A stretch of DNA of 64,000 nt from Parabacteroides sp. TM07-1AC (GTDB lineage: Bacteria; Bacteroidota; Bacteroidia; Bacteroidales; Tannerellaceae): positions 124,001 through 188,000 of the forward strand of contig NZ_QUKD01000010.1 of the NCBI RefSeq assembly GCF_003480915.1. The letters are read 5' to 3'. The position numbers and the translations under genes were made by a program. The notes under the pieces were generated by a model, which did not search any database, had not been told where the DNA came from, and saw only the letters and a program-made list of their open reading frames with translations. Shown here piece after piece: positions 1 to 64,000 of this stretch. Numbering within the stretch: position 1 is the first letter of the stretch; every line of letters begins with the position of its first letter.

Positions 1-17
1 TGCCCGAAATATATCAT

Positions 18-25
18 TATATTTG
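18..25 (+). promoter_or_regulatory. -7 promoter box TATATTTG
   Basis: Exact match to the Bacteroidetes TAnnTTTG box. It lies 24 bp upstream of the ATG at 50, so transcription should begin near 32. It overlaps the possible TTG start at 23 and so argues against that start. The -33 box lies outside the window. Confidence 0.6.
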
Positions 26-49
26 CATCTGCTGAAATATAAGTATACT

Positions 50-1126
50 ATGGACAACAGGAAAATCGCTTCAGACTTACTATTCAGAAAAGCTGAAGAA
101 ACAGATATCGAACGTATCTGGGTTATTATCGGACAAGCAAAAGAACAAATGCGCCGGCTCAACAGCCACCAATGGGACGAAAGCTATCCGGCTCTCGAAA
201 CGATCAGTCAAGACATTAAGATCGGCAACGGTTATGTCTTCTGCAAAGGAAATAAAGTGGTTGCATACGGTGTTATCTCTTTTGACGGAGAACCTGTTTA
301 TAAGGATATCGATGGAAAATGGACGAATGAATTACCTTATATGATTGTCCATCGTTTGGCTGTTGCCGACGAAATGAAACGTCAGGGAATGGCTAAACGT
401 TTTATGCTGGAAGCTGAAGAGGTCAGTCGTCAGAAAGGAATCTATAACTTTCGCGTCGACACAAATTACGACAATGAATATATGCTTCACCTGATCGATT
501 CGCTGGGATTCCAATATACAGGAGAAGTTCGTTACAGAGGCAATAATATAAGGAAAGCATTCGAGAAATGTATTTATCCTCATGTCTCGTCTTTCGGTGT
601 TCCGGGTTATACCATCCGTGAAGCTATTTACGAAGATGCCGGAATCATTTTCGATGCAATAGATAAAAATCGTGACGACTTACGGACCTGGCTACCTTTT
701 GTCGATGGCCTGAAAAGTGTTGGCGATGAACAAGACTTCCTTTCCTCTTCGTTACAGGTTCCGTATGAAGAACGGGATATCGTCTATATGATTGAGAAAG
801 GGAAAAGTATTTGCGGACTGATCGGTTTTCATTTCTCAGACCGTGCCAACCATCGTACGGAAATAGGTTATTGGCTACTTCCTGAATACAGAGGAAAAGG
901 TCTTGTGACACGAGCCGTACATCATTTATGCCTGTTAGCTCTCTGTGAAAAAGGATTCAATCGTATTCAAATAAGATGTGCCATAGGCAATACAGCCAGC
1001 AATGCCATTCCCCAACGCTTAGGATTCAAACAAGAAGGAACGGAACGCGACGGTGAACTTTTAATAAACGGTGAATACACAGATATTAATGTATATAGCC
1101 TTTTGAAAAAGGATATTGCAGAATAA
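50..1126 (+). CDS. tandem GNAT-family N-acetyltransferase
   Basis: Protein of 358 residues made of two GNAT acetyltransferase folds in tandem. The first half carries the acetyl-CoA loop RQGMAKR after a V/A-rich strand (about residues 110-120). The second half looks RimJ/RimL-like, with IGYWLLPEYRGKG and the later N-x-x-S-N-A motif followed by LGF, typical of ribosomal-protein or amino-acid acetyltransferases. The substrate is not known. An upstream in-frame TTG at 23 would add nine residues but sits inside the promoter box, so ATG at 50 was chosen. An AlaX-like gene follows 31 bp later and is probably co-transcribed. Confidence 0.85.
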   Translation: MDNRKIASDLLFRKAEETDIERIWVIIGQAKEQMRRLNSHQWDESYPALETISQDIKIGNGYVFCKGNKVVAYGVISFDGEPVYKDIDGKWTNELPYMIVHRLAVADEMKRQGMAKRFMLEAEEVSRQKGIYNFRVDTNYDNEYMLHLIDSLGFQYTGEVRYRGNNIRKAFEKCIYPHVSSFGVPGYTIREAIYEDAGIIFDAIDKNRDDLRTWLPFVDGLKSVGDEQDFLSSSLQVPYEERDIVYMIEKGKSICGLIGFHFSDRANHRTEIGYWLLPEYRGKGLVTRAVHHLCLLALCEKGFNRIQIRCAIGNTASNAIPQRLGFKQEGTERDGELLINGEYTDINVYSLLKKDIAE

Positions 1127-1157
1127 ATAATCAAAAACAGAGATATTCAATTTATTT

Positions 1158-1625
1158 ATGGAACAAGAAATTCAATTAAACGATCACAACAAAGCCGAGT
1201 ATCCACCTATGCACACGGCCGAACATATTCTTAACCAGACGATGGTCCGAATGTTCGGTTGTCCCCGTTCCAGGAACGCCCATATAGAAAGAAAAAAGAG
1301 CAAGTGCGATTATGAATTGTCAGAAGCGCCTACTGCTGAAATGATGGCAGAAGTAGAACGACGGATAAACGAAGTGATAGATCAACATCTACCTGTAACA
1401 GTCGACTTTATCCCGAAATCGGAAGCCGGTGCCATTGTCGATCTCAGCAAATTACCGGAAGATGCCAGCGAGACACTACGTATCGTTCGTGTTGGAGATT
1501 ACGATACTTGTGCATGCATTGGCGCCCACGTCGGCAATACCTCCGAAATTGGACGGTTCAAACTGCTTAACTATGATTATGCAGACGGAAGATTACGCCT
1601 GCGCTTTAAGCTGGAAGCCGTATAA
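1158..1625 (+). CDS. AlaX-like alanyl-tRNA editing domain protein
   Basis: Stand-alone homologue (155 residues) of the editing domain of alanyl/threonyl-tRNA synthetases. The zinc-binding pattern of this family is visible: HTAEH (His19, His23) near the N-terminus and CACIGAH (Cys120, His124) near the C-terminus. Such proteins hydrolyse mischarged tRNA, classically Ser-tRNA(Ala), in the cytoplasm. There is no catalytic synthetase core. It follows the GNAT gene by 31 bp and ends at a strong bidirectional terminator. Which mischarged tRNA it clears is an inference from the family. Confidence 0.85.
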   Translation: MEQEIQLNDHNKAEYPPMHTAEHILNQTMVRMFGCPRSRNAHIERKKSKCDYELSEAPTAEMMAEVERRINEVIDQHLPVTVDFIPKSEAGAIVDLSKLPEDASETLRIVRVGDYDTCACIGAHVGNTSEIGRFKLLNYDYADGRLRLRFKLEAV

Positions 1626-1653
1626 CCAAAAGGTAGATATACAATGAATAAAG

Positions 1654-1690
1654 AAAGGCTCTCATCCCGACATCGGATAAGAGCCTTTTC
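1654..1690. terminator. bidirectional intrinsic terminator
   Basis: Perfect 9-bp stem AAAGGCTCT / AGAGCCTTT with a 17-nt loop, T-rich on both outer sides. It lies between the convergent AlaX-like gene and the ABC permease gene and can serve both. Confidence 0.8.
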
Positions 1691-1702
1691 TAATTTATCA
1701 AA

Positions 1703-2659
1703 TTACCGGGAACGAACTTCTCTCCTCATAAAAGATACATATGATAAAGCGAAACAAACAACCGTCGCCGCAATCAGCCCGGTCAATTGCGGCCAGACAA
1801 CCATCAGGCTCTGTCCTAAAGGCAACGGACTGGGAATAGCTCCATGAACCTGTTCCATAGTCAACGGCCCCAGACTTCTGACAGAAGGCATCAGCAATGT
1901 GGTCGTTGCGTCACTGAACAACTGGCTCGGTGCGAAACGTAACAGATTAAGCATAAAGCGCTGGTAACTGATTATCTGATAATCGCTGGCAAATCCGGAA
2001 GGACTGAGTGCTTTTCCTATCAGATTAATGATCATATTATAAAAAACACTGAAAAACAACCAAATTGCCACACAAGCCAATGCAGAAGTCGCCGCCTGAC
2101 GGAATTGTATGGAAAAGAATATCGACAAATTCAGCCAAAAGGCCACGTAGAAGATACTGACAATAATAAAGAACACCATCCTCAGAAACTCTTCTGCCGT
2201 TGGCGGAATACCGATAGCAATCAACCCAAAACCCATCACCAAAAAGCCTAACGAAAACAGCATAATCGCTATCACGATCAAAGCTCCCACAAACTTCGCA
2301 TTGATCAGATAATCCCGATGAATCGGTTGTGACAGGATACGACTAAGCGTACCCCTGTTTTGCTCCGAATTGATCGCATCGAATCCGAGGGCGATTCCTA
2401 ACAATGGCCCTAAAAAGCTGATAAATACGACAAAGGAGGGCAACGTCCCATCTGATACGGTAAACAGCTTCAGAAACAGGAATGCATTATCCGGATCATT
2501 CGGTTTAATAGAAGCACCGATATTAGTAAGGGCTGTGTACAACGATCCCATACAAGTCAACGCAATTATGACGATCAGAATGATAAACCGCCAACTTCTC
2601 ACATGGTCGGAGACTTCTTTATTTACGATTACCCAAAAAGGATGATATATTCTATTCAT
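1703..2659 (-). CDS. ABC-2 type transporter permease
   Basis: Membrane subunit of an ABC exporter, 318 residues, with about six hydrophobic segments. The ABC-2 signature stretch after the second segment is visible (EQNRGTLSRILSQP, with the dibasic HRDYL that follows). The reading frame is open further upstream, but ATG at 2659 is preceded by a textbook Shine-Dalgarno sequence and gives an N-terminus (MNRIYHPFWVIVNKE) typical of the family. It overlaps the end of the ATPase gene by 8 bp, so translation is likely coupled. Substrate unknown. It probably works with the ATPase and the NEW3-domain protein of the same operon. Confidence 0.85.
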   Translation of the reverse strand: MNRIYHPFWVIVNKEVSDHVRSWRFIILIVIIALTCMGSLYTALTNIGASIKPNDPDNAFLFLKLFTVSDGTLPSFVVFISFLGPLLGIALGFDAINSEQNRGTLSRILSQPIHRDYLINAKFVGALIVIAIMLFSLGFLVMGFGLIAIGIPPTAEEFLRMVFFIIVSIFYVAFWLNLSIFFSIQFRQAATSALACVAIWLFFSVFYNMIINLIGKALSPSGFASDYQIISYQRFMLNLLRFAPSQLFSDATTTLLMPSVRSLGPLTMEQVHGAIPSPLPLGQSLMVVWPQLTGLIAATVVCFALSYVSFMRREVRSR

Positions 2660-3392
2660 GATCTTTACCTCCTTCGAAATAACGATTATAAATATGTTCG
2701 AGCGCATGTTCTTCTTTTTGCAACTCGGCCAACCTGATATCAGCCAGTAGTTTACCACCGCTAAATAACCCGACCCGGTTGCAAACCTGCTGAACCTGAT
2801 CCAGATGATGGGAAGAGAATAAGACCGTCAAACCGTCCTCATGGCTCAACTGATGAATTAAATCCATAAATTCGCGTACACCGGACGGATCTATTCCCGA
2901 TGTCGGTTCATCCAAAATAATTACTTCCGGCTCTTTTATCAACACATCCGCCAGTCCCAGACGCTGACGCATACCCCGGGAATATTTCCCGGCTTTCTTC
3001 TTTCCTTCATTAGTCAAGCCCACCCTGTCTAGTAGCTGCTCCGCTTTCTGTATCGCTTCGCTTTTAGGAATACCATTCAACTGAGCCGTGTAAACCAGGT
3101 TCTCTATTCCGGTCATATCATCATAAAAACCTACGTCTTCGGGTAGGTAACCGACTTTCCTTTTTACCTCTATCGGGTGGGTAGTCGAATCTATACCACA
3201 GACCTTTACTGACCCGGAAGTAGGTTCGGTCAGTCCGAGCATCATCAGGATAGTTGTTGATTTACCGGCACCATTAGGGCCAAGCAAACCAAATATATCA
3301 CCTTTCTCAACAGTGAGATTCAAATCGTTCACTGCCGTAAAACCTCCGTACTTCTTTGTCAAGCCGGTTAGTTCGATAACATGCTGGCACAT
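2652..3392 (-). CDS. ABC transporter ATP-binding protein
   Basis: Cytoplasmic ATPase subunit, 246 residues. Walker A GPNGAGKST, Q-loop YLPEDVGFYDDMT, signature YSRGMRQRL, Walker B VIILDEP and the H-loop SSHHLDQV are all present. It belongs to the CcmA/NatA-like group that pairs with ABC-2 permeases, here the next gene, which it overlaps by 8 bp. It starts 3 bp after the stop of the NEW3-domain gene, with its SD sequence overlapping that stop codon. The three genes form one operon read from about 4590. Confidence 0.9.
   Translation of the reverse strand: MCQHVIELTGLTKKYGGFTAVNDLNLTVEKGDIFGLLGPNGAGKSTTILMMLGLTEPTSGSVKVCGIDSTTHPIEVKRKVGYLPEDVGFYDDMTGIENLVYTAQLNGIPKSEAIQKAEQLLDRVGLTNEGKKKAGKYSRGMRQRLGLADVLIKEPEVIILDEPTSGIDPSGVREFMDLIHQLSHEDGLTVLFSSHHLDQVQQVCNRVGLFSGGKLLADIRLAELQKEEHALEHIYNRYFEGGKDHE
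2667..2674 (-). promoter_or_regulatory. strong Shine-Dalgarno AAGGAGGT before permease gene
   Basis: AAGGAGGT lies 7 nt before the ATG at 2659, inside the 3' end of the ATPase gene. Strong SD sequences are uncommon in Bacteroidetes, so this supports the downstream start and coupled translation. Confidence 0.7.
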
Positions 3393-3395
3393 GGC

Positions 3396-4550
3396 TTACC
3401 TCCTTCCGTATTTGCGGAACAGATAATACACACCACCTAATACTACCACTATAATAAATACACCGACCCATCCCCAAACCATCGGGGTCTTTACGGAGAT
3501 ACGGAAATCTGCAGTAGCATTAACTTCCGGCGTCTTTGCTTCCATTTTTGTAACATAATCGCCCGGAAGCGCCTTTTTGGAAGCCTTTACGATAGCCACC
3601 ACATTTGTGCTCTGTCCTGCCCCCAGTTTTACGACCTTGGCAGGATCGAAAGAGACTTCCCAGTCTACCGGTTTGCTTGCTGAAAATGTTACATCTTTCA
3701 ACTCACCGGAACCGTTATTTTTTACTACCAGATCTATCCGCTTGGTATCGCCAGCCGTTATATCCGAACTAAGCAATCCCCTCGGTGTCGTCAGTTCCAT
3801 TTCATAGGAACCGGTGATGACTACTTCCAGTTCCAAATCGGCAGAAGTAGAACCAGTCGATGCATGAACGGGGATTTTATAAGTTCCTGCTGCTACATTT
3901 GCCGGCGGATTGACATCGATCGTTATATTTTGAGTCGCATTCGGTTCCACCTGTGCAGATGTCGCCTGCTTATAATTAGGCTTAAACACCACATTCCAAC
4001 CTCTTTCCACTTCAGCCGTCAAAGCATAAAGCTGTTGTTCCGCAGTACGGTTCTTAATCGTTGCATTAAAGGTAAAAGTAGATTTGGAGTTACCCTCCAT
4101 ATTCGGTTGAGTTGTTGTAAAATCAGTTTGATAAGTTCCCTGTTTGGAAACAGTGATGGTAAGCGGAAGTTTTGCCATGCCATCGGCCGAAACCGTAAAA
4201 TTATAAGTACCCTTATTCACTTTCACCGGCACTTCCACTTTCAGGGAAAAATTCTTCTTCTCATCCGGAAGGACCGAAAGCTGGCTGATCGAATATCCTC
4301 CGGACTTTACTTCATAACTCCATCCCCGAGGCATTCCCTCGACAGAGATAGCTGCGTTTTTCACTTCGTCACTCTTGTTAATGACGTCAATACTGTAATC
4401 GATCGACTCCCCCGGCGGAACCGCTATCTTTGTGTAGGGAGTGTACAACATCACGCTCTTTTCAGAATCATCAGCGTGGACTTTACTACAAGGGATTATC
4501 CCCAATAACAGTACAAATAATAGGTTTAAACAGTTAATTTGCATTTTCAT
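3396..4550 (-). CDS. NEW3-domain exported protein with C-terminal membrane anchor
   Basis: Exported protein, 384 residues. An N-terminal signal peptide (about residues 1-26) is followed by three Ig-like repeats of the NEW3 type (each with pattern P-G-x-S/T and a G-x-Y-x(1-3)-V/T strand), then a C-terminal transmembrane helix (about 358-378) and a basic tail FRKYGRR. The protein would stand outside the inner membrane, anchored at its C-terminus. It is the first gene of the operon with the ABC ATPase and permease, 3 bp apart, so it is likely an extracytoplasmic partner of that exporter. NEW3 domains are found in glycosidases and in such ABC-linked proteins. No catalytic residues can be named. 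Two starts (Met1, Met3) are equally possible. Confidence 0.8.
   Translation of the reverse strand: MKMQINCLNLLFVLLLGIIPCSKVHADDSEKSVMLYTPYTKIAVPPGESIDYSIDVINKSDEVKNAAISVEGMPRGWSYEVKSGGYSISQLSVLPDEKKNFSLKVEVPVKVNKGTYNFTVSADGMAKLPLTITVSKQGTYQTDFTTTQPNMEGNSKSTFTFNATIKNRTAEQQLYALTAEVERGWNVVFKPNYKQATSAQVEPNATQNITIDVNPPANVAAGTYKIPVHASTGSTSADLELEVVITGSYEMELTTPRGLLSSDITAGDTKRIDLVVKNNGSGELKDVTFSASKPVDWEVSFDPAKVVKLGAGQSTNVVAIVKASKKALPGDYVTKMEAKTPEVNATADFRISVKTPMVWGWVGVFIIVVVLGGVYYLFRKYGRR
3398..3405 (-). promoter_or_regulatory. Shine-Dalgarno AAGGAGGT overlapping upstream stop codon
   Basis: AAGGAGGT runs into the TAA stop (3396-3398) of the NEW3-domain gene and lies 5 nt before the ATPase ATG at 3392. 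The same bases encode the last Arg-Arg of the upstream protein, a layout suited to translational coupling. Confidence 0.7.
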
Positions 4551-4597
4551 AATGATTTTTATAGAGTATACAAAAATGATTACTTATTAGCCGGAGG

Positions 4598-4605
4598 CAA
4601 ATATA
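4598..4605 (-). promoter_or_regulatory. -7 promoter box TATATTTG for the ABC/NEW3 operon
   Basis: Exact TAnnTTTG match on the minus strand, 48 bp before the ATG at 4550. No clear -33 box was found at the expected distance. Confidence 0.5.
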
Positions 4606-4796
4606 TATACAGAGAGTATTAGATACTTTTAAAAGAATTAAAAAAAAACTATCGTACAAGCATTTTCTTTCCTAATCCAGTAAAGCTCTATTAAGGATGC
4701 GATAACAAATGAACCTTTCCTATACATTATATATAGACAACCCTAAAAGAAGCCATTTGTATGCTAAACAGACCGAATTATTCTGCAAATGTAACA

Positions 4797-4825
4797 TTGA
4801 AATAAAATATTTTTGTGTAAGTTTG
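4797..4825 (+). promoter_or_regulatory. pgk promoter (TTG - 18 bp - TAAGTTTG)
   Basis: -33 TTG at 4797-4799 and -7 TAAGTTTG at 4818-4825. Predicted start of transcription is near 4832, giving a leader of about 40 nt to the pgk ATG at 4873. Confidence 0.6.
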
Positions 4826-4872
4826 CGAGCGCTAAGAAAGACATTTTATACAGAAATTTAAATACAAGAGTT

Positions 4873-6144
4873 ATGCAATCAATTGACAATTTCAATTTTG
4901 CCGGCAAAAAGGCATTTGTAAGAGTTGACTTCAACGTTCCATTGGACGAAAACTTCAACATCACAGACGACACCCGTATTCGTGCCGCTCTTCCTACTCT
5001 TAAGAAGATCCTGGCAGACGGTGGCAGTGTAATCATAGGTTCTCACCTGGGTCGTCCGAAAGGCGTTACTGATAAATTTTCACTGAAACATATTTTGGGT
5101 CGTGTATCTGAATTACTGGGCGTAGAAGTTCAGTTTGCTAACGACTGTATTGGTGAAGAAGCTGGTGCTAAAGCTGCTGCTCTGCAACCGGGCGAAGCTT
5201 TATTGCTGGAAAACCTTCGTTTCTATGCAGAAGAAGAAGGCAAACCCAGAGGTCTGGCAGAAGATGCAACAGACGACGAAAAGAAAGCTGCTAAAAAAGC
5301 AGTAAAAGAAAGCCAGAAAGAATTCACAAAGAGATTGGCTTCTTATGCTGACTGCTATGTAAACGATGCATTCGGTACTGCTCACCGCGCTCACGCTTCT
5401 ACGGCGCTGATCGCTGATTATTTCGATGCTGACCACAAGATGTTCGGTTACCTGATGGAAAAAGAAGTAAAAGCTGTAGAAAAAGTAATGAACGACATCG
5501 CTCGTCCGTTTACCGCTATCATGGGTGGTTCTAAAGTTTCTTCTAAAATCGAAATCATCGAAAACCTGCTGAACAAGGTAGACAACCTGATCGTAACAGG
5601 TGGTATGACTTATACTTTCACTAAGGCTATGGGCGGCAAGATTGGTAACTCTATCTGCGAAGATGACAAACTGGATCTGGCTCTTGACCTGATGAAGAAA
5701 GCAAAAGAAAAAGGTGTAAACCTGGTATTGGCTGTCGACGCTAAGATCGCTGACGCATTCAGCAACGACGCAAATACTAAATTTGCTAACGTTAACGAAA
5801 TTCCTGACGGATGGGAAGGTCTTGACATCGGTCCTAAGACTATCGAAATCTACGCTGACGTTATCAAGAAATCTAAGACTATCCTTTGGAACGGTCCTAC
5901 AGGCGTATTCGAATTCGAAAACTTCACTGACGGTTCTCGTGCAGTAGGTAACGCTATCGTTGAAGCTACTAAGAACGGTGCATTCTCTCTTGTTGGTGGT
6001 GGCGACTCTGTTGCTTGCGTTAACAAGTTCGGTATTGCAAGCGAAGTATCTTATGTATCTACAGGTGGTGGTGCTTTGCTGGAAGCTATCGAAGGTAAAG
6101 TTCTGCCGGGTATCGCTGCTGTTAAAGGCGAACCGTACAAATAA
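4873..6144 (+). CDS. pgk: phosphoglycerate kinase
   Basis: Glycolytic enzyme converting 1,3-bisphosphoglycerate and ADP to 3-phosphoglycerate and ATP in the cytoplasm; 423 residues. Family marks: [20 protein letters not shown] at the N-terminus, SHLGRPKG, the lysine-rich insertion around residues 130-155, [25 protein letters not shown] and the C-terminal nucleotide motifs WNGPTGVFE and GGGDSVA. The frame is open 20 codons upstream, but that part overlaps the promoter, so ATG at 4873 was taken. Codon use is strongly biased, as expected for a highly expressed gene. It has its own promoter and terminator. Confidence 0.97.
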
Positions 6145-6164
6145 GAATTAATTTTCAATATTAT

Positions 6165-6199
6165 AAAAAGGCAATCTTATTTTAAGGTTGCCTTTTTAT
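6165..6199 (+). terminator. pgk terminator
   Basis: Stem AAAAAGGCAATCTT / AAGGTTGCCTTTTT with a short loop (one G-T type pair), ending in a T run. Confidence 0.85.
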
Positions 6200-6239
6200 T
6201 TCTATATTTCGCCCCTAATTCAATCTAACTCGATATACA

Positions 6240-6863
6240 ATGAGAACAACTTATCTTATTTTATGCCTTTTCCTGCTTACGCAAGGTCTTTTTGCCCAGA
6301 AACCATGTAAATCGTACAACAGTATTACCGATCTATTAAATGGAAACTATGATACAACATTAAGCGTGATTGTTGAAAAACGGACCAAGAACCAGATATT
6401 CATGTCCGGAGGTGCTGACTATAAAATATACAACGGAGATAAAGAGACTGACAAATTAATTAAAACAAAAATTTACGCAATAGAGGTCAATGATTCTCTA
6501 TACGTAAACTGTCGAAAATTGAAATTCAAAAAACGCGTTATCGGAGCCTGGTTTGCCCCTGCAATAGTCTGTCAGGGAAAAGTTTATTTCTATGCAATCT
6601 CGGTTGGTCCGAGTGCTGCTGCAGCATTCGGGGTTATTGGAGGTGCCGTTCAAGCTGCCAATGAAGCCTCTTCCCGCGTTTATTACGAAATGGATCCAGC
6701 AACGAAAGAACTGGATAAAGTTGGCTCCGAAAAGATGATGACACTTCTTAAAAATTATCCCGATTTACTGGAGCAATACGGAAAGGAAGCTCTCAAAGAA
6801 CATATTGAAATTATACATAAGTATTTGCAGAAAATCAATCAGCTAAATAAACAAAGCCTGTAA
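6240..6863 (+). CDS. exported protein of unknown function
   Basis: 207 residues. A clear signal peptide (MRTTYLILCLFLLTQGLFAQ) is cut after AQ, giving a periplasmic or surface protein. The rest is mixed alpha/beta. A glycine/alanine-rich stretch (PSAAAAFGVIGGAVQAA, about residues 122-138) could be a membrane-inserting or amyloid-like segment. I do not recognise the family. A near-consensus box TATATTTC at 6202-6209 lies just upstream. It stands alone between pgk and proS. Confidence 0.7.
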   Translation: MRTTYLILCLFLLTQGLFAQKPCKSYNSITDLLNGNYDTTLSVIVEKRTKNQIFMSGGADYKIYNGDKETDKLIKTKIYAIEVNDSLYVNCRKLKFKKRVIGAWFAPAIVCQGKVYFYAISVGPSAAAAFGVIGGAVQAANEASSRVYYEMDPATKELDKVGSEKMMTLLKNYPDLLEQYGKEALKEHIEIIHKYLQKINQLNKQSL

Positions 6864-6893
6864 TCGCATTCTAAATATTTTTGTACCTTTGCG

Positions 6894-6901
6894 CGATATT
6901 A
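6894..6901 (+). promoter_or_regulatory. -7 promoter box TACCTTTG for proS
   Basis: Exact TAnnTTTG match, 37 bp before the ATG at 6939. The -33 box is not clear. Confidence 0.6.
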
Positions 6902-6938
6902 TTTGGAATCATTGAAAATAACATAGAATTAAAGAAAG

Positions 6939-8420
6939 ATGGCAAAAGAGCTGAAAGAACTGACCAAGAGAAGTGTAAACTACTCCCAGTGGTACCAGGA
7001 TCTGGTTATTAAAGCGGATTTAGCAGAGAACTCTGCTGTACGTGGCTGTATGGTTATCAAACCTTACGGATACGCTATTTGGGAAAAAATGCAACGTATC
7101 CTCGATGATATGTTCAAAGAAACAGGACACGTAAACGCTTACTTCCCGCTGTTGATCCCGAAATCATTCTTAAGCAAAGAAGCCGAACACGTAGAAGGTT
7201 TCGCCAAAGAATGTGCAGTTGTTACACATTATCGTCTGAAAACGAATCACGACGGTACAGGTGTAGTTGTTGACCCGGCAGCTAAACTGGAAGAAGAACT
7301 GATCATTCGCCCGACATCAGAAACAATCATTTGGAATACATACCGCAATTGGATCCAGTCTTATCGCGACCTGCCTATCTTATGTAACCAGTGGGCAAAC
7401 GTAATGCGTTGGGAAATGCGTACCCGTCTGTTCCTTCGTACTGCCGAATTCCTGTGGCAGGAAGGACATACCGCTCACGCAACCCGCGAAGAAGCAGAGA
7501 TCGAAGCAAAGAAGATGCAGCAAGTATATGCAAACTTTGCCGAAAACTATATGGCTATGCCGGTCGTTAAAGGCGTAAAGTCTGCCAGTGAACGTTTTGC
7601 AGGAGCTTTGGATACCTATACGATCGAAGCTATGATGCAGGACGGAAAAGCATTGCAGGCAGGAACTTCCCACTTCCTGGGACAGAACTTCGGTAAGGCA
7701 TTCGACGTTACTTTCATCGACAAAGAAGGTAAGAGCGACTACGCATGGGCAACTTCATGGGGGGTTTCTACCCGTCTGATCGGTGCGCTTATCATGTCTC
7801 ACTCGGATGATAACGGTTTGGTATTGCCTCCGCACCTCGCTCCTATCCAGGTTGTAATTATTCCGATCTACCGTAACGACGAACAGCTGGCACAGATCAG
7901 CGAAAAGGTGAGCGGTATCGTTGCCAAGCTGAAGAAGATGGGTATTTCCGTTAAGTTCGACGATGCAGATAATAAGAAACCAGGCTGGAAGTTCGCCGAA
8001 TACGAACTGAAAGGTGTTCCCGTACGTCTGGCTATGGGTGGACGCGACCTGGAAAACAACACGATCGAAGTAATGCGTCGCGATACGTTAGAAAAAGAAA
8101 CCATCACTTGCGACGGTATCGAAGAATACGTACAGAACCTGTTGGAAGAAATCCAGCAGAACATCTTCCAGAAAGCACTCGACCATCGTACAGCTTGCAC
8201 GGTCACAGTCGACACTTACGAGGAATTCAAGGAAAAGATCGAAGAAGGTCTCTTCATCATGGCTCACTGGGACGGTACTCCTGAAACAGAAGAGTTGATC
8301 AAGAACGAGACGAAAGCAACTATCCGTTGTATCCCTCTGGAAGGAGACAAGACACCGGGTAAATGTATGGTTACCGGCAAACCTTCCGCACAACGCGTAT
8401 TGTTTGCACGAGCTTACTAA
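6939..8420 (+). CDS. proS: prolyl-tRNA synthetase (short form)
   Basis: Charges tRNA(Pro) with proline in the cytoplasm; 493 residues. It is the archaeal/eukaryote-like short class (ProRS type 3), without the editing insertion. Class II motifs are visible: motif 2 around [20 protein letters not shown] and motif 3 near [12 protein letters not shown]. The C-terminus ends in an aromatic residue (FARAY), as usual in this class, after a zinc-binding-type domain. It is a single gene with its own promoter and terminator. Confidence 0.97.
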
Positions 8421-8442
8421 GCAAAATACATATAACTATAGA

Positions 8443-8478
8443 GAGGGGATATGCTTGCAGAAGTATATCCTCTTTTTG
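8443..8478 (+). terminator. proS terminator
   Basis: Hairpin AGGGGATATGCTT / AAGTATATCCTCT (two G-T pairs) with a GCAG loop, followed by TTTTTG. Confidence 0.75.
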
Positions 8479-8523
8479 TTTTCCATCAGTACAAAAAGAA
8501 TGACAGAATACGAATAAATTAAT

Positions 8524-8531
8524 TACCTTTG
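8524..8531 (+). promoter_or_regulatory. -7 promoter box TACCTTTG
   Basis: Exact TAnnTTTG match, 23 bp before the ATG at 8555; predicted leader of about 17 nt. Confidence 0.6.
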
Positions 8532-8554
8532 GGAGAAAAATAAGCTGTACTTGT

Positions 8555-10114
8555 ATGGAACTGATTCTCCCCACCAAATTGAACGCTTTGGAACCGACTG
8601 TGCTAGAAACAAAAGTGCTGGTCGTAATCGGAGCCAACGGAGCCGGTAAAAGTTCGTTCGGCAGAGATTTGCTGGAACGCTATGCAGAGAATGCAAAAAA
8701 GATATCGGGAATGCATTCGTTGTTCTTATGCAGCAACGAAGAGACAGTACCGTCCGAAGGCAACGAACTGGCCCGTATGCAGTCAATGATAGCAGAACGT
8801 ATCTTCATGCCCCGGCTATCGGACTATGAGAAACTGATTCTCCGCCTACAAAGCGAAGAGTTTGAAGCAGCAGTAAACTATAAAGAGGCATGCAAGCTGC
8901 ATCCGGACCTTCCCCCACCCGTTACCAAGATCGACCAGATACAGACGATCTGGGAAAAGATGTTCCCACATAACCGGCTGGTACGAAAGTCCGGCTTCAT
9001 CGAACTCGCTTCAACCAGCCGTGACAGCAATTCCTATACAGCTGGTCGAATGAGCGACGGAGAAAAGATTGTCTTTTATCTGATCGGAGCCGTGCTATGC
9101 GCCAATCCGGGTGAATTACTGATCATCGAAGAACCGGAAATACTACTTCATAACTCGATCAAAAACCTATTGTGGGATGAGATAGAAGCTCTGCGCCCCG
9201 ACTGTACATACGTCTATCTGACTCATGATATCGATTTCACCACCTCCCGCCCGGAAGGCAAACGGATATGGATCAGGGATTACAATGCCGATGCCCACGT
9301 TTGGGATTATCAGCTGATAGAAAGCAACGACAGTCTTCCCGAAGAGGTCTATATCGATATACTCGGAAGTCGCAAGCCAATCCTCTTTATCGAAGGTACC
9401 GATTCCAACAGCATCGACAACCGTCTCTACCCGCTTATCTTCCCCGACTTTATGGTCAAACCGATGGGAGGCTGCCAAAAAGTGATCGAAACGACAAAAG
9501 CTTTCCGCCAGTTGCAGGATTTCCACACATTGGAATCGATGGGCATCGTCGACCGTGATCGTCGTACACAGGGAGAGATAGACTATCTGCGTGACCAGCA
9601 CATCTTCGTTCCCGACGTAGCTGAAGTAGAGAACCTGCTAATGCTTGAACCGGTCATCAAAACAGTTGCCCGCCGCCTGATGAGAGACCCCGAACAAGTC
9701 TTCGGGCAGGTAAAGGAAAATGTGATCAGGCTGTTCGAGAAAGATCTGGAAAGCCAGGTGATTCTGCATGCCAAACACCGTGTCCGCCGGAAACTGGAAA
9801 CAACTGTCGACCGTAAAATAACGACCGTCGAGCAACTAACCGAGCATGTGGAAAGCATCCGCTTCAACGTGCATGTGGATGAGATATACAGCGGTATAAA
9901 AGATAAATTTATCCAATACACCGAAACGGGTGATTACAAAAATATCCTCCGCGTGTACAATCAGAAAGGAATGCTCCCGCAAAGCCGCCTGTGTAACATT
10001 TGTGGAATCAGCAACAAAGAAAGCTACCTGAACCTCATCCTTTCTATATTAAAGGAAAATAAAGAAGATGCAGAAGTGATCCGCTCATCTATCAAAGAAT
10101 CTTTAGGGACATAA
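8555..10114 (+). CDS. ABC-type ATPase fused to DUF4435 (TOPRIM-like) domain
   Basis: 519 residues with two parts. Residues 1-270 form a compact ABC-class ATPase: Walker A GANGAGKSS (26-34), signature-like RMSDGEK (165-171), Walker B LLIIEEPE (188-195) and a His switch in YLTHDID. Residues 275-370 match the DUF4435/TOPRIM pattern: acidic E280 in LFIEGTDS, the DxD pair D333/D335 in GIVDRDRR, and VAEVENLLM. The C-terminal 150 residues are helical and contain LCNICG. This ATPase-TOPRIM pairing is shared with OLD-family nucleases and the AriA/AriB proteins of the PARIS anti-phage system. Here both parts are in one protein. A role in defence or in DNA/RNA repair is inferred. It is a single-gene unit with its own promoter. 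Confidence 0.75.
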   Translation: MELILPTKLNALEPTVLETKVLVVIGANGAGKSSFGRDLLERYAENAKKISGMHSLFLCSNEETVPSEGNELARMQSMIAERIFMPRLSDYEKLILRLQSEEFEAAVNYKEACKLHPDLPPPVTKIDQIQTIWEKMFPHNRLVRKSGFIELASTSRDSNSYTAGRMSDGEKIVFYLIGAVLCANPGELLIIEEPEILLHNSIKNLLWDEIEALRPDCTYVYLTHDIDFTTSRPEGKRIWIRDYNADAHVWDYQLIESNDSLPEEVYIDILGSRKPILFIEGTDSNSIDNRLYPLIFPDFMVKPMGGCQKVIETTKAFRQLQDFHTLESMGIVDRDRRTQGEIDYLRDQHIFVPDVAEVENLLMLEPVIKTVARRLMRDPEQVFGQVKENVIRLFEKDLESQVILHAKHRVRRKLETTVDRKITTVEQLTEHVESIRFNVHVDEIYSGIKDKFIQYTETGDYKNILRVYNQKGMLPQSRLCNICGISNKESYLNLILSILKENKEDAEVIRSSIKESLGT

Positions 10115-10210
10115 AAAGTTATCAAAAATGCGGAAAAAGTCCGTAAAAAATTGTTCTTTTGCAAATTGATATAATGACATTAACTGGTTTAGTCCTCTTA
10201 CAAAAAGAAT

Positions 10211-11977
10211 ATGCGCACACCGACATTACAATATCTCTACCTGCAAAAGCCGGTAACAATGGTTATCATAATCTGTATAATCTCCGTCCTTCCCTGGATA
10301 GGCTTGGGAGATTTCTCGACAAAAGGGGAGCCACGTGAAGCATCTGTTGCCATATCCATGCTTGAAACCGGCAACTGGGTACTGCCGCAGGTTTATGCCA
10401 ACGAGTTTGCTTACAAACCACCGATGGCACATTGGCTGATGGCTGCTTTCTCCTATCCCCAAGGGTATGTATCGGAGTTTACTTCGCGCTTACCGTCTAC
10501 ACTCGCTTTTATCTGCCTGATGGGATGCACGCTGGTCTTTTTCGGGCGAAGAATAAAGTTTCAACAGGCATTCATTGCGACCCTTCTTCTGCTGACTTGC
10601 GTGGAGATGCACCGGGCGGCTATGACCACCCGGGTCGATATGTTACTGACAGCTTTTATTGTCATCGGACTCTATCAACTGTTCCGATGGGAAGACAGGC
10701 TGGAACTGAAAGGCTTGCCGATCATTATCCCTATACTGTTAGGCTGTGCCGTGCTGACCAAAGGTCCCGTCGGTGTCATCCTGCCCTTGTTTGTGTTCGG
10801 AGCCTATTTGCTGATGCTTCGCAAATACAGTCTGCTGACTATATTTAAAGCACTTCTTTATATCGGCGTTTCATCCTCATTCCTACCGTTATTATGGTAT
10901 ATAGCTGCCTGGAAACAGGGAGGCGACCGGTTCATGGATGTCGTACTTGCCGAGAATTTCGGACGCTTCTTCCATCTCGACACACCCGATATTAATTATG
11001 ATTTAGGACACGAAAACGGTGTATGGTACAACTTTGCCACTTTAGCAGGCGGCTTTATTCCCTGGACTATCTTCTTTTTCTTTTCTATATTCGGGTTGAA
11101 ATGGCAACTAAAGAATGCCTCTTTCAAACAGATAGCCAAAGACAGCTGGAACAATATTCTCTCCATGGAAAAAGAGAAACTGTTCAGTCTTGTAGCATTG
11201 GTCTGTATTATCTTCTTCTACAGCATTCCTTCCAGTAAGAGAAGTGTATACCTGATGCCTGCCTATCCGTTTATTGCTATATTCTTAGCTCAATATGCCA
11301 TCTACATTACGGAATACAGGACAAAGGTTACCCGTATATTTGCGGCATTCCTAGCCTCTGTCACGACTGTTGTGCTGATAGCTATCGGACTGACAATGGC
11401 CGGTGTCATCGATCCGGTTGCCATTGCTTCACAATACACAAGCCGTCCTTCTACGCTTGCACAGGTAGAAGCCGTATCCAATATGTTCTCTTCCAGTTGC
11501 GGACTGACCGTCTGTATCGTTATTATCGTGTTGCTGGCTTTGCTGACCGTGCTTTATCAAATGTTCAAGAAGATAAACATCAAGATACTGTATGCGACGA
11601 TAGCCTTGACCTTTACGATCAATTTGCTGGTCGACGGAGTTATTATGCGTGGTATCCGCCAGGATGGATCAGCCCGTCCTTTTGCCGAAAGGGTAATGAA
11701 AGAATATCCTTTAAACAAGGATAATATGTTCGTCATGAACAACCTCAAAGTATACAGGAATCTATACGGATTGAACTTTTATCTGGGTAACCGTTTCCAT
11801 AATTTCGAACAGGAGATGCCGAAGGAAGGATTCTTCTTTGCCACTCCCAGTGACCTGGAAGTTGTTCTGAAAAATTACGAAGGCCAATATACATTTAATA
11901 TATTGACCTCCTCTGAACGTATCATTCATGAAGTACGCCGACCAATTGTCCTGTGCAGTTTCCTTCGTATAGAATAA
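10211..11977 (+). CDS. ArnT/PMT-like glycosyltransferase (GT39/GT83 type)
   Basis: Integral membrane protein of 588 residues with about 11-13 transmembrane helices. The first periplasmic loop has the acidic motif KGEPREA followed by GNWVLPQVYANEFAYKPP, characteristic of ArnT/PMT-like enzymes that move a sugar from a lipid-phosphate carrier to an envelope acceptor. The KGPVG loop is also conserved. The acceptor could be lipid A or a protein; the sequence does not tell. The stop codon is only 2 bp from that of the convergent DUF1080 gene, with no terminator between them, so the two transcripts must overlap. Confidence 0.8.
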   Translation: MRTPTLQYLYLQKPVTMVIIICIISVLPWIGLGDFSTKGEPREASVAISMLETGNWVLPQVYANEFAYKPPMAHWLMAAFSYPQGYVSEFTSRLPSTLAFICLMGCTLVFFGRRIKFQQAFIATLLLLTCVEMHRAAMTTRVDMLLTAFIVIGLYQLFRWEDRLELKGLPIIIPILLGCAVLTKGPVGVILPLFVFGAYLLMLRKYSLLTIFKALLYIGVSSSFLPLLWYIAAWKQGGDRFMDVVLAENFGRFFHLDTPDINYDLGHENGVWYNFATLAGGFIPWTIFFFFSIFGLKWQLKNASFKQIAKDSWNNILSMEKEKLFSLVALVCIIFFYSIPSSKRSVYLMPAYPFIAIFLAQYAIYITEYRTKVTRIFAAFLASVTTVVLIAIGLTMAGVIDPVAIASQYTSRPSTLAQVEAVSNMFSSSCGLTVCIVIIVLLALLTVLYQMFKKINIKILYATIALTFTINLLVDGVIMRGIRQDGSARPFAERVMKEYPLNKDNMFVMNNLKVYRNLYGLNFYLGNRFHNFEQEMPKEGFFFATPSDLEVVLKNYEGQYTFNILTSSERIIHEVRRPIVLCSFLRIE

Positions 11978-11979
11978 GC

Positions 11980-13356
11980 TTACTTCAGTTCTTTGATTTT
12001 GATACTGCGGAAAGCAACTTCATCGCCATGATCCTGTAAAAGGACATGTCCTTGGGGAGCTTCACCGAAACGGCCTGCCTCGTTATAAGACGGGGCAGCA
12101 TATTTACTGCCCTTTACCATTTCGCGGAAAGCATCCGAACAGCGTTCATATTCCAATGTTTTGAAGCCATTCAACCAATGTTCCACATGGTTATTGGGAA
12201 ATACTTTTAAAACAGCCTGATTCCATTTTCCAACCCCATTGAAGCGTTTATTCTGTGCCGGCATCATATCGTAAAGACTTGCCAATGTGCGGCTGCCGGG
12301 AACGGTAGTATACAATTTGGCATCCGGATGAAGCTGGTCGTCCAGTATCTGATATTCCAAGCCATAAGCAGAGCCGCTCGGTTTTTCCGATTCCGTTACA
12401 AAGTATTTGATACCGCTGTTGGCTCCCGGAGTAATTTTAAATTCCAGGCTCAGTTCAAATGCGGCATATTCGTTGTCGGTTACGATATCACCACCGTTTG
12501 TAGATTCTCCGCCGCCTGATTTCAATACGATCAACTGTCCGTCTTCCACTTTCCAGCCATGATCGGGAAATGCTTCTTTATGGGCACCGCGCCAGCCTGT
12601 AGTTGTCTGACCGTCGAATAACAGATTCCAGCCGTCCGCTTTTTCCGTATCGGTCAGATAATTGGGGATACGGTTCACTTCCGGAGCCAACGTACCCTGC
12701 ATACGTTCTGCTTCCAAATTTTCAGTCTTTATGCGGATATTACGCCATTTGATTTTTTTTCCTTCCAGGTCGGCATTCTTTCCGATACCATGTACCTGAA
12801 ATGCAATAAAGCCTTTTGCCGTTTCATCATCATACAAATTTGCCGTATTCACGCCGTTCAGCCAAATACGGATATTATTGCCGATAGCCTCAATACGATA
12901 TTTATTCCAGTCCGTCTTCTTATAGGCTTCCTGTCCCGGTTTATTATCGACAAGCGTCACCAGCCAGCCGCGACGGGCTTCGTCATAAACACCTCCGCTC
13001 CAAGCTCTGTCGGACGGGTCCATCTCACACTGGTAACCATGCACACGTCCGTTCTGATAGTCCGGACGGCTTTCACTACGGAACTGCACACCCGAGTTCA
13101 GCGACGGATCACACAAAGCCTCAAACTCCAGGATAAAATCACCATATTCCTGTTCGGTAGCCATAAAGCTATTCGGCTGACCCGTCACGGAAGTTCCGAC
13201 CAGACAACCGTCTTCCACCCGATAAGGGGCTTCCCCATTTAATTGTTTGAAACCGGTAAGGTCTTTACCGTTGAATAACTGTTGCCAGCCATCATTCGAC
13301 TGACAGGAACAAAGCAGCGCAAGAGACAAGGCTGCAAACTTCAAAGATGCTTTCAT
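11980..13356 (-). CDS. lipoprotein with two DUF1080 (3-keto-disaccharide hydrolase) domains
   Basis: 458 residues. The signal peptide ends in a lipobox (LALLCSC, Cys18), so it is a lipidated envelope protein. Two DUF1080 jelly-roll domains follow, about residues 22-210 and 235-457, each starting with a W-x-x-L-F-N/D-G motif and containing conserved SGVQFR / SGIKYF and GYQCEMDP / GLEYQILDD strands. Members of this family hydrolyse 3-keto-glycosides made by Gfo/Idh/MocA oxidoreductases; two such exported oxidoreductases occur elsewhere in this window, though not adjacent. Substrate unknown. Own promoter. Confidence 0.85.
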   Translation of the reverse strand: MKASLKFAALSLALLCSCQSNDGWQQLFNGKDLTGFKQLNGEAPYRVEDGCLVGTSVTGQPNSFMATEQEYGDFILEFEALCDPSLNSGVQFRSESRPDYQNGRVHGYQCEMDPSDRAWSGGVYDEARRGWLVTLVDNKPGQEAYKKTDWNKYRIEAIGNNIRIWLNGVNTANLYDDETAKGFIAFQVHGIGKNADLEGKKIKWRNIRIKTENLEAERMQGTLAPEVNRIPNYLTDTEKADGWNLLFDGQTTTGWRGAHKEAFPDHGWKVEDGQLIVLKSGGGESTNGGDIVTDNEYAAFELSLEFKITPGANSGIKYFVTESEKPSGSAYGLEYQILDDQLHPDAKLYTTVPGSRTLASLYDMMPAQNKRFNGVGKWNQAVLKVFPNNHVEHWLNGFKTLEYERCSDAFREMVKGSKYAAPSYNEAGRFGEAPQGHVLLQDHGDEVAFRSIKIKELK

Positions 13357-13413
13357 TCTGTTCTTCTTTTAGGTATTATAATAAGTCAAATAGTCTTTAC
13401 TGGTCTGCAAAGC

Positions 13414-13439
13414 TACACATGTGTACGGACACAAAGATA
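13414..13439 (-). promoter_or_regulatory. promoter box with adjoining 12-bp palindrome
   Basis: Minus-strand -7 box TATCTTTG (13432-13439), followed by the perfect palindrome TACACATGTGTA (13414-13425) near the expected transcription start of the DUF1080 gene. The palindrome is placed like a repressor operator; no regulator can be named. Confidence 0.45.
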
Positions 13440-13513
13440 GAATATTATTCATAAACGCACAGCAAAAGCACAGCTATTTTACAGCAGATGAATCTTTTTC
13501 AAAGAAATAGGCT

Positions 13514-13521
13514 TATCTTTG
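13514..13521 (+). promoter_or_regulatory. -7 promoter box TATCTTTG for the HAD gene
   Basis: Exact TAnnTTTG match, 31 bp before the ATG at 13553. Confidence 0.6.
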
Positions 13522-13552
13522 CCCGCAAAATGTAATCAATAAAGGTATTTTT

Positions 13553-14188
13553 ATGAAATTAAAAACGGCTCTCTTTGACTTTGACGGCGTGATAGTCGAC
13601 ACTGAACCTATCTACGATATTTTCTGGGATGAAGCAGGTGAACGTTATGGAACTGGTATCGACCACTTTGCAGCTGTTATCAAAGGCACAACACTCCCTT
13701 ACATAATGGAAACGTATTTTTCCGACCGTTCGGAAGAATTTCGTCAGATGGTAATTAAGGAATCTACCGAATATGAAAGTACAATGCCTCTCCCTGCGAT
13801 GCCGGGCTCGATAGAGTTCCTGCATTTACTAAAAGAGCAAGGTGTACAGATGGGTCTGGTTACCAGTTCCGACAATACGAAAGTAGAACGTGCTTTCAAG
13901 CTACATCACCTGGAGAATATTTTCGACACGATCGTAACAGCCGACCGCATCACAAAGGGTAAACCCGATCCGATGTGTTATCTGCTGGCAGCAAAAGACC
14001 TGAACGTCTCCCCCGCCGACTGTATAGTCTTTGAAGATTCCTTTGCCGGCATACAGGCCGGAACGTCTGCAGGCATGCGAGTGATCGGACTAACGACCAC
14101 CAGTCCGAAAGAATCCCTAAAGGATAAAGTATATGAAGTGATACCGAACTTCGAGAAGATTACTTTCGAAGATTATTTGAAGTGGTAA
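13553..14188 (+). CDS. HAD-superfamily phosphatase (beta-phosphoglucomutase-like)
   Basis: 211 residues. All four HAD motifs are visible: DFDGVIVDTEP (nucleophile Asp9, acid/base Asp11), the serine in VTSSDN, the lysine in KGKPDP, and the acidic pair in VFEDSFAGI. The small helical cap (residues about 18-80) places it with the beta-phosphoglucomutase/phosphoglycolate phosphatase group. The substrate cannot be predicted. It ends just before a 22-bp-period repeat array and a terminator. Confidence 0.85.
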   Translation: MKLKTALFDFDGVIVDTEPIYDIFWDEAGERYGTGIDHFAAVIKGTTLPYIMETYFSDRSEEFRQMVIKESTEYESTMPLPAMPGSIEFLHLLKEQGVQMGLVTSSDNTKVERAFKLHHLENIFDTIVTADRITKGKPDPMCYLLAAKDLNVSPADCIVFEDSFAGIQAGTSAGMRVIGLTTTSPKESLKDKVYEVIPNFEKITFEDYLKW

Positions 14189-14200
14189 GAACAAAAAGAT

Positions 14201-14304
14201 TCCTTTCGGATGAAACGGCATTTTCTTCCGAATGAAACAGTGTTTTCTCTCGGACAAAACTATACTTTCTACCGGACGAAACTAAAAAACCTCCCAGATG
14301 AACT
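14201..14304. repeat. 22-bp-period degenerate tandem repeat array (5 units)
   Basis: Five related 10-mers begin exactly 22 bp apart: CGGATGAAAC (14207), CGAATGAAAC (14229), CGGACAAAAC (14251), CGGACGAAAC (14273) and CAGATGAACT (14295). Most units carry TTTC or GTTTT before the core and GAAAC or AAAAC after it, so each can fold as a small hairpin. The last unit is built into the terminator. The array lies between convergent genes. Confidence 0.75.
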
Positions 14305-14330
14305 ATTTCTTCTGGAAGGTTTCTCTTTAT
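14287..14330. terminator. bidirectional terminator
   Basis: Stem AAACCTCCCAGA / TCTGGAAGGTTT (one mismatch), 12-nt loop, T-rich on the plus-strand exit. It separates the HAD gene from the beta-barrel gene. Confidence 0.7.
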
Positions 14331-14340
14331 TATCTGTTGA

Positions 14341-14847
14341 TCAGAAATTATATCCGATGCGAATACCTAAGATAGGTTGATCGAAATCTTTAATGATATT
14401 ATATTTGAATTCTAAACCTACAGTCAGCTGATCCGTTGCATATACTTCGCCCCCCAAACCGATGTTTGCACCGAAACGTGTTTTATTCATGCTCACATCA
14501 ACCTTATGTCCGTCAACATGTCCGCCTCCACTCCATTTCCAGAAAGAAAGGTCGAGACCAGCCAACGGATAGAAGCCGAACATATCGCTCAGTTTAAACA
14601 CGTAATGAACATTCATGTCAATCGCCCAGGCACTCCAACCATTATCCTTTACAAAATAGGTCAATGAAGGAGCCAAACGAACTTCGTCAGTCAAATTATA
14701 ACGATAATCAAGTCCTAACAGAGCATTACCGTTATCATTAAACCCATACCCCAGATTAAAACCGAAAGACGATTGTCCCTGTTGGGTCTGTGCAAAAGCA
14801 CTTATGCTGATAATCGCCAGCATACACATAACAATTAATTTTTTCAT
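14341..14847 (-). CDS. small outer-membrane beta-barrel protein
   Basis: 168 residues. The signal peptide is cut after SAFAQ. The remainder alternates hydrophobic and polar residues in about eight strands and ends in the outer-membrane signature with a C-terminal Phe (GIRIGYNF). It resembles the OmpW/porin-family small barrels of Bacteroidales. It has its own promoter directly upstream, so it need not be co-transcribed with the dipeptidase. Function unknown. Confidence 0.75.
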   Translation of the reverse strand: MKKLIVMCMLAIISISAFAQTQQGQSSFGFNLGYGFNDNGNALLGLDYRYNLTDEVRLAPSLTYFVKDNGWSAWAIDMNVHYVFKLSDMFGFYPLAGLDLSFWKWSGGGHVDGHKVDVSMNKTRFGANIGLGGEVYATDQLTVGLEFKYNIIKDFDQPILGIRIGYNF

Positions 14848-14877
14848 ACTCTCAATTAATTTAGTTCAACATTGCAA

Positions 14878-14885
14878 CAAATATA
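14878..14885 (-). promoter_or_regulatory. -7 promoter box TATATTTG for the beta-barrel gene
   Basis: Exact match on the minus strand, 30 bp before the ATG at 14847. Its -33 region would lie in the end of the dipeptidase gene. Confidence 0.5.
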
Positions 14886-14886
14886 A

Positions 14887-16527
14887 TCATTTTACTTTAA
14901 GTCTGTCGCCTGCACTCTTCACAATACTACGATAATAGTCTTCATCATAGCCAGGAAAATCAGGATATTCAGACAACCCGTAACCATTTTGCTTGAACTT
15001 GCCGTTTTCTTCTTTCTTAACGTTTCCGTCCATATATTTTACTAAAAGATACTCACCGAGTTTCTTCCAGCGAGCCGTTGCCTGATCGGCTGTCGTCGTA
15101 CTGAACCAGGTCAGGAATTTGATAGCTTCTGCCGGATCCTTCGCATACAATTCGGAGGCAGCCTTGTCGATAGCCGGGATTGTTTCTTTAAAACCGTTCT
15201 CCAGTTCCTGTTGAACCGGACGGATATCTTTGATCATGAAACTATACTTGCCGTAAGCCTGGTTAGCCACCCAGTTATGAATCCAGAAAGCGGAAGTCCA
15301 TGAGAAGTTCATGATATCGCCGTTCCCAACCCGATAACATTCGGGAGACTCGGTAATAGAGCAATAGAGCGGAGTAAAGACAGCCATATCGGCATCATCC
15401 ACGCCAAACCAAAGGATTCCGCCGATGGCATCCGGCAACCAGTTACGCATCTGCGGAACGATCACAAAACCGGTCTGCTGTGTAGCGATAGCACGTTCGT
15501 TCGTATATTCTTCGCCATCTACCTTGAACGTCATCGGACGCCAACGATAGGGCACCTTATAAGAACCTGCTCCGGCATCTTTCGTCATATCCAGGTCTGT
15601 TCCTTCATAATGATCGCGCATACCGTTCTGAACATCCTGAACGGACAACAGACGGTTCGGCTTCACATACAACGGCATAGGCTCTTTGGTAGGATCGCCT
15701 TTGATAAAATCGGTATACTTATCCATCGAAGTATCATACTTGCGGAAAAAAGACCATACACGTGCCTCACAACCTCTCAAACCACTGAAGTCGTACGGGC
15801 AATAAGCTTTCTGAAAGCTGAAATCTTTATCTTTTCCACTGAAATAGCCTTTTTCGCGAGCGAAAGAAACCACATCGGGCGAATACATACAGTTTTCCTT
15901 GTCATCGAAAGGAATCTGCTGGATACGTGACTGGTTAGCATGTGCAGAGATACAATCGTCCGGAATGCGAATCGCAACCCAGACTGCCCCTTTATTTCCT
16001 GTTCCCTTACCGATCAGCTCCATCACCCATGCTTCGTTCTTGTCGGCAATGGAAAATGTCTCGCCACTGCTGTAATAACCGTGTTCCTTCACCAGGTCGG
16101 TCATTACCTTAATCGCTTCGCGGGCCGACTTGGAACGCTGTAGCGCGATATAGATCAGGCTTCCGTAATCCATAATACCTGTTGTATCCACCAATTCGGG
16201 ACGGCCGCCGAACGTACTTTCCGTGATAGCCACCTGGTGTTCGTTCATATTGCCGACTACCGAATACGTCTGCTCCACCTGCGGAATCTGTCCCAGCGGT
16301 TTATTCGTATCCCACTCCCTGACTTCCAGCATCGCCCCTTTCGGCCAGGTAGCCGCCGGCCAACGGTATAACTCGCCATACAAAGTATGTGAGTCTGCTG
16401 CATAACTGATCATGACCGATCCGTCGACCGATGCCTTTTTTCCAACCAGCAAACCCGTACAAGCCATTGCCTCCATTCCGGAAAGCAAAACGGCACAGGC
16501 TGCTGCGATAATCCATTTTCTTTTCAT
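14887..16527 (-). CDS. C69-family dipeptidase
   Basis: 546 residues, exported peptidase of the N-terminal-nucleophile type (family C69/U34, PepD-like). The signal peptide (MKRKWIIAAACAVLLSGMEA) leads directly to Cys23 in MACTGLLVGKKAS, which would be the N-terminal catalytic cysteine after cleavage. GNMNEHQVAITESTFGG is also conserved. It should cut dipeptides in the periplasm. The frame is open upstream, but ATG at 16527 gives the signal peptide, so it was chosen. It starts 10 bp after the NhaD stop and is likely co-transcribed. Confidence 0.88.
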   Translation of the reverse strand: MKRKWIIAAACAVLLSGMEAMACTGLLVGKKASVDGSVMISYAADSHTLYGELYRWPAATWPKGAMLEVREWDTNKPLGQIPQVEQTYSVVGNMNEHQVAITESTFGGRPELVDTTGIMDYGSLIYIALQRSKSAREAIKVMTDLVKEHGYYSSGETFSIADKNEAWVMELIGKGTGNKGAVWVAIRIPDDCISAHANQSRIQQIPFDDKENCMYSPDVVSFAREKGYFSGKDKDFSFQKAYCPYDFSGLRGCEARVWSFFRKYDTSMDKYTDFIKGDPTKEPMPLYVKPNRLLSVQDVQNGMRDHYEGTDLDMTKDAGAGSYKVPYRWRPMTFKVDGEEYTNERAIATQQTGFVIVPQMRNWLPDAIGGILWFGVDDADMAVFTPLYCSITESPECYRVGNGDIMNFSWTSAFWIHNWVANQAYGKYSFMIKDIRPVQQELENGFKETIPAIDKAASELYAKDPAEAIKFLTWFSTTTADQATARWKKLGEYLLVKYMDGNVKKEENGKFKQNGYGLSEYPDFPGYDEDYYRSIVKSAGDRLKVK

Positions 16528-16537
16528 ATAAATAAGT

Positions 16538-17947
16538 TTAAGCGAATAATAGCATATATACTGCCGCACCGCAAATATAACCAATCAATGCCAAAATAGA
16601 AAATCGCTTGGTATAGTACATGAAATCAATCTTTTCCAGTCCCATTACCGTGACACCTGTTGCCGAACCTATAATCAGGATGCTACCGCCCGTTACGGCA
16701 CAGTAAGCAAGGAATGTCCAAAACCCGCCGTCGGAAACGAAGAACTGGGCATAAGGAGCTAGATCGGGAGCCTGCTGCACAATCGGATACATACCCATCG
16801 TCGCAGCCACCAAAGCCACGTTATCCACACAGGAAGACAGAACACCAATCACAAAACTGATCAGATAAGGCTCATGTACATGCTGGTCGAGATAGGCAGA
16901 CATGATCCCCAGTTGTCCGGATGTTTCCAGTGCGCCTACCGCCATCAGGATTCCGAGAAAGAAAAAGATCGTTGCCAGGTCGATATTAGGCAACAACTGT
17001 GTAATACGCAGCTTCTCCGATTCATGAACTCGCAACCGGCTATACATGATATCGGTATATACCCAAAGAATAACCAATCCTAGCAAGACCCCCAGGAACG
17101 GAGGCAGATTCGTCAACATCTGGAAGACCGGAACCAATGCCAACGAAAGCACACCGATCACAAATATCACACGGCGGGCGTGATTAGGTATCTCCGGAAT
17201 AAACTCATCAGCCGCTTCTTCTTCACTCATCACACGCAAGCGGGCATCTTTCTTGAACAGCCAGAAGTGGGCAATGGTGAGCGGAACCAGCATATTGATC
17301 AGCGCAGGAATAAATACATGGGAAATCTGATGCATGGCCGTCACGTTCTTTCCTACCCAAAGGAGAATTGTCGTCACATCACCGATCGGTGACCACGAAC
17401 CGCCGGCATTCGCCGCAATAATCACCATACAGGCGTACTTCAGACGGTCGGTCCGGTCGGGCACCAGCTTACGGAGCACTGCCATGATTACGATCGCAGC
17501 CGCCAGGTTATCCAACAACGCGGAGAAAAAGAAAGCGGCAAAACTAATGTACCATAATAATTTTCTTTTGTTAGAAGTACGGATATACCCGGTAACAGCC
17601 CTGAAACCACCATGTTTATCTACAATATCGACGATCAGCATAGAACACATCACAAAGAACAATGTCTCTGCCACATTTCCCAGATGGTAAACAATGGAAC
17701 GATTGGAAATAAAATTAATGAACTGGTCTTTTGCCGGCAGGTTGGTCATTTCGGGGTTCTGTACCAAAAACTCCTCGAACAAAGGGTTAGAGCGTTCGAC
17801 GAAGATGTTATAAGCATCGAACATCAATATCATCCATAAGGAAATAGCCATAAAAAGAGCTGTTGCTGCTTTATTGATCTTAATCTTATCTTCAAGCGCA
17901 ATGGCGAGGATGCCTACGACAAAAATAATTGGCATTAATATAAACAT
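16538..17947 (-). CDS. nhaD: NhaD-type Na+/H+ antiporter
   Basis: 469 residues, about 12 transmembrane helices, ion-transporter superfamily. The N-terminus with ALEDKIKINKA and the intramembrane motif SALLDNLAAAIVIMAVL, followed by NAGGSWSPIGDVTT, are diagnostic for NhaD. It exports sodium in exchange for protons across the inner membrane. No TAnnTTTG box was found directly upstream. A small stem (17968-17986) lies in the leader. The dipeptidase gene follows by 10 bp. Confidence 0.9.
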   Translation of the reverse strand: MFILMPIIFVVGILAIALEDKIKINKAATALFMAISLWMILMFDAYNIFVERSNPLFEEFLVQNPEMTNLPAKDQFINFISNRSIVYHLGNVAETLFFVMCSMLIVDIVDKHGGFRAVTGYIRTSNKRKLLWYISFAAFFFSALLDNLAAAIVIMAVLRKLVPDRTDRLKYACMVIIAANAGGSWSPIGDVTTILLWVGKNVTAMHQISHVFIPALINMLVPLTIAHFWLFKKDARLRVMSEEEAADEFIPEIPNHARRVIFVIGVLSLALVPVFQMLTNLPPFLGVLLGLVILWVYTDIMYSRLRVHESEKLRITQLLPNIDLATIFFFLGILMAVGALETSGQLGIMSAYLDQHVHEPYLISFVIGVLSSCVDNVALVAATMGMYPIVQQAPDLAPYAQFFVSDGGFWTFLAYCAVTGGSILIIGSATGVTVMGLEKIDFMYYTKRFSILALIGYICGAAVYMLLFA

Positions 17948-18000
17948 ACGTGTATTTTATTTAGTCTGCCCTTTCATTAAAGGGGCTTATTAATATATGG

Positions 18001-18031
18001 AAAAAGAGGAGACTTGCTCAAGTGCCCCTTC
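18001..18031 (-). terminator. terminator after nfo
   Basis: On the minus strand, AGGGG-C-ACTTG pairs with CAAGT-CT-CCTCT and is followed by TTTTT. It separates nfo from nhaD. Confidence 0.55.
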
Positions 18032-18049
18032 TCCCGGTTTATTCTCTAC

Positions 18050-18886
18050 TTATAAAGTGTACAAATAGCTGATCTCCTCCGCCCAGATTGATTCGTCCGG
18101 CGTTTCAAGTATCAGAGGTATATCTTCAAAACGGGTATCCTGCATCAACATCTGAAAAGTGGTCATTCCCATAACACCTTTCCCGATACTGTCATGCCTG
18201 TCTACGCGGGTTGCCAGGTCTTTCTTCGAATCGTTGATATGCATTCCACGCAGGTACGAAAAACCGATCACTTCATCGAAATGGCGGAATGTCTCCATAA
18301 AGCCCTGTTCCGTTTTGATATCATAACCGGCAGCCAGCGTATGGGCGGTATCGATACAAACACCTACACGGGATTTGTCGTCCACCCGGTCGATGATAGC
18401 CGCGATTTGCTCGAAAGTGTATCCCAGGTTTGTACCCTGTCCGGCCGTATTCTCTATAACGGCACATACTCCCACAGTCTGCTCCAGTGTCCGATTGATC
18501 GATTCGGCAATACGTGCCAGGCAATCGTCTACCGAAATTTCATTCAGATGGCTTCCCGGATGGAAGTTTAGTCGGTCCAGTCCCAGCTGTTCGCAACGCT
18601 GCATTTCATCGAGAAAAGCATCACGCGATTTTTGCAGACCGTCCGGATCCGGATGTCCCAGATTGATCAGATAACTGTCGTGAGGCAAAATATGCGCGGC
18701 TTTGTAGCCGAACTCCTCACAACGTTCTTTAAATAAGGAGATGCTTTTCTTCGTCAACGGGGAAGATTTCCATTGACGTTGGTTCCGGGTAAAAAGGGCA
18801 AAAGCTTTCGCCCCGATGGCATTAGCGTTTAGCGGAGCATTCTCAACTCCACCCGACGCGCTTACATGAGCTCCAATGTACTTCAT
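18050..18886 (-). CDS. nfo: deoxyribonuclease IV (endonuclease IV)
   Basis: AP endonuclease of base-excision repair, cytoplasmic; 278 residues, the usual length. TIM barrel with three-metal site: [13 protein letters not shown] at the N-terminus, NFHPGSH, the glutamate in [36 protein letters not shown] and the final ILETPD. All listed family motifs are intact. It follows the thioesterase gene by 37 bp. Confidence 0.95.
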
Positions 18887-18923
18887 TTGTTAATCGTTTA
18901 CTTTATTCTTTTCGTCCAGTGTT

Positions 18924-19400
18924 TTATTTTTCATCTTCGGTTTTACAACCGCAAAAATGAAACTTCTCCGTTGCCTGTTCTTTAGTGACAACAAAATATA
19001 TAATGTCCGCGCGTGAACAAAGTTCGTTCTGCGAATTGTATATCTCCGTCTCTATGAATATGGCATTCCGTTTCTGCTCTTTGATACGCCCCCGTATCAT
19101 CAAGCGCGGTTCGCGTGTCGAGATACTTTTCAGGAAACGGGCATCCAGCCGTGAAGTCACGCCCGATGTCTGTAATTTCCTCAATACTACCCAACCGGCC
19201 AGTTCATCCATCATTGTCGTCTGGATTCCCCCGTGCAATGTCTCCAACCATCCCTGGTAATGACTTTCCGGTTCCCAGAAAGCAACGATGTCATCGCCAT
19301 CCTCGTAAAACTCCATGTGCAGTCCTTGCGGATTTCCGGGTGCACACCCGAAACACATATAGCCCTCCAGCCCCTTCCAGGGATTAATAATCTTTTTCAT
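18924..19400 (-). CDS. PaaI-like hotdog-fold thioesterase
   Basis: 158 residues. Hotdog fold with the family motif LHGGIQTTMMDELAGW (about residues 55-70), where the conserved HGG and Asp lie at the acyl-CoA site, and a CFGCAPGNPQGLHM N-terminal segment as in YbgC/PaaI relatives. It should hydrolyse an acyl-CoA thioester in the cytoplasm; substrate unknown. It is first in a unit with nfo. Confidence 0.8.
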   Translation of the reverse strand: MKKIINPWKGLEGYMCFGCAPGNPQGLHMEFYEDGDDIVAFWEPESHYQGWLETLHGGIQTTMMDELAGWVVLRKLQTSGVTSRLDARFLKSISTREPRLMIRGRIKEQKRNAIFIETEIYNSQNELCSRADIIYFVVTKEQATEKFHFCGCKTEDEK

Positions 19401-19463
19401 ACAACAACAGCTTTAAACGGATTGTTTCTTAAATAAAAAGAATTTTATGACCTAAGTCGCTTA

Positions 19464-19471
19464 CAAATATA
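19464..19471 (-). promoter_or_regulatory. -7 promoter box TATATTTG for thioesterase-nfo
   Basis: Exact match on the minus strand, 63 bp before the ATG at 19400. Confidence 0.5.
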
Positions 19472-19503
19472 ACAAACTTATGCCGTTTTTTCCCGTAAGG
19501 ACA

Positions 19504-19543
19504 AAAAAACAGAGATAAGAACCTGCGCCTTACCTCTGTTTTC
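19504..19543 (-). terminator. terminator of the arginine decarboxylase gene
   Basis: On the minus strand, AAAACAGAGGTAAG / CTTATCTCTGTTTT with a short loop, followed by TTTT. Confidence 0.8.
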
Positions 19544-19573
19544 CATACTGATTATCGGGTATATTATCTTTCT

Positions 19574-20113
19574 TTAGTCCTCGATCTCAGGCATTAAGAA
19601 ATCCACGAAACACAGAGCAGCCAAAGCTGTACCGTATCTCTTTTCGATGGTAATACCTTCGGTAATAAAGTTCAGTTCACCCAGATAATACTTTCCGTAT
19701 GTTTTCTGGTGCAGGTCGTTGATTACACGGATCAGACGTGACTCCAACTCCTCGATACGATAACGGCCGCTAACCTCGCATACCAGGGCTCCAACCTTCT
19801 CATCGAAGTTTTCGTCCTTGTACATCCAGGCGTAAACCACACCGGCAGATACGAACTCATCCTGATAACCATGCGAAACCGCCATAATGGTTTTCAATTC
19901 CGTACCGAATGGAGGAAGATCAATCTCATCCATGGTTGCAAGATGCGCTGTTGCAGGGATTACAGACGAATAAGTCATAATGTTAAAGTCTGAAATACCA
20001 GCATCATAAAGGGCCATGTGATAAGAACCTGCGTGTTTTTCCAAGTCTGAATCACCACTGCCCTTCGTAATAAAAAAGGTGTTTGGAATTAAATTCCCAA
20101 CTTTCTTTACCAT
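19574..20113 (-). CDS. pyruvoyl-dependent arginine decarboxylase
   Basis: 179 residues. The proenzyme cleaves itself to make a pyruvoyl cofactor and then converts arginine to agmatine, the first step of polyamine synthesis. The self-cleavage site is seen as Ser49-Ser50 in MTYSSVIPA; Ser50 would become the pyruvoyl group. LPPFGTELKTIMAVSHG and the C-terminal EKRYGTALAALCFV also match the family. Length is usual. Monocistronic with its own terminator; no other polyamine genes are adjacent. Confidence 0.9.
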   Translation of the reverse strand: MVKKVGNLIPNTFFITKGSGDSDLEKHAGSYHMALYDAGISDFNIMTYSSVIPATAHLATMDEIDLPPFGTELKTIMAVSHGYQDEFVSAGVVYAWMYKDENFDEKVGALVCEVSGRYRIEELESRLIRVINDLHQKTYGKYYLGELNFITEGITIEKRYGTALAALCFVDFLMPEIED

Positions 20114-20151
20114 CTACAAATATGTGTTACTTAATTAATAATATGCGGGCA

Positions 20152-20159
20152 CAAAAATA
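20152..20159 (-). promoter_or_regulatory. -7 promoter box TATTTTTG
   Basis: Exact TAnnTTTG match on the minus strand, 38 bp before the arginine decarboxylase ATG at 20113. Confidence 0.5.
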
Positions 20160-20444
20160 GAAACTTCTTTGGGATTTTACTCTTTACAGACGACAAAAAA
20201 ACAGCTTTTTACATATTATTATTCATTTTGTTTCGGCTGATTTCCAAAAAAGTATAAAAATCAAGTGTTAGAAGACAGTTGGTTAAAGGTCATAAATTTT
20301 ATTTATCCTTTAATCAATAAAAGTTATGGTTTTTGGACCGGTTTCTTTGAACAAATAACAAACCCGCCCTGTTAGAATAGTAGAAACAACATAAAACTTA
20401 GTAGTCATGCTTACATTATGTCTTAGTTTATTATTGTTGGTAAC

Positions 20445-20471
20445 TAATAATAGTAATAATAGTAATAATAG
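20445..20471 (+). repeat. three tandem TAATAATAG units in the sodB leader
   Basis: Three perfect 9-bp copies followed by TAGTAG. Read in the sodB frame they would encode Asn-Asn-Ser repeats. Such a tract can change length by slippage. Confidence 0.8.
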
Positions 20472-20505
20472 TAGTAGTCAAATAACAGATAAAAAAGAAG
20501 AAATT

Positions 20506-21081
20506 ATGAAATTCGAACTAATTAAATTGCCTTATGCAGCAGATGCATTAGAACCGGTTATCAGTAAAGCAACCATTGAATTCCATCACGGAAAACATTT
20601 ACAGGCTTACGTAAACAATCTGAATAACCTGATCCCGGGAACAAAATTTGAAAACGCTCCCCTGGAACAGATCGTAGCAGAATCTGACGGTGCTATCTTT
20701 AATAATGCCGGACAGATACTCAACCATAATTTGTATTTCACCCAGTTCTCCCCTAACGGCGGCGGCGAACCTAAAGGAAAGTTAGCGGATGCTATCAAAG
20801 CTACCTGGGGTTCATTCGAAGACTTCAAGAAAGAATTCAACGCAGCAGGAGCCGGTTTGTTCGGTTCAGGATGGGTATGGCTGGCAAAAGATAAAGACGG
20901 CAAACTTTCAATTACCAAAGAAGCTAACGGTAGCAACCCTGTTGCCAAGGGGCTGACTCCGATTCTGGGATTCGATGTATGGGAACATGCTTATTACCTG
21001 GATTACCAGAACCGTCGTCCCGATCACCTGAATGCCCTGTGGCAGATCGTTGATTGGGATGCCGTTGGCAAACGATATTAA
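20506..21081 (+). CDS. sodB: superoxide dismutase (Fe/Mn family)
   Basis: 191 residues. Converts superoxide to oxygen and peroxide. Metal ligands of the Fe/Mn fold are visible: the His in IEFHHGKHLQAYV, the His in NHNLYFTQF, and the Asp/His pair in FDVWEHAYYLDYQNRR. GSGWVWLAK is also conserved. ATG at 20506 gives the standard N-terminus (MKFELIKLPYAADALEP) and follows an AG-rich stretch. An in-frame ATG at 20407 would add 33 residues resembling a signal peptide plus Asn/Ser repeats; see findings. A strong terminator follows. Confidence 0.95.
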   Translation: MKFELIKLPYAADALEPVISKATIEFHHGKHLQAYVNNLNNLIPGTKFENAPLEQIVAESDGAIFNNAGQILNHNLYFTQFSPNGGGEPKGKLADAIKATWGSFEDFKKEFNAAGAGLFGSGWVWLAKDKDGKLSITKEANGSNPVAKGLTPILGFDVWEHAYYLDYQNRRPDHLNALWQIVDWDAVGKRY

Positions 21082-21114
21082 TATTAATAGTAGTGTAGTT
21101 TAAAACCAAATAAG

Positions 21115-21149
21115 GCCGTCCGGAGTAAGAATCCCCGGACGGCTTTTTG
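21115..21149 (+). terminator. sodB terminator
   Basis: Perfect stem GCCGTCCGG / CCGGACGGC, 11-nt loop, then TTTTTG. Confidence 0.9.
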
Positions 21150-21224
21150 TTTACGAACTACCCTCAAGGGAAAAATGCCAATTATTAAGGAAATACAGTA
21201 AATAGTTACAGGAATATTAGGTTG

Positions 21225-21232
21225 TAACTTTG
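21225..21232 (+). promoter_or_regulatory. -7 promoter box TAACTTTG for the thioredoxin gene
   Basis: Exact match, 51 bp before the ATG at 21284. An AAGGAG Shine-Dalgarno sequence at 21270-21275 also precedes the gene. Confidence 0.6.
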
Positions 21233-21283
21233 TTATGTAAAACAGAAGTAAGAATAATAACTAAACAATAAGGAGTTAGAATC

Positions 21284-21649
21284 ATGAAAGTGAAAGAGTT
21301 GACAAAACAGGAATTTCTGAATAAAGTAGCTAATTACGAAGCAAGCCCCGAAAAATGGGTGTATGAAGGCGACAAACCTTGCATCGTCGATTTCTATGCT
21401 ACCTGGTGCGGTCCGTGCAAAATGATCGCTCCTATTCTGGAAGAGCTGGCTGGCGAATACGAAGATAAAATCGATATTTATAAAATAGATACGGAGAAAG
21501 AAGAAGAGCTGGCTGCAGCTTTCGGTATCCGGAGTATTCCTTCCCTCCTATTCTGTCCGATGGGCGAACAGCCGCAAATGGCAAGAGGTGCCATGAGCAA
21601 AGTCGACTTCAAGAAAGCGATCGACGAAGTTCTTCTGAAAAATAAGTAA
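21284..21649 (+). CDS. trxA: thioredoxin
   Basis: 121 residues, cytoplasmic thiol-disulphide carrier. Active site WCGPCK at residues 41-46, preceded by IVDFYAT and followed by the cis-proline loop IRSIPSLLFC. The N-terminal extension of about 30 residues before the core strand is common in Bacteroidales thioredoxins. It lacks a signal peptide. Own promoter and long-stem terminator. Confidence 0.92.
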   Translation: MKVKELTKQEFLNKVANYEASPEKWVYEGDKPCIVDFYATWCGPCKMIAPILEELAGEYEDKIDIYKIDTEKEEELAAAFGIRSIPSLLFCPMGEQPQMARGAMSKVDFKKAIDEVLLKNK

Positions 21650-21674
21650 GCAACGCAATAATCTTACTGAAAGG

Positions 21675-21727
21675 ACTCCTGAAAGTGCAGGCAGATAAAA
21701 CAAAACTGCCGGCTTTCAGGAGTTTTT
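21675..21727. terminator. long-stem terminator after trxA
   Basis: ACTCCTGAAAG..GCAG pairs with CTGC..CTTTCAGGAGT, followed by TTTTT on the plus strand. It may also serve the convergent GH109-type gene. Confidence 0.85.
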
Positions 21728-21738
21728 ATGTTTACAAT

Positions 21739-23145
21739 TTATCCGTGCAATACATCCTTCATATCAATGACAGGCCACGGCTTGTAATTGCGCCAGGCTC
21801 CGCGGGTAAAGTCAGGTATGGCAACCGAACAGCTCTTGTTCAGTACGGAACGTTCGCTCAACTCGACGATAGATGACCAGGCAGCTGCGTCATACACGCT
21901 CTGATCAAGCGGATAACCGTTACGCAGGCAGTAGATCAGACGCCAGTCCATGATAAAATCCATGCCGCCATGACCGCCGACTTTTTTCGCCCGTTCGCCG
22001 ATATATTTGCTTAATGGATGTTCATATTCAGCCATCACATCTTTCTGCGGTCCCTCTTTCAGGAACGAATGCGTATCAGGCTGGATAGCTACTTTTCTCT
22101 CCGGATACTTGACAGCCATGCCTTTGGTTCCCTGTACCAGATGGATGCGGGAATAGGGACGCGGGGAGGTCGTGTCATGCTGGATCATGATGGATTTGCC
22201 ATTGACGGTATGGATGATAGTTGTATTCATATCGCCCAGCGCATAACGTTCCGAAAGGGTTATACGTTCATCATCTGTCAGGTTTTCTTTTGCCCAAAGT
22301 GCCAGCCCGAACTGGTTGGTGGAGACAGACGAAAGATAATCCATCCGGTCTCCCTGATTAATACCCAGTATTTGGGCCACCGGCCCCAGACCGTGTGTCG
22401 GATACGGATTTCCTGTATGGTATTTACTGTATTCCAGACGCCAGTGTTTATAATAACCTTTAAACTTCGATCCTCTCAGATCATGGATATAAGCGCCCTC
22501 GGTGTGAATAATTTCTCCCAACAATCCCTGTCGCGCCATATTCAAGGTAGCTAGTTCAAAGAAGTCGTAACAACAATTTTCCAGCATCATACAATGAAGC
22601 CGGGTTTCTTCCGCCTTATCGACCAATGCCCAACAGTCTTTTACCGTCAGTGCGGCAGGGACTTCGATAGCGACGTGTTTTCCATGATCCATAGCGTAAA
22701 GGGCGATAGGCACATGTAGTTCCCAGGGAGTGGCGTTATAGATCAGGTCGATGTCATCACGTTCGCACATCTTTTTCCAGTCTTCTTCACCCGTGTAAGC
22801 TACAGCTTCTTTCCGGTTACTGTTTTTAAGGGTTTTCTGGCTATTGGCTATCCGTTCCGGGTTCAGATCACAGATAGCAACGATCTCCGCTCCTTCAATC
22901 TGTGCCATGCGTTTTACGGCTCCGGCTCCCCTGCCCAAACCGACGACACCGACACGGACGGTGCTCAAGGGTTTGCAACGTAATCCTAAAACAGATTTTC
23001 CTTTTGCCGGAGGTGATAAATCCTCCACGGGAGAGAAAGAGGTTGATACAGCCGGTGCGGAAGCAGCACTCAGGTCCTTGCCTACAACGATAGCTGCGCT
23101 TCCGGCCAATGATTTTCTTAGAAATTGCCTTCTGTTAATGCTCAT
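21739..23145 (-). CDS. GH109-type Gfo/Idh/MocA glycosidase-oxidoreductase
   Basis: 468 residues. Begins with a twin-arginine type signal (INRRQFLRKSLAG), so it is exported folded. The NAD-binding Rossmann motif VGVVGLGRGAGAV (about residues 64-76) and CDLNPER follow. ATPWELHVPIALYAMDHGKHVAIE and the YPTHGLGPVAQIL segment are typical of GH109 alpha-N-acetylgalactosaminidases, which cleave through an NAD-dependent 3-keto step. Target probably mucin-type GalNAc glycans (family knowledge). ATG at 23145 was chosen because it starts the Tat signal. Confidence 0.88.
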   Translation of the reverse strand: MSINRRQFLRKSLAGSAAIVVGKDLSAASAPAVSTSFSPVEDLSPPAKGKSVLGLRCKPLSTVRVGVVGLGRGAGAVKRMAQIEGAEIVAICDLNPERIANSQKTLKNSNRKEAVAYTGEEDWKKMCERDDIDLIYNATPWELHVPIALYAMDHGKHVAIEVPAALTVKDCWALVDKAEETRLHCMMLENCCYDFFELATLNMARQGLLGEIIHTEGAYIHDLRGSKFKGYYKHWRLEYSKYHTGNPYPTHGLGPVAQILGINQGDRMDYLSSVSTNQFGLALWAKENLTDDERITLSERYALGDMNTTIIHTVNGKSIMIQHDTTSPRPYSRIHLVQGTKGMAVKYPERKVAIQPDTHSFLKEGPQKDVMAEYEHPLSKYIGERAKKVGGHGGMDFIMDWRLIYCLRNGYPLDQSVYDAAAWSSIVELSERSVLNKSCSVAIPDFTRGAWRNYKPWPVIDMKDVLHG

Positions 23146-23320
23146 GATAATAGATTTTAGATTAAGTGACATTGATATGAGTTGACAAAATAAGAAATAA
23201 TTTTCACATCTGCTATTTTTCTAAAAAAAATGTAGTTTGTTTTCTTATTATTAATCAGGAAGATAGACTACATCAGAAATAGGACATGAAAAAAAGTATA
23301 CAAAAAAGTTCGCACAGTTC

Positions 23321-23350
23321 TTGCGAGATTGAAAATTATCACTACCTTTG
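23321..23350 (+). promoter_or_regulatory. tRNA operon promoter (TTG - 19 bp - TACCTTTG)
   Basis: -33 TTG at 23321-23323 and -7 TACCTTTG at 23343-23350, with consensus spacing. Transcription should start near 23357, about 19 nt before tRNA-Thr. Confidence 0.75.
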
Positions 23351-23375
23351 CACTCGCAAAACAGAAATACTGAAT

Positions 23376-23449
23376 GCCTCTTTAGCTCAGTTGGCCAGAG
23401 CACGTGATTTGTAATCTCGGGGTCGTTGGTTCGAATCCGACAAGAGGCT
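23376..23449 (+). tRNA. tRNA-Thr (anticodon TGT)
   Basis: 74 nt. Acceptor stem GCCTCTT/AAGAGGC, D-stem GCTC/GAGC, anticodon loop TTTGTAA and T-arm GTTGG-TTCGAAT-CCGAC all fold. The anticodon stem CGTGA/TCTCG has one U-U mismatch in its middle pair (29-41). CCA is not encoded. Confidence 0.95.
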
Positions 23450-23455
23450 CAAAAA

Positions 23456-23540
23456 AGTTGACAGTGGAAAGTTGACAGTTGACAGTTAATGTCGCTTTCC
23501 AGTTTTAAATCTGTCAACTGTCAATTATCAACTGTCAACT
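23456..23540. repeat. GTTGACA palindromic element, copy A (tRNA spacer)
   Basis: 85 bp between two tRNA genes. The left arm holds three GTTGACA copies, the right arm three or four TGTCAAC/TGTCAAT copies, so the whole folds as a long hairpin. The central part GTCGCTTTCC...AAATCTGTCAAC resembles that of copy C at 44061-44141. See findings. Confidence 0.85.
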
Positions 23541-23544
23541 TTTA

Positions 23545-23627
23545 GGGCAGTTACCAGAGTGGCCAAATGGGGCTGACTGTAACTCAGCTGTCTTTCGACT
23601 TCGGTGGTTCGAATCCATCACTGCCCA
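23545..23627 (+). tRNA. tRNA-Tyr (anticodon GTA)
   Basis: 83-nt class II tRNA with a long variable arm. Acceptor stem GGGCAGT/ACTGCCC, anticodon arm GCTGA-CTGTAAC-TCAGC, T-arm GGTGG-TTCGAAT-CCATC. No promoter box was found in the spacer, so it is probably cut from the tRNA-Thr transcript. Confidence 0.95.
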
Positions 23628-23632
23628 CAGAG

Positions 23633-23664
23633 AACCTCAGGAATTTATTTTCTGAGGTTTTTCA
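23633..23664 (+). terminator. tRNA operon terminator
   Basis: Stem AACCTCAG / CTGAGGTT, 11-nt loop, then a T run. Confidence 0.85.
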
Positions 23665-24045
23665 TTTTACCAAAGTTTCGTTTGTAAAGCATCCACGTTT
23701 TCATCTGAAAAAACGTAAGTATTTTCCTAAATCTCCCGGCGACTTTTTGTAAATGGATAGGCATCGCTTTATCAATGGGTAAGTACTTATTTTCAAGCTC
23801 TGCCTACTTATCTATGTTTTTACTCAATCGGAATCACCTCAGTGATTTTGCTTGTTTACCTATTGATAATCTTGGCATAAGCAGGTGACGCCGCATCTAA
23901 AAACAGCGTCACCCTCCATCAACAAACAGGTGACGCCGGACAAAACTCCGGCATCACCTATCAGTCATTGAATATCAACGTATAATCTCTGTATTTCGAA
24001 AGATGACGCTGAAAATCGTTCAAACGTTGAAGTACAGCGCGAATT
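23665..24045. other. non-coding region with hairpins
   Basis: 381 bp without a credible gene. The first half is AT-rich with the word TAAGTA repeated. The second half holds the small stem ATCAC-CTCA-GTGAT (about 23829-23842) and the duplicated hairpin listed separately. It lies between the tRNA terminator and the 3' end of the GH130 gene, so the hairpins could help to end the long minus-strand transcript. Confidence 0.5.
23884..23959. repeat. two hairpins sharing GGTGACGC, 45 bp apart
   Basis: First stem GGTGACGC/GCGTCACC (23884-23913). Second stem AGGTGACGCCGGA/TCCGGCATCACCT (23928-23959, one mismatch). Both arms recur with a 45-bp shift, as if a hairpin had been duplicated. Confidence 0.7.
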
Positions 24046-25044
24046 TTATACAATAGAATTCTTCTTTGTAAATTCAATGATCTCGCTGATATGGCCAAAA
24101 GCAAGACCTGTCACCGTATCAGCACAACCATAATAAATAGCGATACGATCCGATTCGGGATCATGCAAGGCGGCACATGGGAAAGTAACGTTAGGAACAT
24201 CTCCCATACATTCATACTCTTTCTGCGGAGAAAGCAGATAAGGACCTGTGCGATATTTAATCTTCCAGGGCTGATCCAAATCCAACAAGGCAGCACCAAA
24301 GCTATATACATAGCCGTTACAAGACTGTAACACGCCATGATAGATCAGCAACCATCCTTCCGATGTCTCGATAGGAATAGGACCTGCACCCACCTTCAGG
24401 CATTGCCATGCACTCACTTCGAACGGAGCCGGAGCCATCACATGACGATGTTTTCCCCAGAAACACATATCGGGAGATTCGCTGTAGAAGATATCGCCGA
24501 ACGGTGTATGCCCGTTATCACTCGGACGACTCAGCATGGCAAAATTACCGTTGATCTTACGCGGGAACATCACACCGTTACGGTTGAAAGGCAGATACGC
24601 ATTTTCCAGCTGGTGGAATGTTTCGAAATCGAACGTATAAGCTACACCGATTGTCGGGCCGTGATAGCCGTTGCACCAGGTGATGTAATAACGGTCTTCG
24701 ATGAAGCAGACGCGCGGATCATAAGCGTAAACAAACTTTCCGATCTCTTCGTCATCACATTCGAACTCCAGCTTTGTTTCAGAAATATTCCAATGGATAG
24801 CATCGGCACTGAAACCTACATGCAAACGCATACGGCGGTTCGTGTCGTCACAACGGAATACACCAGCATAGCCTCCCTTGAAAGGAACGACTGCACTGTT
24901 GAATACACTGTTGGATGTCGGGATGATATCACGCGGTATCACCGGGTTATTCGAATATCTCCAGATCACATCCTTACAATCGGCCGGGCGGTCTTCCCAA
25001 GGCATGTCAGGCAGCGGTTCGCCAATAATTTTCAGTTTATCCAT
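24046..25044 (-). CDS. GH130 beta-glycoside phosphorylase
   Basis: 332 residues, cytoplasmic (no signal peptide). Five-bladed propeller of family GH130, whose members break beta-mannosides with phosphate to give mannose 1-phosphate. Family marks: [52 protein letters not shown] and [20 protein letters not shown]. The exact linkage (Man-GlcNAc, Man-Glc or mannobiose) cannot be told. It is the last gene of a minus-strand cluster, 33 bp after the symporter, which would import its substrate. Confidence 0.88.
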
Positions 25045-25077
25045 TTTATCGATTTGTTTTAATTTGACAATACAAAG

Positions 25078-27024
25078 TTACTTCTTTTCGTCCAATTTCA
25101 ATTCTTTCATCAATTCATTATATTCCACTTCATCTTTGCTCATCTTGTCATACCAGTTCTTCTTCAGAACAAGCGTTGTGATGGCAAGGATCAGTACACT
25201 GGTCAGCAACGGCATACCTTCACGGATCACGATATACATCGGGATAATGGTCAGGCACATCTGCCAGATAATACCGATCGCCACATTGAACATATCACGT
25301 TTGAAGTTTTTGTTGGCTTTCACCTGCGGATATTTGGCAACCACCTTATCGTGAACCGGCTTCCAGAAACCCCACGGACGTATGGTAATATAGAAACGTT
25401 CAAGTGTCTCGTCTTCTACCGGAGGAGCGGAATAGGTACCGACCACACAACCGATCAAAGACACAACCAGCAATACCGGGAAGTAGAACAACGGCAACAT
25501 CGGAGCATTGTTGGCATATTCCCCTACTCTTTCTACGAAATGACCGTCCACCATCGTGTAACCGTCAAAGATAAACGGACAAACCATAGCAGCCAGGATA
25601 CCGGTGATCATTCCCCAGAAATAACCGTTACCATTGAAACGCCACCAGTGCCATTTCAATAGGTTAGCAGCAATATAACCTCCGTACAGAGCCGAAGTAA
25701 TCCATTGCAGCACGGAGTTCACACTCTCTACAAAGAATCCGATCACTACACTAACGACCACCACGCCGACTGTCACTATGTAGCTGGCACGGATCATCGT
25801 CTTGTTACTGGCATTCGGATTGATATATTTCTTGTAAATATCATTCACAATATAAGCGGGAGCCGCATTAGCGGTGGAAGCGAAAGTAGACATAAACGCC
25901 GCCAGCAATCCCGCCAGCAACAAACCACATACGCCAACGGGCACGAACTGGTTGATTGCATTCGGAAGAATCAGCTCAAAGTCGATCGCGCCTGTCTTTG
26001 TTGTCAAATCCAAATCCTTGAAGAAAGCCAGGGCAAGAATCGTGAAGCCCATGATCATCAGATAACGCGGGATCAGCAAGATTACGGGAACCGAACCACT
26101 CATCAAAGCAGCCTCTTTACCGCTACGGCAGGAAAGAATCTTCTGCATATCATAGTTAGGCGCAGGACCTGCCATACTATTGAATACTCCTTTAAAGAGC
26201 ATCATCATAATAAAGATTCCAAACAGGCCATACTGGTCATTCATAATCTTTTCATTCACGTCGCTGAAGATATCCGTCCATTTCAAGTCTAGCGTCCATC
26301 CGGGCATCAGACTGTCCCATCCGGCAGGCACGATAGAAGCCAGCATTTCCGGGCTTACCTTCATCATAGCGATAACGGCTATCGTAATACCAGCAACCGT
26401 CATTATGGCGAACTGCACCACATCGGTCCACACGATACTCAGCATACCGCCCAGCATCACATAGATGGTGGCAATAGCAGTAAAGAAGATACCGTAGGCA
26501 TGCGGCACATATTCTGCCGGAATATCGAATGGAACAAACTGGGAAACATAATCCCAGGGGAAGAATATTTCCATAAACTTACCCACACCGATAAAACCGT
26601 AGCTAAGGAATCCCAGCACACCGATCAGGGCATAGATAACAACAATTGTGTGTGACAAACTAGCACCTCTGTTCTTTCCGAAACGTGTCTGAATCCATTC
26701 AGCTCCTGTCAGCACATTCGAACGGCGCAGCCATACAGAAAGATAGACCATCAGAAAGATCTGGTTGAACACCGGCCACAGCCAGGGCACCCAGGCACTT
26801 TTAATTCCATAAATAAAGGCTAGTGTAACCATCCACATAGTACCAGAGATATCGAACTGGCCGGATGCGTTAGACAAGCCTAACATATAAAAAGGAAGAG
26901 TTTTACCTCCTAAGAAGTAGGAGTCCATGTTTTTCGACGCTCTTTTCTTCAGAATTAATCCGATTACGATCATTGCCACCAGATAAAGTCCGATGATAAA
27001 GATGTCGATTGGTTGCAATTTCAT
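25078..27024 (-). CDS. sodium:solute symporter (SSS family)
   Basis: 648 residues, about 14 transmembrane helices. N-terminus IDIFIIGLYLVAMIVIGL and the YFLGGKTLPFYMLGLSNASG loop are typical of SSS sugar/sialate symporters. TFASTANAAPAYIVNDIYKKY corresponds to the sodium-binding helix region. It should bring a sugar through the inner membrane with sodium. The start at 27024 was preferred over one 12 codons upstream because a promoter lies at 27058-27088. GH130 follows by 33 bp. Confidence 0.9.
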   Translation of the reverse strand: MKLQPIDIFIIGLYLVAMIVIGLILKKRASKNMDSYFLGGKTLPFYMLGLSNASGQFDISGTMWMVTLAFIYGIKSAWVPWLWPVFNQIFLMVYLSVWLRRSNVLTGAEWIQTRFGKNRGASLSHTIVVIYALIGVLGFLSYGFIGVGKFMEIFFPWDYVSQFVPFDIPAEYVPHAYGIFFTAIATIYVMLGGMLSIVWTDVVQFAIMTVAGITIAVIAMMKVSPEMLASIVPAGWDSLMPGWTLDLKWTDIFSDVNEKIMNDQYGLFGIFIMMMLFKGVFNSMAGPAPNYDMQKILSCRSGKEAALMSGSVPVILLIPRYLMIMGFTILALAFFKDLDLTTKTGAIDFELILPNAINQFVPVGVCGLLLAGLLAAFMSTFASTANAAPAYIVNDIYKKYINPNASNKTMIRASYIVTVGVVVVSVVIGFFVESVNSVLQWITSALYGGYIAANLLKWHWWRFNGNGYFWGMITGILAAMVCPFIFDGYTMVDGHFVERVGEYANNAPMLPLFYFPVLLVVSLIGCVVGTYSAPPVEDETLERFYITIRPWGFWKPVHDKVVAKYPQVKANKNFKRDMFNVAIGIIWQMCLTIIPMYIVIREGMPLLTSVLILAITTLVLKKNWYDKMSKDEVEYNELMKELKLDEKK

Positions 27025-27057
27025 GATATTGATTTTGTTTTTAGGTTTAACGTTTGG

Positions 27058-27088
27058 CAAAGATATATAAATAGTTGACAGTTGACAA
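27058..27088 (-). promoter_or_regulatory. internal promoter (TTG - 20 bp - TATCTTTG) whose -33 box is in the palindromic element
   Basis: Minus-strand -7 TATCTTTG at 27058-27065 and TTG at 27086-27088 with 20-bp spacing. The TTG lies inside the arm of the GTTGACA element (27073-27197). Predicted leader of about 27 nt to the symporter ATG. Confidence 0.6.
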
Positions 27089-27197
27089 GTGACAGTTGAC
27101 AGTTATTCCGGCTTTCAGCCGAATAGGTTCATTTTCATGAAACAAACTGTCACTTGTCAACTGTCAACTGTCAACTGTTAATTGTCAATTGTCAACT
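27073..27197. repeat. GTTGACA palindromic element, copy B (operon spacer)
   Basis: 125 bp filling the gap between the lipoprotein stop codon (27200-27202) and the symporter promoter. Left arm: four GTTGACA-like words. Right arm: about seven TGTCAAC-like words. The centre differs from copies A and C and contains the mini-stem CGGCT-TTC-AGCCG. Confidence 0.85.
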
Positions 27198-27199
27198 TG

Positions 27200-28087
27200 T
27201 TAGTCGATCGGACAAACAGAAGAGATCATGCCAAATGTGTCATTATCATTCAAGCTCCAGATCACTTTATTGTTACCGTCGATCTCCATCAACTGCGGAT
27301 TGTTCGATTCCTTTGCACTCGGATCGTGTCCCTGCCAGTTGCAGATATACAGACCGTTGTTTGATGTAGGCAGCAACTGAGCTACGAAGAACAGGGAAAC
27401 ACCTTCAATATCGGTAGCACCGATCTTACGGATCACTTCACCCTTATCCAGATTTACTTCCATCAAAGAATGTCCGTCACCGCAAGCGACCATATAATTG
27501 CCGTTGTCCAGCAATACAGTACTATACGGAGTACCTTCCAGCTTGGTTGTCCGAACCAGTTCGCCGGCAGGAGATATTTCACGCACTTCAGAAGTAGCGA
27601 AAAGAGGCATCAGGTAGTTGCCTGCCTTGTTCTTATTCACCTGGCGGAACTGAGCATGCGGATGGTCGATACCTGTTTCGTATTCTGTTTCAGAAAGAAT
27701 TTCACCCTTCGGGCTTACTTCCATGATCTTAGCCGGGTGTCCGCACCATGCCAACAGGTAGTTACCGTCAGGCAGGATACGTGCAGTCTGCATTTCGCAA
27801 GTATCAGGAGCTGCGATGTTCCATATTTCCTTCTGATCGCGGGAGATCAGCTTCGCACCTTTTTTATAAGCAAACAAAATGTTACCGTCCGGAGTAGCTA
27901 CAGCCGAGTTACATTCCCAACCTTTTTGCAAAGGATGTTCCCATTCAATCTGTTTGGTATTCTTGTCGATGATAACGACTTTATTCCAACCGGAACCGGC
28001 TAACAGTAATTTCTGAGCCTTCTGCTGGCAGGATGTAGCGGCAAGCAGGAAAAGAGCAGAGCACAATAATGTGAATATTTTCTTCAT
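27200..28087 (-). CDS. beta-propeller lipoprotein
   Basis: 295 residues. Lipobox LAATSC (Cys20) marks a lipidated envelope protein. The rest is a propeller with repeated blades of the PQQ-like/NHL kind, e.g. TPDGNILFAYKKG, LPDGNYLLAWCG and LDNGNYMVACGDG, each with D-G-N-Y/I-L. Such proteins bind a ligand or a protein partner; no catalytic residues are seen. It lies between the LsrF-like gene (79 bp) and the symporter, so it may bind the imported compound at the cell surface or in the periplasm (inference). Confidence 0.75.
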   Translation of the reverse strand: MKKIFTLLCSALFLLAATSCQQKAQKLLLAGSGWNKVVIIDKNTKQIEWEHPLQKGWECNSAVATPDGNILFAYKKGAKLISRDQKEIWNIAAPDTCEMQTARILPDGNYLLAWCGHPAKIMEVSPKGEILSETEYETGIDHPHAQFRQVNKNKAGNYLMPLFATSEVREISPAGELVRTTKLEGTPYSTVLLDNGNYMVACGDGHSLMEVNLDKGEVIRKIGATDIEGVSLFFVAQLLPTSNNGLYICNWQGHDPSAKESNNPQLMEIDGNNKVIWSLNDNDTFGMISSVCPID

Positions 28088-28125
28088 GGCAATTTCTATG
28101 TATTATGTTATGATTCAGATACAAC

Positions 28126-28152
28126 AAGGGGCAGAGTAGCGCCCCGCCCCTT
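28126..28152 (-). other. GC-rich hairpin between LsrF-like and lipoprotein genes
   Basis: AAGGGGC / GCCCCTT around a 13-nt GC-rich loop in the 79-bp gap. No T run follows, so it is more likely an RNA-stability or attenuation structure than a full terminator. Confidence 0.45.
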
Positions 28153-28166
28153 TGAAGTATAATTAA

Positions 28167-29039
28167 TTATTTAGATAAATCCTGGAACATTTCAAATCCT
28201 TGCTGCGGAGTCAAACCGTCATGAACCACTGCATGAACAGCCTGAATCATAGCAACCGGGTTTTCAGACTGGAATACATTACGTCCCATATCCACACCGG
28301 CAGCACCGTCGTTGATTGCTTTGTAGCACAGATCCAATGCTTCCAGTTCAGGCAATTTCTTACCACCTGCGATCACAACAGGAACCGGAGTAGCGGCAAC
28401 AACCTTTTCGAAACCTTCGCAATAGTAAGTCTTCACGATATTTGCACCGTTTTCAGCACAGATACGAGAAGCCAGACCGAAATAACGAGCATCGCGAGCC
28501 ATCTGTTTGCCGACAGCAGTTACACCCATTACAGGAATACCATAACGTGTACCTTTATCTACTGCCTTATACAAGTTTGCGATTGTTTTAGCTTCGTGTG
28601 CCTCGTCGCCGATAGCCAACATAACAGCCATAGCTGAAACGTTCATACGGATAGCATCTTCTATATCGATCAGAACATTGTCATTCAGTTCTGTCAGAAT
28701 AGATGTTCCGGCATCCGAACGCAAACAGATTGGTTTGTTTGTTGTAGTCGGGATAGTAGACTGAAGAATACCGCGTGTACACATAATACAATCAGCATAA
28801 TCAATCAGCGGTACGATATTCAAGTCGATACGTTCCAAACCTGAAGTCGGTCCCATAATGAAACCATGATCGAATGCCAACATTACAGCTTTGCCTGTCT
28901 TCGGGTTGAAGATACGGGATAAACGATCTTTCATACCCCAGGGAAGGTTTTCAGCACCCTTCACATGGAAACTTTGTTGTTGAGAGTTAACACCTAAACC
29001 GAAGTTTGAGCCTTCTCTCAAATCATCTAAATCTGCCAT
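28167..29039 (-). CDS. LsrF-type class I aldolase/thiolase
   Basis: 290 residues, cytoplasmic. Closely resembles E. coli LsrF from end to end as I recall it: start MADLDD, WGMKDRLSRIFNPKTGK, AFDHGF.MGPTSGLERIDLN, the Schiff-base lysine at residue 203 in VKTYY, and VVIAGGKKLPELEALD. LsrF cleaves phospho-AI-2 with CoA to DHAP and acetyl-CoA. Here no lsrK, lsrG or lsr transporter is nearby; DhaL and DhaK are adjacent instead. The real substrate may thus be another phosphorylated keto-sugar. ATG at 29039 was chosen because it matches the LsrF start. Confidence 0.85.
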   Translation of the reverse strand: MADLDDLREGSNFGLGVNSQQQSFHVKGAENLPWGMKDRLSRIFNPKTGKAVMLAFDHGFIMGPTSGLERIDLNIVPLIDYADCIMCTRGILQSTIPTTTNKPICLRSDAGTSILTELNDNVLIDIEDAIRMNVSAMAVMLAIGDEAHEAKTIANLYKAVDKGTRYGIPVMGVTAVGKQMARDARYFGLASRICAENGANIVKTYYCEGFEKVVAATPVPVVIAGGKKLPELEALDLCYKAINDGAAGVDMGRNVFQSENPVAMIQAVHAVVHDGLTPQQGFEMFQDLSK

Positions 29040-29075
29040 TTTTCTATTTTCTATATTAAAAAGTGAATTATTCAA

Positions 29076-29690
29076 TTATAATGCTTCTGCAAAAGAGGCT
29101 AACATGCAGCTCCATGATGTAGCACCGCTATCGGCATAACCGATAGAACGTTCACCGTAGTTACGGGCACGTCCGAAGTTCGCTTTCATATCTACTGTTT
29201 TCTTTGCACCTTCCAAAGCTGCGTTGGCACCAGCTGTCATGATTTCCTTGATGTCGTCCGATTCACAAGCCTGAATAGCTTCGATAGCAGGAACCAAAGC
29301 GTCCATCATCGTTTTGTCGCCCGGTTGTGCTTTTGTCTGTTTCTGCACGTTGGCAAGGCCGCCGGCAAACATTTTCTTCACACCTTCGGCATCCAGTTCG
29401 GTTCCGGCAGCGCTGTCGCTCATGCCAAGGAAGAATGCACCTAACAGGGTACTTGTCGATCCGCTGGTTTCCAGCATCACGCCAAATCCCATATCATTCA
29501 GCATAGATTTAAATTCCGTTCCTTTTTCCGAGCCTTTAACGACAACAGAGAAAGCAGTTACGATAGCCTGTCCGTGATCGCCGTCACCGATTACCGCATC
29601 CAGTTTGGAAAATTCGTCTTCGCGGGCTTTGATATGCGTTAGGGCGTTATTCAGCATACCTTTGAAAGCCTCAATAGTCAGTTGTTTCAT
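29076..29690 (-). CDS. dhaL: dihydroxyacetone kinase subunit L
   Basis: 204 residues. ADP/ATP-binding subunit of a Dha-type kinase, an all-helical barrel. The magnesium motif GDGDHG (35-40), LETSGSTSTLLGAFF and GDKTMMDAL are intact. In PTS-type systems DhaL is recharged by DhaM; no dhaM is present here, so the kinase may use ATP directly. It lies 9 bp after dhaK and 36 bp before the LsrF-like gene. Confidence 0.9.
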   Translation of the reverse strand: MKQLTIEAFKGMLNNALTHIKAREDEFSKLDAVIGDGDHGQAIVTAFSVVVKGSEKGTEFKSMLNDMGFGVMLETSGSTSTLLGAFFLGMSDSAAGTELDAEGVKKMFAGGLANVQKQTKAQPGDKTMMDALVPAIEAIQACESDDIKEIMTAGANAALEGAKKTVDMKANFGRARNYGERSIGYADSGATSWSCMLASFAEAL

Positions 29691-29699
29691 GTTATTTGT

Positions 29700-30716
29700 T
29701 TATTTACCAATAGTTGTCCAATACGGTGCGTTTGCACTCTTGTTCTTCAAATAATCGATGTGGTCTGCATCCAAAATACCCATGATCATCTGGAAACCAG
29801 CCTGTTCCTGAACTGTCAGGATTTCCTGGATACGGCCGAATACTACTTCCAAACCACGAGCTTCCAGTTCTTTGTAAGCTTTGCGGAAAATAATATTCAA
29901 TTCCATGTGAGTAGTTGCACCTACACCGTTGATGATAAGCATCATCTTGTCACCGGCTTTCGGCTGCAGTTGCTGGCAAAGCAGATCAACCATTTCAGCA
30001 GCTGTAGCGTCGGCAGATACTAACGGTTTCTGACCGCCACCACCTTCACCGTGCTGTCCCATACCGATTTCCATAACACCGGCAGGCAGGTCAGTGATTG
30101 TAGCATTGTTCTGCGGATGTGTACAAGAGCGCATAGCAACAGCCAAAGTAGCTACTTTTTCGTTATAACGTTCGCCGATCTCGATCAGTTCATCCAAAGA
30201 CTTGCCTTCGTCTGCAGCAGCACCCAGGATTTTATACAAAGGAACGCAACCAGCCAGACCACGACGATCTTCTGTCGGTGCGCCGATACCTGCACTGATA
30301 TCATCATGAGTCAGGATCTGTTTTACTTTGATACCTACGCGTTCTGCCAACTGGCATGCCATGTTTGCACTCATCACGTCACCAGAATGGTTCAATACAA
30401 CCAACAGGATACCGGCTTCACGTTTCATCAACTGCAAAGCCTGGAACAGACGCTGTGCACCCGGAGCTGCGAATACGTCGCCCACTACAGAGCAATCCAG
30501 CATACCGTCGCCAACGAAACCGCTCAATGCAGGTTCGTGACCGGAACCGCCCAAAGTAACGATAGCTACTTTATCTTCGCTTTTCGGATTTGCACGTACT
30601 ACGATATTTTCTCCAGCCAGTTTAACCTGGTCAGGATAAGCCAGTACATAACCTTCCAGCAATTCCGGAGTTATTTGTTCAGGATCATTTATAAATTTAG
30701 TCTTAATTTCTGCCAT
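29700..30716 (-). CDS. dhaK: dihydroxyacetone kinase subunit K
   Basis: 338 residues. Substrate-binding subunit: GGSGHEP (56-62), GDVFAAPGA and the histidine that binds the carbonyl of the substrate, His222 in GMGQHGEGG. Together with DhaL it would phosphorylate dihydroxyacetone or a similar short hydroxyketone. DhaK relatives are known to act on erythrulose and other ketoses, so the substrate is open. A strong SD sequence precedes it. Confidence 0.9.
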   Translation of the reverse strand: MAEIKTKFINDPEQITPELLEGYVLAYPDQVKLAGENIVVRANPKSEDKVAIVTLGGSGHEPALSGFVGDGMLDCSVVGDVFAAPGAQRLFQALQLMKREAGILLVVLNHSGDVMSANMACQLAERVGIKVKQILTHDDISAGIGAPTEDRRGLAGCVPLYKILGAAADEGKSLDELIEIGERYNEKVATLAVAMRSCTHPQNNATITDLPAGVMEIGMGQHGEGGGGQKPLVSADATAAEMVDLLCQQLQPKAGDKMMLIINGVGATTHMELNIIFRKAYKELEARGLEVVFGRIQEILTVQEQAGFQMIMGILDADHIDYLKNKSANAPYWTTIGK

Positions 30717-30725
30717 GGTGTTTTT

Positions 30726-30732
30726 CCTCCTT
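30726..30732 (-). promoter_or_regulatory. Shine-Dalgarno AAGGAGG before dhaK
   Basis: AAGGAGG, 9 nt before the ATG. Unusually strong for this phylum and suggests high translation of dhaK. Confidence 0.65.
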
Positions 30733-30753
30733 GTTTCGTTTTAGGTTTATAAA

Positions 30754-31080
30754 TTATTTAATTTCCATTAATTCGATAGCGATGCCTTCTTCTTCGATGA
30801 AAGCAATAGTAAGATGTTCGTCGCATACAGCCGGACCGAAGATAACTTTTGCATCTTTCAGCGCTTCTTCCAATGAAGGAACCGTGTAAGCGATATGACC
30901 ATTCGTTTTAACCAGATCAGGCAAGCAGCTGGCAGCAGGATCGTCAAATTTCAGAAATTCGATCTTGTTAGGACTCTTGCTGTAATCGGTTAACCATACG
31001 TTCAAGCCTTCGTTGAACATTGCACCTTCTTTCTGTTCGTTGGTAAGGATACCTACATGATTATAAGTTCTCATGATCAT
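30754..31080 (-). CDS. VOC-family (glyoxalase-like) small protein
   Basis: 108 residues. The fold pattern is that of a single vicinal-oxygen-chelate module: YNHVGILT at the N-terminus, HIAYTVPSLEEAL in the middle, and the final EEEGIAIELMEIK strand with the metal-ligand-like Glu. His and Glu ligands therefore appear present. Such proteins isomerise or open small ketones or lactones. It sits between ccsBA and dhaK, so it may act on the same keto-compound. Start uncertain (Met1 or Met3). Confidence 0.7.
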   Translation of the reverse strand: MIMRTYNHVGILTNEQKEGAMFNEGLNVWLTDYSKSPNKIEFLKFDDPAASCLPDLVKTNGHIAYTVPSLEEALKDAKVIFGPAVCDEHLTIAFIEEEGIAIELMEIK

Positions 31081-31113
31081 TAAAATTTAATGTTAAACTT
31101 GTATATTAATAAT

Positions 31114-33558
31114 TCATTCATTTTCCTTTATCTTATTATACCCGATTCTCGATAATATCCCCAAAATCACCACTACGATTCCAACCATATAGAGATATGT
31201 AAAGATTCCGTGTACATTGTCGTTCTGTCCGTATGAATGCATTCCGCTCAGGAAATAATTCACTCCGAAGAATGTCATCAGGACAGAAGAGAAAGCCACT
31301 ACCGAGCAAAGGTTAAACAGCCAGTCGCTATACCAGCGTTTTACCAGATGCAGGTGAGTAACGACCGCATACACCACCATCGTGATCAGTGCCCATGTTT
31401 CTTTCGGGTCCCATCCCCAGTAACGTCCCCATGATTCGTTTGCCCACACAGCTCCCAGGAAAGTTCCGACCGTCATCAACGCCAAACCGACCCAAAGCGC
31501 CATTTCGTTTACGATGGTCAATTCTTTGATACGGGCTTTCAGCAAGGCTGTATTTTTCTTTCCGGCAATACTTGTTAGTACCAGATTGGTCAGTCCGATC
31601 AGGCAACTGATACCGAAGAAACCATATGCAGCCACAATAACAGCCACATGGAACATCAGCCACGGCGATTTCAATACGGGAACCAGCGGGTTGATCTCCG
31701 GATCCATCCAGTTCAGTCCGGAAACGAACAGGATAATTCCACCGAACAAAGTAGCCAGTGCAAAGGTCACCGTACTGCGGCGCACGAATAACAAACCAGC
31801 CAGGACAGTTGCCCAGGCCACATACACCATTGTTTCGTATGAATTACTCCACGGTGCATATCCGCCGATATACCAGCGCATCCCCATTCCATACATATGG
31901 TAAGTAAATACGAGCAACACCCCTACCCCCAATATCCAGATACCGAACTTCATCCACTTCTGCTGCTTGAACAGCATAACGAACGAAAGGACCAGCAACA
32001 AACCGCCCAGGATCAGATAACCTATCTTACACTGACGGAATACATCCATCTTATTATATTTAAGCTCAGCTTCAATCCTTTTAGCCGAGATATCGAGTGT
32101 CTTGTTCTTTGCCTGCTGATACGTGCCGATCATATCGATCACCTCGTCAGCCTTCGACCAGTCACCTTTCTGCAAGGCATCCTGCACTTCTGCCAGATAC
32201 CATCCCATAATACGGGAAACGAACATGGAGTCTTTCCCTGTAAATGCAGACAGATCGTCACCGGCAGCATACCATTTATGATTAGGATCGTCCTCTTTCG
32301 GAAACAGATTCAGCATCTGGTAATTGATCAGCTGATGAAATATATTGATCTGCTCATCGAGTTTAAGCAAGTCTTTATCGAAACGGGTACGCTGGGCAGG
32401 CATCTTGTTATAGGCTTCTTCCAGCTTTTCCTGTAATTTATAATCTCCATTCTTATCGAACACCTGCAGATAAGCACATTCACCGTCTGTCAAATCATAA
32501 TAATTTGCCAGCTCCGGATTGGATAAAGCGATGAAAGGTACACGCATCCACATGTCCGGCATAGCCAGCAGGCTCAACAGGAACTGATCGGAATTTAATT
32601 TACCGATCTTATCCGCTTTGTGCAGTTTGCGCAGGATCTCCGAAGAGAATGTATTGATAGGCATCATACGTCCACTATGGGACTGAATGGGCAATGCCCC
32701 GAATTTTGCCGCATGTTCCGAAGATACCGCATATTTCTGCACGGCATCCAGCATGGGCGAAGTTTCTTTTTTTGCGTCCACCGATACCGATAAAGCCAGT
32801 AACGCAAGGATCATGGTTGCCGATTGAGCAACAGAACGCAGCTCCTTTAAACGACGGCTCAACGCCATAAAACGGGAGTTCTTCCCTACCAGGGAAATAA
32901 TAAGTCCGATCACCAACAGCAGGTAACCGGTATACGTTATGTTCCGTCCTGCCACATCACGGTTGACGGAAAGTACGGTACCCTGTTCATCCGGATCGTA
33001 AGAAGCCTGGAAGAAACGGTAGCCTTTTATATCTAATACGTTATTCATAAATACCCGTTCGCGACGTGTCTGACCATCTACATGTACCAGCAATTCGCTT
33101 TCGTAGGAAGACGGGCTGGACGAACCTGGATAGCGGGTCAAAGTAAATTTCTCCAGTTCCACAGTGAAAGGTAAGGTATGGAAAGTAGTCAGATCGCCCT
33201 GGCGGACTGCTATCTGATCTGTTGATTCTCCTTCGCGGATATGAAGGATTCCTTCTTCACCGAACTGGAAAGAAGTAAGGGCGCCAAGAAGGATAATAAT
33301 AAAGGAAGTATGAACGAGCATCAAACCCCATCTGCGGAGTTTTAAATACTGATACTTAACAGCAATGACGAGAAAATTAGCGACTAAAAGAAATTGCAAC
33401 AAAAAGAATAAAGGAGAATAATAAATCATCGCTTTGGCAGCAGCCGTACCATGATACTTTTCAATAAAAGTGGCAACAGCCAGACCAAAACCATAAAGAA
33501 GTAACAAAACGATCGTTGTTACAAAGGATGAGAATATTCTTTCGAGAGTTGCTTTCAT
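31114..33558 (-). CDS. ccsBA: CcsBA fused cytochrome c synthetase (system II)
   Basis: 814 residues. N-terminal ResB/CcsB half (about 1-240) with four membrane helices and a periplasmic loop; a linker of about 270 residues; C-terminal CcsA half with the tryptophan-rich heme motif WGRYWGWDPKETWAL (710-724) flanked by histidines in HLHLVKRW. It attaches heme to CxxCH cysteines on the outer face of the inner membrane. The gene directly upstream encodes a CxxCH protein and another lies further upstream, so it most likely matures them. Own promoter at 33585-33592. Confidence 0.92.
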   Translation of the reverse strand: MKATLERIFSSFVTTIVLLLLYGFGLAVATFIEKYHGTAAAKAMIYYSPLFFLLQFLLVANFLVIAVKYQYLKLRRWGLMLVHTSFIIILLGALTSFQFGEEGILHIREGESTDQIAVRQGDLTTFHTLPFTVELEKFTLTRYPGSSSPSSYESELLVHVDGQTRRERVFMNNVLDIKGYRFFQASYDPDEQGTVLSVNRDVAGRNITYTGYLLLVIGLIISLVGKNSRFMALSRRLKELRSVAQSATMILALLALSVSVDAKKETSPMLDAVQKYAVSSEHAAKFGALPIQSHSGRMMPINTFSSEILRKLHKADKIGKLNSDQFLLSLLAMPDMWMRVPFIALSNPELANYYDLTDGECAYLQVFDKNGDYKLQEKLEEAYNKMPAQRTRFDKDLLKLDEQINIFHQLINYQMLNLFPKEDDPNHKWYAAGDDLSAFTGKDSMFVSRIMGWYLAEVQDALQKGDWSKADEVIDMIGTYQQAKNKTLDISAKRIEAELKYNKMDVFRQCKIGYLILGGLLLVLSFVMLFKQQKWMKFGIWILGVGVLLVFTYHMYGMGMRWYIGGYAPWSNSYETMVYVAWATVLAGLLFVRRSTVTFALATLFGGIILFVSGLNWMDPEINPLVPVLKSPWLMFHVAVIVAAYGFFGISCLIGLTNLVLTSIAGKKNTALLKARIKELTIVNEMALWVGLALMTVGTFLGAVWANESWGRYWGWDPKETWALITMVVYAVVTHLHLVKRWYSDWLFNLCSVVAFSSVLMTFFGVNYFLSGMHSYGQNDNVHGIFTYLYMVGIVVVILGILSRIGYNKIKENE

Positions 33559-33584
33559 TTGATGTTCTAATTAAGTTATGCCGT

Positions 33585-33592
33585 CAAAGATA
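33585..33592 (-). promoter_or_regulatory. -7 promoter box TATCTTTG for ccsBA
   Basis: Exact TAnnTTTG on the minus strand, 26 bp before the ATG at 33558. It would allow the part from ccsBA on to be transcribed separately from the upstream genes. Confidence 0.55.
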
Positions 33593-33607
33593 AGAAATTT
33601 CAATTAA

Positions 33608-33632
33608 GTGACCCCGGCCTTTCCGGGGCCAC
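33608..33632. other. GC-rich hairpin between fusion-cytochrome gene and ccsBA
   Basis: GTGGCCCCGG / CCGGGGTCAC on the minus strand with a short loop. It is not followed by a T run. Possible partial terminator or RNA-processing site. Confidence 0.5.
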
Positions 33633-33671
33633 CTAATAGATATTATCTATATCTGGGACATATCTTAGGGA

Positions 33672-36600
33672 TTAGTCTTCGATAATTACACGGAAACCTA
33701 CGTTAAATACACGCTGATACGGATAGTATGCTTTACGTGCATAAGCTGTAGAGAATTTCGGACGTTCGATATATGAACCACCACGAGCCACTTTGTGGTC
33801 GGAAGTCAGTTTTGACTTCGGATTATAAGGATAAGGTACATAATCTGAACGGGTCCATTCTGACACATTACCGTGCATGTTATACAAACCGAACGGGTTG
33901 GCTTCGTAAACCTTCTCGCCTGTCTGGATCAACTGACCATCGTCTACACCTTCTTCTTTCGGCAGATAAGTATAATACTTATACCACATAGAATTTGGAG
34001 ACATAGGTTTCGGGTCAACACCACTTACCGCGAACAGTAAAGTAGTTTTGTCAGCCAAGTTCTCATATTTACCGAAGTCTGTATTCATATCACCATACCA
34101 GAAATCACTGTTGCTACCTGCGCGACAAGCCCATTCCCATTGTGCTTCTGTCGGAAGCGTAATGTTCAAGCCTGTCTTTTCGCTCAGTTTCTTACAATAT
34201 TCCATAGCATCGTTGTAGCTTACACGGATAACCGGTTGATTCGGCTCGTTAGCCGGATAACCCTGTACCACGTGGTCTTTCCATAACTGGTCTACGAAAC
34301 GGCTGTCGTGATCCGGATTGATTACGTTAAACTGCTGGTTGGTTACTTCCATTTCACCCATCCAGAACGGTTTGTCGATCTTCACTTTAGCTGTAGGATA
34401 AGCATCCGATTCGCCATTGTAGCTACCCATTACGAATTCACCTGCAGGAATACGAACGAAATTGATCTTCACACCCGGAGCGATTTCCACCTCTTTGCGA
34501 TTGCTGGTTTCCTTGGCAAGCATGTCTTTGATAGCAGCTTTGTCGAACGGCCAACCTTTAGCCTTCACTTCTTTCACCTTTACAGGAGCCGCCTTTTCAG
34601 GCATAACCGGAGTAATCGGACCCTGTGCTTTCAAATAAGAAGCATAGTCAGCGATTTCCTTCTTCCAGTCTACACCCATACCGTTAGCATACTTGTCAGT
34701 CAGTTCCTTACGACGTTCGATCTGATCGAATCCCTGGTATGGAATAATTTCCTTACCCAGAACATTGGCATCGAAGTAACCTTTATCAGGAGCGTTATAG
34801 TCAATCCAGTTGTACAGTTTCAACCATTCTGCATCTGTCAGTTTCACGTTATGGTGACCTTTCTTCAGGATACGAACCAATTCACTGGTGTTCGGATGAT
34901 ATTCATACGGCTGAAGAACAACCATATCACCTTCACCGCCCTGACGATGTACGTACGGATGGATATTCAAGTAAGAAGTACCATAACCCAGTTTGTCTTT
35001 CTTACCGCCGCGCAAGTCGAATGCTTTGCCTTCGCCATTGTGACAAGCGATACAAGCACGATCCAGGATCGGCTGAATTTCCAGGTCGAATGTAAATGAA
35101 CGAACGCCACCTTCCGGAGCTCTCAAAGGAGCAGCAGCTTTCTGAGAAGCCATTACACGCTTAGGAATAGGAATCTGGTTCTGGTCTTCGTGACAACCGA
35201 TACAAGAAACCACTTCACCCGGCTGACCAGTTACCCAACTACGCATCCACTGAACAGCAACGCCATCCTTATCGATTGGCTGGATAGAGATCGGTGTATT
35301 AGCCGGAACTTTGAAGATTGCTGAACCGTCTTCTTCAACAGGAACAGTACCTAACAAACGTTTGATATCCCAACCACTCTGAATACCATGCCAGTTATGG
35401 TCAGAACGAGTCTTCACATAAGCATATTCGTAAGCATGCAGACGAAGCTCCTTTACAGTTCCGCGAGGAATACCGCGCAGACCTTCACCTTCATAAATAT
35501 CCTGAATAAAGATAGTAGCTTCTTTTTCATTCAACTTCACACGATCAGGAATTGCCGGAGGAGTTTTAGTTTCCTTCACCAGGATCGGGCTGATATAACC
35601 TTCACCCTCTGCCTGCATCAAACAAGTTACGTTATCATAGATGTCGACCAGATAAAGTCCCCACAATGACTGAGGATTCAATTTGGCAGCAACCAGGAAA
35701 TATTTGTCGTTCAACGGAGTCGGTTTTACGAACTGCGGCCATACACCATTTACCAGTTCGTCTTTGATCAGCTCCTGGATAGGACGGTTACGATGAGGAA
35801 TTTCCTGTACCATACCCTGAACATTCTTACGGCCTTTTGTCGGATCGAAGATAATCAGACGTCCTGAACGGGCAACCCCGTGGTGACCGGAAATGATACC
35901 TACGAAAGCAGAGCCATGCCCTGGCAACGGTTGGATATCGAATGTACTGTTCGGGAACATTGAACCGCTACCATACAGTGCTTTGTTCTCCGTTCCGTCC
36001 GGGTTCATATGCATTACGATACGAGAATAGTAGTGAGTCAGGTCAGTATATTCCCAACGAGTGTACATCACACGTCCGTTGTTCATAACAACCGGGTTCC
36101 AGTTTGCATCCTGGTCGAAAGTCAAACGACGCAGGTTCTTTGTCTGCGGAGTATACAGAACCATATTACCTACCGGGTCATCACCGCTTACACAAGGAAC
36201 ACCCTGGTAACCGATGTTAGAGTTAGCGATAATACGTCCGTCCGGCAGATAAGTACCGTCATAAAATTCCAGATCCGGCTCTTCGTTTTCTACCAGTTTT
36301 TTGCAACCTGTTCCGTCCAGCTTCACTTCATATACGTTCCAACGTTTATCGTTTTCACCCATCAAAGTCGTGAACATTACGCGGTCAGCATTCCAGTGCA
36401 TTCTCAGGTCAGCGATAGAAGCATCAGCTACGATCGGTTTGAAAATGCTCTTCATCTGCATATCGCCACGCAGGTTTGTCAGCTCGATGATCTCTGCATT
36501 GAAACCGCTACGACGTGCAGATTCCTGGTTACTCCAGTTATTAGCCTGTGTACCCAGGTCCGGCGCCATTGCCTGACGTGCTCTTGAACCTAATTTATAA

Positions 36601-37682
36601 CGTACAGCGACGATCTTGTCAGCATCCAGCAGCGGGTTACCCACCAGGATAGCCTTTTTGTTTTCCAATGCTTTGCGGGCATCAGCCATTGCTTGTTCGT
36701 CACCTTTATAAATACCGCTGAAACCTTTCTGCTGAAGTTTTACCAATTCGTCCAGCATCGGCTGATACTTGGCTGCATCAAAACCTTTCTGCTTGCTCAT
36801 ATCTGCAAATGCCAACTTGATAGCATCGACATTCAGCCATTCCAGGTCACCCTGCAATGCATAAACATCCTGAAGTTTTTCAAACAGTTCCAGATATTTG
36901 CGGATCTGAGTATTTACATCTTTCTCGTTGGCGATCTGCTGAACGACACTCTTATAATAAGAACCGTCTTTCAACTTTCCGATCATAGCGTCTACTGCCT
37001 GTTTTTCAACAGAAGCATCCGGAGTGATCAGCCATGTATCCAAACCGTCCATCATAGCGCCCAGCATACCGATCTGTTCCGGATATTTAGCGATCAGTTC
37101 GTCGCCAACAAATTTCGGAACCACATTCAATGCCTGGAAATACACGCTACCGCCGGAAGAAGTATCGTCGATACCTACTTCAGCTTCAAAGCGAACGTAT
37201 TCACCTTTAACAGGATAAACCAAAGTTCCGTTTGCATGGCAGAAAACACCGTGTTTGTATTCTTTGCCGGCAATGAAAATCTCATGGTCGTAAGCGTTAA
37301 TATTCATTTTAGGCTTTGCCCAACCGGCAACACCATATTCGAAAGGAACTTCATCCAACCAAACAGCAGTACCGTCCGCTTTGATCAAACGAGCGTTACC
37401 CCAAACAGCCTGGTCGTAATCAGTACCATCGGGACCTCCGGCAGTGATAAGCACCAACTTATCCACGCCTTTCAAATCCACAGCAAAAGGCTCTGCTTTT
37501 TCTTTATGCTTCTTCCAAGTGGAAATAACTGGCATATTAGCCTTCTGAAGCTGAGTCTGCAGTTCTGTTTTTGCTTTAATTGATGCATCAATCCAAGTAT
37601 CCGCCTTCTTTTGTTTCGGACCAGCCGAAACAAGGAAGGATGTGGATAAAAAGAGTGATACTAATAAAAAATATTTATTCAT
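33672..37682 (-). CDS. exported NPCBM / beta-propeller / diheme cytochrome c / FGE-like fusion protein
   Basis: 1336 residues. Signal peptide 1-20. An NPCBM-like carbohydrate-binding domain (about 65-187, ending IDDTSSGGSVYFQAL); helical linker 190-350; TolB/PD40-type propeller with the middle region seen in hydrazine-synthase-alpha-like proteins (about 390-810); heme sites CIGCH (827-831) and CIACH (877-881); then an FGE-sulfatase/SUMF1-like domain (about 1068-1334: IPAGEFVMGS, LPTEAQWEWACRAG, GNVSEW, RGGSY). The paired catalytic cysteines of true formylglycine-generating enzymes are not seen, so that domain is probably for binding. Likely a periplasmic or surface redox protein acting on a glycan. 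Cupin gene 44 bp upstream, ccsBA downstream. Confidence 0.8.
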   Translation of the reverse strand: MNKYFLLVSLFLSTSFLVSAGPKQKKADTWIDASIKAKTELQTQLQKANMPVISTWKKHKEKAEPFAVDLKGVDKLVLITAGGPDGTDYDQAVWGNARLIKADGTAVWLDEVPFEYGVAGWAKPKMNINAYDHEIFIAGKEYKHGVFCHANGTLVYPVKGEYVRFEAEVGIDDTSSGGSVYFQALNVVPKFVGDELIAKYPEQIGMLGAMMDGLDTWLITPDASVEKQAVDAMIGKLKDGSYYKSVVQQIANEKDVNTQIRKYLELFEKLQDVYALQGDLEWLNVDAIKLAFADMSKQKGFDAAKYQPMLDELVKLQQKGFSGIYKGDEQAMADARKALENKKAILVGNPLLDADKIVAVRYKLGSRARQAMAPDLGTQANNWSNQESARRSGFNAEIIELTNLRGDMQMKSIFKPIVADASIADLRMHWNADRVMFTTLMGENDKRWNVYEVKLDGTGCKKLVENEEPDLEFYDGTYLPDGRIIANSNIGYQGVPCVSGDDPVGNMVLYTPQTKNLRRLTFDQDANWNPVVMNNGRVMYTRWEYTDLTHYYSRIVMHMNPDGTENKALYGSGSMFPNSTFDIQPLPGHGSAFVGIISGHHGVARSGRLIIFDPTKGRKNVQGMVQEIPHRNRPIQELIKDELVNGVWPQFVKPTPLNDKYFLVAAKLNPQSLWGLYLVDIYDNVTCLMQAEGEGYISPILVKETKTPPAIPDRVKLNEKEATIFIQDIYEGEGLRGIPRGTVKELRLHAYEYAYVKTRSDHNWHGIQSGWDIKRLLGTVPVEEDGSAIFKVPANTPISIQPIDKDGVAVQWMRSWVTGQPGEVVSCIGCHEDQNQIPIPKRVMASQKAAAPLRAPEGGVRSFTFDLEIQPILDRACIACHNGEGKAFDLRGGKKDKLGYGTSYLNIHPYVHRQGGEGDMVVLQPYEYHPNTSELVRILKKGHHNVKLTDAEWLKLYNWIDYNAPDKGYFDANVLGKEIIPYQGFDQIERRKELTDKYANGMGVDWKKEIADYASYLKAQGPITPVMPEKAAPVKVKEVKAKGWPFDKAAIKDMLAKETSNRKEVEIAPGVKINFVRIPAGEFVMGSYNGESDAYPTAKVKIDKPFWMGEMEVTNQQFNVINPDHDSRFVDQLWKDHVVQGYPANEPNQPVIRVSYNDAMEYCKKLSEKTGLNITLPTEAQWEWACRAGSNSDFWYGDMNTDFGKYENLADKTTLLFAVSGVDPKPMSPNSMWYKYYTYLPKEEGVDDGQLIQTGEKVYEANPFGLYNMHGNVSEWTRSDYVPYPYNPKSKLTSDHKVARGGSYIERPKFSTAYARKAYYPYQRVFNVGFRVIIED

Positions 37683-37726
37683 GTATCTTTATTAAATAAG
37701 GTAATAACAACTACGATTGAATATCA

Positions 37727-38446
37727 TTAAAGAGAAGCCTTAGGATTTGTAAAACGAAGGCCGTCGTTATCATGGTAACATGCCCATTCGTCAACAATAG
37801 CACCTTCCGGACCTGCCATCATGAAGTGGAATGATTCCAGTTCTTTCAAGCGTAATACATCGCCTACATTCTGAACAACAAAGTTTTTGCTCTTGATAGC
37901 GCCATGACTTGCAGGAATTGCCGGAGCATTCGGAGTTTCGTCACCAATTACAGAGAAGTTATAAACCCATCCCTTTTCAACCATCCATGATTCATGTTTT
38001 GCAGGGAATTTAGTTTTTACGTGAGCGTGTTCAGGGATCATCTGTCCCGGAAGCAGGTAGATAGCGTGAGCAAAATATCCGTGTTCTGCATCGTTGATCC
38101 AGAAAATACCGCCCATACCAACGTTTTCAAAGTCACCCAGACCGAAGTCGGTAACCCACATGTCTTTAGCCATCAGTTCTGTGAAAGGTACATCATAAAA
38201 TTTAAACATGTCTTTCATAGCTTCGATAGCTACTTTCTGATCGAATTTGCCGTCTTTGTAGAAGTCGGCGTTTGTGTACTTCTTAGAATACTTCATTTCC
38301 TTATTATTTTTAGTGTTATCACAAGTGCATTGTTCAGGACATTCAGTCGCATCAGCTGTCTTGTTAGCAGTGTTTCCTGTACAAGCGACCATAGAGCATA
38401 AAGCCAGCCCCATAGTCATCATTTTTAAGTTCAATCCTTTTTTCAT
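37727..38446 (-). CDS. cupin-domain lipoprotein
   Basis: 239 residues. The signal ends in SMVAC (Cys22), so it is lipidated. A Cys-rich, flexible linker (about 22-48) is followed by one cupin barrel with IPEHAH and KHESW, the usual metal-binding His/Glu pattern, and a last His in ESFHFM. It resembles D-lyxose-isomerase-like cupins, but those are cytoplasmic sugar isomerases; export here is unusual. It might isomerise or oxidise a sugar in the periplasm. Placed between the RidA/chorismatase-like gene (69 bp) and the fusion cytochrome gene (44 bp). Confidence 0.7.
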   Translation of the reverse strand: MKKGLNLKMMTMGLALCSMVACTGNTANKTADATECPEQCTCDNTKNNKEMKYSKKYTNADFYKDGKFDQKVAIEAMKDMFKFYDVPFTELMAKDMWVTDFGLGDFENVGMGGIFWINDAEHGYFAHAIYLLPGQMIPEHAHVKTKFPAKHESWMVEKGWVYNFSVIGDETPNAPAIPASHGAIKSKNFVVQNVGDVLRLKELESFHFMMAGPEGAIVDEWACYHDNDGLRFTNPKASL

Positions 38447-38515
38447 TTTGTTTTTAATTTATGTTAGTAATATTTGCTATTTTTCGTCAAACGGTCAACA
38501 TCATCCCAAACAGGA

Positions 38516-39610
38516 TTACAACACTGCTATTCCCTCAATCTCTATTAATAATTCATCCCGGCAAACATCAGCCCACATATAAGATATGGGGATATTCAAC
38601 CCGTATGCATTTAAAAGTCTTTCTGACTCTTCATAGAAAGACTTATCTTTCAGATAGACCCGAAGCATTTTAAGCTTTGCTTCACCTATCAGCTCCGCTA
38701 TATTCTCCATCGTGATATGAAGCTGACGATCCAGCCCCACTCCTATCAGGCTTTCTTCGCCACGAATGGCAGCCGTACCCGATATATAAACCAACTCACG
38801 ATCACCGAACGTCATACTTTTGGCACGTTCGAACTTCGGAGTCGTCTTCTTGCAATGAGCTGCTTCCAGCACACCTTCTGAATAAGCATGGGCAGCTACT
38901 TGCAATTTGTTATCGATCGGTGTTGCATAGCAATCCGGATTCGAGAACAAGGCTGCATCCAGATCAACCAATATACCTCCCAGGTTTGCACCGATACCTG
39001 TTGCTGCCGGGTAGCCGTTCTCCCAAGTCGTCATAGCATAATAGTCGCTACGGGCATTATTGAATATCTGGTAATGCTGGTCTTCCCCATCAAATTTCGT
39101 GATCTGCTCGATATAATTCCACTGACGGATGATACTATTGATAGGGAAACCTTCCTTTCTCAACAAGTCGGATACCAGCTTGAACACTTCCTTCGACTGC
39201 TGCTCGATACCAAAATTAATAACATCACCGTGGAAACCGCCGGCAAACAAAAAACGACCGCTGCCATTTTCCAGCAACACATACGGGAATGTCCCGATAT
39301 ATTTATAGGTTATATGGTCACCTTCATCCGGTGTATACATATGAGCTTCCAACACCAGCCCACCGTTCAACGGAGGCTGAGAGACATAAGTCAATACCGG
39401 CTCATGGTTCCCATAATATTTACGTACCCTCTCACGCAGTATGATACGACGTGAAACATATTGTTCATTATCACTCGGTGTGCCGAAAAAGGCCAACCTG
39501 AATATTTGTTTGTCACGCGGTAATTGAGCTAATAGCTTATCTACCATTATTTCAAAACCCGCCTTCTCCGTAGAATAAATGTTATAGTGTATCTTATCGC
39601 AATAATTCAT
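38516..39610 (-). CDS. RidA/chorismatase-like protein
   Basis: 364 residues, no signal peptide, so cytoplasmic. The C-terminal part (about 230-362) has the YjgF/RidA look (VYISGTAAIRGEESLIGVG, then LRVYLKDKSFYEESERLL and IEGIAVL), and the whole layout resembles the FkbO/Hyg5 chorismatase group, which has two RidA-like halves. RidA proteins deaminate reactive enamines; chorismatases cleave chorismate. The role here is unknown. It starts 12 bp after the diheme gene with a strong SD sequence. Its presence among redox and sugar genes is odd. Confidence 0.6.
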   Translation of the reverse strand: MNYCDKIHYNIYSTEKAGFEIMVDKLLAQLPRDKQIFRLAFFGTPSDNEQYVSRRIILRERVRKYYGNHEPVLTYVSQPPLNGGLVLEAHMYTPDEGDHITYKYIGTFPYVLLENGSGRFLFAGGFHGDVINFGIEQQSKEVFKLVSDLLRKEGFPINSIIRQWNYIEQITKFDGEDQHYQIFNNARSDYYAMTTWENGYPAATGIGANLGGILVDLDAALFSNPDCYATPIDNKLQVAAHAYSEGVLEAAHCKKTTPKFERAKSMTFGDRELVYISGTAAIRGEESLIGVGLDRQLHITMENIAELIGEAKLKMLRVYLKDKSFYEESERLLNAYGLNIPISYMWADVCRDELLIEIEGIAVL

Positions 39611-39615
39611 CGATC

Positions 39616-39622
39616 CCTCCTT
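39616..39622 (-). promoter_or_regulatory. Shine-Dalgarno AAGGAGG before RidA/chorismatase-like gene
   Basis: AAGGAGG, 5 nt before the ATG at 39610 and directly after the TAA of the diheme gene (39623-39625). Confidence 0.65.
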
Positions 39623-41395
39623 TTAGAGTGAATTTACATATTCAACCAAAGCCTCAATATCTTTCTTGGACACTTTCTTATCGATTCCATGTTTGTGCAC
39701 TTCAAAGACTTCTTCCATTGTAGCTGCACGGCCATCGAAAAGATAAGGAGCCGTACGCCAAACTTCCCTTAAAGTCGGAGTATCCCATCCCTTTTCAAAT
39801 TCAACATCTTCACCAATGCGATGATATTTCATATCTGTATAATAAGGTCCGCTATGACATTCGCCACATTTCAGTTTTTCAAACACCTTGCGTCCTTCTT
39901 TTGCCAGATCCGACAGTTCACCATTTACCAAAAGAGGACTTGGTACCGGACGCAATGCTTTCAGATATTCATCCACACAGACGGCATCTTCTTCAGAAAT
40001 ATCAAAGAACTGAATGAAATTATATCCTGCACGTACAGCAATCTCTGCATGGGCACGGATACCGGAGATCATATTCGGAGGTGTCACATGGCTAAACAAC
40101 ATGCTCTTACAATTCTTGGAATTACCAACACCGTCATTCATCAAATCCCAGTTCATACCGTCCGTACGCGCATCACCCGGATGGCAGCCGTTACAGCTCT
40201 GCCAGTTCTGGAAACAGTGGGAGGCATCATTGAAATACTTTTCCCCTTTATTGATATCGGATTCAGTACGTCCCGGATTCAGCTCCGTAGCAGTGATTTC
40301 CCGTGTGTTTATATCCATCACATTCAGGACATCCGCAAAATAAGTAGGAATGATCAACTTTCCATCGGTAAGTACCATCGAACGCGGACCGTTGCCCTGC
40401 AAAGGAATACGTTCGCGAATACCATACAGGAAGTTCAGGTCATAATCCAATACAGCTTTATTGGGATATGCTTCAAACTTCTCACGCAAAGCCGGGTGAT
40501 CGATCACACTGACTTCGTGCGTTCCCGAATGAGATATATAAATATGGTCGTTATCACAATCGATACTCCAGATACCGGCAGCACCTCTTTCCGGCTCGTC
40601 GACAACAACGGCACCGACAAATTCCTGCTTTTCCGTATCAATGATACTGAAAGCACTTGTATTCATCCAGCCCTGTTGCAACTGTGAAGTCGGCACGGCA
40701 AAACGTCCGAGGTTGTGAGATACATAAACATACTTTCCGTCCGGTGTAATACAAATGCCACGCAAAGCATTACTACCGTTAGCCAGCTTAATATCTTTTA
40801 CTTTGGTAAAACCATCCATTTCGATCACGGAAACACAGGCAGCCACATAATCCAGGTCCGCACGCTGTGCCGGAAGGAAATTGGTTACGTACATATATTT
40901 ACCGTCCTTGCTGAACACGGCGGACTTCGGTTCACGCAATACTTTTACCTTGCGCAATACTTTATGATTGACAGGATCAACTTCCGATACACTGTTATCA
41001 AACTGGTTACATACATAAATAGCCTTCTTGTCCGGTCCGAACATCGGATGGCAAGCTCCCGATCCTGTAGGGATAGCAGCTTCTATCCTGCCCGACTCCA
41101 ATAACAGTATCTGCAGCTTTCCGGTCTCTTCAAAGGTTGTCACATACGCCTTGTCGCCATCAACCAGGATACCGGTCGGTATTTCGTCCATGGGATAAGA
41201 ATGCAACAATTTGCCGTCAGGAGAAAAAATATCGACCCGCTTCACACCTTTCTCGGTCAGAAACATTTCTCCTTTATTATTCAGTTTTATATCGGTCGTA
41301 AAAAACGGAGGATTGTCAGCCGATGCCAATGAGACACAGCAACTGACAAAGCAAGCCATTAACGAAGTTTTTAATATGTATTTCTTAGCTTTCAT
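39623..41395 (-). CDS. exported beta-propeller diheme cytochrome c (MauG/CCP-like C-terminus)
   Basis: 590 residues. Signal peptide about 1-26. Residues 30-370 form a YncE-like seven-bladed propeller (repeated V-x-x-I-D and T-P-D-G-K-Y-V-Y-V-S blades). Residues 380-590 hold two heme sites, CNGCH (401-405) and CGECH (510-514), and the sequence DTPTLREVWRTAPYLFDGRA, typical of MauG/cytochrome c peroxidase C-terminal domains. It probably oxidises a substrate or partner in the periplasm. It follows the IclR gene by 9 bp and needs CcsBA for maturation. Confidence 0.82.
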   Translation of the reverse strand: MKAKKYILKTSLMACFVSCCVSLASADNPPFFTTDIKLNNKGEMFLTEKGVKRVDIFSPDGKLLHSYPMDEIPTGILVDGDKAYVTTFEETGKLQILLLESGRIEAAIPTGSGACHPMFGPDKKAIYVCNQFDNSVSEVDPVNHKVLRKVKVLREPKSAVFSKDGKYMYVTNFLPAQRADLDYVAACVSVIEMDGFTKVKDIKLANGSNALRGICITPDGKYVYVSHNLGRFAVPTSQLQQGWMNTSAFSIIDTEKQEFVGAVVVDEPERGAAGIWSIDCDNDHIYISHSGTHEVSVIDHPALREKFEAYPNKAVLDYDLNFLYGIRERIPLQGNGPRSMVLTDGKLIIPTYFADVLNVMDINTREITATELNPGRTESDINKGEKYFNDASHCFQNWQSCNGCHPGDARTDGMNWDLMNDGVGNSKNCKSMLFSHVTPPNMISGIRAHAEIAVRAGYNFIQFFDISEEDAVCVDEYLKALRPVPSPLLVNGELSDLAKEGRKVFEKLKCGECHSGPYYTDMKYHRIGEDVEFEKGWDTPTLREVWRTAPYLFDGRAATMEEVFEVHKHGIDKKVSKKDIEALVEYVNSL

Positions 41396-41404
41396 GGTAT
41401 GTTG

Positions 41405-42214
41405 TTATTTTTTTTGTGTTTTACTATATCCTAATTCTCCTGAGATGTTTTGTGCCACCTCCTTGATATTCGCAACCGTCGAACGGAATATCTCTTTTGT
41501 CAGCCTGTCTTTGGGTCCGGATATCCAAATCGCCCCACAAGGATATCCTGTATAATTAAATATAGGAGCGCCAACACATATAACTCCATTCAATTCTTCT
41601 TCATTATCCATAGCATAACCTAACTTACGGACTTTTTCCAGTTCCTCCAGATAGGCTTCCCGGGTAGTTATTGTCCGCGCATTATACTTCTCAAATGTCA
41701 TATACGACAAATAACGGTCGCGGACCGTGTTTGGCAGATAAGCCATAATCGCTTTTCCGGGTGCTGAACAATGCAGCTCGAATGGTTTTCCCGGTGATAA
41801 TACAAAACGGAACGTATGATGTCCCTGCGCTTGTTCTATAAAAATACCCTTTTGATCTCCTAATACACCAAAACAGGCAGTCTCACCCACTTTATCACGC
41901 AAATCGCGCAAACAAGGCAATACTGTCTCCAACAAATTATGTTCATTCAACGATCTGAAGCCCAAAGTTAACAATTTTCTCGATAACTTGTATCGCTTTG
42001 TGTCTTCATTATAGTTAAGGTAATCCAAACGAACCAATGTATTCAAAATACGGTAAGCGGTAGTCTGTGAAATATCCAGCTTGTTTTTAATATCCTGAAG
42101 CGCCTCACCTTGCGGATGGAGCGAAAGATATTCAAGCACCGCTATCCCTTTTTCCAGATTCGGCACCTTATAATTCTCTTCACCTTTTTCCATATTTGGA
42201 ATAACGCTTTCCAT
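41405..42214 (-). CDS. IclR-family transcriptional regulator
   Basis: 269 residues. Winged-helix domain about 18-80 (KGIAVLEYLSLHPQG, SQTTAYRILNTLVRLDYL) and an IclR ligand-binding domain about 95-260 (CSAPGKAIMAYLP, ELNGVICVGAPIFNYTGYPCGAIWISGP). It is the first gene of the cytochrome/sugar cluster and probably its local regulator. Repeated operator-like sequences cover its start and promoter, which suggests autoregulation. There are two possible starts, Met1 (42214) and Met8 (42193), in duplicated surroundings. Confidence 0.88.
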   Translation of the reverse strand: MESVIPNMEKGEENYKVPNLEKGIAVLEYLSLHPQGEALQDIKNKLDISQTTAYRILNTLVRLDYLNYNEDTKRYKLSRKLLTLGFRSLNEHNLLETVLPCLRDLRDKVGETACFGVLGDQKGIFIEQAQGHHTFRFVLSPGKPFELHCSAPGKAIMAYLPNTVRDRYLSYMTFEKYNARTITTREAYLEELEKVRKLGYAMDNEEELNGVICVGAPIFNYTGYPCGAIWISGPKDRLTKEIFRSTVANIKEVAQNISGELGYSKTQKK

Positions 42215-42249
42215 ATTTGAAATATTGTTTCAGATTTGAATCAAATATA
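42188..42249 (-). promoter_or_regulatory. IclR promoter with tandem operator-like palindromes
   Basis: -7 box TATATTTG on the minus strand at 42242-42249. Palindromes: TTCCATATTTGGAA (42188-42201), a near copy TTCCATATTTGAAA (42209-42222) exactly 21 bp on, and ATTTGAATCAAAT (42234-42246) overlapping the -7 box. Spacing is about two helical turns. Confidence 0.55.
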
Positions 42250-42313
42250 AAAGAGTCGCGTTAATAAAGCATATATTTGGTGCAAAAATTGGTTAAGTCT
42301 GCTGTAAAGCATA

Positions 42314-43408
42314 TTATTTCTTCCTATAACTAGCTACCGCCAGTACATTAAAGAAGAGAGCAAACAAGCATACGATCACAAAATGTCCTGTTAAATCAGT
42401 AAACTGGCTGCCTTTCAGGTAAACCATACGCATCACTTCCACAAAATAACGCACAGGATTGAACAAAGTTATATTCTGTGCCCATTGCGGCATACTACTG
42501 ATAGGGGTAAAAAGACCGCTTAACAATGCAAAGATAATCAGAAAGAAGAAAGCCGTAAACATTGCCTGCTGCTGGGTGGAGGAAATAGAAGAAATGGCTA
42601 GTCCCAGACCGGTAAAAGCAATCAGGTAAACCGCCGCAAACAAATAGATGATGCCGATATTACCGACAGGCAACAAACCGTAAACAACCCAGGCAACAAT
42701 GACCCCGATCGTCAGAAGAATAAAACCGATGATCCAAAAAGGGATCAGCTTCGACAGAAGGAACAGTGTCTTAGGCACTGGTGTCACGTTGATCTGCTCG
42801 ATCGTGCCTTTCTCCTTCTCACTGACAATGTTCAGTGCAGAAAGGAAACCTCCGATGATAGTCAGCAAAAAGACCATAATCCCCGGAACCATGTAATTCT
42901 TGTAATTCAGATGCGGATTGAAAAGACTCGTAGAACGTATTCCACCGGATTGCAAGCCGGAAGTAAAACCTTTCTCCTGATTAAAATCCTGAATGATCTG
43001 CGAGAGATAAGAACTTCCCATGCCTCCTTTTGTCCCGTTCACAGCATTGGCGGCAATCAGCACATCCACTGCACCTTCCCGCCCCAGTTGCTGCTCAAAG
43101 TTCACAGGAATCTCCAGAAGCAAATCCGATTCGTTGCTTTCGATAGAGGTTATACCCTGGCCGTAACTATCCGAAACATTCGTCAGGCGGAAATAACCGG
43201 AAGCAACGACCTTCTCGATCAATTGGGCAGACAGGACAGAATGATCATTGTCTATCACCCCCAGATTGATATTGCGCATTTCAAAATTCGCTGCAAAAGG
43301 CAGGATGATCAGCTGCATCAACGGAACCAAAAAGATGATACGAGGCAGGAAACGGTCACGCTTGATCTGCTTAAACTCTTTCTCCAATAAATATCGTAAT
43401 GTTCTCAT
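42314..43408 (-). CDS. ABC-2 permease (YbhR/YhhJ-like), distal subunit
   Basis: 364 residues. One N-terminal helix, a large periplasmic domain (about 45-165), then five helices; NIVSEKEKGTIEQINVTPVPK is the ABC-2 signature. Together with the preceding gene (10 bp gap) it forms the membrane part of a YbhGFSR-type efflux pump for cationic drugs or similar compounds. Last gene of the operon; the IclR gene begins 100 bp later. Confidence 0.85.
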   Translation of the reverse strand: MRTLRYLLEKEFKQIKRDRFLPRIIFLVPLMQLIILPFAANFEMRNINLGVIDNDHSVLSAQLIEKVVASGYFRLTNVSDSYGQGITSIESNESDLLLEIPVNFEQQLGREGAVDVLIAANAVNGTKGGMGSSYLSQIIQDFNQEKGFTSGLQSGGIRSTSLFNPHLNYKNYMVPGIMVFLLTIIGGFLSALNIVSEKEKGTIEQINVTPVPKTLFLLSKLIPFWIIGFILLTIGVIVAWVVYGLLPVGNIGIIYLFAAVYLIAFTGLGLAISSISSTQQQAMFTAFFFLIIFALLSGLFTPISSMPQWAQNITLFNPVRYFVEVMRMVYLKGSQFTDLTGHFVIVCLFALFFNVLAVASYRKK

Positions 43409-43418
43409 AACTTTCTTG

Positions 43419-44561
43419 TTATAAACGAATCTTAAAACGTTTTACACTCAGAATCACCAGGAATACGACCATAAATAACAATATCCCCACCTCTTTTAGT
43501 ATAGCCCCGGCACCCAGCCCTTTGATCATGATATCCTTAACGGCTATGATATACCATTTGGCCGGTACGATATTGGAGATCCATTGTAATATATCGGGCA
43601 TATTCTCTATCGGGAACATCATCCCGCTAAGCAGGATCACCGGCAGCATCAACACCATCGCACTGATCAGCATAGCTGCCTGTTGCGTATCGGCAATCGT
43701 AGAGATCAGCAAGCCCAAACAAAGGGAAACCAGTGCATACAGGATGGATACAGCCACCAGGAGGGTCAAGCTTCCGGCAATCGGCACTCCCAACAGGAAA
43801 TAGGACAAAAAGAGGATTGTTGCCACATTGACTATACTCAGCAACAGATAGGGTATTGCTTTGGCTAAAATGATATAAACCGGCTTCATCGGAGAAACCA
43901 GCAATATCTCCATCGTCCCCATCTCTTTCTCCTTTACAATGCCGACCGAGGTCATCAATGCACAGATCAGTATCAGGATCAATCCCATCACGCCCGGTAC
44001 AAAATTGTAAGCTCCTTTCATTGTCGGATTATAAAGCAGATGAGTGACGGGGAATATTCCAGTTGACAGTTGACGGTTGACAGTTGACAGTTTCTCGTCG
44101 CTTCCTATATCTGTCAACTGTCCACTGTCAACTATCAACTGAGCCCTCTCCTGTTGTATCACAACAGTCGCATACGATGTCAACTGGGTCGCTTCATTCG
44201 GGTCGGTCGCATCCGCCAGCAGTTGTACTTCCGCATCCGGCGAAGAAGCATATTGGGGCGGAAAAACAATAACCATTTTCACTTTACCCTGCTTGAAAAG
44301 CGATTCGGCTTCCGACTGGCTGTCGATCATTTTATAAAGCTCGAAATATTCGCTGGCTGCCAGATGGGCGCCGATCTTTGTCGTAACCTCATCCCGGCTC
44401 TGATCAAATATAGCGATCGGCACGCTCTTGATTTCCGTCGTTATGGCATATCCGAAAAGTAATATCTGGACGATAGGCATAACCAGAATGATCAGCATGG
44501 TCCGTTTATCACGGAAGATGTGATAAAATTCCTTTTGTATAAAAGATAAAAATTGCTTCAT
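43419..44561 (-). CDS. ABC-2 permease (YbhS/YhhJ-like), with in-frame palindromic insert
   Basis: 381 residues. Same layout as the next permease: N-terminal helix with FRDKRTMLIILVMPIVQILLF, periplasmic domain, five helices, signature VKEKEMGTMEILLVSPM. Residues about 141-167 (from QLIVDSGQ to NRQLST) are encoded by an 81-bp GTTGACA palindromic element; without it the two flanks join smoothly in the variable periplasmic domain. The reading frame is kept. ATG at 44561 lies 1 bp after the ATPase stop and gives the usual N-terminus, so an upstream start at 44609 was rejected. Confidence 0.85.
   Translation of the reverse strand: MKQFLSFIQKEFYHIFRDKRTMLIILVMPIVQILLFGYAITTEIKSVPIAIFDQSRDEVTTKIGAHLAASEYFELYKMIDSQSEAESLFKQGKVKMVIVFPPQYASSPDAEVQLLADATDPNEATQLTSYATVVIQQERAQLIVDSGQLTDIGSDEKLSTVNRQLSTGIFPVTHLLYNPTMKGAYNFVPGVMGLILILICALMTSVGIVKEKEMGTMEILLVSPMKPVYIILAKAIPYLLLSIVNVATILFLSYFLLGVPIAGSLTLLVAVSILYALVSLCLGLLISTIADTQQAAMLISAMVLMLPVILLSGMMFPIENMPDILQWISNIVPAKWYIIAVKDIMIKGLGAGAILKEVGILLFMVVFLVILSVKRFKIRL
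44061..44141. repeat. GTTGACA palindromic element, copy C (inside a permease gene)
   Basis: 81 bp, i.e. 27 whole codons. Arms: GTTGACA, GTTGACG, GTTGACA, GTTGACA on one side and TGTCAAC, TGTCCAC, TGTCAAC, TATCAAC on the other. The centre GTCGCTTCC..TATCTGTCAAC matches copy A. No stop codon in the used frame. Confidence 0.88.
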
Positions 44562-44562
44562 A

Positions 44563-45297
44563 CTATTCTCCTCTTTTCGCTTTTCGTGCCAGGGCATGGA
44601 AAACGTCATTCATATTATCGGCATGGAAAGAAGACTTCAGAGCAGCCGGACTGTCCAATGCTTCGATCTTTCCGTCAACCATGACAGATACCCGGTTGCA
44701 ATATTCAGCTTCATCCATATAGTGGGTAGTAACAAAAACAGTAATGTTCCGCTCTGCCGCCTGATAGATCAGTTCCCAAAACTGACGGCGGGTAACCGGA
44801 TCGACACCTCCGGTCGGTTCATCCAAAAAGACGACACGGGGCTCATGGATAATGGCTACGGAGAAGGCAAGCTTCTGCTTCCACCCCAAAGGCAGGGCAT
44901 CGACCAGTGTATTCCGTTCAGATTCCAGCTCCAGTACATAGAGCAACTCATCCGTTTTCTCTGCCAGCTTTTTCTCCGAAAGGCCGTAGATACCGCCATA
45001 CAAACGAATATTCTCCCATACTTTCAGATCGCCGTAAAGGGAAAACTTCTGACTCATATAGCCAATATGACGTTTAATCTGTTCTGTCTCCTTATATACA
45101 TCGAAACCTGCGACACGGGCCTCGCCGGAAGTAGGAGTCGACAACCCGCAAAGCATACGCATAGCAGTGGTCTTACCGGCACCATTGGCACCGAGGAAAC
45201 CGAATATCTCTCCCTCTCCTACCTCAAAACTTATATGGTCTACTGCCGTAAAGTTTCCGAAGCGCTTCGTCAGGTTGTTTGTTTCTATTACGTTCAT
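44563..45297 (-). CDS. ABC transporter ATPase (second half of YbhF-like pair)
   Basis: 244 residues. Walker A GANGAGKTT, Q-loop YMSQKFSLY, Walker B VVFLDEPTGG, H-loop TTHYMDEAEYC. The signature region reads LPLGWKQKLA instead of LSGG, as expected for the C-terminal ATPase half of YbhF-type tandem ATPases. It would work as a pair with the gene upstream. A 22-bp-period repeat array lies in the gap between them, and the permease gene follows at 1 bp. Confidence 0.88.
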   Translation of the reverse strand: MNVIETNNLTKRFGNFTAVDHISFEVGEGEIFGFLGANGAGKTTAMRMLCGLSTPTSGEARVAGFDVYKETEQIKRHIGYMSQKFSLYGDLKVWENIRLYGGIYGLSEKKLAEKTDELLYVLELESERNTLVDALPLGWKQKLAFSVAIIHEPRVVFLDEPTGGVDPVTRRQFWELIYQAAERNITVFVTTHYMDEAEYCNRVSVMVDGKIEALDSPAALKSSFHADNMNDVFHALARKAKRGE

Positions 45298-45364
45298 TAT
45301 ATATCGAATTAATGCATCTTTTACAGTTGCAATGAATTTTACACGAAGTAGGCAAACTCCGATT

Positions 45365-45518
45365 CTGCAGAAGACTTTGCCAACACTTTGCCATGCCTTT
45401 GGCAGAGCCCTGCCATCCTATTGGCAAACTTCTGCCATCACTATGGCAAGACCCTGCCATCGTATTGGCAAACCTATGCTATCCTATTGGCAAAACATTG
45501 CCTTTCCAATGGCAAAAT
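45365..45518. repeat. 22-bp-period mini-hairpin array (7 units)
   Basis: Seven units of 22 bp, minus-strand consensus about GTTTTGCCAATAGGATGGCA plus two purines. In most units TGCCA and TGGCA form a 5-bp stem around a 6-nt loop. The first unit shares the last base of the upstream ATPase stop codon; the seventh is degenerate. Period equals that of the unrelated array at 14201-14304. Confidence 0.85.
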
Positions 45519-46420
45519 CACAAAGCCATGAAGCAATCTTCCACACTAGGCATCACCGGTTCTATCGTCACATCGGTATATCCCTTTCCTTTCAGATACT
45601 GCTTCAGTGCATCCATCTCACGCCCATCCTCTTTTAATGTCAGATGATGCGCATCCCCAAAGGCATAGCAGGAATAAGTGCCGGGAAAAGCCCGCAGGTC
45701 GACCAACAGCTTATACATAGCTGCCGAGCGGACAATCCACAGCTGCCTGCCAAAGGAAGCACGGATACCTGCCGGCGTATCGACGGACAAACACCGGCCG
45801 GAACGCATCAACGCTATACGGTCGCAACGGGAAGCCTCATCCATATAAGGTGTAGAAACCAGGATGGTAATACCTTGTTTCTTCAGTCGGTCCAGCATCT
45901 CCCAAAACTCCACACGCGAAACCGGATCGACACCCGTTGTCGGTTCATCCAAAAAGAGCACCTCCGGACGATGGATCAATGCACAGCACAATGCCAGCTT
46001 TTGCTTCATACCACCGGATAACTTTCCGGCTTTCCGGTTCTTGAACGGTTCTATCTGAACGTATATGTCACGAACCAGTTCATAATTCTCAGCTATTGTC
46101 GTATTGAATACCGTAGCGAAGAAGTTCAGGTTCTCCTCTACCGTCAGGTCCTGATACAGGGAGAAACGACCGGGCATATAACCGACCATCGTACGGATCT
46201 TCTTATAATCACGAACGACATCCAGTCCGCAAACGGTTGCTTTTCCCTTATCCGCCAGCAGCAAAGTCGTCAGGATACGGAACAAAGTCGTCTTCCCTGC
46301 CCCGTCCGGTCCGATCAGCCCGAACAGTTCTCCCGAATGTATATCCAGGGAAATATCCTGCAAAGCTTCCACATTGCCGTAGTTCCTGAAGATTCCTTCT
46401 ATCCGCACTTCGTTGTTCAT
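45518..46420 (-). CDS. ABC transporter ATPase (first half of YbhF-like pair)
   Basis: 300 residues. Walker A GPDGAGKTT, Q-loop YMPGRFSLY, signature LSGGMKQKLAL, Walker B VLFLDEPTTG, H-loop STPYMDEASRC, and a C-terminal extension of about 80 residues. It corresponds to the N-terminal half of YbhF. The two halves are separate genes here. It begins 14 bp after the HlyD gene. Confidence 0.88.
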   Translation of the reverse strand: MNNEVRIEGIFRNYGNVEALQDISLDIHSGELFGLIGPDGAGKTTLFRILTTLLLADKGKATVCGLDVVRDYKKIRTMVGYMPGRFSLYQDLTVEENLNFFATVFNTTIAENYELVRDIYVQIEPFKNRKAGKLSGGMKQKLALCCALIHRPEVLFLDEPTTGVDPVSRVEFWEMLDRLKKQGITILVSTPYMDEASRCDRIALMRSGRCLSVDTPAGIRASFGRQLWIVRSAAMYKLLVDLRAFPGTYSCYAFGDAHHLTLKEDGREMDALKQYLKGKGYTDVTIEPVMPSVEDCFMAL

Positions 46421-46434
46421 ATCCCGTTCTTTAT

Positions 46435-47337
46435 TTAATTAAACACCGTTTCCCCGTATTGCCCGATCTTGAGATAGCCGTCATTCTTAACAGCAATCTT
46501 GATGGCATAAACCAGGTTGGCACGTTCATCTTTCGTTTGGATCCCTTTAGGGGTAAACTCCGACTTATCGGATATCCAGGTGATCGTTCCCGGATATTCG
46601 CGCTGTTCATCCGCTCCATAATCGGCAAAGACACGGACAGTCTGGCCCTGTTTCAATTTTGAAAGCTGGTCGGCTGTGATATAAGCCCGGAGATAAAGCA
46701 GGTCGGTATCGGCTATTTTATACAAAGGCTTGCCGGCAGCCGTCACTTCACCCGGTTCTGCATATTTGACAAGGACTGTTCCCGCCTGGGGAGTCACGAT
46801 GCGGCTTTTCTGTAACTGATCGTCGAGCTGCATGATCTGATAAAGGATGCTTTCAGCTTCGGCATCCGCTCCGCCGGTTGTTTTATTCAGGGTGGAATAC
46901 TGCGCATCGAGTTGCTTCTGCAGATATTTGATATTATTTACGATGTCGTCCACCTGTTTCTGGTTGCCGGCTTTTGCCTTTACCAGGTTCTCCATTCGCT
47001 GCTGTTCCGTACGGGCAGTAGCGATCTGCTGCTCCAGAGCTGCGATCTGTTTACGGATATCCGGTTTACGAATATCCACCGAGCGTAAACCTGCCGAAAG
47101 CTGCATCTTTTTCAGATATAACTGGGTACTGTCGATATATCCGACCATTGTCCCGGCATCCAGCCGGTCGCCTTCCTCTATATTCAGTTCCATAATCTTG
47201 CCGTTTGCCTCGGAAGACACCAGAATCTCCGTTGCTTCAAACGTACCCGTCGCGTCGAAGTTGCCGTCTCCCCTGTTGCATGCAGCAAGACTCAATAAAG
47301 CAGCTGCCATCAAAGTGTAAGAATTCAATCGTTTCAT
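46435..47337 (-). CDS. HlyD/YbhG-like periplasmic adaptor lipoprotein
   Basis: 301 residues. Signal with lipobox SLAAC (Cys21), then a barrel-sandwich strand (ILVSSEANGKIMELNIEEGD), a long coiled-coil hairpin (about 85-175, rich in Q/K/A) and the returning barrel (VTPQAGTVLVKYAEPGE). It bridges the inner-membrane ABC pump and the TolC channel. A start 4 codons upstream (47349) is also possible. Genes on both sides are within 15-25 bp. Confidence 0.85.
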   Translation of the reverse strand: MKRLNSYTLMAAALLSLAACNRGDGNFDATGTFEATEILVSSEANGKIMELNIEEGDRLDAGTMVGYIDSTQLYLKKMQLSAGLRSVDIRKPDIRKQIAALEQQIATARTEQQRMENLVKAKAGNQKQVDDIVNNIKYLQKQLDAQYSTLNKTTGGADAEAESILYQIMQLDDQLQKSRIVTPQAGTVLVKYAEPGEVTAAGKPLYKIADTDLLYLRAYITADQLSKLKQGQTVRVFADYGADEQREYPGTITWISDKSEFTPKGIQTKDERANLVYAIKIAVKNDGYLKIGQYGETVFN

Positions 47338-47361
47338 ATTACTTTTCATGATTCTTTTTGA

Positions 47362-48654
47362 TTATTCATTATTCGTCGTATACATATAATTATAAACCGC
47401 ATTCAGATGCTGGATACGATGGACCGCCGCCGTCTGCTTTGCCATATCTTCCGCATTGATCTCACGGATCAGGTCGGTAACGGAGATGACCCCATTCTCC
47501 AGCTTCACTTCTGCCGCTTTCTTGATACTGGTGCGGAGACGGATGATTTCATTGTCCGCTTTCATCAGGTCGGAAATCTTCTGTATCTCCGTATTCTGCT
47601 GCATCAACAGCAGAGAGGTATTGAAGAGGAAAGTCTCACGCTGTACTTCTACCTGCTGCAGTGTGGTTGCGACTTTGCGACGATCATTCTTTAATGTATA
47701 TAGTTTACCCATATTCCAGGAAAGGCGCACACCCGCTATATAGAACGGATCAAAGCTATCCTCCAGCATATTCAGTCCCGGTCTGCCGTATCCACCCTGG
47801 ACAAATGCACCGATACGCGGCATCAAACCACTTGTGATCTGTTTGTTCTGCAATTCCAGCAAATAACTTTTTGCATCCAACGCCTTCAGTTCGGGACGAT
47901 TTATTTCTCCGGATAACGGATTACCCGGCACGTTCGGTACCTCCAGTATCCTGTTCGGATCATAAGGCTTCCCTATCATCGTACTCAGCATCCTGCCGAA
48001 AGCGACACGGGAGGCTTTCAGTTCGATTTCCTTCTGGCAAGCATTCAAAAGTTCCACTTCCATGCTCTCGCGGTCGGACAGGTTGGCAACTCCATTAGCC
48101 ATCATCGCCGTTATACGATCGATATTAATCTGTAGTTCTTTCTGCAGCAACACATTCTGGCGGATCAGTTCCTCCTGAAGCAGACAACCGAAATAAAGTT
48201 GGTTCACCCGGTCGTTCAATGTATAAAGATCGCTTTCCAACTGTTTCCGGTCTGCCTCAGCCTGTGCCTTGGTCAGTTGGCGGGAAGTATGGATCGTGCC
48301 GCCGTCCCATATATTCTGGTTCAGTTCGGCAACAACCTGATACTGGTCTTTGCTCAATGTCGGTATTTCCAGTCCCGGCATGACAGCCGACAGTTTGTCC
48401 GCATCGAACGGGAGCCGGGTCACATCACTCTGATAAGTCGCTTTCGCATTCACCGTCACCTGAGGCAACCAGCCCTTGACGGCATTCGACAGATTATACT
48501 GCTCGGTCTGCCCGATCAGCCCGTACTGGCGTATCTGGGGATAATTAGCCCGTGCCCATTCGTAGCACTGCGTCAAAGTAATCTTCTCCTGCCCTTTCAT
48601 GCTACCCGGTAACAGGAGAAAACATAAAAATAGAATTACACAAATCCGTTTCAT
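47362..48654 (-). CDS. TolC-family outer-membrane efflux protein
   Basis: 430 residues. Signal peptide ends about residue 21 (SMKGQ). Two homologous halves with long amphipathic helices: LTQCYEWARANYPQIRQ at the start and NLWDG-like motif (NQNIWDGGTI) in the middle. It forms the outer-membrane channel of the tripartite pump encoded by this operon. It follows the TetR gene by 8 bp. Confidence 0.87.
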   Translation of the reverse strand: MKRICVILFLCFLLLPGSMKGQEKITLTQCYEWARANYPQIRQYGLIGQTEQYNLSNAVKGWLPQVTVNAKATYQSDVTRLPFDADKLSAVMPGLEIPTLSKDQYQVVAELNQNIWDGGTIHTSRQLTKAQAEADRKQLESDLYTLNDRVNQLYFGCLLQEELIRQNVLLQKELQINIDRITAMMANGVANLSDRESMEVELLNACQKEIELKASRVAFGRMLSTMIGKPYDPNRILEVPNVPGNPLSGEINRPELKALDAKSYLLELQNKQITSGLMPRIGAFVQGGYGRPGLNMLEDSFDPFYIAGVRLSWNMGKLYTLKNDRRKVATTLQQVEVQRETFLFNTSLLLMQQNTEIQKISDLMKADNEIIRLRTSIKKAAEVKLENGVISVTDLIREINAEDMAKQTAAVHRIQHLNAVYNYMYTTNNE

Positions 48655-48662
48655 AGAGGTAA

Positions 48663-49304
48663 TTATTTATTTTGTGTATGATCGTCCGGTGTCAACAGCC
48701 GGATCATTATATCGGTAACGAAAGGGATACGTTCCTGCAGGAACTTATCATATTCCCCGACATTGCCATCCATAAATATAGCAGTAACAGGATTTCGTAT
48801 CAGCATCGGAAAAATCAGCAGGCTGACCAGGGTCGTTGCCATATAATACAGCGGCATTTTCTTTATCATGCCTCTCTCCATTTCGTCCACCAGTTGAGCA
48901 TGCAGATGCATGATCGGCTCTATCCGTGGCAGATCTTTCAACACCGAGTGATAGATGTGTTCGGGGTCCCGCTGTAATTCGTTTAAGACGAAAATCGGGA
49001 ATAAAGGATTTTTCTGCAACGTATTCACATATCGTTCGATAATTTTAGGCAGCTTCTCCAGAAAAGGGAGTTTCTCATCAATAATAATACCCAGGTCAGG
49101 CAGCAGGCTGTCCATCAACTGGTCGAAAATCGCATCGAACAGCATATCCTTTGTGCGATAATAATAATGTAAAGCCGTACGCCCGATTCCTGCCTCGGCA
49201 GCCACGTCACCCATCTTGGTCGCTTCGTATCCTTTCCTCACAAAGACTATCTTTGCCGCTTCCAGGATTCGGTTCTCCATTGTGATTACTTCTTCTGTAC
49301 CCAT
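48663..49304 (-). CDS. TetR/AcrR-family regulator of the efflux operon
   Basis: 213 residues. N-terminal HTH about 10-55: ILEAAKIVFVRKGYEATKMG, then AGIGRTALHYYYRTKDMLFDA. The C-terminal helical domain binds a ligand, presumably a pump substrate. First gene of the pump operon, so autoregulation is expected; palindromes typical for TetR proteins lie just upstream. The frame is open further upstream through the operators, so ATG at 49304 (or 49280) is the realistic start. Confidence 0.87.
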   Translation of the reverse strand: MGTEEVITMENRILEAAKIVFVRKGYEATKMGDVAAEAGIGRTALHYYYRTKDMLFDAIFDQLMDSLLPDLGIIIDEKLPFLEKLPKIIERYVNTLQKNPLFPIFVLNELQRDPEHIYHSVLKDLPRIEPIMHLHAQLVDEMERGMIKKMPLYYMATTLVSLLIFPMLIRNPVTAIFMDGNVGEYDKFLQERIPFVTDIMIRLLTPDDHTQNK

Positions 49305-49326
49305 TGTATATCTTGTTTTTACTTCA

Positions 49327-49383
49327 TTTGTCAATAGTGTCTGCCAAATATGTCTGACATTATTGTTTGACAGATATGTCAAA
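49327..49383 (-). promoter_or_regulatory. TetR operator region
   Basis: Perfect inverted repeat TTTGACA-GATA-TGTCAAA (49366-49383), a weaker site TGTCTGCCAAATATGTCTGACA (49338-49359) and a half-site TTTGTCA (49327-49333), all sharing TGTC/GACA words. Located 23-79 bp before the TetR ATG. Confidence 0.6.
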
Positions 49384-49392
49384 TGTAGTATA

Positions 49393-49428
49393 AAAAAATA
49401 AGGGTGCAACTATTACACCCTTATTTTA
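49393..49428. terminator. terminator after the serine ammonia-lyase gene
   Basis: Perfect stem AAATAAGGGTGTAA-type (AAATAAGGGTG / CACCCTTATTT) with A/T runs on both sides; active for the minus strand. Confidence 0.8.
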
Positions 49429-49445
49429 ATATATTTTACAGAATC

Positions 49446-50648
49446 TTATTCTCCGTACTTCTTGGCAAGACCGCCTTCGGAAGTCTCTTTATACAAGCTG
49501 GGCAGGTCGTTACCGGTCTGACGCATTACTTCCACCACCTGGTCGAAACTAACCCGGTGCTTTCCGTCCGAGAAGTTCGAGAATGTATTTGCATCCAGCG
49601 CACGTGCTGCGGCAAAAGCATTACGTTCGATACACGGAATCTGTACCAGTCCGCAAACGGGATCACAAGTCAGCCCGAGGTGATGTTCCAATCCCATTTC
49701 GGCAGCATACTCGATCTGGGCAGGTGTTCCACCGAACAGCTGACTGGCAGCTCCGGCAGCCATTGCACAAGCCACTCCGACTTCACCCTGGCAGCCTACT
49801 TCCGCTCCTGAGACGGAAGCATTCGTACGAACCACATTCCCGAACAGTCCGGCAGTCGCCAATGCTCGCAGGATACGGGAGTCGCGGAACTCACGCGTAT
49901 CTTTCAGATGATACAATACAGCCGGCATAACCCCGCAGGAACCACAAGTCGGTGCCGTCACGATCTTACCGCCGCAGGCATTCTCTTCGGAAACAGCCAG
50001 AGCGAAAGCATACACCATGCCACGGCTTTTAATACTGCTGCCATATCCCTTGGCACGTATCAGATAATCCGAAGCTTTCCGGCGTATTCCCAGACCTCCC
50101 GGCAGGATACCTTCCGCTTCCAGACCGTTCTGTACGGCTTTCTGCATCACCTCCCAAACTTCCGCCAGGTAATCCCATATCTCAGGACCTTCACATTGCT
50201 CCACATATTCCCAGTAAGAATGTCCGGTCTTTTCACACCAGGCCTGAATATCCTTAATGGTACTCATCTCATAGACCTGAGCTGTTTTAAGCTCGTTAAA
50301 ACTTTCATTCGCCAGTGTTCCGCCACCGATACTGTACACCGTCCATGATTCCAGCTCTTCATCTCTTTCATTGAACGATTCGAATAACATACCGTTCGGA
50401 TGGAACGGCAGGAAGACTTTAGGCTCCCAGATAATATTCGTTTTAGCAACAGGCTGCAGCACTTCCAGAATGGCAGCATCGGTCATGTGACCTTTTCCGG
50501 TAGCAGCAAGACTACCATATAATGTTACGTTAAAGCGCACAGCTCCCCTGTTACGTTCCAGAAACATTTGTGCAGCACGCATCGGTCCCATCGTATGACT
50601 ACTCGACGGACCATGACCGATCCGGTATATCTGTCTGATTGATTCCAT
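49446..50648 (-). CDS. sdaA: L-serine ammonia-lyase (iron-sulphur type)
   Basis: 400 residues, one chain. Deaminates L-serine to pyruvate in the cytoplasm. The N-terminal beta domain starts SIRQIYRIGHGPSSSHTMGP, and the catalytic domain has GSCGVMPA and the cysteines in APTCGSCG and TCDPVCGLVQIPCIERNAF that hold the 4Fe-4S cluster. It begins 27 bp after the DUF5009 gene, so it may be co-transcribed with it. A clear terminator follows. Confidence 0.93.
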   Translation of the reverse strand: MESIRQIYRIGHGPSSSHTMGPMRAAQMFLERNRGAVRFNVTLYGSLAATGKGHMTDAAILEVLQPVAKTNIIWEPKVFLPFHPNGMLFESFNERDEELESWTVYSIGGGTLANESFNELKTAQVYEMSTIKDIQAWCEKTGHSYWEYVEQCEGPEIWDYLAEVWEVMQKAVQNGLEAEGILPGGLGIRRKASDYLIRAKGYGSSIKSRGMVYAFALAVSEENACGGKIVTAPTCGSCGVMPAVLYHLKDTREFRDSRILRALATAGLFGNVVRTNASVSGAEVGCQGEVGVACAMAAGAASQLFGGTPAQIEYAAEMGLEHHLGLTCDPVCGLVQIPCIERNAFAAARALDANTFSNFSDGKHRVSFDQVVEVMRQTGNDLPSLYKETSEGGLAKKYGE

Positions 50649-50675
50649 TTCTCTTTTTCCCTAATTTTGTGTTTT

Positions 50676-51809
50676 CTATACTTTAAGAAATATGTTACGT
50701 TTATATAGCAGCCACAAAATTACATAAATAACCGATACGTTTGACAAGCTGATCAAAAAGGAATAATAATTGCCGAGATATTGCTCCAAACCATAAAATA
50801 AGGATTGCCCCAGGCAGCTGAAATTAATGACATTTGCCAGCATATAAGCGACGATCGAGTTCATTCCGTACACTTTCAGCCAGGTGATATTCTTATTATA
50901 TCCTTTATAATCTATCAGATAATAGAACAACCCCATCAACAAGAAGCAATAGCCGCTGCTCACCAGCACCATCGAACTGGTCCAGATCGTCTTGATCACC
51001 GGCATCTGCAATCCCCATAGCCATCCGGCAGCAACCATCGCCGCACCTGCTCCGAAATACCATTTCAGTTTATAGATATCGCTTGTTTTATCTTTGGCAA
51101 TATAGCCTGCAAACAAACCGGTCAGCACCGTCACCCCAAAGTTCAGCGTACTTAATATCCAGGTATAGTAATATCCTCCGACAAAAACGACTTCACCGTC
51201 CACCACTTTCGCTCCATCGCGGAAACGTCCCAGTACGGTACGGTCTATCCATTCCGCCAGGTTTCCTTCGGGTGTATAATTACCTCCGCCATAACCGCCG
51301 ACCGTGATAAACTGCATCGCCGCCCAATAGACAAGCAGCAAAGCTACCGCCACTCCTATCTGCGTCCGCCGGCTGGTATACAGAAACAATACAGCCGTGA
51401 TCAGATAGCCGGCAGCGATCGACTGCAACGTATTTGAATATAGATAAATCCGGTCCGGATCGAATCCCAGCAAATTACCCTGGCACATCATACCGAATAT
51501 CCACAGTAACAGGATACGTTTTCCCAGACGACGGAAAAGAGCTTTCTTATCGGAAACTCCTTTGTAGCGCGACAGCGCAAAAGGCATGGAAGCTCCTGAC
51601 ATAAAAAGGAATAACGGCATGATCAAATCCCAGGGAGAGAAACCCTCCCAATGTACATGGCTAAATGCCCACATACAATCGTTCAACCATCCCACATCAG
51701 CAGCCCTTGCCAATGAATGAGCCAACGGTCCCAATGCGACCAGAAAGAATAAATCAAATCCGCGTAAAGCATCAAGCGACTCCAATCGCTTGTAAGTAGT
51801 TTTTTCCAT
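50676..51809 (-). CDS. DUF5009 / heparan-glucosaminide acetyltransferase-like membrane protein 2
   Basis: 377 residues, about 10 helices. N-terminal motif RLESLDALRGFDLFFL and the HWEGFSPWDLIMPLFLFMSG loop place it in the HGSNAT/DUF5009 family, whose eukaryotic members transfer acetyl groups across a membrane to amino sugars. FMSGASMPFAL is conserved. Role in the bacterium is not known; envelope glycan acetylation is an inference. It is a paralogue of the gene 11 bp upstream. Confidence 0.8.
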   Translation of the reverse strand: MEKTTYKRLESLDALRGFDLFFLVALGPLAHSLARAADVGWLNDCMWAFSHVHWEGFSPWDLIMPLFLFMSGASMPFALSRYKGVSDKKALFRRLGKRILLLWIFGMMCQGNLLGFDPDRIYLYSNTLQSIAAGYLITAVLFLYTSRRTQIGVAVALLLVYWAAMQFITVGGYGGGNYTPEGNLAEWIDRTVLGRFRDGAKVVDGEVVFVGGYYYTWILSTLNFGVTVLTGLFAGYIAKDKTSDIYKLKWYFGAGAAMVAAGWLWGLQMPVIKTIWTSSMVLVSSGYCFLLMGLFYYLIDYKGYNKNITWLKVYGMNSIVAYMLANVINFSCLGQSLFYGLEQYLGNYYSFLISLSNVSVIYVILWLLYKRNIFLKV

Positions 51810-51820
51810 TTGTTATTATT

Positions 51821-52936
51821 TTAGACCTTTAAGAAAATACGTTGACGATACAGGAAATACAGGAATCCCCAGCAGACGGCAATATAGGCAACCGCCCCTA
51901 ACAATGGCTGTGCCGTTTCAGGGAACAAACCGATGAAACCTCCGAAAATGGCATTCGCTGTAAAAGTGAAGTTAATGAATACTTGTGCCAGATAGATAGT
52001 AATCGAATTAGTTCCGATCACCGTAAAGAAAAGCGTCCATCCCCGGCATTCTTTCACATCGACAATATAATAGAATAGCGCAAACAAGATGGCAGAAATG
52101 CCTCCTACCGTACAAACGAACGAGCTGGTCCACAAATATTTATTAATCGGAAAGAATAATCCCCACAACAGACCGACCACCAACAGGCAGCCACCTGCAA
52201 CCAACATATATCCTACTTTCTTCGTTTCGCTCAATCCTTCTTTACGTAGTTTTATAAATTCGCCGGTAAACATCCCCAACAAGGCGGTACCGATAGCCGG
52301 CAAAGTAGACAAAATACCTTCCGGATCATAATTACCTCCATGCAAACGTCCCGGCAACAGCAGCCGGTCGATATAGCAAGCCAGATTTCCTTCGCGCGTA
52401 AACAGTTCTGCCCCATTCCCGTCAGGTGCCGGAATAAACAGCAACAACCAGTAGCCGATCAAGATAGCCGCCACGATCCATACTCGTGTGATTGTCCGTG
52501 TATTGACAAAGATCAATGCACCGAACATCCATCCCAGACCGATACGGGCGAGTACACTGGCATAGCGTTGGGTCTCAAAATTCAGATTCAGCAATCCGTT
52601 ATAAACGAATCCCAATACGACAAGCGTAATTCCACGCCGGACAATCTTCTTATAGATAGCCGCTTCCGACATGCCCCGCTCCCGCTGCTTCTCCAGTGAA
52701 AAAGGAAAAGAGATACCGGCAATGAACAAAAACAAAGGAAAGATAATATCCTCGAAAGTGAATCCCGCTCCCCATTTGGCATGGTTCATCTGGTCCGCCA
52801 GCGATTGAAAGAAAGGAGTAGGTATCAATGTCGCCAGCCCGACAAACAGGGCCCCGCCTCCCATAATAAAAAACATATCAAATCCCCGTAAAGCGTCCAG
52901 CGACTGAAGCCGCTGGCTCTGTTTCTGTTTTTCCAT
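51821..52936 (-). CDS. DUF5009 / heparan-glucosaminide acetyltransferase-like membrane protein 1
   Basis: 371 residues, about 10 helices. Same family as its neighbour: RLQSLDALRGFDMFFIMG, then AGFTFEDIIFPLFLFIAGISFPFSL. Both proteins also share DPEGILSTLPAI-type and C-terminal YRQRIFLKV/YKRNIFLKV segments, showing gene duplication. The frame is open 62 codons further upstream, but a promoter at 52980-52987 fixes the start at 52936. Confidence 0.8.
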   Translation of the reverse strand: MEKQKQSQRLQSLDALRGFDMFFIMGGGALFVGLATLIPTPFFQSLADQMNHAKWGAGFTFEDIIFPLFLFIAGISFPFSLEKQRERGMSEAAIYKKIVRRGITLVVLGFVYNGLLNLNFETQRYASVLARIGLGWMFGALIFVNTRTITRVWIVAAILIGYWLLLFIPAPDGNGAELFTREGNLACYIDRLLLPGRLHGGNYDPEGILSTLPAIGTALLGMFTGEFIKLRKEGLSETKKVGYMLVAGGCLLVVGLLWGLFFPINKYLWTSSFVCTVGGISAILFALFYYIVDVKECRGWTLFFTVIGTNSITIYLAQVFINFTFTANAIFGGFIGLFPETAQPLLGAVAYIAVCWGFLYFLYRQRIFLKV

Positions 52937-52979
52937 GGTATTTAATTTAAATCGTATATAATTTAGAAATAAGTAAGCG

Positions 52980-52987
52980 CAAATATA
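52980..52987 (-). promoter_or_regulatory. -7 promoter box TATATTTG for the DUF5009 pair
   Basis: Exact match on the minus strand, 43 bp before the ATG at 52936. Confidence 0.55.
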
Positions 52988-53020
52988 GAAAATAATATAA
53001 GAACTGTCCTGCTTTTTCAT

Positions 53021-53028
53021 TAGTTTTG
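53021..53028 (+). promoter_or_regulatory. -7 promoter box TAGTTTTG for cobQ
   Basis: Exact TAnnTTTG match only 8 bp before the ATG at 53037. Transcription would start at or near the A of ATG, giving a leaderless or nearly leaderless mRNA. Confidence 0.45.
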
Positions 53029-53036
53029 CAGCCATT

Positions 53037-54518
53037 ATGAAACAGCACTTAAAACCGATCATGTTCGTTGGCACTTGTTCCGATGCAGGAAAGAGTGTGA
53101 TCAACGCTGCTTTTTGCCGCATCTTTAAACAAGATGGATATCAACCTGCTCCCTTCAAGGCGCAGAATATGTCGCTGAACTCCTTTTCCACCCCTGAAGG
53201 CGGTGAGATGGGGCGTGCCCAGGTGGTACAGGCGGAAGCGTGCGGTATTGTCCCGCATACGGATATGAACCCGGTTTTACTGAAACCGACCAACGATAAA
53301 AGCTCGCAGGTGGTCCTGAACGGTCGTCCGGTCGGCAACATGTCCGCCAAGGACTATTTCGGTGTGCAGAATCAGAAAGAAGCTCTTTTCAGAGAGGCCA
53401 TCGAGGCATTCAAACGTCTGGAAGCCCGCTATAACCCGATCGTACTGGAGGGAGCCGGAAGTATCTCCGAACTGAACCTCCGCGACCGCGATATCACCAA
53501 TATGCGCATGGCGATACAGGCGGATGCCTCTACCTATCTGGTAGCCGACATCGACCGCGGCGGCGTATTCGGTTCCGTTTACGGCACGATCGCCTTACTC
53601 AAACCTGAGGAACGGGCACAGATGAAGGGGATCATCATCAATAAGTTCCGCGGAGACGCATCTCTGTTCGAAGAAGGACGGACACTGTTGAAAGAGCTGA
53701 CAGGAATCCCGGTCGTGGGTGTCATCCCCTGGTTCCGGGATATCAAAATAGAGGAAGAAGATTCGGTAGCGCTGGATATGAAAACGAATACCTGGCAGGA
53801 CGGCAAGATCAATGTCGCCATTATCCTGTTGAAGCGTATGTCAAACTTCACGGATTTCGACGTACTGGATATGGACCCACGTTTCAATCCTTACTACACA
53901 AGCAATATAGACGAAATAGAAAAAGCGGACATTATCCTGTTGCCAGGGTCAAAGAATACTCTCGCCGACCTCCAAAGCATCCGCGCCAACGGTATTGCCG
54001 ATGCTGTCGTTCGTGCATTCAAGAAAGGGAAAAAAGTGATCGGTATCTGCGGCGGCTACCAGATGATGGGTGCCCGCCTGGAAGATCCGGAAGGAATAGA
54101 AGGGAACATTCCTGCCGTGCCGGGATTAGGGTTACTCCCCCAATGCACCGTTATCGAGCAGGAAAAAGTAACGAAACAAAGCCGTTTCACCTTCCGTTCC
54201 GGTTCTCCAATGGCATGCAAAGGATACGAGATACATATGGGACAGACTGTACTTTTCGGAAATGCTCCCGAAAGCCCGGTCGCTTTGCTCGAAGACGGCA
54301 GGAAAGACGGTTATTATCTGAACGACCGCTGCTGGGGCAGTTATATGCACGGCATCCTCGACAACCCGGAAGTACTCGACAACCTCGCCGAAGGTTTCAA
54401 CAAGGAAACCGATTCCGTCCCATTCGATTATGCGGCATTCAAAGAAGAACAGTACGACAAATTAGCAGAACTGGTCAGGAGACATGTGGATATGGAGTAT
54501 ATTTATAGTACTTTATAA
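53037..54518 (+). CDS. cobQ: cobyric acid synthase
   Basis: 493 residues. Amidates four side chains of adenosylcobyrinate a,c-diamide in cobalamin synthesis, cytoplasm. N-terminal ATP-binding part: MFVGTCSDAGKS and FKAQNMSLNSF. C-terminal class I glutaminase: nucleophile Cys338 in GICGGYQMMG and the catalytic His in SYMHGIL. Full length. No other cob genes or cobalamin riboswitch are visible in the window, so it may serve salvage together with genes elsewhere. Confidence 0.95.
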   Translation: MKQHLKPIMFVGTCSDAGKSVINAAFCRIFKQDGYQPAPFKAQNMSLNSFSTPEGGEMGRAQVVQAEACGIVPHTDMNPVLLKPTNDKSSQVVLNGRPVGNMSAKDYFGVQNQKEALFREAIEAFKRLEARYNPIVLEGAGSISELNLRDRDITNMRMAIQADASTYLVADIDRGGVFGSVYGTIALLKPEERAQMKGIIINKFRGDASLFEEGRTLLKELTGIPVVGVIPWFRDIKIEEEDSVALDMKTNTWQDGKINVAIILLKRMSNFTDFDVLDMDPRFNPYYTSNIDEIEKADIILLPGSKNTLADLQSIRANGIADAVVRAFKKGKKVIGICGGYQMMGARLEDPEGIEGNIPAVPGLGLLPQCTVIEQEKVTKQSRFTFRSGSPMACKGYEIHMGQTVLFGNAPESPVALLEDGRKDGYYLNDRCWGSYMHGILDNPEVLDNLAEGFNKETDSVPFDYAAFKEEQYDKLAELVRRHVDMEYIYSTL

Positions 54519-54531
54519 TCTATATAAAATA

Positions 54532-55257
54532 TCACCTCCATAACCCGTCATTTCCATGCACTAATTTCTCCACCTCTCCATATTGATCTTTTTTGAGTTG
54601 AAGGGAGTTGTAAGAACGGCGATAATTCAGGGAATGGATATCTGAACCGACAAAATCATAATGGCTGTTTTTCAGTAGAGAAACAGCTGTCTTATGAGAT
54701 AACGGGCCATAGAAGCCCATTAAGGAAAAAATATTCAATTGAAATTTACATCCGTGCTCTTTTAGTTTCAGCAACTCGTTTATATTCCAAAAACCATAAC
54801 GCTCAGGATGCGCCATTACAGGAATATAACCATTCAGTTGCATATCATACAGCTTCTCAAACAAATCTCCCGGAGCCTGCAAGCAGGAGACTTCCACAAG
54901 GACATGTTGCCCGTCATACGATAACAGCCCCTCCTCCATCCGCTCGTAGAAACATTCATCCAGCATATATTCGGCAGCCAGACGCATATCCACATGTATC
55001 TGCGCACAACTTTCCCTGAAAGCCCCGAACCGTTCTTTCAAACTTACAGCACGGTTTTTCGTCAAATCAGCCATGATATGAGGCGTAAGGAATATACGTT
55101 CCACACCACGCTCTTCCAGGAAAGTCAGCATTTCCCTACTGTCATCCAAAGAGGAAAACCCATCATCCACCCCCGGCAACAAATGCGTATGAACATCTGT
55201 CATACCAGGCCATAACTCCTTCTTTCCGAAAAAAAGAGAAGAAAACAATGCACACAT
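54532..55257 (-). CDS. CpsB/CapC-type tyrosine-protein phosphatase (PHP domain)
   Basis: 241 residues. PHP-fold metal sites: DVHTHLLPGVDDG near the N-terminus, LTPHIM, AAEYMLDE, AHPERYGF and the last FVGSDIHSL. In Gram-positives this family (CpsB/YwqE) removes phosphate from tyrosine kinases that control capsule export; in Bacteroidales it is common near polysaccharide loci. No kinase or capsule gene is adjacent. Own promoter at 55290-55320. Confidence 0.88.
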   Translation of the reverse strand: MCALFSSLFFGKKELWPGMTDVHTHLLPGVDDGFSSLDDSREMLTFLEERGVERIFLTPHIMADLTKNRAVSLKERFGAFRESCAQIHVDMRLAAEYMLDECFYERMEEGLLSYDGQHVLVEVSCLQAPGDLFEKLYDMQLNGYIPVMAHPERYGFWNINELLKLKEHGCKFQLNIFSLMGFYGPLSHKTAVSLLKNSHYDFVGSDIHSLNYRRSYNSLQLKKDQYGEVEKLVHGNDGLWR

Positions 55258-55289
55258 AAATATTTACTCTTATTGAATAATGAATCATA

Positions 55290-55320
55290 CAAAAGTAATC
55301 TAAAATAAACATTTAGCAAA
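55290..55320 (-). promoter_or_regulatory. promoter (TTTG - 19 bp - TACTTTTG) of the CpsB-like gene
   Basis: Minus-strand -33 TTTG at 55317-55320 and -7 TACTTTTG at 55290-55297, consensus spacing. Predicted leader of about 25 nt. Confidence 0.65.
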
Positions 55321-55410
55321 TTATTCTCAAACCAAGAACCTAACTTCTCTAATGTCACACCAAATGTCCACTGGCGGTATTTTATCCAATCACCGTATTT
55401 TCAAAATCTT

Positions 55411-55530
55411 TATATTTGTACCGATGCATTTAGTTAGTATCATAATAACTATAGATAATTATTATTTTACTGTTTATAAAGGAAAATGTCCAAAATGGTA
55501 TTACTTGTGAAAGTGATACCATTTTATTTT
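55411..55530 (+). ncRNA. candidate small RNA between the CpsB-like and urea transporter genes
   Basis: A plus-strand -7 box TATATTTG (55411-55418) is followed, without any reading frame, by a hairpin AAAATGGTAT/ATACCATTTT (55492-55525) with TATTTTG behind it. A transcript of about 105 nt would start near 55425 and end in the 3' end of the urea transporter gene, antisense to it. No -33 box was found, so this is tentative. Confidence 0.25.
55492..55525. terminator. bidirectional terminator at the urea transporter stop codon
   Basis: Perfect 10-bp stem AAAATGGTAT / ATACCATTTT, 14-nt loop. It overlaps the stop codon of the urea transporter gene (55524-55526). Confidence 0.65.
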
Positions 55531-56381
55531 GTAGAAACTTTCCGGATATGCATCATTCCCAATACGATCCACACAGAAAGAACAAAGGGGGCAGTCAGTG
55601 TTGTCAAACCAGCCTTCATACCTGCAATCTGTAGTAAGACTGACAATAAGATCGCAATCGTAGCCCATCCTGCACTTTGCCAGTTATTTCTTCCAAGCGC
55701 AATCCCGCACAAAACTCCATTATACCCTAATAAGCCGGCATTCAATACCTCATAATCCGTCCAAAACGGCAAAACAATTCCTATCGGCAGCAAGGCACCC
55801 CAAACCGTATACAAAGCATCCCAACGGGAATTCACACAGATGGCTGCCAGGAAAAATAAGCCCGACAAGACCGTTCCCCCCTGAAACATCACCTGCCCTA
55901 TATTCAAGCTGAAAGCACGGAAAAGGTCAGCATGCGATTCTGCATCTGACGCTGCGGAAAGGAATAATAATGAAGGAAACAGAAACCTGCAGCCAACCAG
56001 CAGCAACCAGACGGAAAGAATAAAAGGCGCAGTAAAACCCGGTATTTTATTTCGGCAATTAAACCCATGAGCAATCCAGGTCGAAAGCACAGACCCAAAT
56101 AACAGCAGCAACACAGAGCTCACCGTCACCGGCATAAATACACCTACGGCAATTCCCACGAGGGTTCCGTTAAATCCATATAAACCATCCTCAATCTCCT
56201 GTCGGTCGTATCCGAACAACCAGGCAGTCAGCGTACTGATAAGATTCCCAACTACGGCCAAAACTGCCAACAGCCATGAATTACAAGCTATTCCGATCAG
56301 CATCAATAAACCGGAAAGCGCATTGTTCTGAAACATCACTTGCCCAATACCACGAGCTAAAACAAAAAAATACTGATACAT
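55524..56381 (-). CDS. urea transporter
   Basis: 285 residues, about 10 helices in two inverted halves, each with the family motif: IGQVMFQNNALSGLLML / IGQVMFQGGTVLSGLFFL and GLYGFNGTLVGIAVG / GLLGYNGVLCGIALG. Belongs to the UT family, passive urea channels. It starts 2 bp after an UpxY-type antiterminator gene. No urease genes are in this window. Confidence 0.9.
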   Translation of the reverse strand: MYQYFFVLARGIGQVMFQNNALSGLLMLIGIACNSWLLAVLAVVGNLISTLTAWLFGYDRQEIEDGLYGFNGTLVGIAVGVFMPVTVSSVLLLLFGSVLSTWIAHGFNCRNKIPGFTAPFILSVWLLLVGCRFLFPSLLFLSAASDAESHADLFRAFSLNIGQVMFQGGTVLSGLFFLAAICVNSRWDALYTVWGALLPIGIVLPFWTDYEVLNAGLLGYNGVLCGIALGRNNWQSAGWATIAILLSVLLQIAGMKAGLTTLTAPFVLSVWIVLGMMHIRKVSTK

Positions 56382-56383
56382 AA

Positions 56384-56881
56384 TTATTTAAGACGATTCA
56401 CTCGGGCTACCTCATCCAGCTTCACGCATACGGTAGCTCCCAACTGTTCCAAATATAGTAATAAATGATTCTTCTTTATCTTCTTGACCTTTCCGGATAC
56501 ATGCTTCATGGCTCCCGCCAAAATTTCAACCTCTTCACCGGGGCAAAGGGCATGTTCGGCTGCCTGGTCCAGAAACTCCTGAATGGCATCTATCTCTTTC
56601 TGGCGGACTATCGCCGGTTTCTTGTTATAAAAGACAATACGGACAACGCCATAGACACGAAGCAAATCGCGCAATACATCATCGGGGCAACGGACAAAAA
56701 TATAGGAATTAAACAATGGGACTTCAACTATTTTTACCCGGTCAGACCATACACGGGGTGTACGGTGCAATGGCAAAAAACATTCAACACCTAAAGCTTC
56801 AATGCGTTCTTTCACCTGTTTTTCTGCCCGGGGAGCAGTATATAGTACATTCCAGTTTGTAGTATTCAAAGGGGGTGTCAT
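56384..56881 (-). CDS. UpxY-family transcription antiterminator
   Basis: 165 residues. NusG-like N-terminal domain (WNVLYTAPRAEKQVKERIEALGVECFLP cut here as WNVLYTAPRAEK, then VPLFNSYIFVR) and C-terminal KOW-like part (EILAGAMKHVSGKVKKI). In Bacteroides these loop-specific NusG paralogues let polymerase read through capsule operons. Here it is followed by a urea transporter 2 bp away, not by capsule genes. The frame is open upstream, but the promoter at 56905-56938 fixes ATG at 56881. Confidence 0.85.
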   Translation of the reverse strand: MTPPLNTTNWNVLYTAPRAEKQVKERIEALGVECFLPLHRTPRVWSDRVKIVEVPLFNSYIFVRCPDDVLRDLLRVYGVVRIVFYNKKPAIVRQKEIDAIQEFLDQAAEHALCPGEEVEILAGAMKHVSGKVKKIKKNHLLLYLEQLGATVCVKLDEVARVNRLK

Positions 56882-56904
56882 TATCTTTTTTTTGTTTAAA
56901 GGCA

Positions 56905-56938
56905 CAAATATAGGACTATTTTTCGTATAATTGCAAAA
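56905..56938 (-). promoter_or_regulatory. promoter (TTTTG - 21 bp - TATATTTG) of the UpxY gene
   Basis: Minus-strand TTTTG at 56934-56938 and TATATTTG at 56905-56912. Leader of about 17 nt, much shorter than the leaders on which UpxY proteins usually act. Confidence 0.65.
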
Positions 56939-56966
56939 CTGTTTGCGAACACAAGAATTTAATACC

Positions 56967-58289
56967 ATGAATAGAAGAAGTTTTTTACAGAAATCAGCCA
57001 TATCAGCGGCTGGCCTCGGTTTATCACCGTTATTCGGAAGCGCTTACGGAACTGTTTACGGACAGGCGGCTCCGAGTAACAAAGTAAAAGTAGCCCTGAT
57101 CGGATGTCGTTCGATGGGATTCTCCAACCTGAGCAATTTTCTGAAATATCCGGAAGTAGAATGTGTCGCCCTTTGCGATATCGATGACGAATGGCTGAAC
57201 AAACGGGCTGCCGATGTGGAAAAAAGTACCGGAAAGAAGGTGCCCCACCTATATAAGGACTGGCGCAAGGTGATCGACAATAAGGATGTAGATGCAGTCA
57301 TCATCGGAACGCCCGACCATTGGCATTGCCTTCCGACCGTTTATGCCTGCCAGGCAGGTAAAGATGTCTACGTCGAAAAGCCGCTCTCCAATACGATCGA
57401 AGAATGTAACCTGATGGAAAAAGCCGCCCGCAAATATAACCGGATCGTCCAGGTCGGACAATGGCAGCGCAGCGACCCGCACTGGGACGAAGCAGCCAAC
57501 TACCTGAAAGCCGGAAATATCGGTCGTATCCGTACGGTAAAAGTATGGGCTTACCAGGACAGCAAACCGACATTGCCTGTTATTGCCGACAGCCCTGTTC
57601 CTGCCGGAGTAGATTATGACATGTGGCTCGGACCGGCTCCGAAACGTCCGTTCAATATCTACCGTTTCCATTATAACTTCCGTTTCTTCTGGGATTATGC
57701 CGGAGGACTGATGTCCGACTGGGGTGTCCATCTGCTGGATTATGCACTGGAAGGTATGGGAGCCGACCTGCCTGCTCGTGTTTGTTCCGGAGGCGGCAAG
57801 TTCGCTTATCCCGACGATGCGATGGAGACTCCCGATACATTGATGGCAACTTATGCTTACAAGGATTTCAATATAATCTGGGATCATGCCTGCGGAATCA
57901 ATCACGGTCCGTTCGATAAGAAAGAGGGACTGGCGTTCTTCGGCGAAAACGGTACGCTGGTGCTCACCCGTGCCGGTTGGGAAGTTCTTCCCGTTATTGC
58001 CGGAAAAGAAGCACGCATGGAAGCTGTTCCGTTCAAAAAAGGCGAAGGGAAAGGACTGTATAACCATGTCGGGAACTTCCTGAGTTGCATCAAGAGCCGG
58101 GAATTGCCCCATGCCGATATTGCCATCGGCGCACGGGTTGCCAAGATGTCTCATCTGGCAAATATATCCTGCCGGCTGCAACGTGAAGTGCATTGGGATG
58201 ATACCAATAGCGTGTTTATCGGTGATAATGAAGCGACTGCCTTATCAAAGGCTTATTACAGGGCTCCGTGGGAATTGCCTAAATTGTAA
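56967..58289 (+). CDS. exported Gfo/Idh/MocA-family oxidoreductase
   Basis: 440 residues. Tat-type signal MNRRSFLQKSAISAAGLGL. NAD-binding motif VALIGCRSMGFSNL (about 42-55), CDIDDEW, and the catalytic-site segment KDVYVEKPLSNTIEE with the EKP triad. DYAGGLMSDWGVHLLDYAL is typical of the Bacteroidetes sugar oxidoreductases of this superfamily. It probably oxidises or cleaves a sugar in the periplasm through a keto step; the exact substrate is unknown. ATG at 56967 begins the Tat signal. Confidence 0.85.
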   Translation: MNRRSFLQKSAISAAGLGLSPLFGSAYGTVYGQAAPSNKVKVALIGCRSMGFSNLSNFLKYPEVECVALCDIDDEWLNKRAADVEKSTGKKVPHLYKDWRKVIDNKDVDAVIIGTPDHWHCLPTVYACQAGKDVYVEKPLSNTIEECNLMEKAARKYNRIVQVGQWQRSDPHWDEAANYLKAGNIGRIRTVKVWAYQDSKPTLPVIADSPVPAGVDYDMWLGPAPKRPFNIYRFHYNFRFFWDYAGGLMSDWGVHLLDYALEGMGADLPARVCSGGGKFAYPDDAMETPDTLMATYAYKDFNIIWDHACGINHGPFDKKEGLAFFGENGTLVLTRAGWEVLPVIAGKEARMEAVPFKKGEGKGLYNHVGNFLSCIKSRELPHADIAIGARVAKMSHLANISCRLQREVHWDDTNSVFIGDNEATALSKAYYRAPWELPKL

Positions 58290-58326
58290 AGAGGGAAAAT
58301 ATAATTAGCAGAAAACGTTCAGTATC

Positions 58327-58357
58327 TTTTGAAAATCAATTATTATATGTACATTTG
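58327..58357 (+). promoter_or_regulatory. promoter (TTTTG - 18 bp - TACATTTG) of the histidine kinase gene
   Basis: TTTTG at 58327-58331 and TACATTTG at 58350-58357, about 38 bp before the ATG at 58395. Confidence 0.6.
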
Positions 58358-58394
58358 TTCCATATACACGAACATATAAAATTGATATACCTAA

Positions 58395-60557
58395 ATGAAC
58401 AGCGTATATGCTAATTATTCGAGAGAAGACCTGATCGGCGAAATCGAGAGGTTGAAAGCGACAGGCTCCTCCGTTACTGATGAAAAAGCATATAGAAATC
58501 GTATTCTGACCAATGCTATTGCATTGAGGAAAACCTTCTCGGATGTTTTGTCATTATTAATGAAACCAGGAGAAAAGGACATTATCGACCGGTCTCTACT
58601 GATTGTCCTGAAGTTTTTTGATGTAGACAGGGTCTATATCGGAAATTACAAAAATGACGAATCGACTTTCGGCTTCACGCATGAAGTTACCCGCCAGGGT
58701 ATTATCTCCATGCGTGAAGATCTTTTAGTCGGTATGTCCAAGGATGATTTTCCCTGGTGGATAAAAACAATCGACGATAAGAAAGACATTGTCATCAACG
58801 ACATTGCTCAAATGCCGGAGGAGGCTGCTGCCGAACAAAAAATAGTCATGCTTCAGGATGTAAAATCACTGCTCGTGATTCCTATTTTTTTCGAAGGGAA
58901 TATCAATGGTTTCATTGGTCTTGATTCAGTAAAAAAGTATCGCAACTGGACTGCACTGGATATTGAAAACCTGAGAATGCTTACCGATATCATATCGATC
59001 GCCATCGAACGCGAGATGGCGCAAGGGATGATGGAACATTCTATGAAACAGGTTTTGAAAAGTGAAGCCAAGTTTCAGATCATCTTCGACAAACTGCCCT
59101 GGGGGGTCGAGTTGTATGATGAAAAAGGCATTTTGCTGGATATCAATAATGCCGACCTGGAGATATTCGGAACGACACGCGAGGCTGCAATCGGTCTGAA
59201 TGCGTTTGAGAATCCTAATATACCGGAATGGGCGAACGTTAAACTGAAAAACGGAGAAGATGTTGAATTTCTTCTGGAATATAACTTCGGCAAAGTGGCT
59301 GAAAAGAAATATTTCTCCAGCACGGTAACCAACCAAATCAAACATTTAAGGGTGAAGGGCGTTGTGCTGAAAGACCAGCAGGGCGAACAGCTCGGTTTTT
59401 TCTACATCGTCTTCGATGATACCGAAAATTACCACAAGACAGAGGAAATACAATATAACCTGACCAAGCTGAAAGCTGCCGTAGATACCGGCGAATCAGT
59501 TATTTGGGAATATGATATCGCAACAGATAGACTGTCGGTCGATTTCAGCCTGAACGACGATGTGGAAAGCAGTCTCTTCCTGACTTATCTGAAACAGGAC
59601 AGATTCGGCTGTATTGCGGACTTTATCGAGACGTTGCATCCGGACGACAAGTACAAGGTTTACGACCGGCAGTTCAAACGTCTTCTCACCGGAGAGATCG
59701 ATAAATACGTGTCGGTATATCGCAGGATATTCGATGGCAAGGTGTACTGGCTTAATTCAAATGTTCGTGCTTACAGATATTCTGAAGACGGGAAACCCAG
59801 TAAGATTATCAGCTATACATCCAACATTACGGATCAGCGCGAAATAGAATTGGAGTTGCTGAAAGTGAAGGAAGCCGACAAGCTGAAATCCGCTTTCCTG
59901 GCAAACATGAGCCACGAAATACGTACACCGCTGAACGCAATCGTCGGCTTCTCCGACCTGGTGGCAGAAACGGACGATCCGGAGGATCAGGCTACTTACC
60001 TCGACATTATCCATAAAAATAATGACCTGCTGCTTAACCTGATCGGAGATATCCTGGACTTCTCCAAAATAGAATCGGGCATGCTGAAATACAATATCGA
60101 AGATGTCAACATCAGAGAGTTGTGCATGGAAGTATATATGGGAGCTACATTAAAGGTGAAGCCCGGAGTAAAACTTGTCTTCGACAGGAATTTACCACAG
60201 ATTATCATACGAACAGACCCCCAACGGATCACACAGGTAATCACGAACTTCCTCAACAATGCGATTAAATTTACCGAGGAGGGCAGTATTACTATTTATT
60301 ACGAGAAGATAATGGATACACTGAAGGTCAGCGTCCGGGATACCGGTATCGGTATTTCTGAAGAGAACAGGACACGTGTATTCGAGCGTTTCATCAAGAT
60401 CAATGATTTTCATCAAGGGACAGGTCTTGGTCTGACCATCAGCAAAACGATCGTTGAATATCTAGGAGGTACCATAGGGGTAGACTCCGTGCAAGGCGAA
60501 GGTTCCACTTTTTGGTTTACTTTACCTTTACATTATAAAGGAACTCCCGTGAACTGA
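58395..60557 (+). CDS. GAF/PAS sensor histidine kinase
   Basis: 720 residues without transmembrane segments, so cytoplasmic. GAF domain about 40-205, PAS about 222-345 and a second PAS/PAC about 355-480 (ending SYTSNITDQREIE), HisKA with phosphorylated His507 in NMSHEIRTPLNAIVGF, and HATPase with N-box NFLNNAIKFT (618-627), DTGIGI (649-654) and GTGLGL (675-680). No receiver domain and no response regulator nearby, so it is an orphan kinase that probably senses an intracellular signal such as redox state or a ligand. Confidence 0.9.
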   Translation: MNSVYANYSREDLIGEIERLKATGSSVTDEKAYRNRILTNAIALRKTFSDVLSLLMKPGEKDIIDRSLLIVLKFFDVDRVYIGNYKNDESTFGFTHEVTRQGIISMREDLLVGMSKDDFPWWIKTIDDKKDIVINDIAQMPEEAAAEQKIVMLQDVKSLLVIPIFFEGNINGFIGLDSVKKYRNWTALDIENLRMLTDIISIAIEREMAQGMMEHSMKQVLKSEAKFQIIFDKLPWGVELYDEKGILLDINNADLEIFGTTREAAIGLNAFENPNIPEWANVKLKNGEDVEFLLEYNFGKVAEKKYFSSTVTNQIKHLRVKGVVLKDQQGEQLGFFYIVFDDTENYHKTEEIQYNLTKLKAAVDTGESVIWEYDIATDRLSVDFSLNDDVESSLFLTYLKQDRFGCIADFIETLHPDDKYKVYDRQFKRLLTGEIDKYVSVYRRIFDGKVYWLNSNVRAYRYSEDGKPSKIISYTSNITDQREIELELLKVKEADKLKSAFLANMSHEIRTPLNAIVGFSDLVAETDDPEDQATYLDIIHKNNDLLLNLIGDILDFSKIESGMLKYNIEDVNIRELCMEVYMGATLKVKPGVKLVFDRNLPQIIIRTDPQRITQVITNFLNNAIKFTEEGSITIYYEKIMDTLKVSVRDTGIGISEENRTRVFERFIKINDFHQGTGLGLTISKTIVEYLGGTIGVDSVQGEGSTFWFTLPLHYKGTPVN

Positions 60558-60563
60558 AAATAG

Positions 60564-60597
60564 AAAAGCCGGTTGAAGCAATTTTCAACCGGCTTTT
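60564..60597. terminator. bidirectional terminator
   Basis: Perfect 14-bp stem AAAAGCCGGTTGAA / TTCAACCGGCTTTT with a 6-nt loop. Serves the kinase gene and the convergent GH92 operon. Confidence 0.92.
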
Positions 60598-60617
60598 CCA
60601 TTTATACGGATATCTTT

Positions 60618-62900
60618 TTATTGAGGCATCGGAGCAGCTGAAGGAGGAGGTGTCTTTGTTCCCCATTCCTTATTGGCTTTCGGGCCCATCTCCAGTTCCA
60701 GCAAACCACCCTGTGCAATGTCACTATGATTGAACCACGGCTGGTTCAGCACTTCACCGTTCAGGCGGGCAGACTGTACATATTTGTTTTCCGGAGAGGC
60801 ATTATTCGCTTTGACCTCGAAGGTATTGCCATTACCCAGGTCGACCTTTACATCCGTAAATACCGGGCTACCGACATTATAAGTCGGAGAACCTGGAGTA
60901 ACCGGATAGAATCCCATCTGGCTGAATACCACGAAAGCAGACATACCGCCACCGTCTTCATCACCCGGAACACCCATCACGTCGTTACGGAACCATTGGT
61001 TCAACAGTGTACGGATACGTTTCTGCGTCTTCCAGGGTTGGCCGGCATAGTTATACAGATACGGGATATGCAGGCTCGGTTCGTTCGCCATCGAGAACAT
61101 TCCCACGTTACCGGTATGGTCGGGCAGGAATGAATAGAAACTCCATTTAGACATTCCCAGCGGTTCGTTGAACATAGAATCGAGCGCCGAAGTGAAGACT
61201 TTGTCTCCGCCGATCATGGAAATCAGGTCGCCGATATTATGCTGTACGTCCCAGCGGTATACATAGCCGTTGTTTTCATCGTAGTAATCACGTGCACCCA
61301 GTCCACCGTCGTAACGGTAATCCATCGGTTCGATGAACTTGCCGTCCTTATCTTTCGGGTGGAAGAAACGGGTTTCCGGATTGAACACATTACGATAGTT
61401 GTACGATTCGCGCAGATAATGTTTAGCTTCGTCTGTCTTGCCCAGTTCGGCTGCGATCTGTGAAAGACACCACTGGTCGTAAGCAGTACCCAAGGTAACG
61501 GCTACCGGCTGGCGTTTCTCCCAGATAGAGACATTGGCTACGGTTTCTTTTTCGCCGGGCTTCAATGCCGGGATATAACCGTGTTCCTTATAGAAATCGT
61601 CCAGCCATCCGGCAGGAGCAGCAGACCAGGGGATCAGTGTTTTCTCTTCGATACCTTTCTTTGAGGCTATATAAGCCTTTTCGAGGTCGAAACCGCGTAC
61701 GCCTTTCTTCCAGGCATCGATCACGGTAGCTACGGCATGATTAGAGTTCATACGACGGGAATCACCGGTTACTTCGGGGAAGGTAGGCATCCAGTTCGTA
61801 CCCATCTGTTCCGCCATCAGCAGGAAGGAATTGATCATATCGCTTTCACGTTCGTTATCGATCAGGATACGCAACGGGTGGGTTGCACGGTAGGTATCCC
61901 AAATCCAGTCGTCGGTATAGAACGGACGACCGCCGTCTTCATGTATCTTACCGTCGAAAGCACTGTAATAGCGTCCGTCTTCGCTCAGGTTGACCGGACG
62001 TTCGTAGCAACGGTACAGGGAAGTATAGAACACCACCTTGTCGTCTTCCGTTCCGCCTTGTGCCTGTATCTTGCCGAGGGCTTCGTTCCAGTCGTTACGG
62101 GCGATCTTGGCTACCACATCGACATCATAGGCTGCTATTTCACGTTCGAGGTTCTTCTTTGCCTGTTCTTCGCTGATAAACGAGATACCGTAGCGGACAC
62201 CCAGCTTCTTCACATCGTTTCCGTAAGAGAGAACAAGAGCCGCATCCTTTCCTTCTACCGACGTTTCACCGTATTTCACGGTGCCCACGCTTACTACGCC
62301 ACATTGCTGCGGGGTCTTATCGGTTTCAGCATACAGGTAAACTTTCGTTTTCCGGTCGACAAACTGGTAACCGCTGACGCTTTTGCCATCGCTCTTCAAC
62401 TGTCCGTTACGGCTGTTGAAGATCAGATAGGCAGGACCTTCTCCTTCAAACGTAATGCCATATACGGCACTCTGGTGAGACGGGGCAAAGTCGACATCGA
62501 TATTGTTGTCGTCCAGGTATACCTGATAACGATACGGATAGATCTTTTCCTGGTCATAGCTGTAGTTGATCACCGGCTTCAGTCCGGATTCTTCTCCCTG
62601 GTACGGGCTCAGGTTAAAAGCGGAACTTCCGCGATGGCTGGTCACGATGACAGGCAGTCCGCTTAACATATCGCCGGTAAAGTCGGCACGCTCCGGATAT
62701 ACGCGCAGCATGCTGTTAGGCAGATGTACGGTCGGATAGGTCGGAACCAGCAGGTGACTGATATTTCCCATATACGGGTTCACATAGTCCACCGGACTTT
62801 TTTGCGAGGAAGACATTTCCCCGCCGGGGGTACAGGATGCCAGCAAGAATACAGAAGCCAGCAAAGCTATACCCGTTTTCACATTTTTGTTTACATTCAT
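60618..62900 (-). CDS. GH92 alpha-mannosidase lipoprotein
   Basis: 760 residues. Lipobox LLASC (Cys23). Calcium-dependent exo-alpha-mannosidase family GH92: VDYVNPYMGNISHLL at the start, YTDDWIWDTYRATHPL, the acid-site segment MANEPSLHIPYLYNYAGQPW, GDEDGGGMSAFVVFSQMGFYPV and the C-terminal GSPVFTDVKVDLGNG. It trims mannose from N-glycans or yeast mannan outside the cytoplasm. It begins 6 bp after another GH92 gene. Confidence 0.93.
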   Translation of the reverse strand: MNVNKNVKTGIALLASVFLLASCTPGGEMSSSQKSPVDYVNPYMGNISHLLVPTYPTVHLPNSMLRVYPERADFTGDMLSGLPVIVTSHRGSSAFNLSPYQGEESGLKPVINYSYDQEKIYPYRYQVYLDDNNIDVDFAPSHQSAVYGITFEGEGPAYLIFNSRNGQLKSDGKSVSGYQFVDRKTKVYLYAETDKTPQQCGVVSVGTVKYGETSVEGKDAALVLSYGNDVKKLGVRYGISFISEEQAKKNLEREIAAYDVDVVAKIARNDWNEALGKIQAQGGTEDDKVVFYTSLYRCYERPVNLSEDGRYYSAFDGKIHEDGGRPFYTDDWIWDTYRATHPLRILIDNERESDMINSFLLMAEQMGTNWMPTFPEVTGDSRRMNSNHAVATVIDAWKKGVRGFDLEKAYIASKKGIEEKTLIPWSAAPAGWLDDFYKEHGYIPALKPGEKETVANVSIWEKRQPVAVTLGTAYDQWCLSQIAAELGKTDEAKHYLRESYNYRNVFNPETRFFHPKDKDGKFIEPMDYRYDGGLGARDYYDENNGYVYRWDVQHNIGDLISMIGGDKVFTSALDSMFNEPLGMSKWSFYSFLPDHTGNVGMFSMANEPSLHIPYLYNYAGQPWKTQKRIRTLLNQWFRNDVMGVPGDEDGGGMSAFVVFSQMGFYPVTPGSPTYNVGSPVFTDVKVDLGNGNTFEVKANNASPENKYVQSARLNGEVLNQPWFNHSDIAQGGLLELEMGPKANKEWGTKTPPPSAAPMPQ

Positions 62901-62906
62901 ATACGT

Positions 62907-64000
62907 TTATTTCTTCTTTGTTTTACCGATCAGTTTGCTCAACCCCTCTTCATTGACAGAGAATGAATAAGGCAGATCTTCCGGATTGACACCTCTGTTC
63001 AGGTTAGGCTTGTCGCCCATTCTGATATCGAGTACGCCGCCTTTCAGCAGTTCGTTATGGTCGAGGTAGTTCTTGGTATAGTTCACACCGTTGAACGACA
63101 TAGATTCGATATAGATATTCTTGTCGCTGTTCTCCGGTGCGTTGATCACCAGGTTCTTGCCGTTTTCGAAATGCAATGTCGCCTTTTTAAATAACGGAGC
63201 GCCCAACACATACTGGGTCGTTCCCGGAGCAACCGGATAGAAACCGAGAGCAGAGAATACATACCAGGCAGAAGTCTGACCGTTATCTTCGTCACCGCAA
63301 TAACCGTCCGGTGTCGGAGTGTACATCTTGTTCATCACTTCACGCAACCAATACTGAGCTTTCCAGGGTTGTCCGGCATAGTTATACAGGTAGATCATAT
63401 GCTGGATCGGCTGGTTACCGTGAGCGTAGTTACCCATGTTCATGATCTGCATTTCGCGGATTTCATGGATCACCTGACCGTAATAGCTGTCGTCGAACAA
63501 AGGCGGAACGGCAAATACGGAGTCGAGCATCATAACGAAAGAATCTTTACCACCCATCAGGTCGATCAGTCCCTGCGGATCGTGGAAAACAGACCAAGTA
63601 TAATGCCAGCTGTTTCCTTCTGTAAAGGCATCCCCCCATTTCAACGGAGAGAACGGAGCCTGGAAAGTACCGTCGGCATTCTTGCCACGCATCAGCTTGG
63701 TTTCCTTATCGTACAGGTTCTTATAGTTCATGGCACGTTTAGCGTACAGCTCAAGTTCTTTTTTCGGACGGCCCAGTTCTTTCGCGATCTGGTAGATACA
63801 CCAGTCGTTGTAAGCATATTCCAGCGTACGGGCTGCGTTCTCATGGATCTTCACGTCGTAAGGCACATACCCCAGTTTGTTGTAATATTCATGTCCCAGG
63901 CGACCGGTAGAAGAGACAGTCGGATGTACATTCTCCGTACCATGGATCAGGCCTTTGTACATCGTTTCCAAATCGTCGACCTTCACACCTTTCACATAAG
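62907..64000 (-). CDS. GH92 alpha-mannosidase (N-terminus outside the window)
   Basis: About 364 residues of the C-terminal part are seen; the frame runs through the window edge. Conserved segments: HGNQPIQHMIYLYNYAGQPW, CGDEDNGQTSAWYVFSALGF and LGAPLFKKATLHF. The acid-site region reads HGNQPIQH where the downstream paralogue has MANEPSLH, so the usual NEP glutamate is Gln here, which may point to a different linkage specificity, as in GH92 subgroups. Co-operonic with the next GH92 gene (6 bp). Confidence 0.9.
   Translation of the reverse strand, partial: YVKGVKVDDLETMYKGLIHGTENVHPTVSSTGRLGHEYYNKLGYVPYDVKIHENAARTLEYAYNDWCIYQIAKELGRPKKELELYAKRAMNYKNLYDKETKLMRGKNADGTFQAPFSPLKWGDAFTEGNSWHYTWSVFHDPQGLIDLMGGKDSFVMMLDSVFAVPPLFDDSYYGQVIHEIREMQIMNMGNYAHGNQPIQHMIYLYNYAGQPWKAQYWLREVMNKMYTPTPDGYCGDEDNGQTSAWYVFSALGFYPVAPGTTQYVLGAPLFKKATLHFENGKNLVINAPENSDKNIYIESMSFNGVNYTKNYLDHNELLKGGVLDIRMGDKPNLNRGVNPEDLPYSFSVNEEGLSKLIGKTKKK

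Follow-up and report, generated by a model that had tools for sequence, protein, structure and literature searches.

Hydrazine-synthase-like heme proteins in a conserved, IclR-led gene cluster with DhaKL and an LsrF-like aldolase in Bacteroidales

Gene content of the locus

The window, i.e. the whole 64,000-nt stretch analysed here, lies on contig NZ_QUKD01000010.1 of Parabacteroides sp. TM07-1AC. The ORF listing confirmed that positions 24046–42214 hold thirteen open frames, all on the minus strand, spaced by 0 to 139 bases and in the order given by the initial annotation (Table 1). The family names of the thirteen are backed by profile searches, except for the cupin and the 108-aa protein previously called a VOC protein, a label left without a family match in Pfam, NCBIfam and PHROGs.

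Table 1. Features of the cluster in the window
Feature	Position	Strand	Remarks
GH130-family protein	24046..25044	-	332 aa; accessory; adjoins the cluster only in Parabacteroides among the loci here
SSS-family symporter	25078..27060	-	660 aa; accessory; family match
Mala_s_1-like beta-propeller lipoprotein	27200..28087	-	295 aa; lipobox by eye
LsrF-like thiolase/aldolase	28167..29075	-	302 aa; NCBIfam match, E. coli LsrF alignment
DhaL, nucleotide-binding subunit	29076..29690	-	204 aa; Dak2 domain
DhaK, substrate-binding subunit of dihydroxyacetone-kinase-like enzyme	29700..30716	-	338 aa; Dak1 domain
Small conserved VOC-labelled protein	30754..31080	-	108 aa; label from the initial annotation
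CcsBA, cytochrome c synthetase	31114..33558	-	814 aa; CcsB model 168 vs. cut-off 187.6
HZS-like alpha subunit (by sequence and predicted fold)	33672..37682	-	1336 aa; NPCBM, helical part, propeller, HZS_alpha, two heme sites, C-terminal FGE-like domain
Cupin lipoprotein, D-lyxose/D-mannose-isomerase-related	37727..38446	-	239 aa; PDB matches; lipobox by eye
FkbO/Hyg5-like chorismatase-family protein (RidA-type)	38516..39610	-	364 aa; no signal peptide by eye
HZS-like beta-gamma fusion, exported (by sequence and predicted fold)	39623..41395	-	590 aa; N-terminal beta-propeller and MauG/HZS-gamma-type diheme domain
IclR-family regulator	41405..42214	-	269 aa; family model match
Operator-like element TATATTTGATTCAAATCTGAAA...ATTTCAAAT	42215..42249	-	directly before IclR start

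The nearest NCBIfam model of the regulator, BhcR, is reached at 182.6 bits, far below its cut-off of 350. The operator-like element begins with the box TATATTTG, which resembles what we take to be the Bacteroides -7 consensus, and its 19-base core has one perfect copy in the window; its upstream end coincides with the upper boundary of the initial annotation (42249). Scored against single-base shuffles, with the tail of the scored consensus one base out of register, the element exceeded the maximum of 1000 shuffles in 20 of 50 IclR upstream regions, the window included. A search of the whole window for Bacteroides -33/-7 promoters returned 4 matches vs. 1.4 expected, none of them inside the cluster.

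Two exported heme proteins resembling hydrazine synthase

Sequence and predicted fold alike identify the two exported diheme proteins as the alpha and the fused beta-gamma subunits of a hydrazine-synthase (HZS)-like complex. Earlier they had been described as diheme and exported, which agrees with two CXXCH motifs in each and, by eye, a signal peptide on each, while the likeness to HZS had been missed. The HZS of Kuenenia stuttgartiensis (5c2v) was the top structural match for both proteins, and HZS rows stood above propellers of unrelated function in VIA-align (37.3 vs. 30.7 and 28.9 vs. 22.9). The motifs at 827 and 877 of alpha and at 401 and 510 of beta-gamma align with hemes alpha I, alpha II, gamma I and gamma II of 5c2v, respectively. 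Shared with the Kuenenia enzyme are the alpha/beta/gamma set, the propellers, the HZS_alpha domain, the two hemes each in alpha and gamma and the position of beta-gamma upstream of alpha; in contrast, beta and gamma are fused here, alpha carries NPCBM and FGE-like domains, sugar genes surround the pair and four tested catalytic-site residues are not kept.

These four are Cys165, Asp168 and His144 of HZS gamma and Tyr591 of HZS alpha, with roles as described in PMC12607021 and PMC12758564. Cys165, whose bond is the third covalent link to that heme in the case of heme gamma I of HZS, is absent, the loop being shorter and the next Cys (473) aligning 20 positions on; Asp168, near the same heme, falls in this shortened loop in the alignment with HZS gamma; and His144 is replaced by Ile443, invariant in alignment A2. 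Tyr591, the heme alpha I ligand four residues past the CXXCH His, corresponds to Asn835, with no Tyr in the 12 residues that follow the motif, a position counted from the motif, since the alpha alignment stops one residue after it. The NCBIfam equivalog/exception cut-offs for HZS were missed by a wide margin (108 vs. 1250 and 40.8 vs. 800 bits). With the four tested residues not kept, the pair is very probably no hydrazine synthase, a candidate that we rejected for the missing residues and the model scores. The propeller of alpha has one invariant Cys (Cys497), in a region without residue-level alignment to the zinc ligand Cys303 of HZS alpha, itself not kept in all anammox bacteria according to PMC12758564.

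Matches of the gamma half of beta-gamma extend to di-heme peroxidases and to MbnH/MauG models, with HZS chains outscoring the di-heme peroxidases. Confidence in the predicted structure of beta-gamma is low across its diheme part (pLDDT < 50 at 400–450 and 515–558), too low to read heme geometry from the model. In a Pfam scan of four relatives of alpha, the FGE-like domain was kept in all four, three of them short ORFs, and NPCBM was missing from the short ones. A working formylglycine enzyme is unsupported, as the C-terminal stretch, inspected by eye, lacks the Cys pair that we take to mark such enzymes.

HZS homologues outside anammox bacteria, Bacteroidota beta-gamma homologues among them, have already been published (PMC12758564). 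In the sections consulted they form clades I–IV (Planctomycetota, Desulfobacterota and others), are given no function, and have only FG-GAP-repeat and binding-protein genes named as neighbours. Compared with these clades by features alone, the proteins described here share the co-located alpha and fused beta-gamma and the missing HZS residues, and differ in having no extra N-terminal hemes, no CRTAC1/binding-protein neighbours and a setting in a DhaKL-LsrF operon in Bacteroidales. Clades I–III, as presented there, have alpha upstream of beta-gamma beside an FG-GAP/CRTAC1-family gene, the reverse of the order here, and both the Cys165 of clade I and the Trp at the His144 site of clades I–III are absent from our proteins. 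The alpha-first arrangement with such a neighbour also occurs in six other Bacteroidales loci (L130, L131, L133, L136–L138); a domain check of L130 and L138 found both FG-GAP and UnbV_ASPIC. The papers listed in the literature searches included no description of the operon or its metabolic context; the initial claim that no pathway with this gene set had been described stands to that extent, and has to be amended by the published homologues.

Core enzymes

The LsrF-like protein is 57% identical to E. coli LsrF and scores 465.9 with NF006081 (cut-off 297); its K215 aligns with Lys203 of the E. coli protein, presumably the active-site lysine, and is kept in 16/16 ORFs of at least 270 aa. The Dak1 and Dak2 domains of DhaK and DhaL exceed the Pfam-search cut-off, and, as in dihydroxyacetone kinases, the active-site His is present (H222 of DhaK, kept in 43/43), as are D36, D38 and H39 of the DhaL GDGDHG motif (41/41). 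Unlike in those kinases, no DhaM was recognised in the cluster, and both proteins miss the NCBIfam equivalog cut-offs (283.8 vs. 406.25 for DhaK, 131.5 vs. 138.3 for DhaL); plain dihydroxyacetone could be their substrate. The set recalls the E. coli Lsr pathway for AI-2 in combining an LsrF protein of orthologue grade, a kinase and an isomerase-like protein, and departs from it in having DhaKL for LsrK, an IclR regulator and heme proteins; no LsrK, LsrG, LsrR or LsrACDB was recognised next to the cluster in the window, nor in the regions fetched from relatives.

The cupin has no match in Pfam or NCBIfam and is placed by PDB matches (7nzo, 4.9e-10; 2y0o, 1e-7). About 150 residues align with D-lyxose/D-mannose isomerases, including their H-x-H, E and H, which we take to be the metal ligands; the protein differs from them in being a lipoprotein by eye, and is a distant relative at 4.9e-10. 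Its earlier description as a cupin lipoprotein thus holds, with the isomerase likeness to be added. The RidA/chorismatase-like assignment is likewise backed as to family, and had overlooked that E357 and C350 align with Glu334 and Cys327 of Hyg5, the former being the catalytic Glu according to PMC7170507. E357 is kept in 75/75. The protein, a putative chorismatase, shares fold family and these residues with Hyg5/FkbO, but it misses the TIGR04444 cut-off (89.9 vs. 325 bits) and lies outside any antibiotic cluster.

Conservation of the cluster

The locus set comprises the best 80 of 251 and was collected by way of the chorismatase-like protein, which biases its counts towards clusters with that protein. 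Among the 35 fully covered loci with both HZS-like genes, the ten-gene core (IclR, beta-gamma, chorismatase-like, lyxose-isomerase-like lipoprotein, alpha, CcsBA, VOC-labelled, DhaK, DhaL, LsrF) occurs in exactly this order in 20; core genes are co-stranded in 35/35, CcsBA is present in 29/35, and a flanking ABC gene is co-stranded in only 5/35. As a counterweight, we sampled 295 genomes of the order, including the sample's centre P. gordonii, picked for having the cluster. LsrF at ≥68% identity was found in 8 genomes, DhaK at ≥72% in the same 8, and HZS-like beta-gamma at ≥57% in 10, all 8 LsrF genomes among them (Fisher p 3.5e-14, not corrected for kinship). The grouping is more than chance by conservation counts and co-occurrence. 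The proposal of an IclR-led block joining periplasmic cytochromes c, DhaKL and an LsrF aldolase is supported, the genes having stayed together in other genomes (20/35 in exact order, 8/8 in co-occurrence).

The association has exceptions. Two of the 10 beta-gamma genomes lack an LsrF orthologue, one with its beta-gamma gene near a contig end, and two main gene-order arrangements differ among loci. In loci L045 and L047, from B. congonensis and a relative, the periplasmic part is present but VOC-DhaK-DhaL-LsrF is not, so the two halves can part. Locus L019 carries FkbO-CcsBA-VOC-LsrF-GH130 in a genome without HZS-like beta-gamma. Other Tannerellaceae have FkbO-CcsBA without beta-gamma, and an FkbO-like frame is missing from the L140 cluster; the link between FkbO and the heme complex is therefore not a strict one. 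Two copies of the heme part accompany two copies of the DhaKL-LsrF part in both B. clarus and B. nordii.

In L125 and L126, a paralogous HZS-like pair adjoins an FGGY kinase (meeting the xylulokinase model in L125), a Zn-dehydrogenase and DeoC. Here again a C5-type kinase and a PF01791 aldolase are neighbours, an arrangement seen in only 2/8 fetched loci of 37–47% HZS-like paralogues. DAHP synthase lies within clusters of the B. cellulosilyticus and B. stercorirosoris types, follows the propeller gene in a Phocaeicola MAG, and is present in 4/6 CRTAC1-type HZS-like loci, three of these four also with a RidA-type gene. A chorismatase-like or RidA protein and DAHP synthase thus recur beside two separate HZS-like subfamilies.

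The propeller lipoprotein gene follows LsrF or its place in 14/20 extended regions. An SSS symporter occupies its cluster position only in some Parabacteroides, and an MFS transporter replaces it in others. GH130 and the symporter, counted as cluster members before, are add-ons outside the conserved core, seen only in Parabacteroides, and beta-mannoside use is therefore a poor general guess; a GH130-led version is weakened, as GH130 and a transporter adjoin the cluster only in some Parabacteroides.

Discussion

We tentatively read the block as one IclR-controlled catabolic operon in which an HZS-like complex feeds DhaKL and LsrF with an AI-2-type dione, a reading that is plausible though short of probable. 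The genes would form a single transcript, and alpha and beta-gamma may assemble into a periplasmic tetraheme complex, homologous to HZS and matured by the operon's own CcsBA. This complex, the lipid-anchored ketol-isomerase-like cupin and the propeller lipoprotein would act outside the cytoplasm on a deoxy-C5 substrate, e.g. 5-deoxypentose or 1-deoxypentulose, converting it by isomerisation and two-electron oxidation, presumably in this order and with electrons leaving the substrate, to an AI-2-family pentane-dione. One candidate dione is unphosphorylated 3,5-dihydroxypentane-2,4-dione, which DhaKL would phosphorylate at its dihydroxyacetone-like end and LsrF would split, with CoA, into DHAP and acetyl-CoA. 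An aromatic chorismate product, perhaps an electron carrier or cofactor, may come from the chorismatase-like protein. The HZS-likeness, ten-gene order, operator-like element, co-inheritance, LsrF lysine, lyxose-isomerase-like cupin and L125/L126 neighbourhood speak for this reading; L045/L047, L019, the 2/10 genomes without LsrF, the loose tie of FkbO, the count of 2/8 paralogue loci and the chance that DhaKL acts on plain dihydroxyacetone speak against it. That the Bacteroidales HZS-like tetraheme complexes form a new class of periplasmic enzymes acting on carbon substrates, aided by a chorismate-derived helper and linked to cleavage of the LsrF or DeoC type, is a broader proposal that we regard as doubtful at present.

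1-Deoxypentosones are Maillard products chemically identical to AI-2/DPD, and the operon might scavenge either without oxidation. An LsrG-type ketol shift would then fall to the cupin or the VOC-labelled protein, DhaKL would replace LsrK and LsrF would cleave, with the heme complex making the dione from a larger precursor or serving another purpose. We consider this unlikely: the LsrF grade of the aldolase, the isomerase-like cupin and the match of the L125 FGGY kinase to the AI-2 kinase model (240 vs. a 528-bit cut-off) are in its favour, but no Lsr transporter, LsrK or LsrG was recognised among the neighbours, and the conserved heme complex and CcsBA are left unexplained.

It is rather unlikely that the HZS-like pair is MauG/cytochrome-c-peroxidase-like and acts on peroxide or some other small oxidant, either to use it or to clear it, its linkage to sugar genes reflecting stress on the substrate. 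The peroxidase and MbnH/MauG matches of the gamma half invite this view, but these peroxidases score below HZS chains, the site of the catalytic Trp of CCP/MauG (HZS His144 position) is Ile443, co-occurrence with LsrF and DhaK is near-perfect and, to our knowledge, alpha has no counterpart in di-heme peroxidases. A biosynthetic role seems similarly unlikely: chorismate would be turned into an aromatic or quinone-like molecule, C3 and C2 units would be handled by DhaKL and LsrF, and the heme proteins would complete the product outside. The invariant catalytic Glu of the chorismatase-like protein and the DAHP synthase genes described above fit it, but LsrF, DhaKL, the transporter and GH130 suggest catabolism, FkbO is not always in the cluster and IclR regulators usually control catabolic genes.

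Two independent modules, a periplasmic heme part and a DhaKL-LsrF part, merely sharing an operon would agree with L045, L047, L019 and the differing gene orders; this we find improbable, given the heme part in 8/8 sampled genomes with LsrF at ≥68% and the paired duplicates of both parts in B. clarus and B. nordii. Finally, a true hydrazine synthase or other N–N bond-forming enzyme deserves hardly any weight: the pair has the subunits and the four heme motifs of HZS, but it lacks the four residues and scores far below the equivalog cut-offs, and PMC12758564 likewise concludes that its non-anammox homologues are not hydrazine synthase.

Should our preferred reading of dione-forming catabolism be true, gut Bacteroidales would gain a further way of using sugars, through periplasmic cytochromes c. 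HZS-like genes here stand within a conserved operon of culturable gut bacteria, beside enzymes whose reactions can be closely guessed (LsrF, DhaKL, the lyxose-isomerase-like protein), and therefore what the family does and how the anammox enzyme arose are questions open to direct genetic and biochemical tests. If the carbon-substrate reading is true, anammox HZS would be an offshoot of an older, carbon-processing family of heme enzymes.

Conservation of the gene block

The gene block summarized in the table, from a Parabacteroides, is real and conserved, and its main surprise is a pair of exported heme proteins resembling the alpha and beta-gamma parts of hydrazine synthase (HZS); within the open-access literature searched, the block is undescribed. 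Family scans identified IclR, an FkbO/Hyg5-like (chorismatase-like) protein, CcsBA, DhaK, DhaL, LsrF, a Mala_s_1-like propeller protein, an SSS symporter and GH130, and gave no match for the 108-aa protein which keeps the label VOC from the initial annotation. Among the loci fetched, that of P. faecis was the closest, with 94–99% protein identity in nine of the ten core genes and 87% in the tenth, which encodes the cupin.

Features of the gene block and of the rest of the window
Feature	Position	Description
Gene block	24046-42214	filled by thirteen minus-strand frames
Two-domain protein	11980-13356	two 3-keto-disaccharide hydrolase domains (PF06439, DUF1080); not part of the block
Gfo/Idh/MocA family protein	21739-23172	
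ABC exporter block	42314-49409	immediately upstream of the cluster, same strand; two permeases, two ATPases, membrane fusion protein, TolC-like protein, TetR; assigned by eye except the first permease
Urea transporter	55524-56381	PF03253
Gfo/Idh/MocA family protein	56931-58289	

Relatives of the chorismatase-like protein were collected from one-per-species genomes, the best 80 of 251 being kept, and gene presence in their loci was scored by tblastn with the window proteins. The beta-gamma gene was found in 62 of the 80 loci, alpha in 58 and both in 57; 17 loci, several of them on short contigs, had neither. Gene order was counted in the 35 loci which carry both genes and are at least 20.8 kb long, and the exact order IclR, beta-gamma, FkbO, cupin, alpha, CcsBA, VOC, DhaK, DhaL, LsrF occurs in 20. 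In all 35 the core genes share one strand, with cupin present in 33, DhaK plus DhaL in 30, VOC in 30, LsrF in 29 (at least one locus stops short of its position), CcsBA in 29 and IclR in 27; the adjoining ABC gene is retained in just five. An alternative order (beta-gamma, FkbO, cupin, VOC, DhaK, DhaL, LsrF, propeller, alpha, CcsBA) is carried by B. cellulosilyticus, B. timonensis, B. stercorirosoris and B. oleiciplenus, and also by B. neonati with IclR in front. In B. cellulosilyticus and B. stercorirosoris, alpha and CcsBA are separated by a DAHP synthase gene, which in a Phocaeicola MAG comes behind the propeller gene. The two Alistipes loci are without cupin and without DhaKL-LsrF.

Co-occurrence was examined in 295 genomes from the order of P. 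gordonii, the P. gordonii genome itself included. Beta-gamma was present at E <= 1e-40 in 21, of which ten reach at least 57% identity, and these ten include all eight genomes with LsrF at 68% or more, the same eight that have DhaK at 72% or more. LsrF, DhaK and beta-gamma lie within 13 kb in six of the eight and are split across contigs in two. The Fisher p value for this co-occurrence (3.5e-14) takes no account of kinship among the genomes. A ninth LsrF match (42% identity) falls in a genome, G082, from which the other genes are absent. Six further DhaK matches, at 32–36%, are all outside the eight, and two of the genomes concerned (G049, G211) have beta-gamma of more distant types only. The tie of FkbO-like proteins, found in 27 of the 295, to the cluster is looser.

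Comparison of the heme proteins with hydrazine synthase

According to PMC12607021 and PMC12758564, gamma Cys165, Asp168 and His144 and alpha Tyr591 are among the important residues of HZS. A true hydrazine synthase is very unlikely: in our alignments the Cys165–Asp168 loop is shortened in the window beta-gamma, and the His144 position is occupied by Ile443 (invariant in alignment A2). The window alpha has no Tyr within 12 residues after its first heme motif. HZS Glu122 aligns with Asp421, and an HG pair near the gamma C-terminus is almost invariant.

Other HZS-like loci in the order were compared, eight with 37–47% beta-gamma relatives and six with 25–28% relatives. Two of the former (L125, L126) combine FGGY kinase, Zn-dehydrogenase, DeoC, alpha, beta-gamma and the propeller gene; in L125 the kinase scored 397 bits with the xylulokinase model (cut-off 380) and DeoC 262 (cut-off 117). 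Among the latter, DAHP synthase occurs in four (L131, L136, L137, L138; 461 vs. a cut-off of 335 in L138) and a RidA-type gene in three (identified by Pfam in L131 and L138, and in L136 because it matches those two). FG-GAP/UnbV (CRTAC1-type) and periplasmic-binding-protein genes, described for clade III in PMC12758564, are likewise found in the 25–28% loci, and five CRTAC1-type clusters (L131, L133, L136–L138) account for the four DAHP synthase and three RidA-type genes. The L138 cluster also holds radical SAM and Asn-synthase-like genes. Alistipes MAGs (L066, L072; family assignments come from L066) have KduI and GH88-like genes close to alpha, beta-gamma, FkbO and an iron alcohol dehydrogenase.

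Downstream genes and loci lacking heme genes

In 14 of 20 regions fetched around and past LsrF, LsrF or the place it would occupy is followed by the Mala_s_1-like gene; two of the regions have GH130 with an MFS-type transporter. The SSS-GH130 pair is present in P. goldsteinii, P. gordonii and Parabacteroides sp. 52; symporter relatives (53–68%) in B. congonensis, B. neonati and B. nordii lie on contigs other than the cluster's. The cluster-adjoining symporter gene of P. gordonii (L085, L095; G002:C2:1436355-1440803) consists of two fragments separated by about 2.5 kb, as though an insertion had interrupted it. One of two beta-gamma copies in B. nordii is broken across three frames (G015:C107:101586-103352), the second (C103) being one open frame, and a Prolixibacteraceae locus (L117) has a tandem pair of alpha genes after LsrF (57% and 40% identity).

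In Tannerellaceae, L030, L063, L032, L039 and other loci pair FkbO-like and CcsBA genes with no HZS genes nearby, a pairing that hints at a connection of its own between the chorismatase-like protein and the maturation of cytochromes c. FkbO-CcsBA accompanied by an MFS-type transporter and GH130 occurs in P. chinchillae and P. bouchesdurhonensis, in whose genomes no HZS-like beta-gamma of the window type was found; in all, 11 genomes whose loci lack HZS genes were searched, and beta-gamma matches in them were absent or just short and weak.

Putative control element

The palindromic element in front of IclR reads TTTGATTCAAA and then TCTGAAA; it starts with TATATTTG and stops at the start codon of IclR. 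The 19-base core of the element has one perfect occurrence in the window, where the sole other match at up to three mismatches is the same palindrome on the opposite strand (0.1 expected). The element scored above the maximum of 1000 single-base shuffles in 20 of 50 IclR upstream regions, a pattern compatible with one putative autoregulated promoter for the whole block.

Proposed pathway

The chorismatase-like protein retains, by sequence comparison, Hyg5 Cys327, a functional residue of that enzyme, and Glu334, making 3-hydroxybenzoate a plausible product. A catalytic role of Glu334 is described in PMC7170507.

Based on its 57% identity to E. coli LsrF across 285 aligned positions and the conserved active-site lysine, the window LsrF probably acts on 3-hydroxy-2,4-pentanedione-5-phosphate or a compound near it. 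From this substrate, LsrF is established to yield DHAP and acetyl-CoA. The unphosphorylated dione would suit DhaKL, because its CO-CH2OH end resembles dihydroxyacetone, and could arise if C4 of a 1-deoxy- or 5-deoxypentulose underwent a single two-electron oxidation. An aldose-ketose isomerase, for which the lyxose-isomerase-like lipoprotein is a candidate, would supply the 5-deoxypentulose from a 5-deoxypentose. We infer the outside steps, the substrate and the electron flow of this model, in which isomerase and heme complex would work outside, kinase and thiolase inside. With the VOC-labelled and propeller proteins left outside the scheme, it would find places for most of the conserved enzymes.
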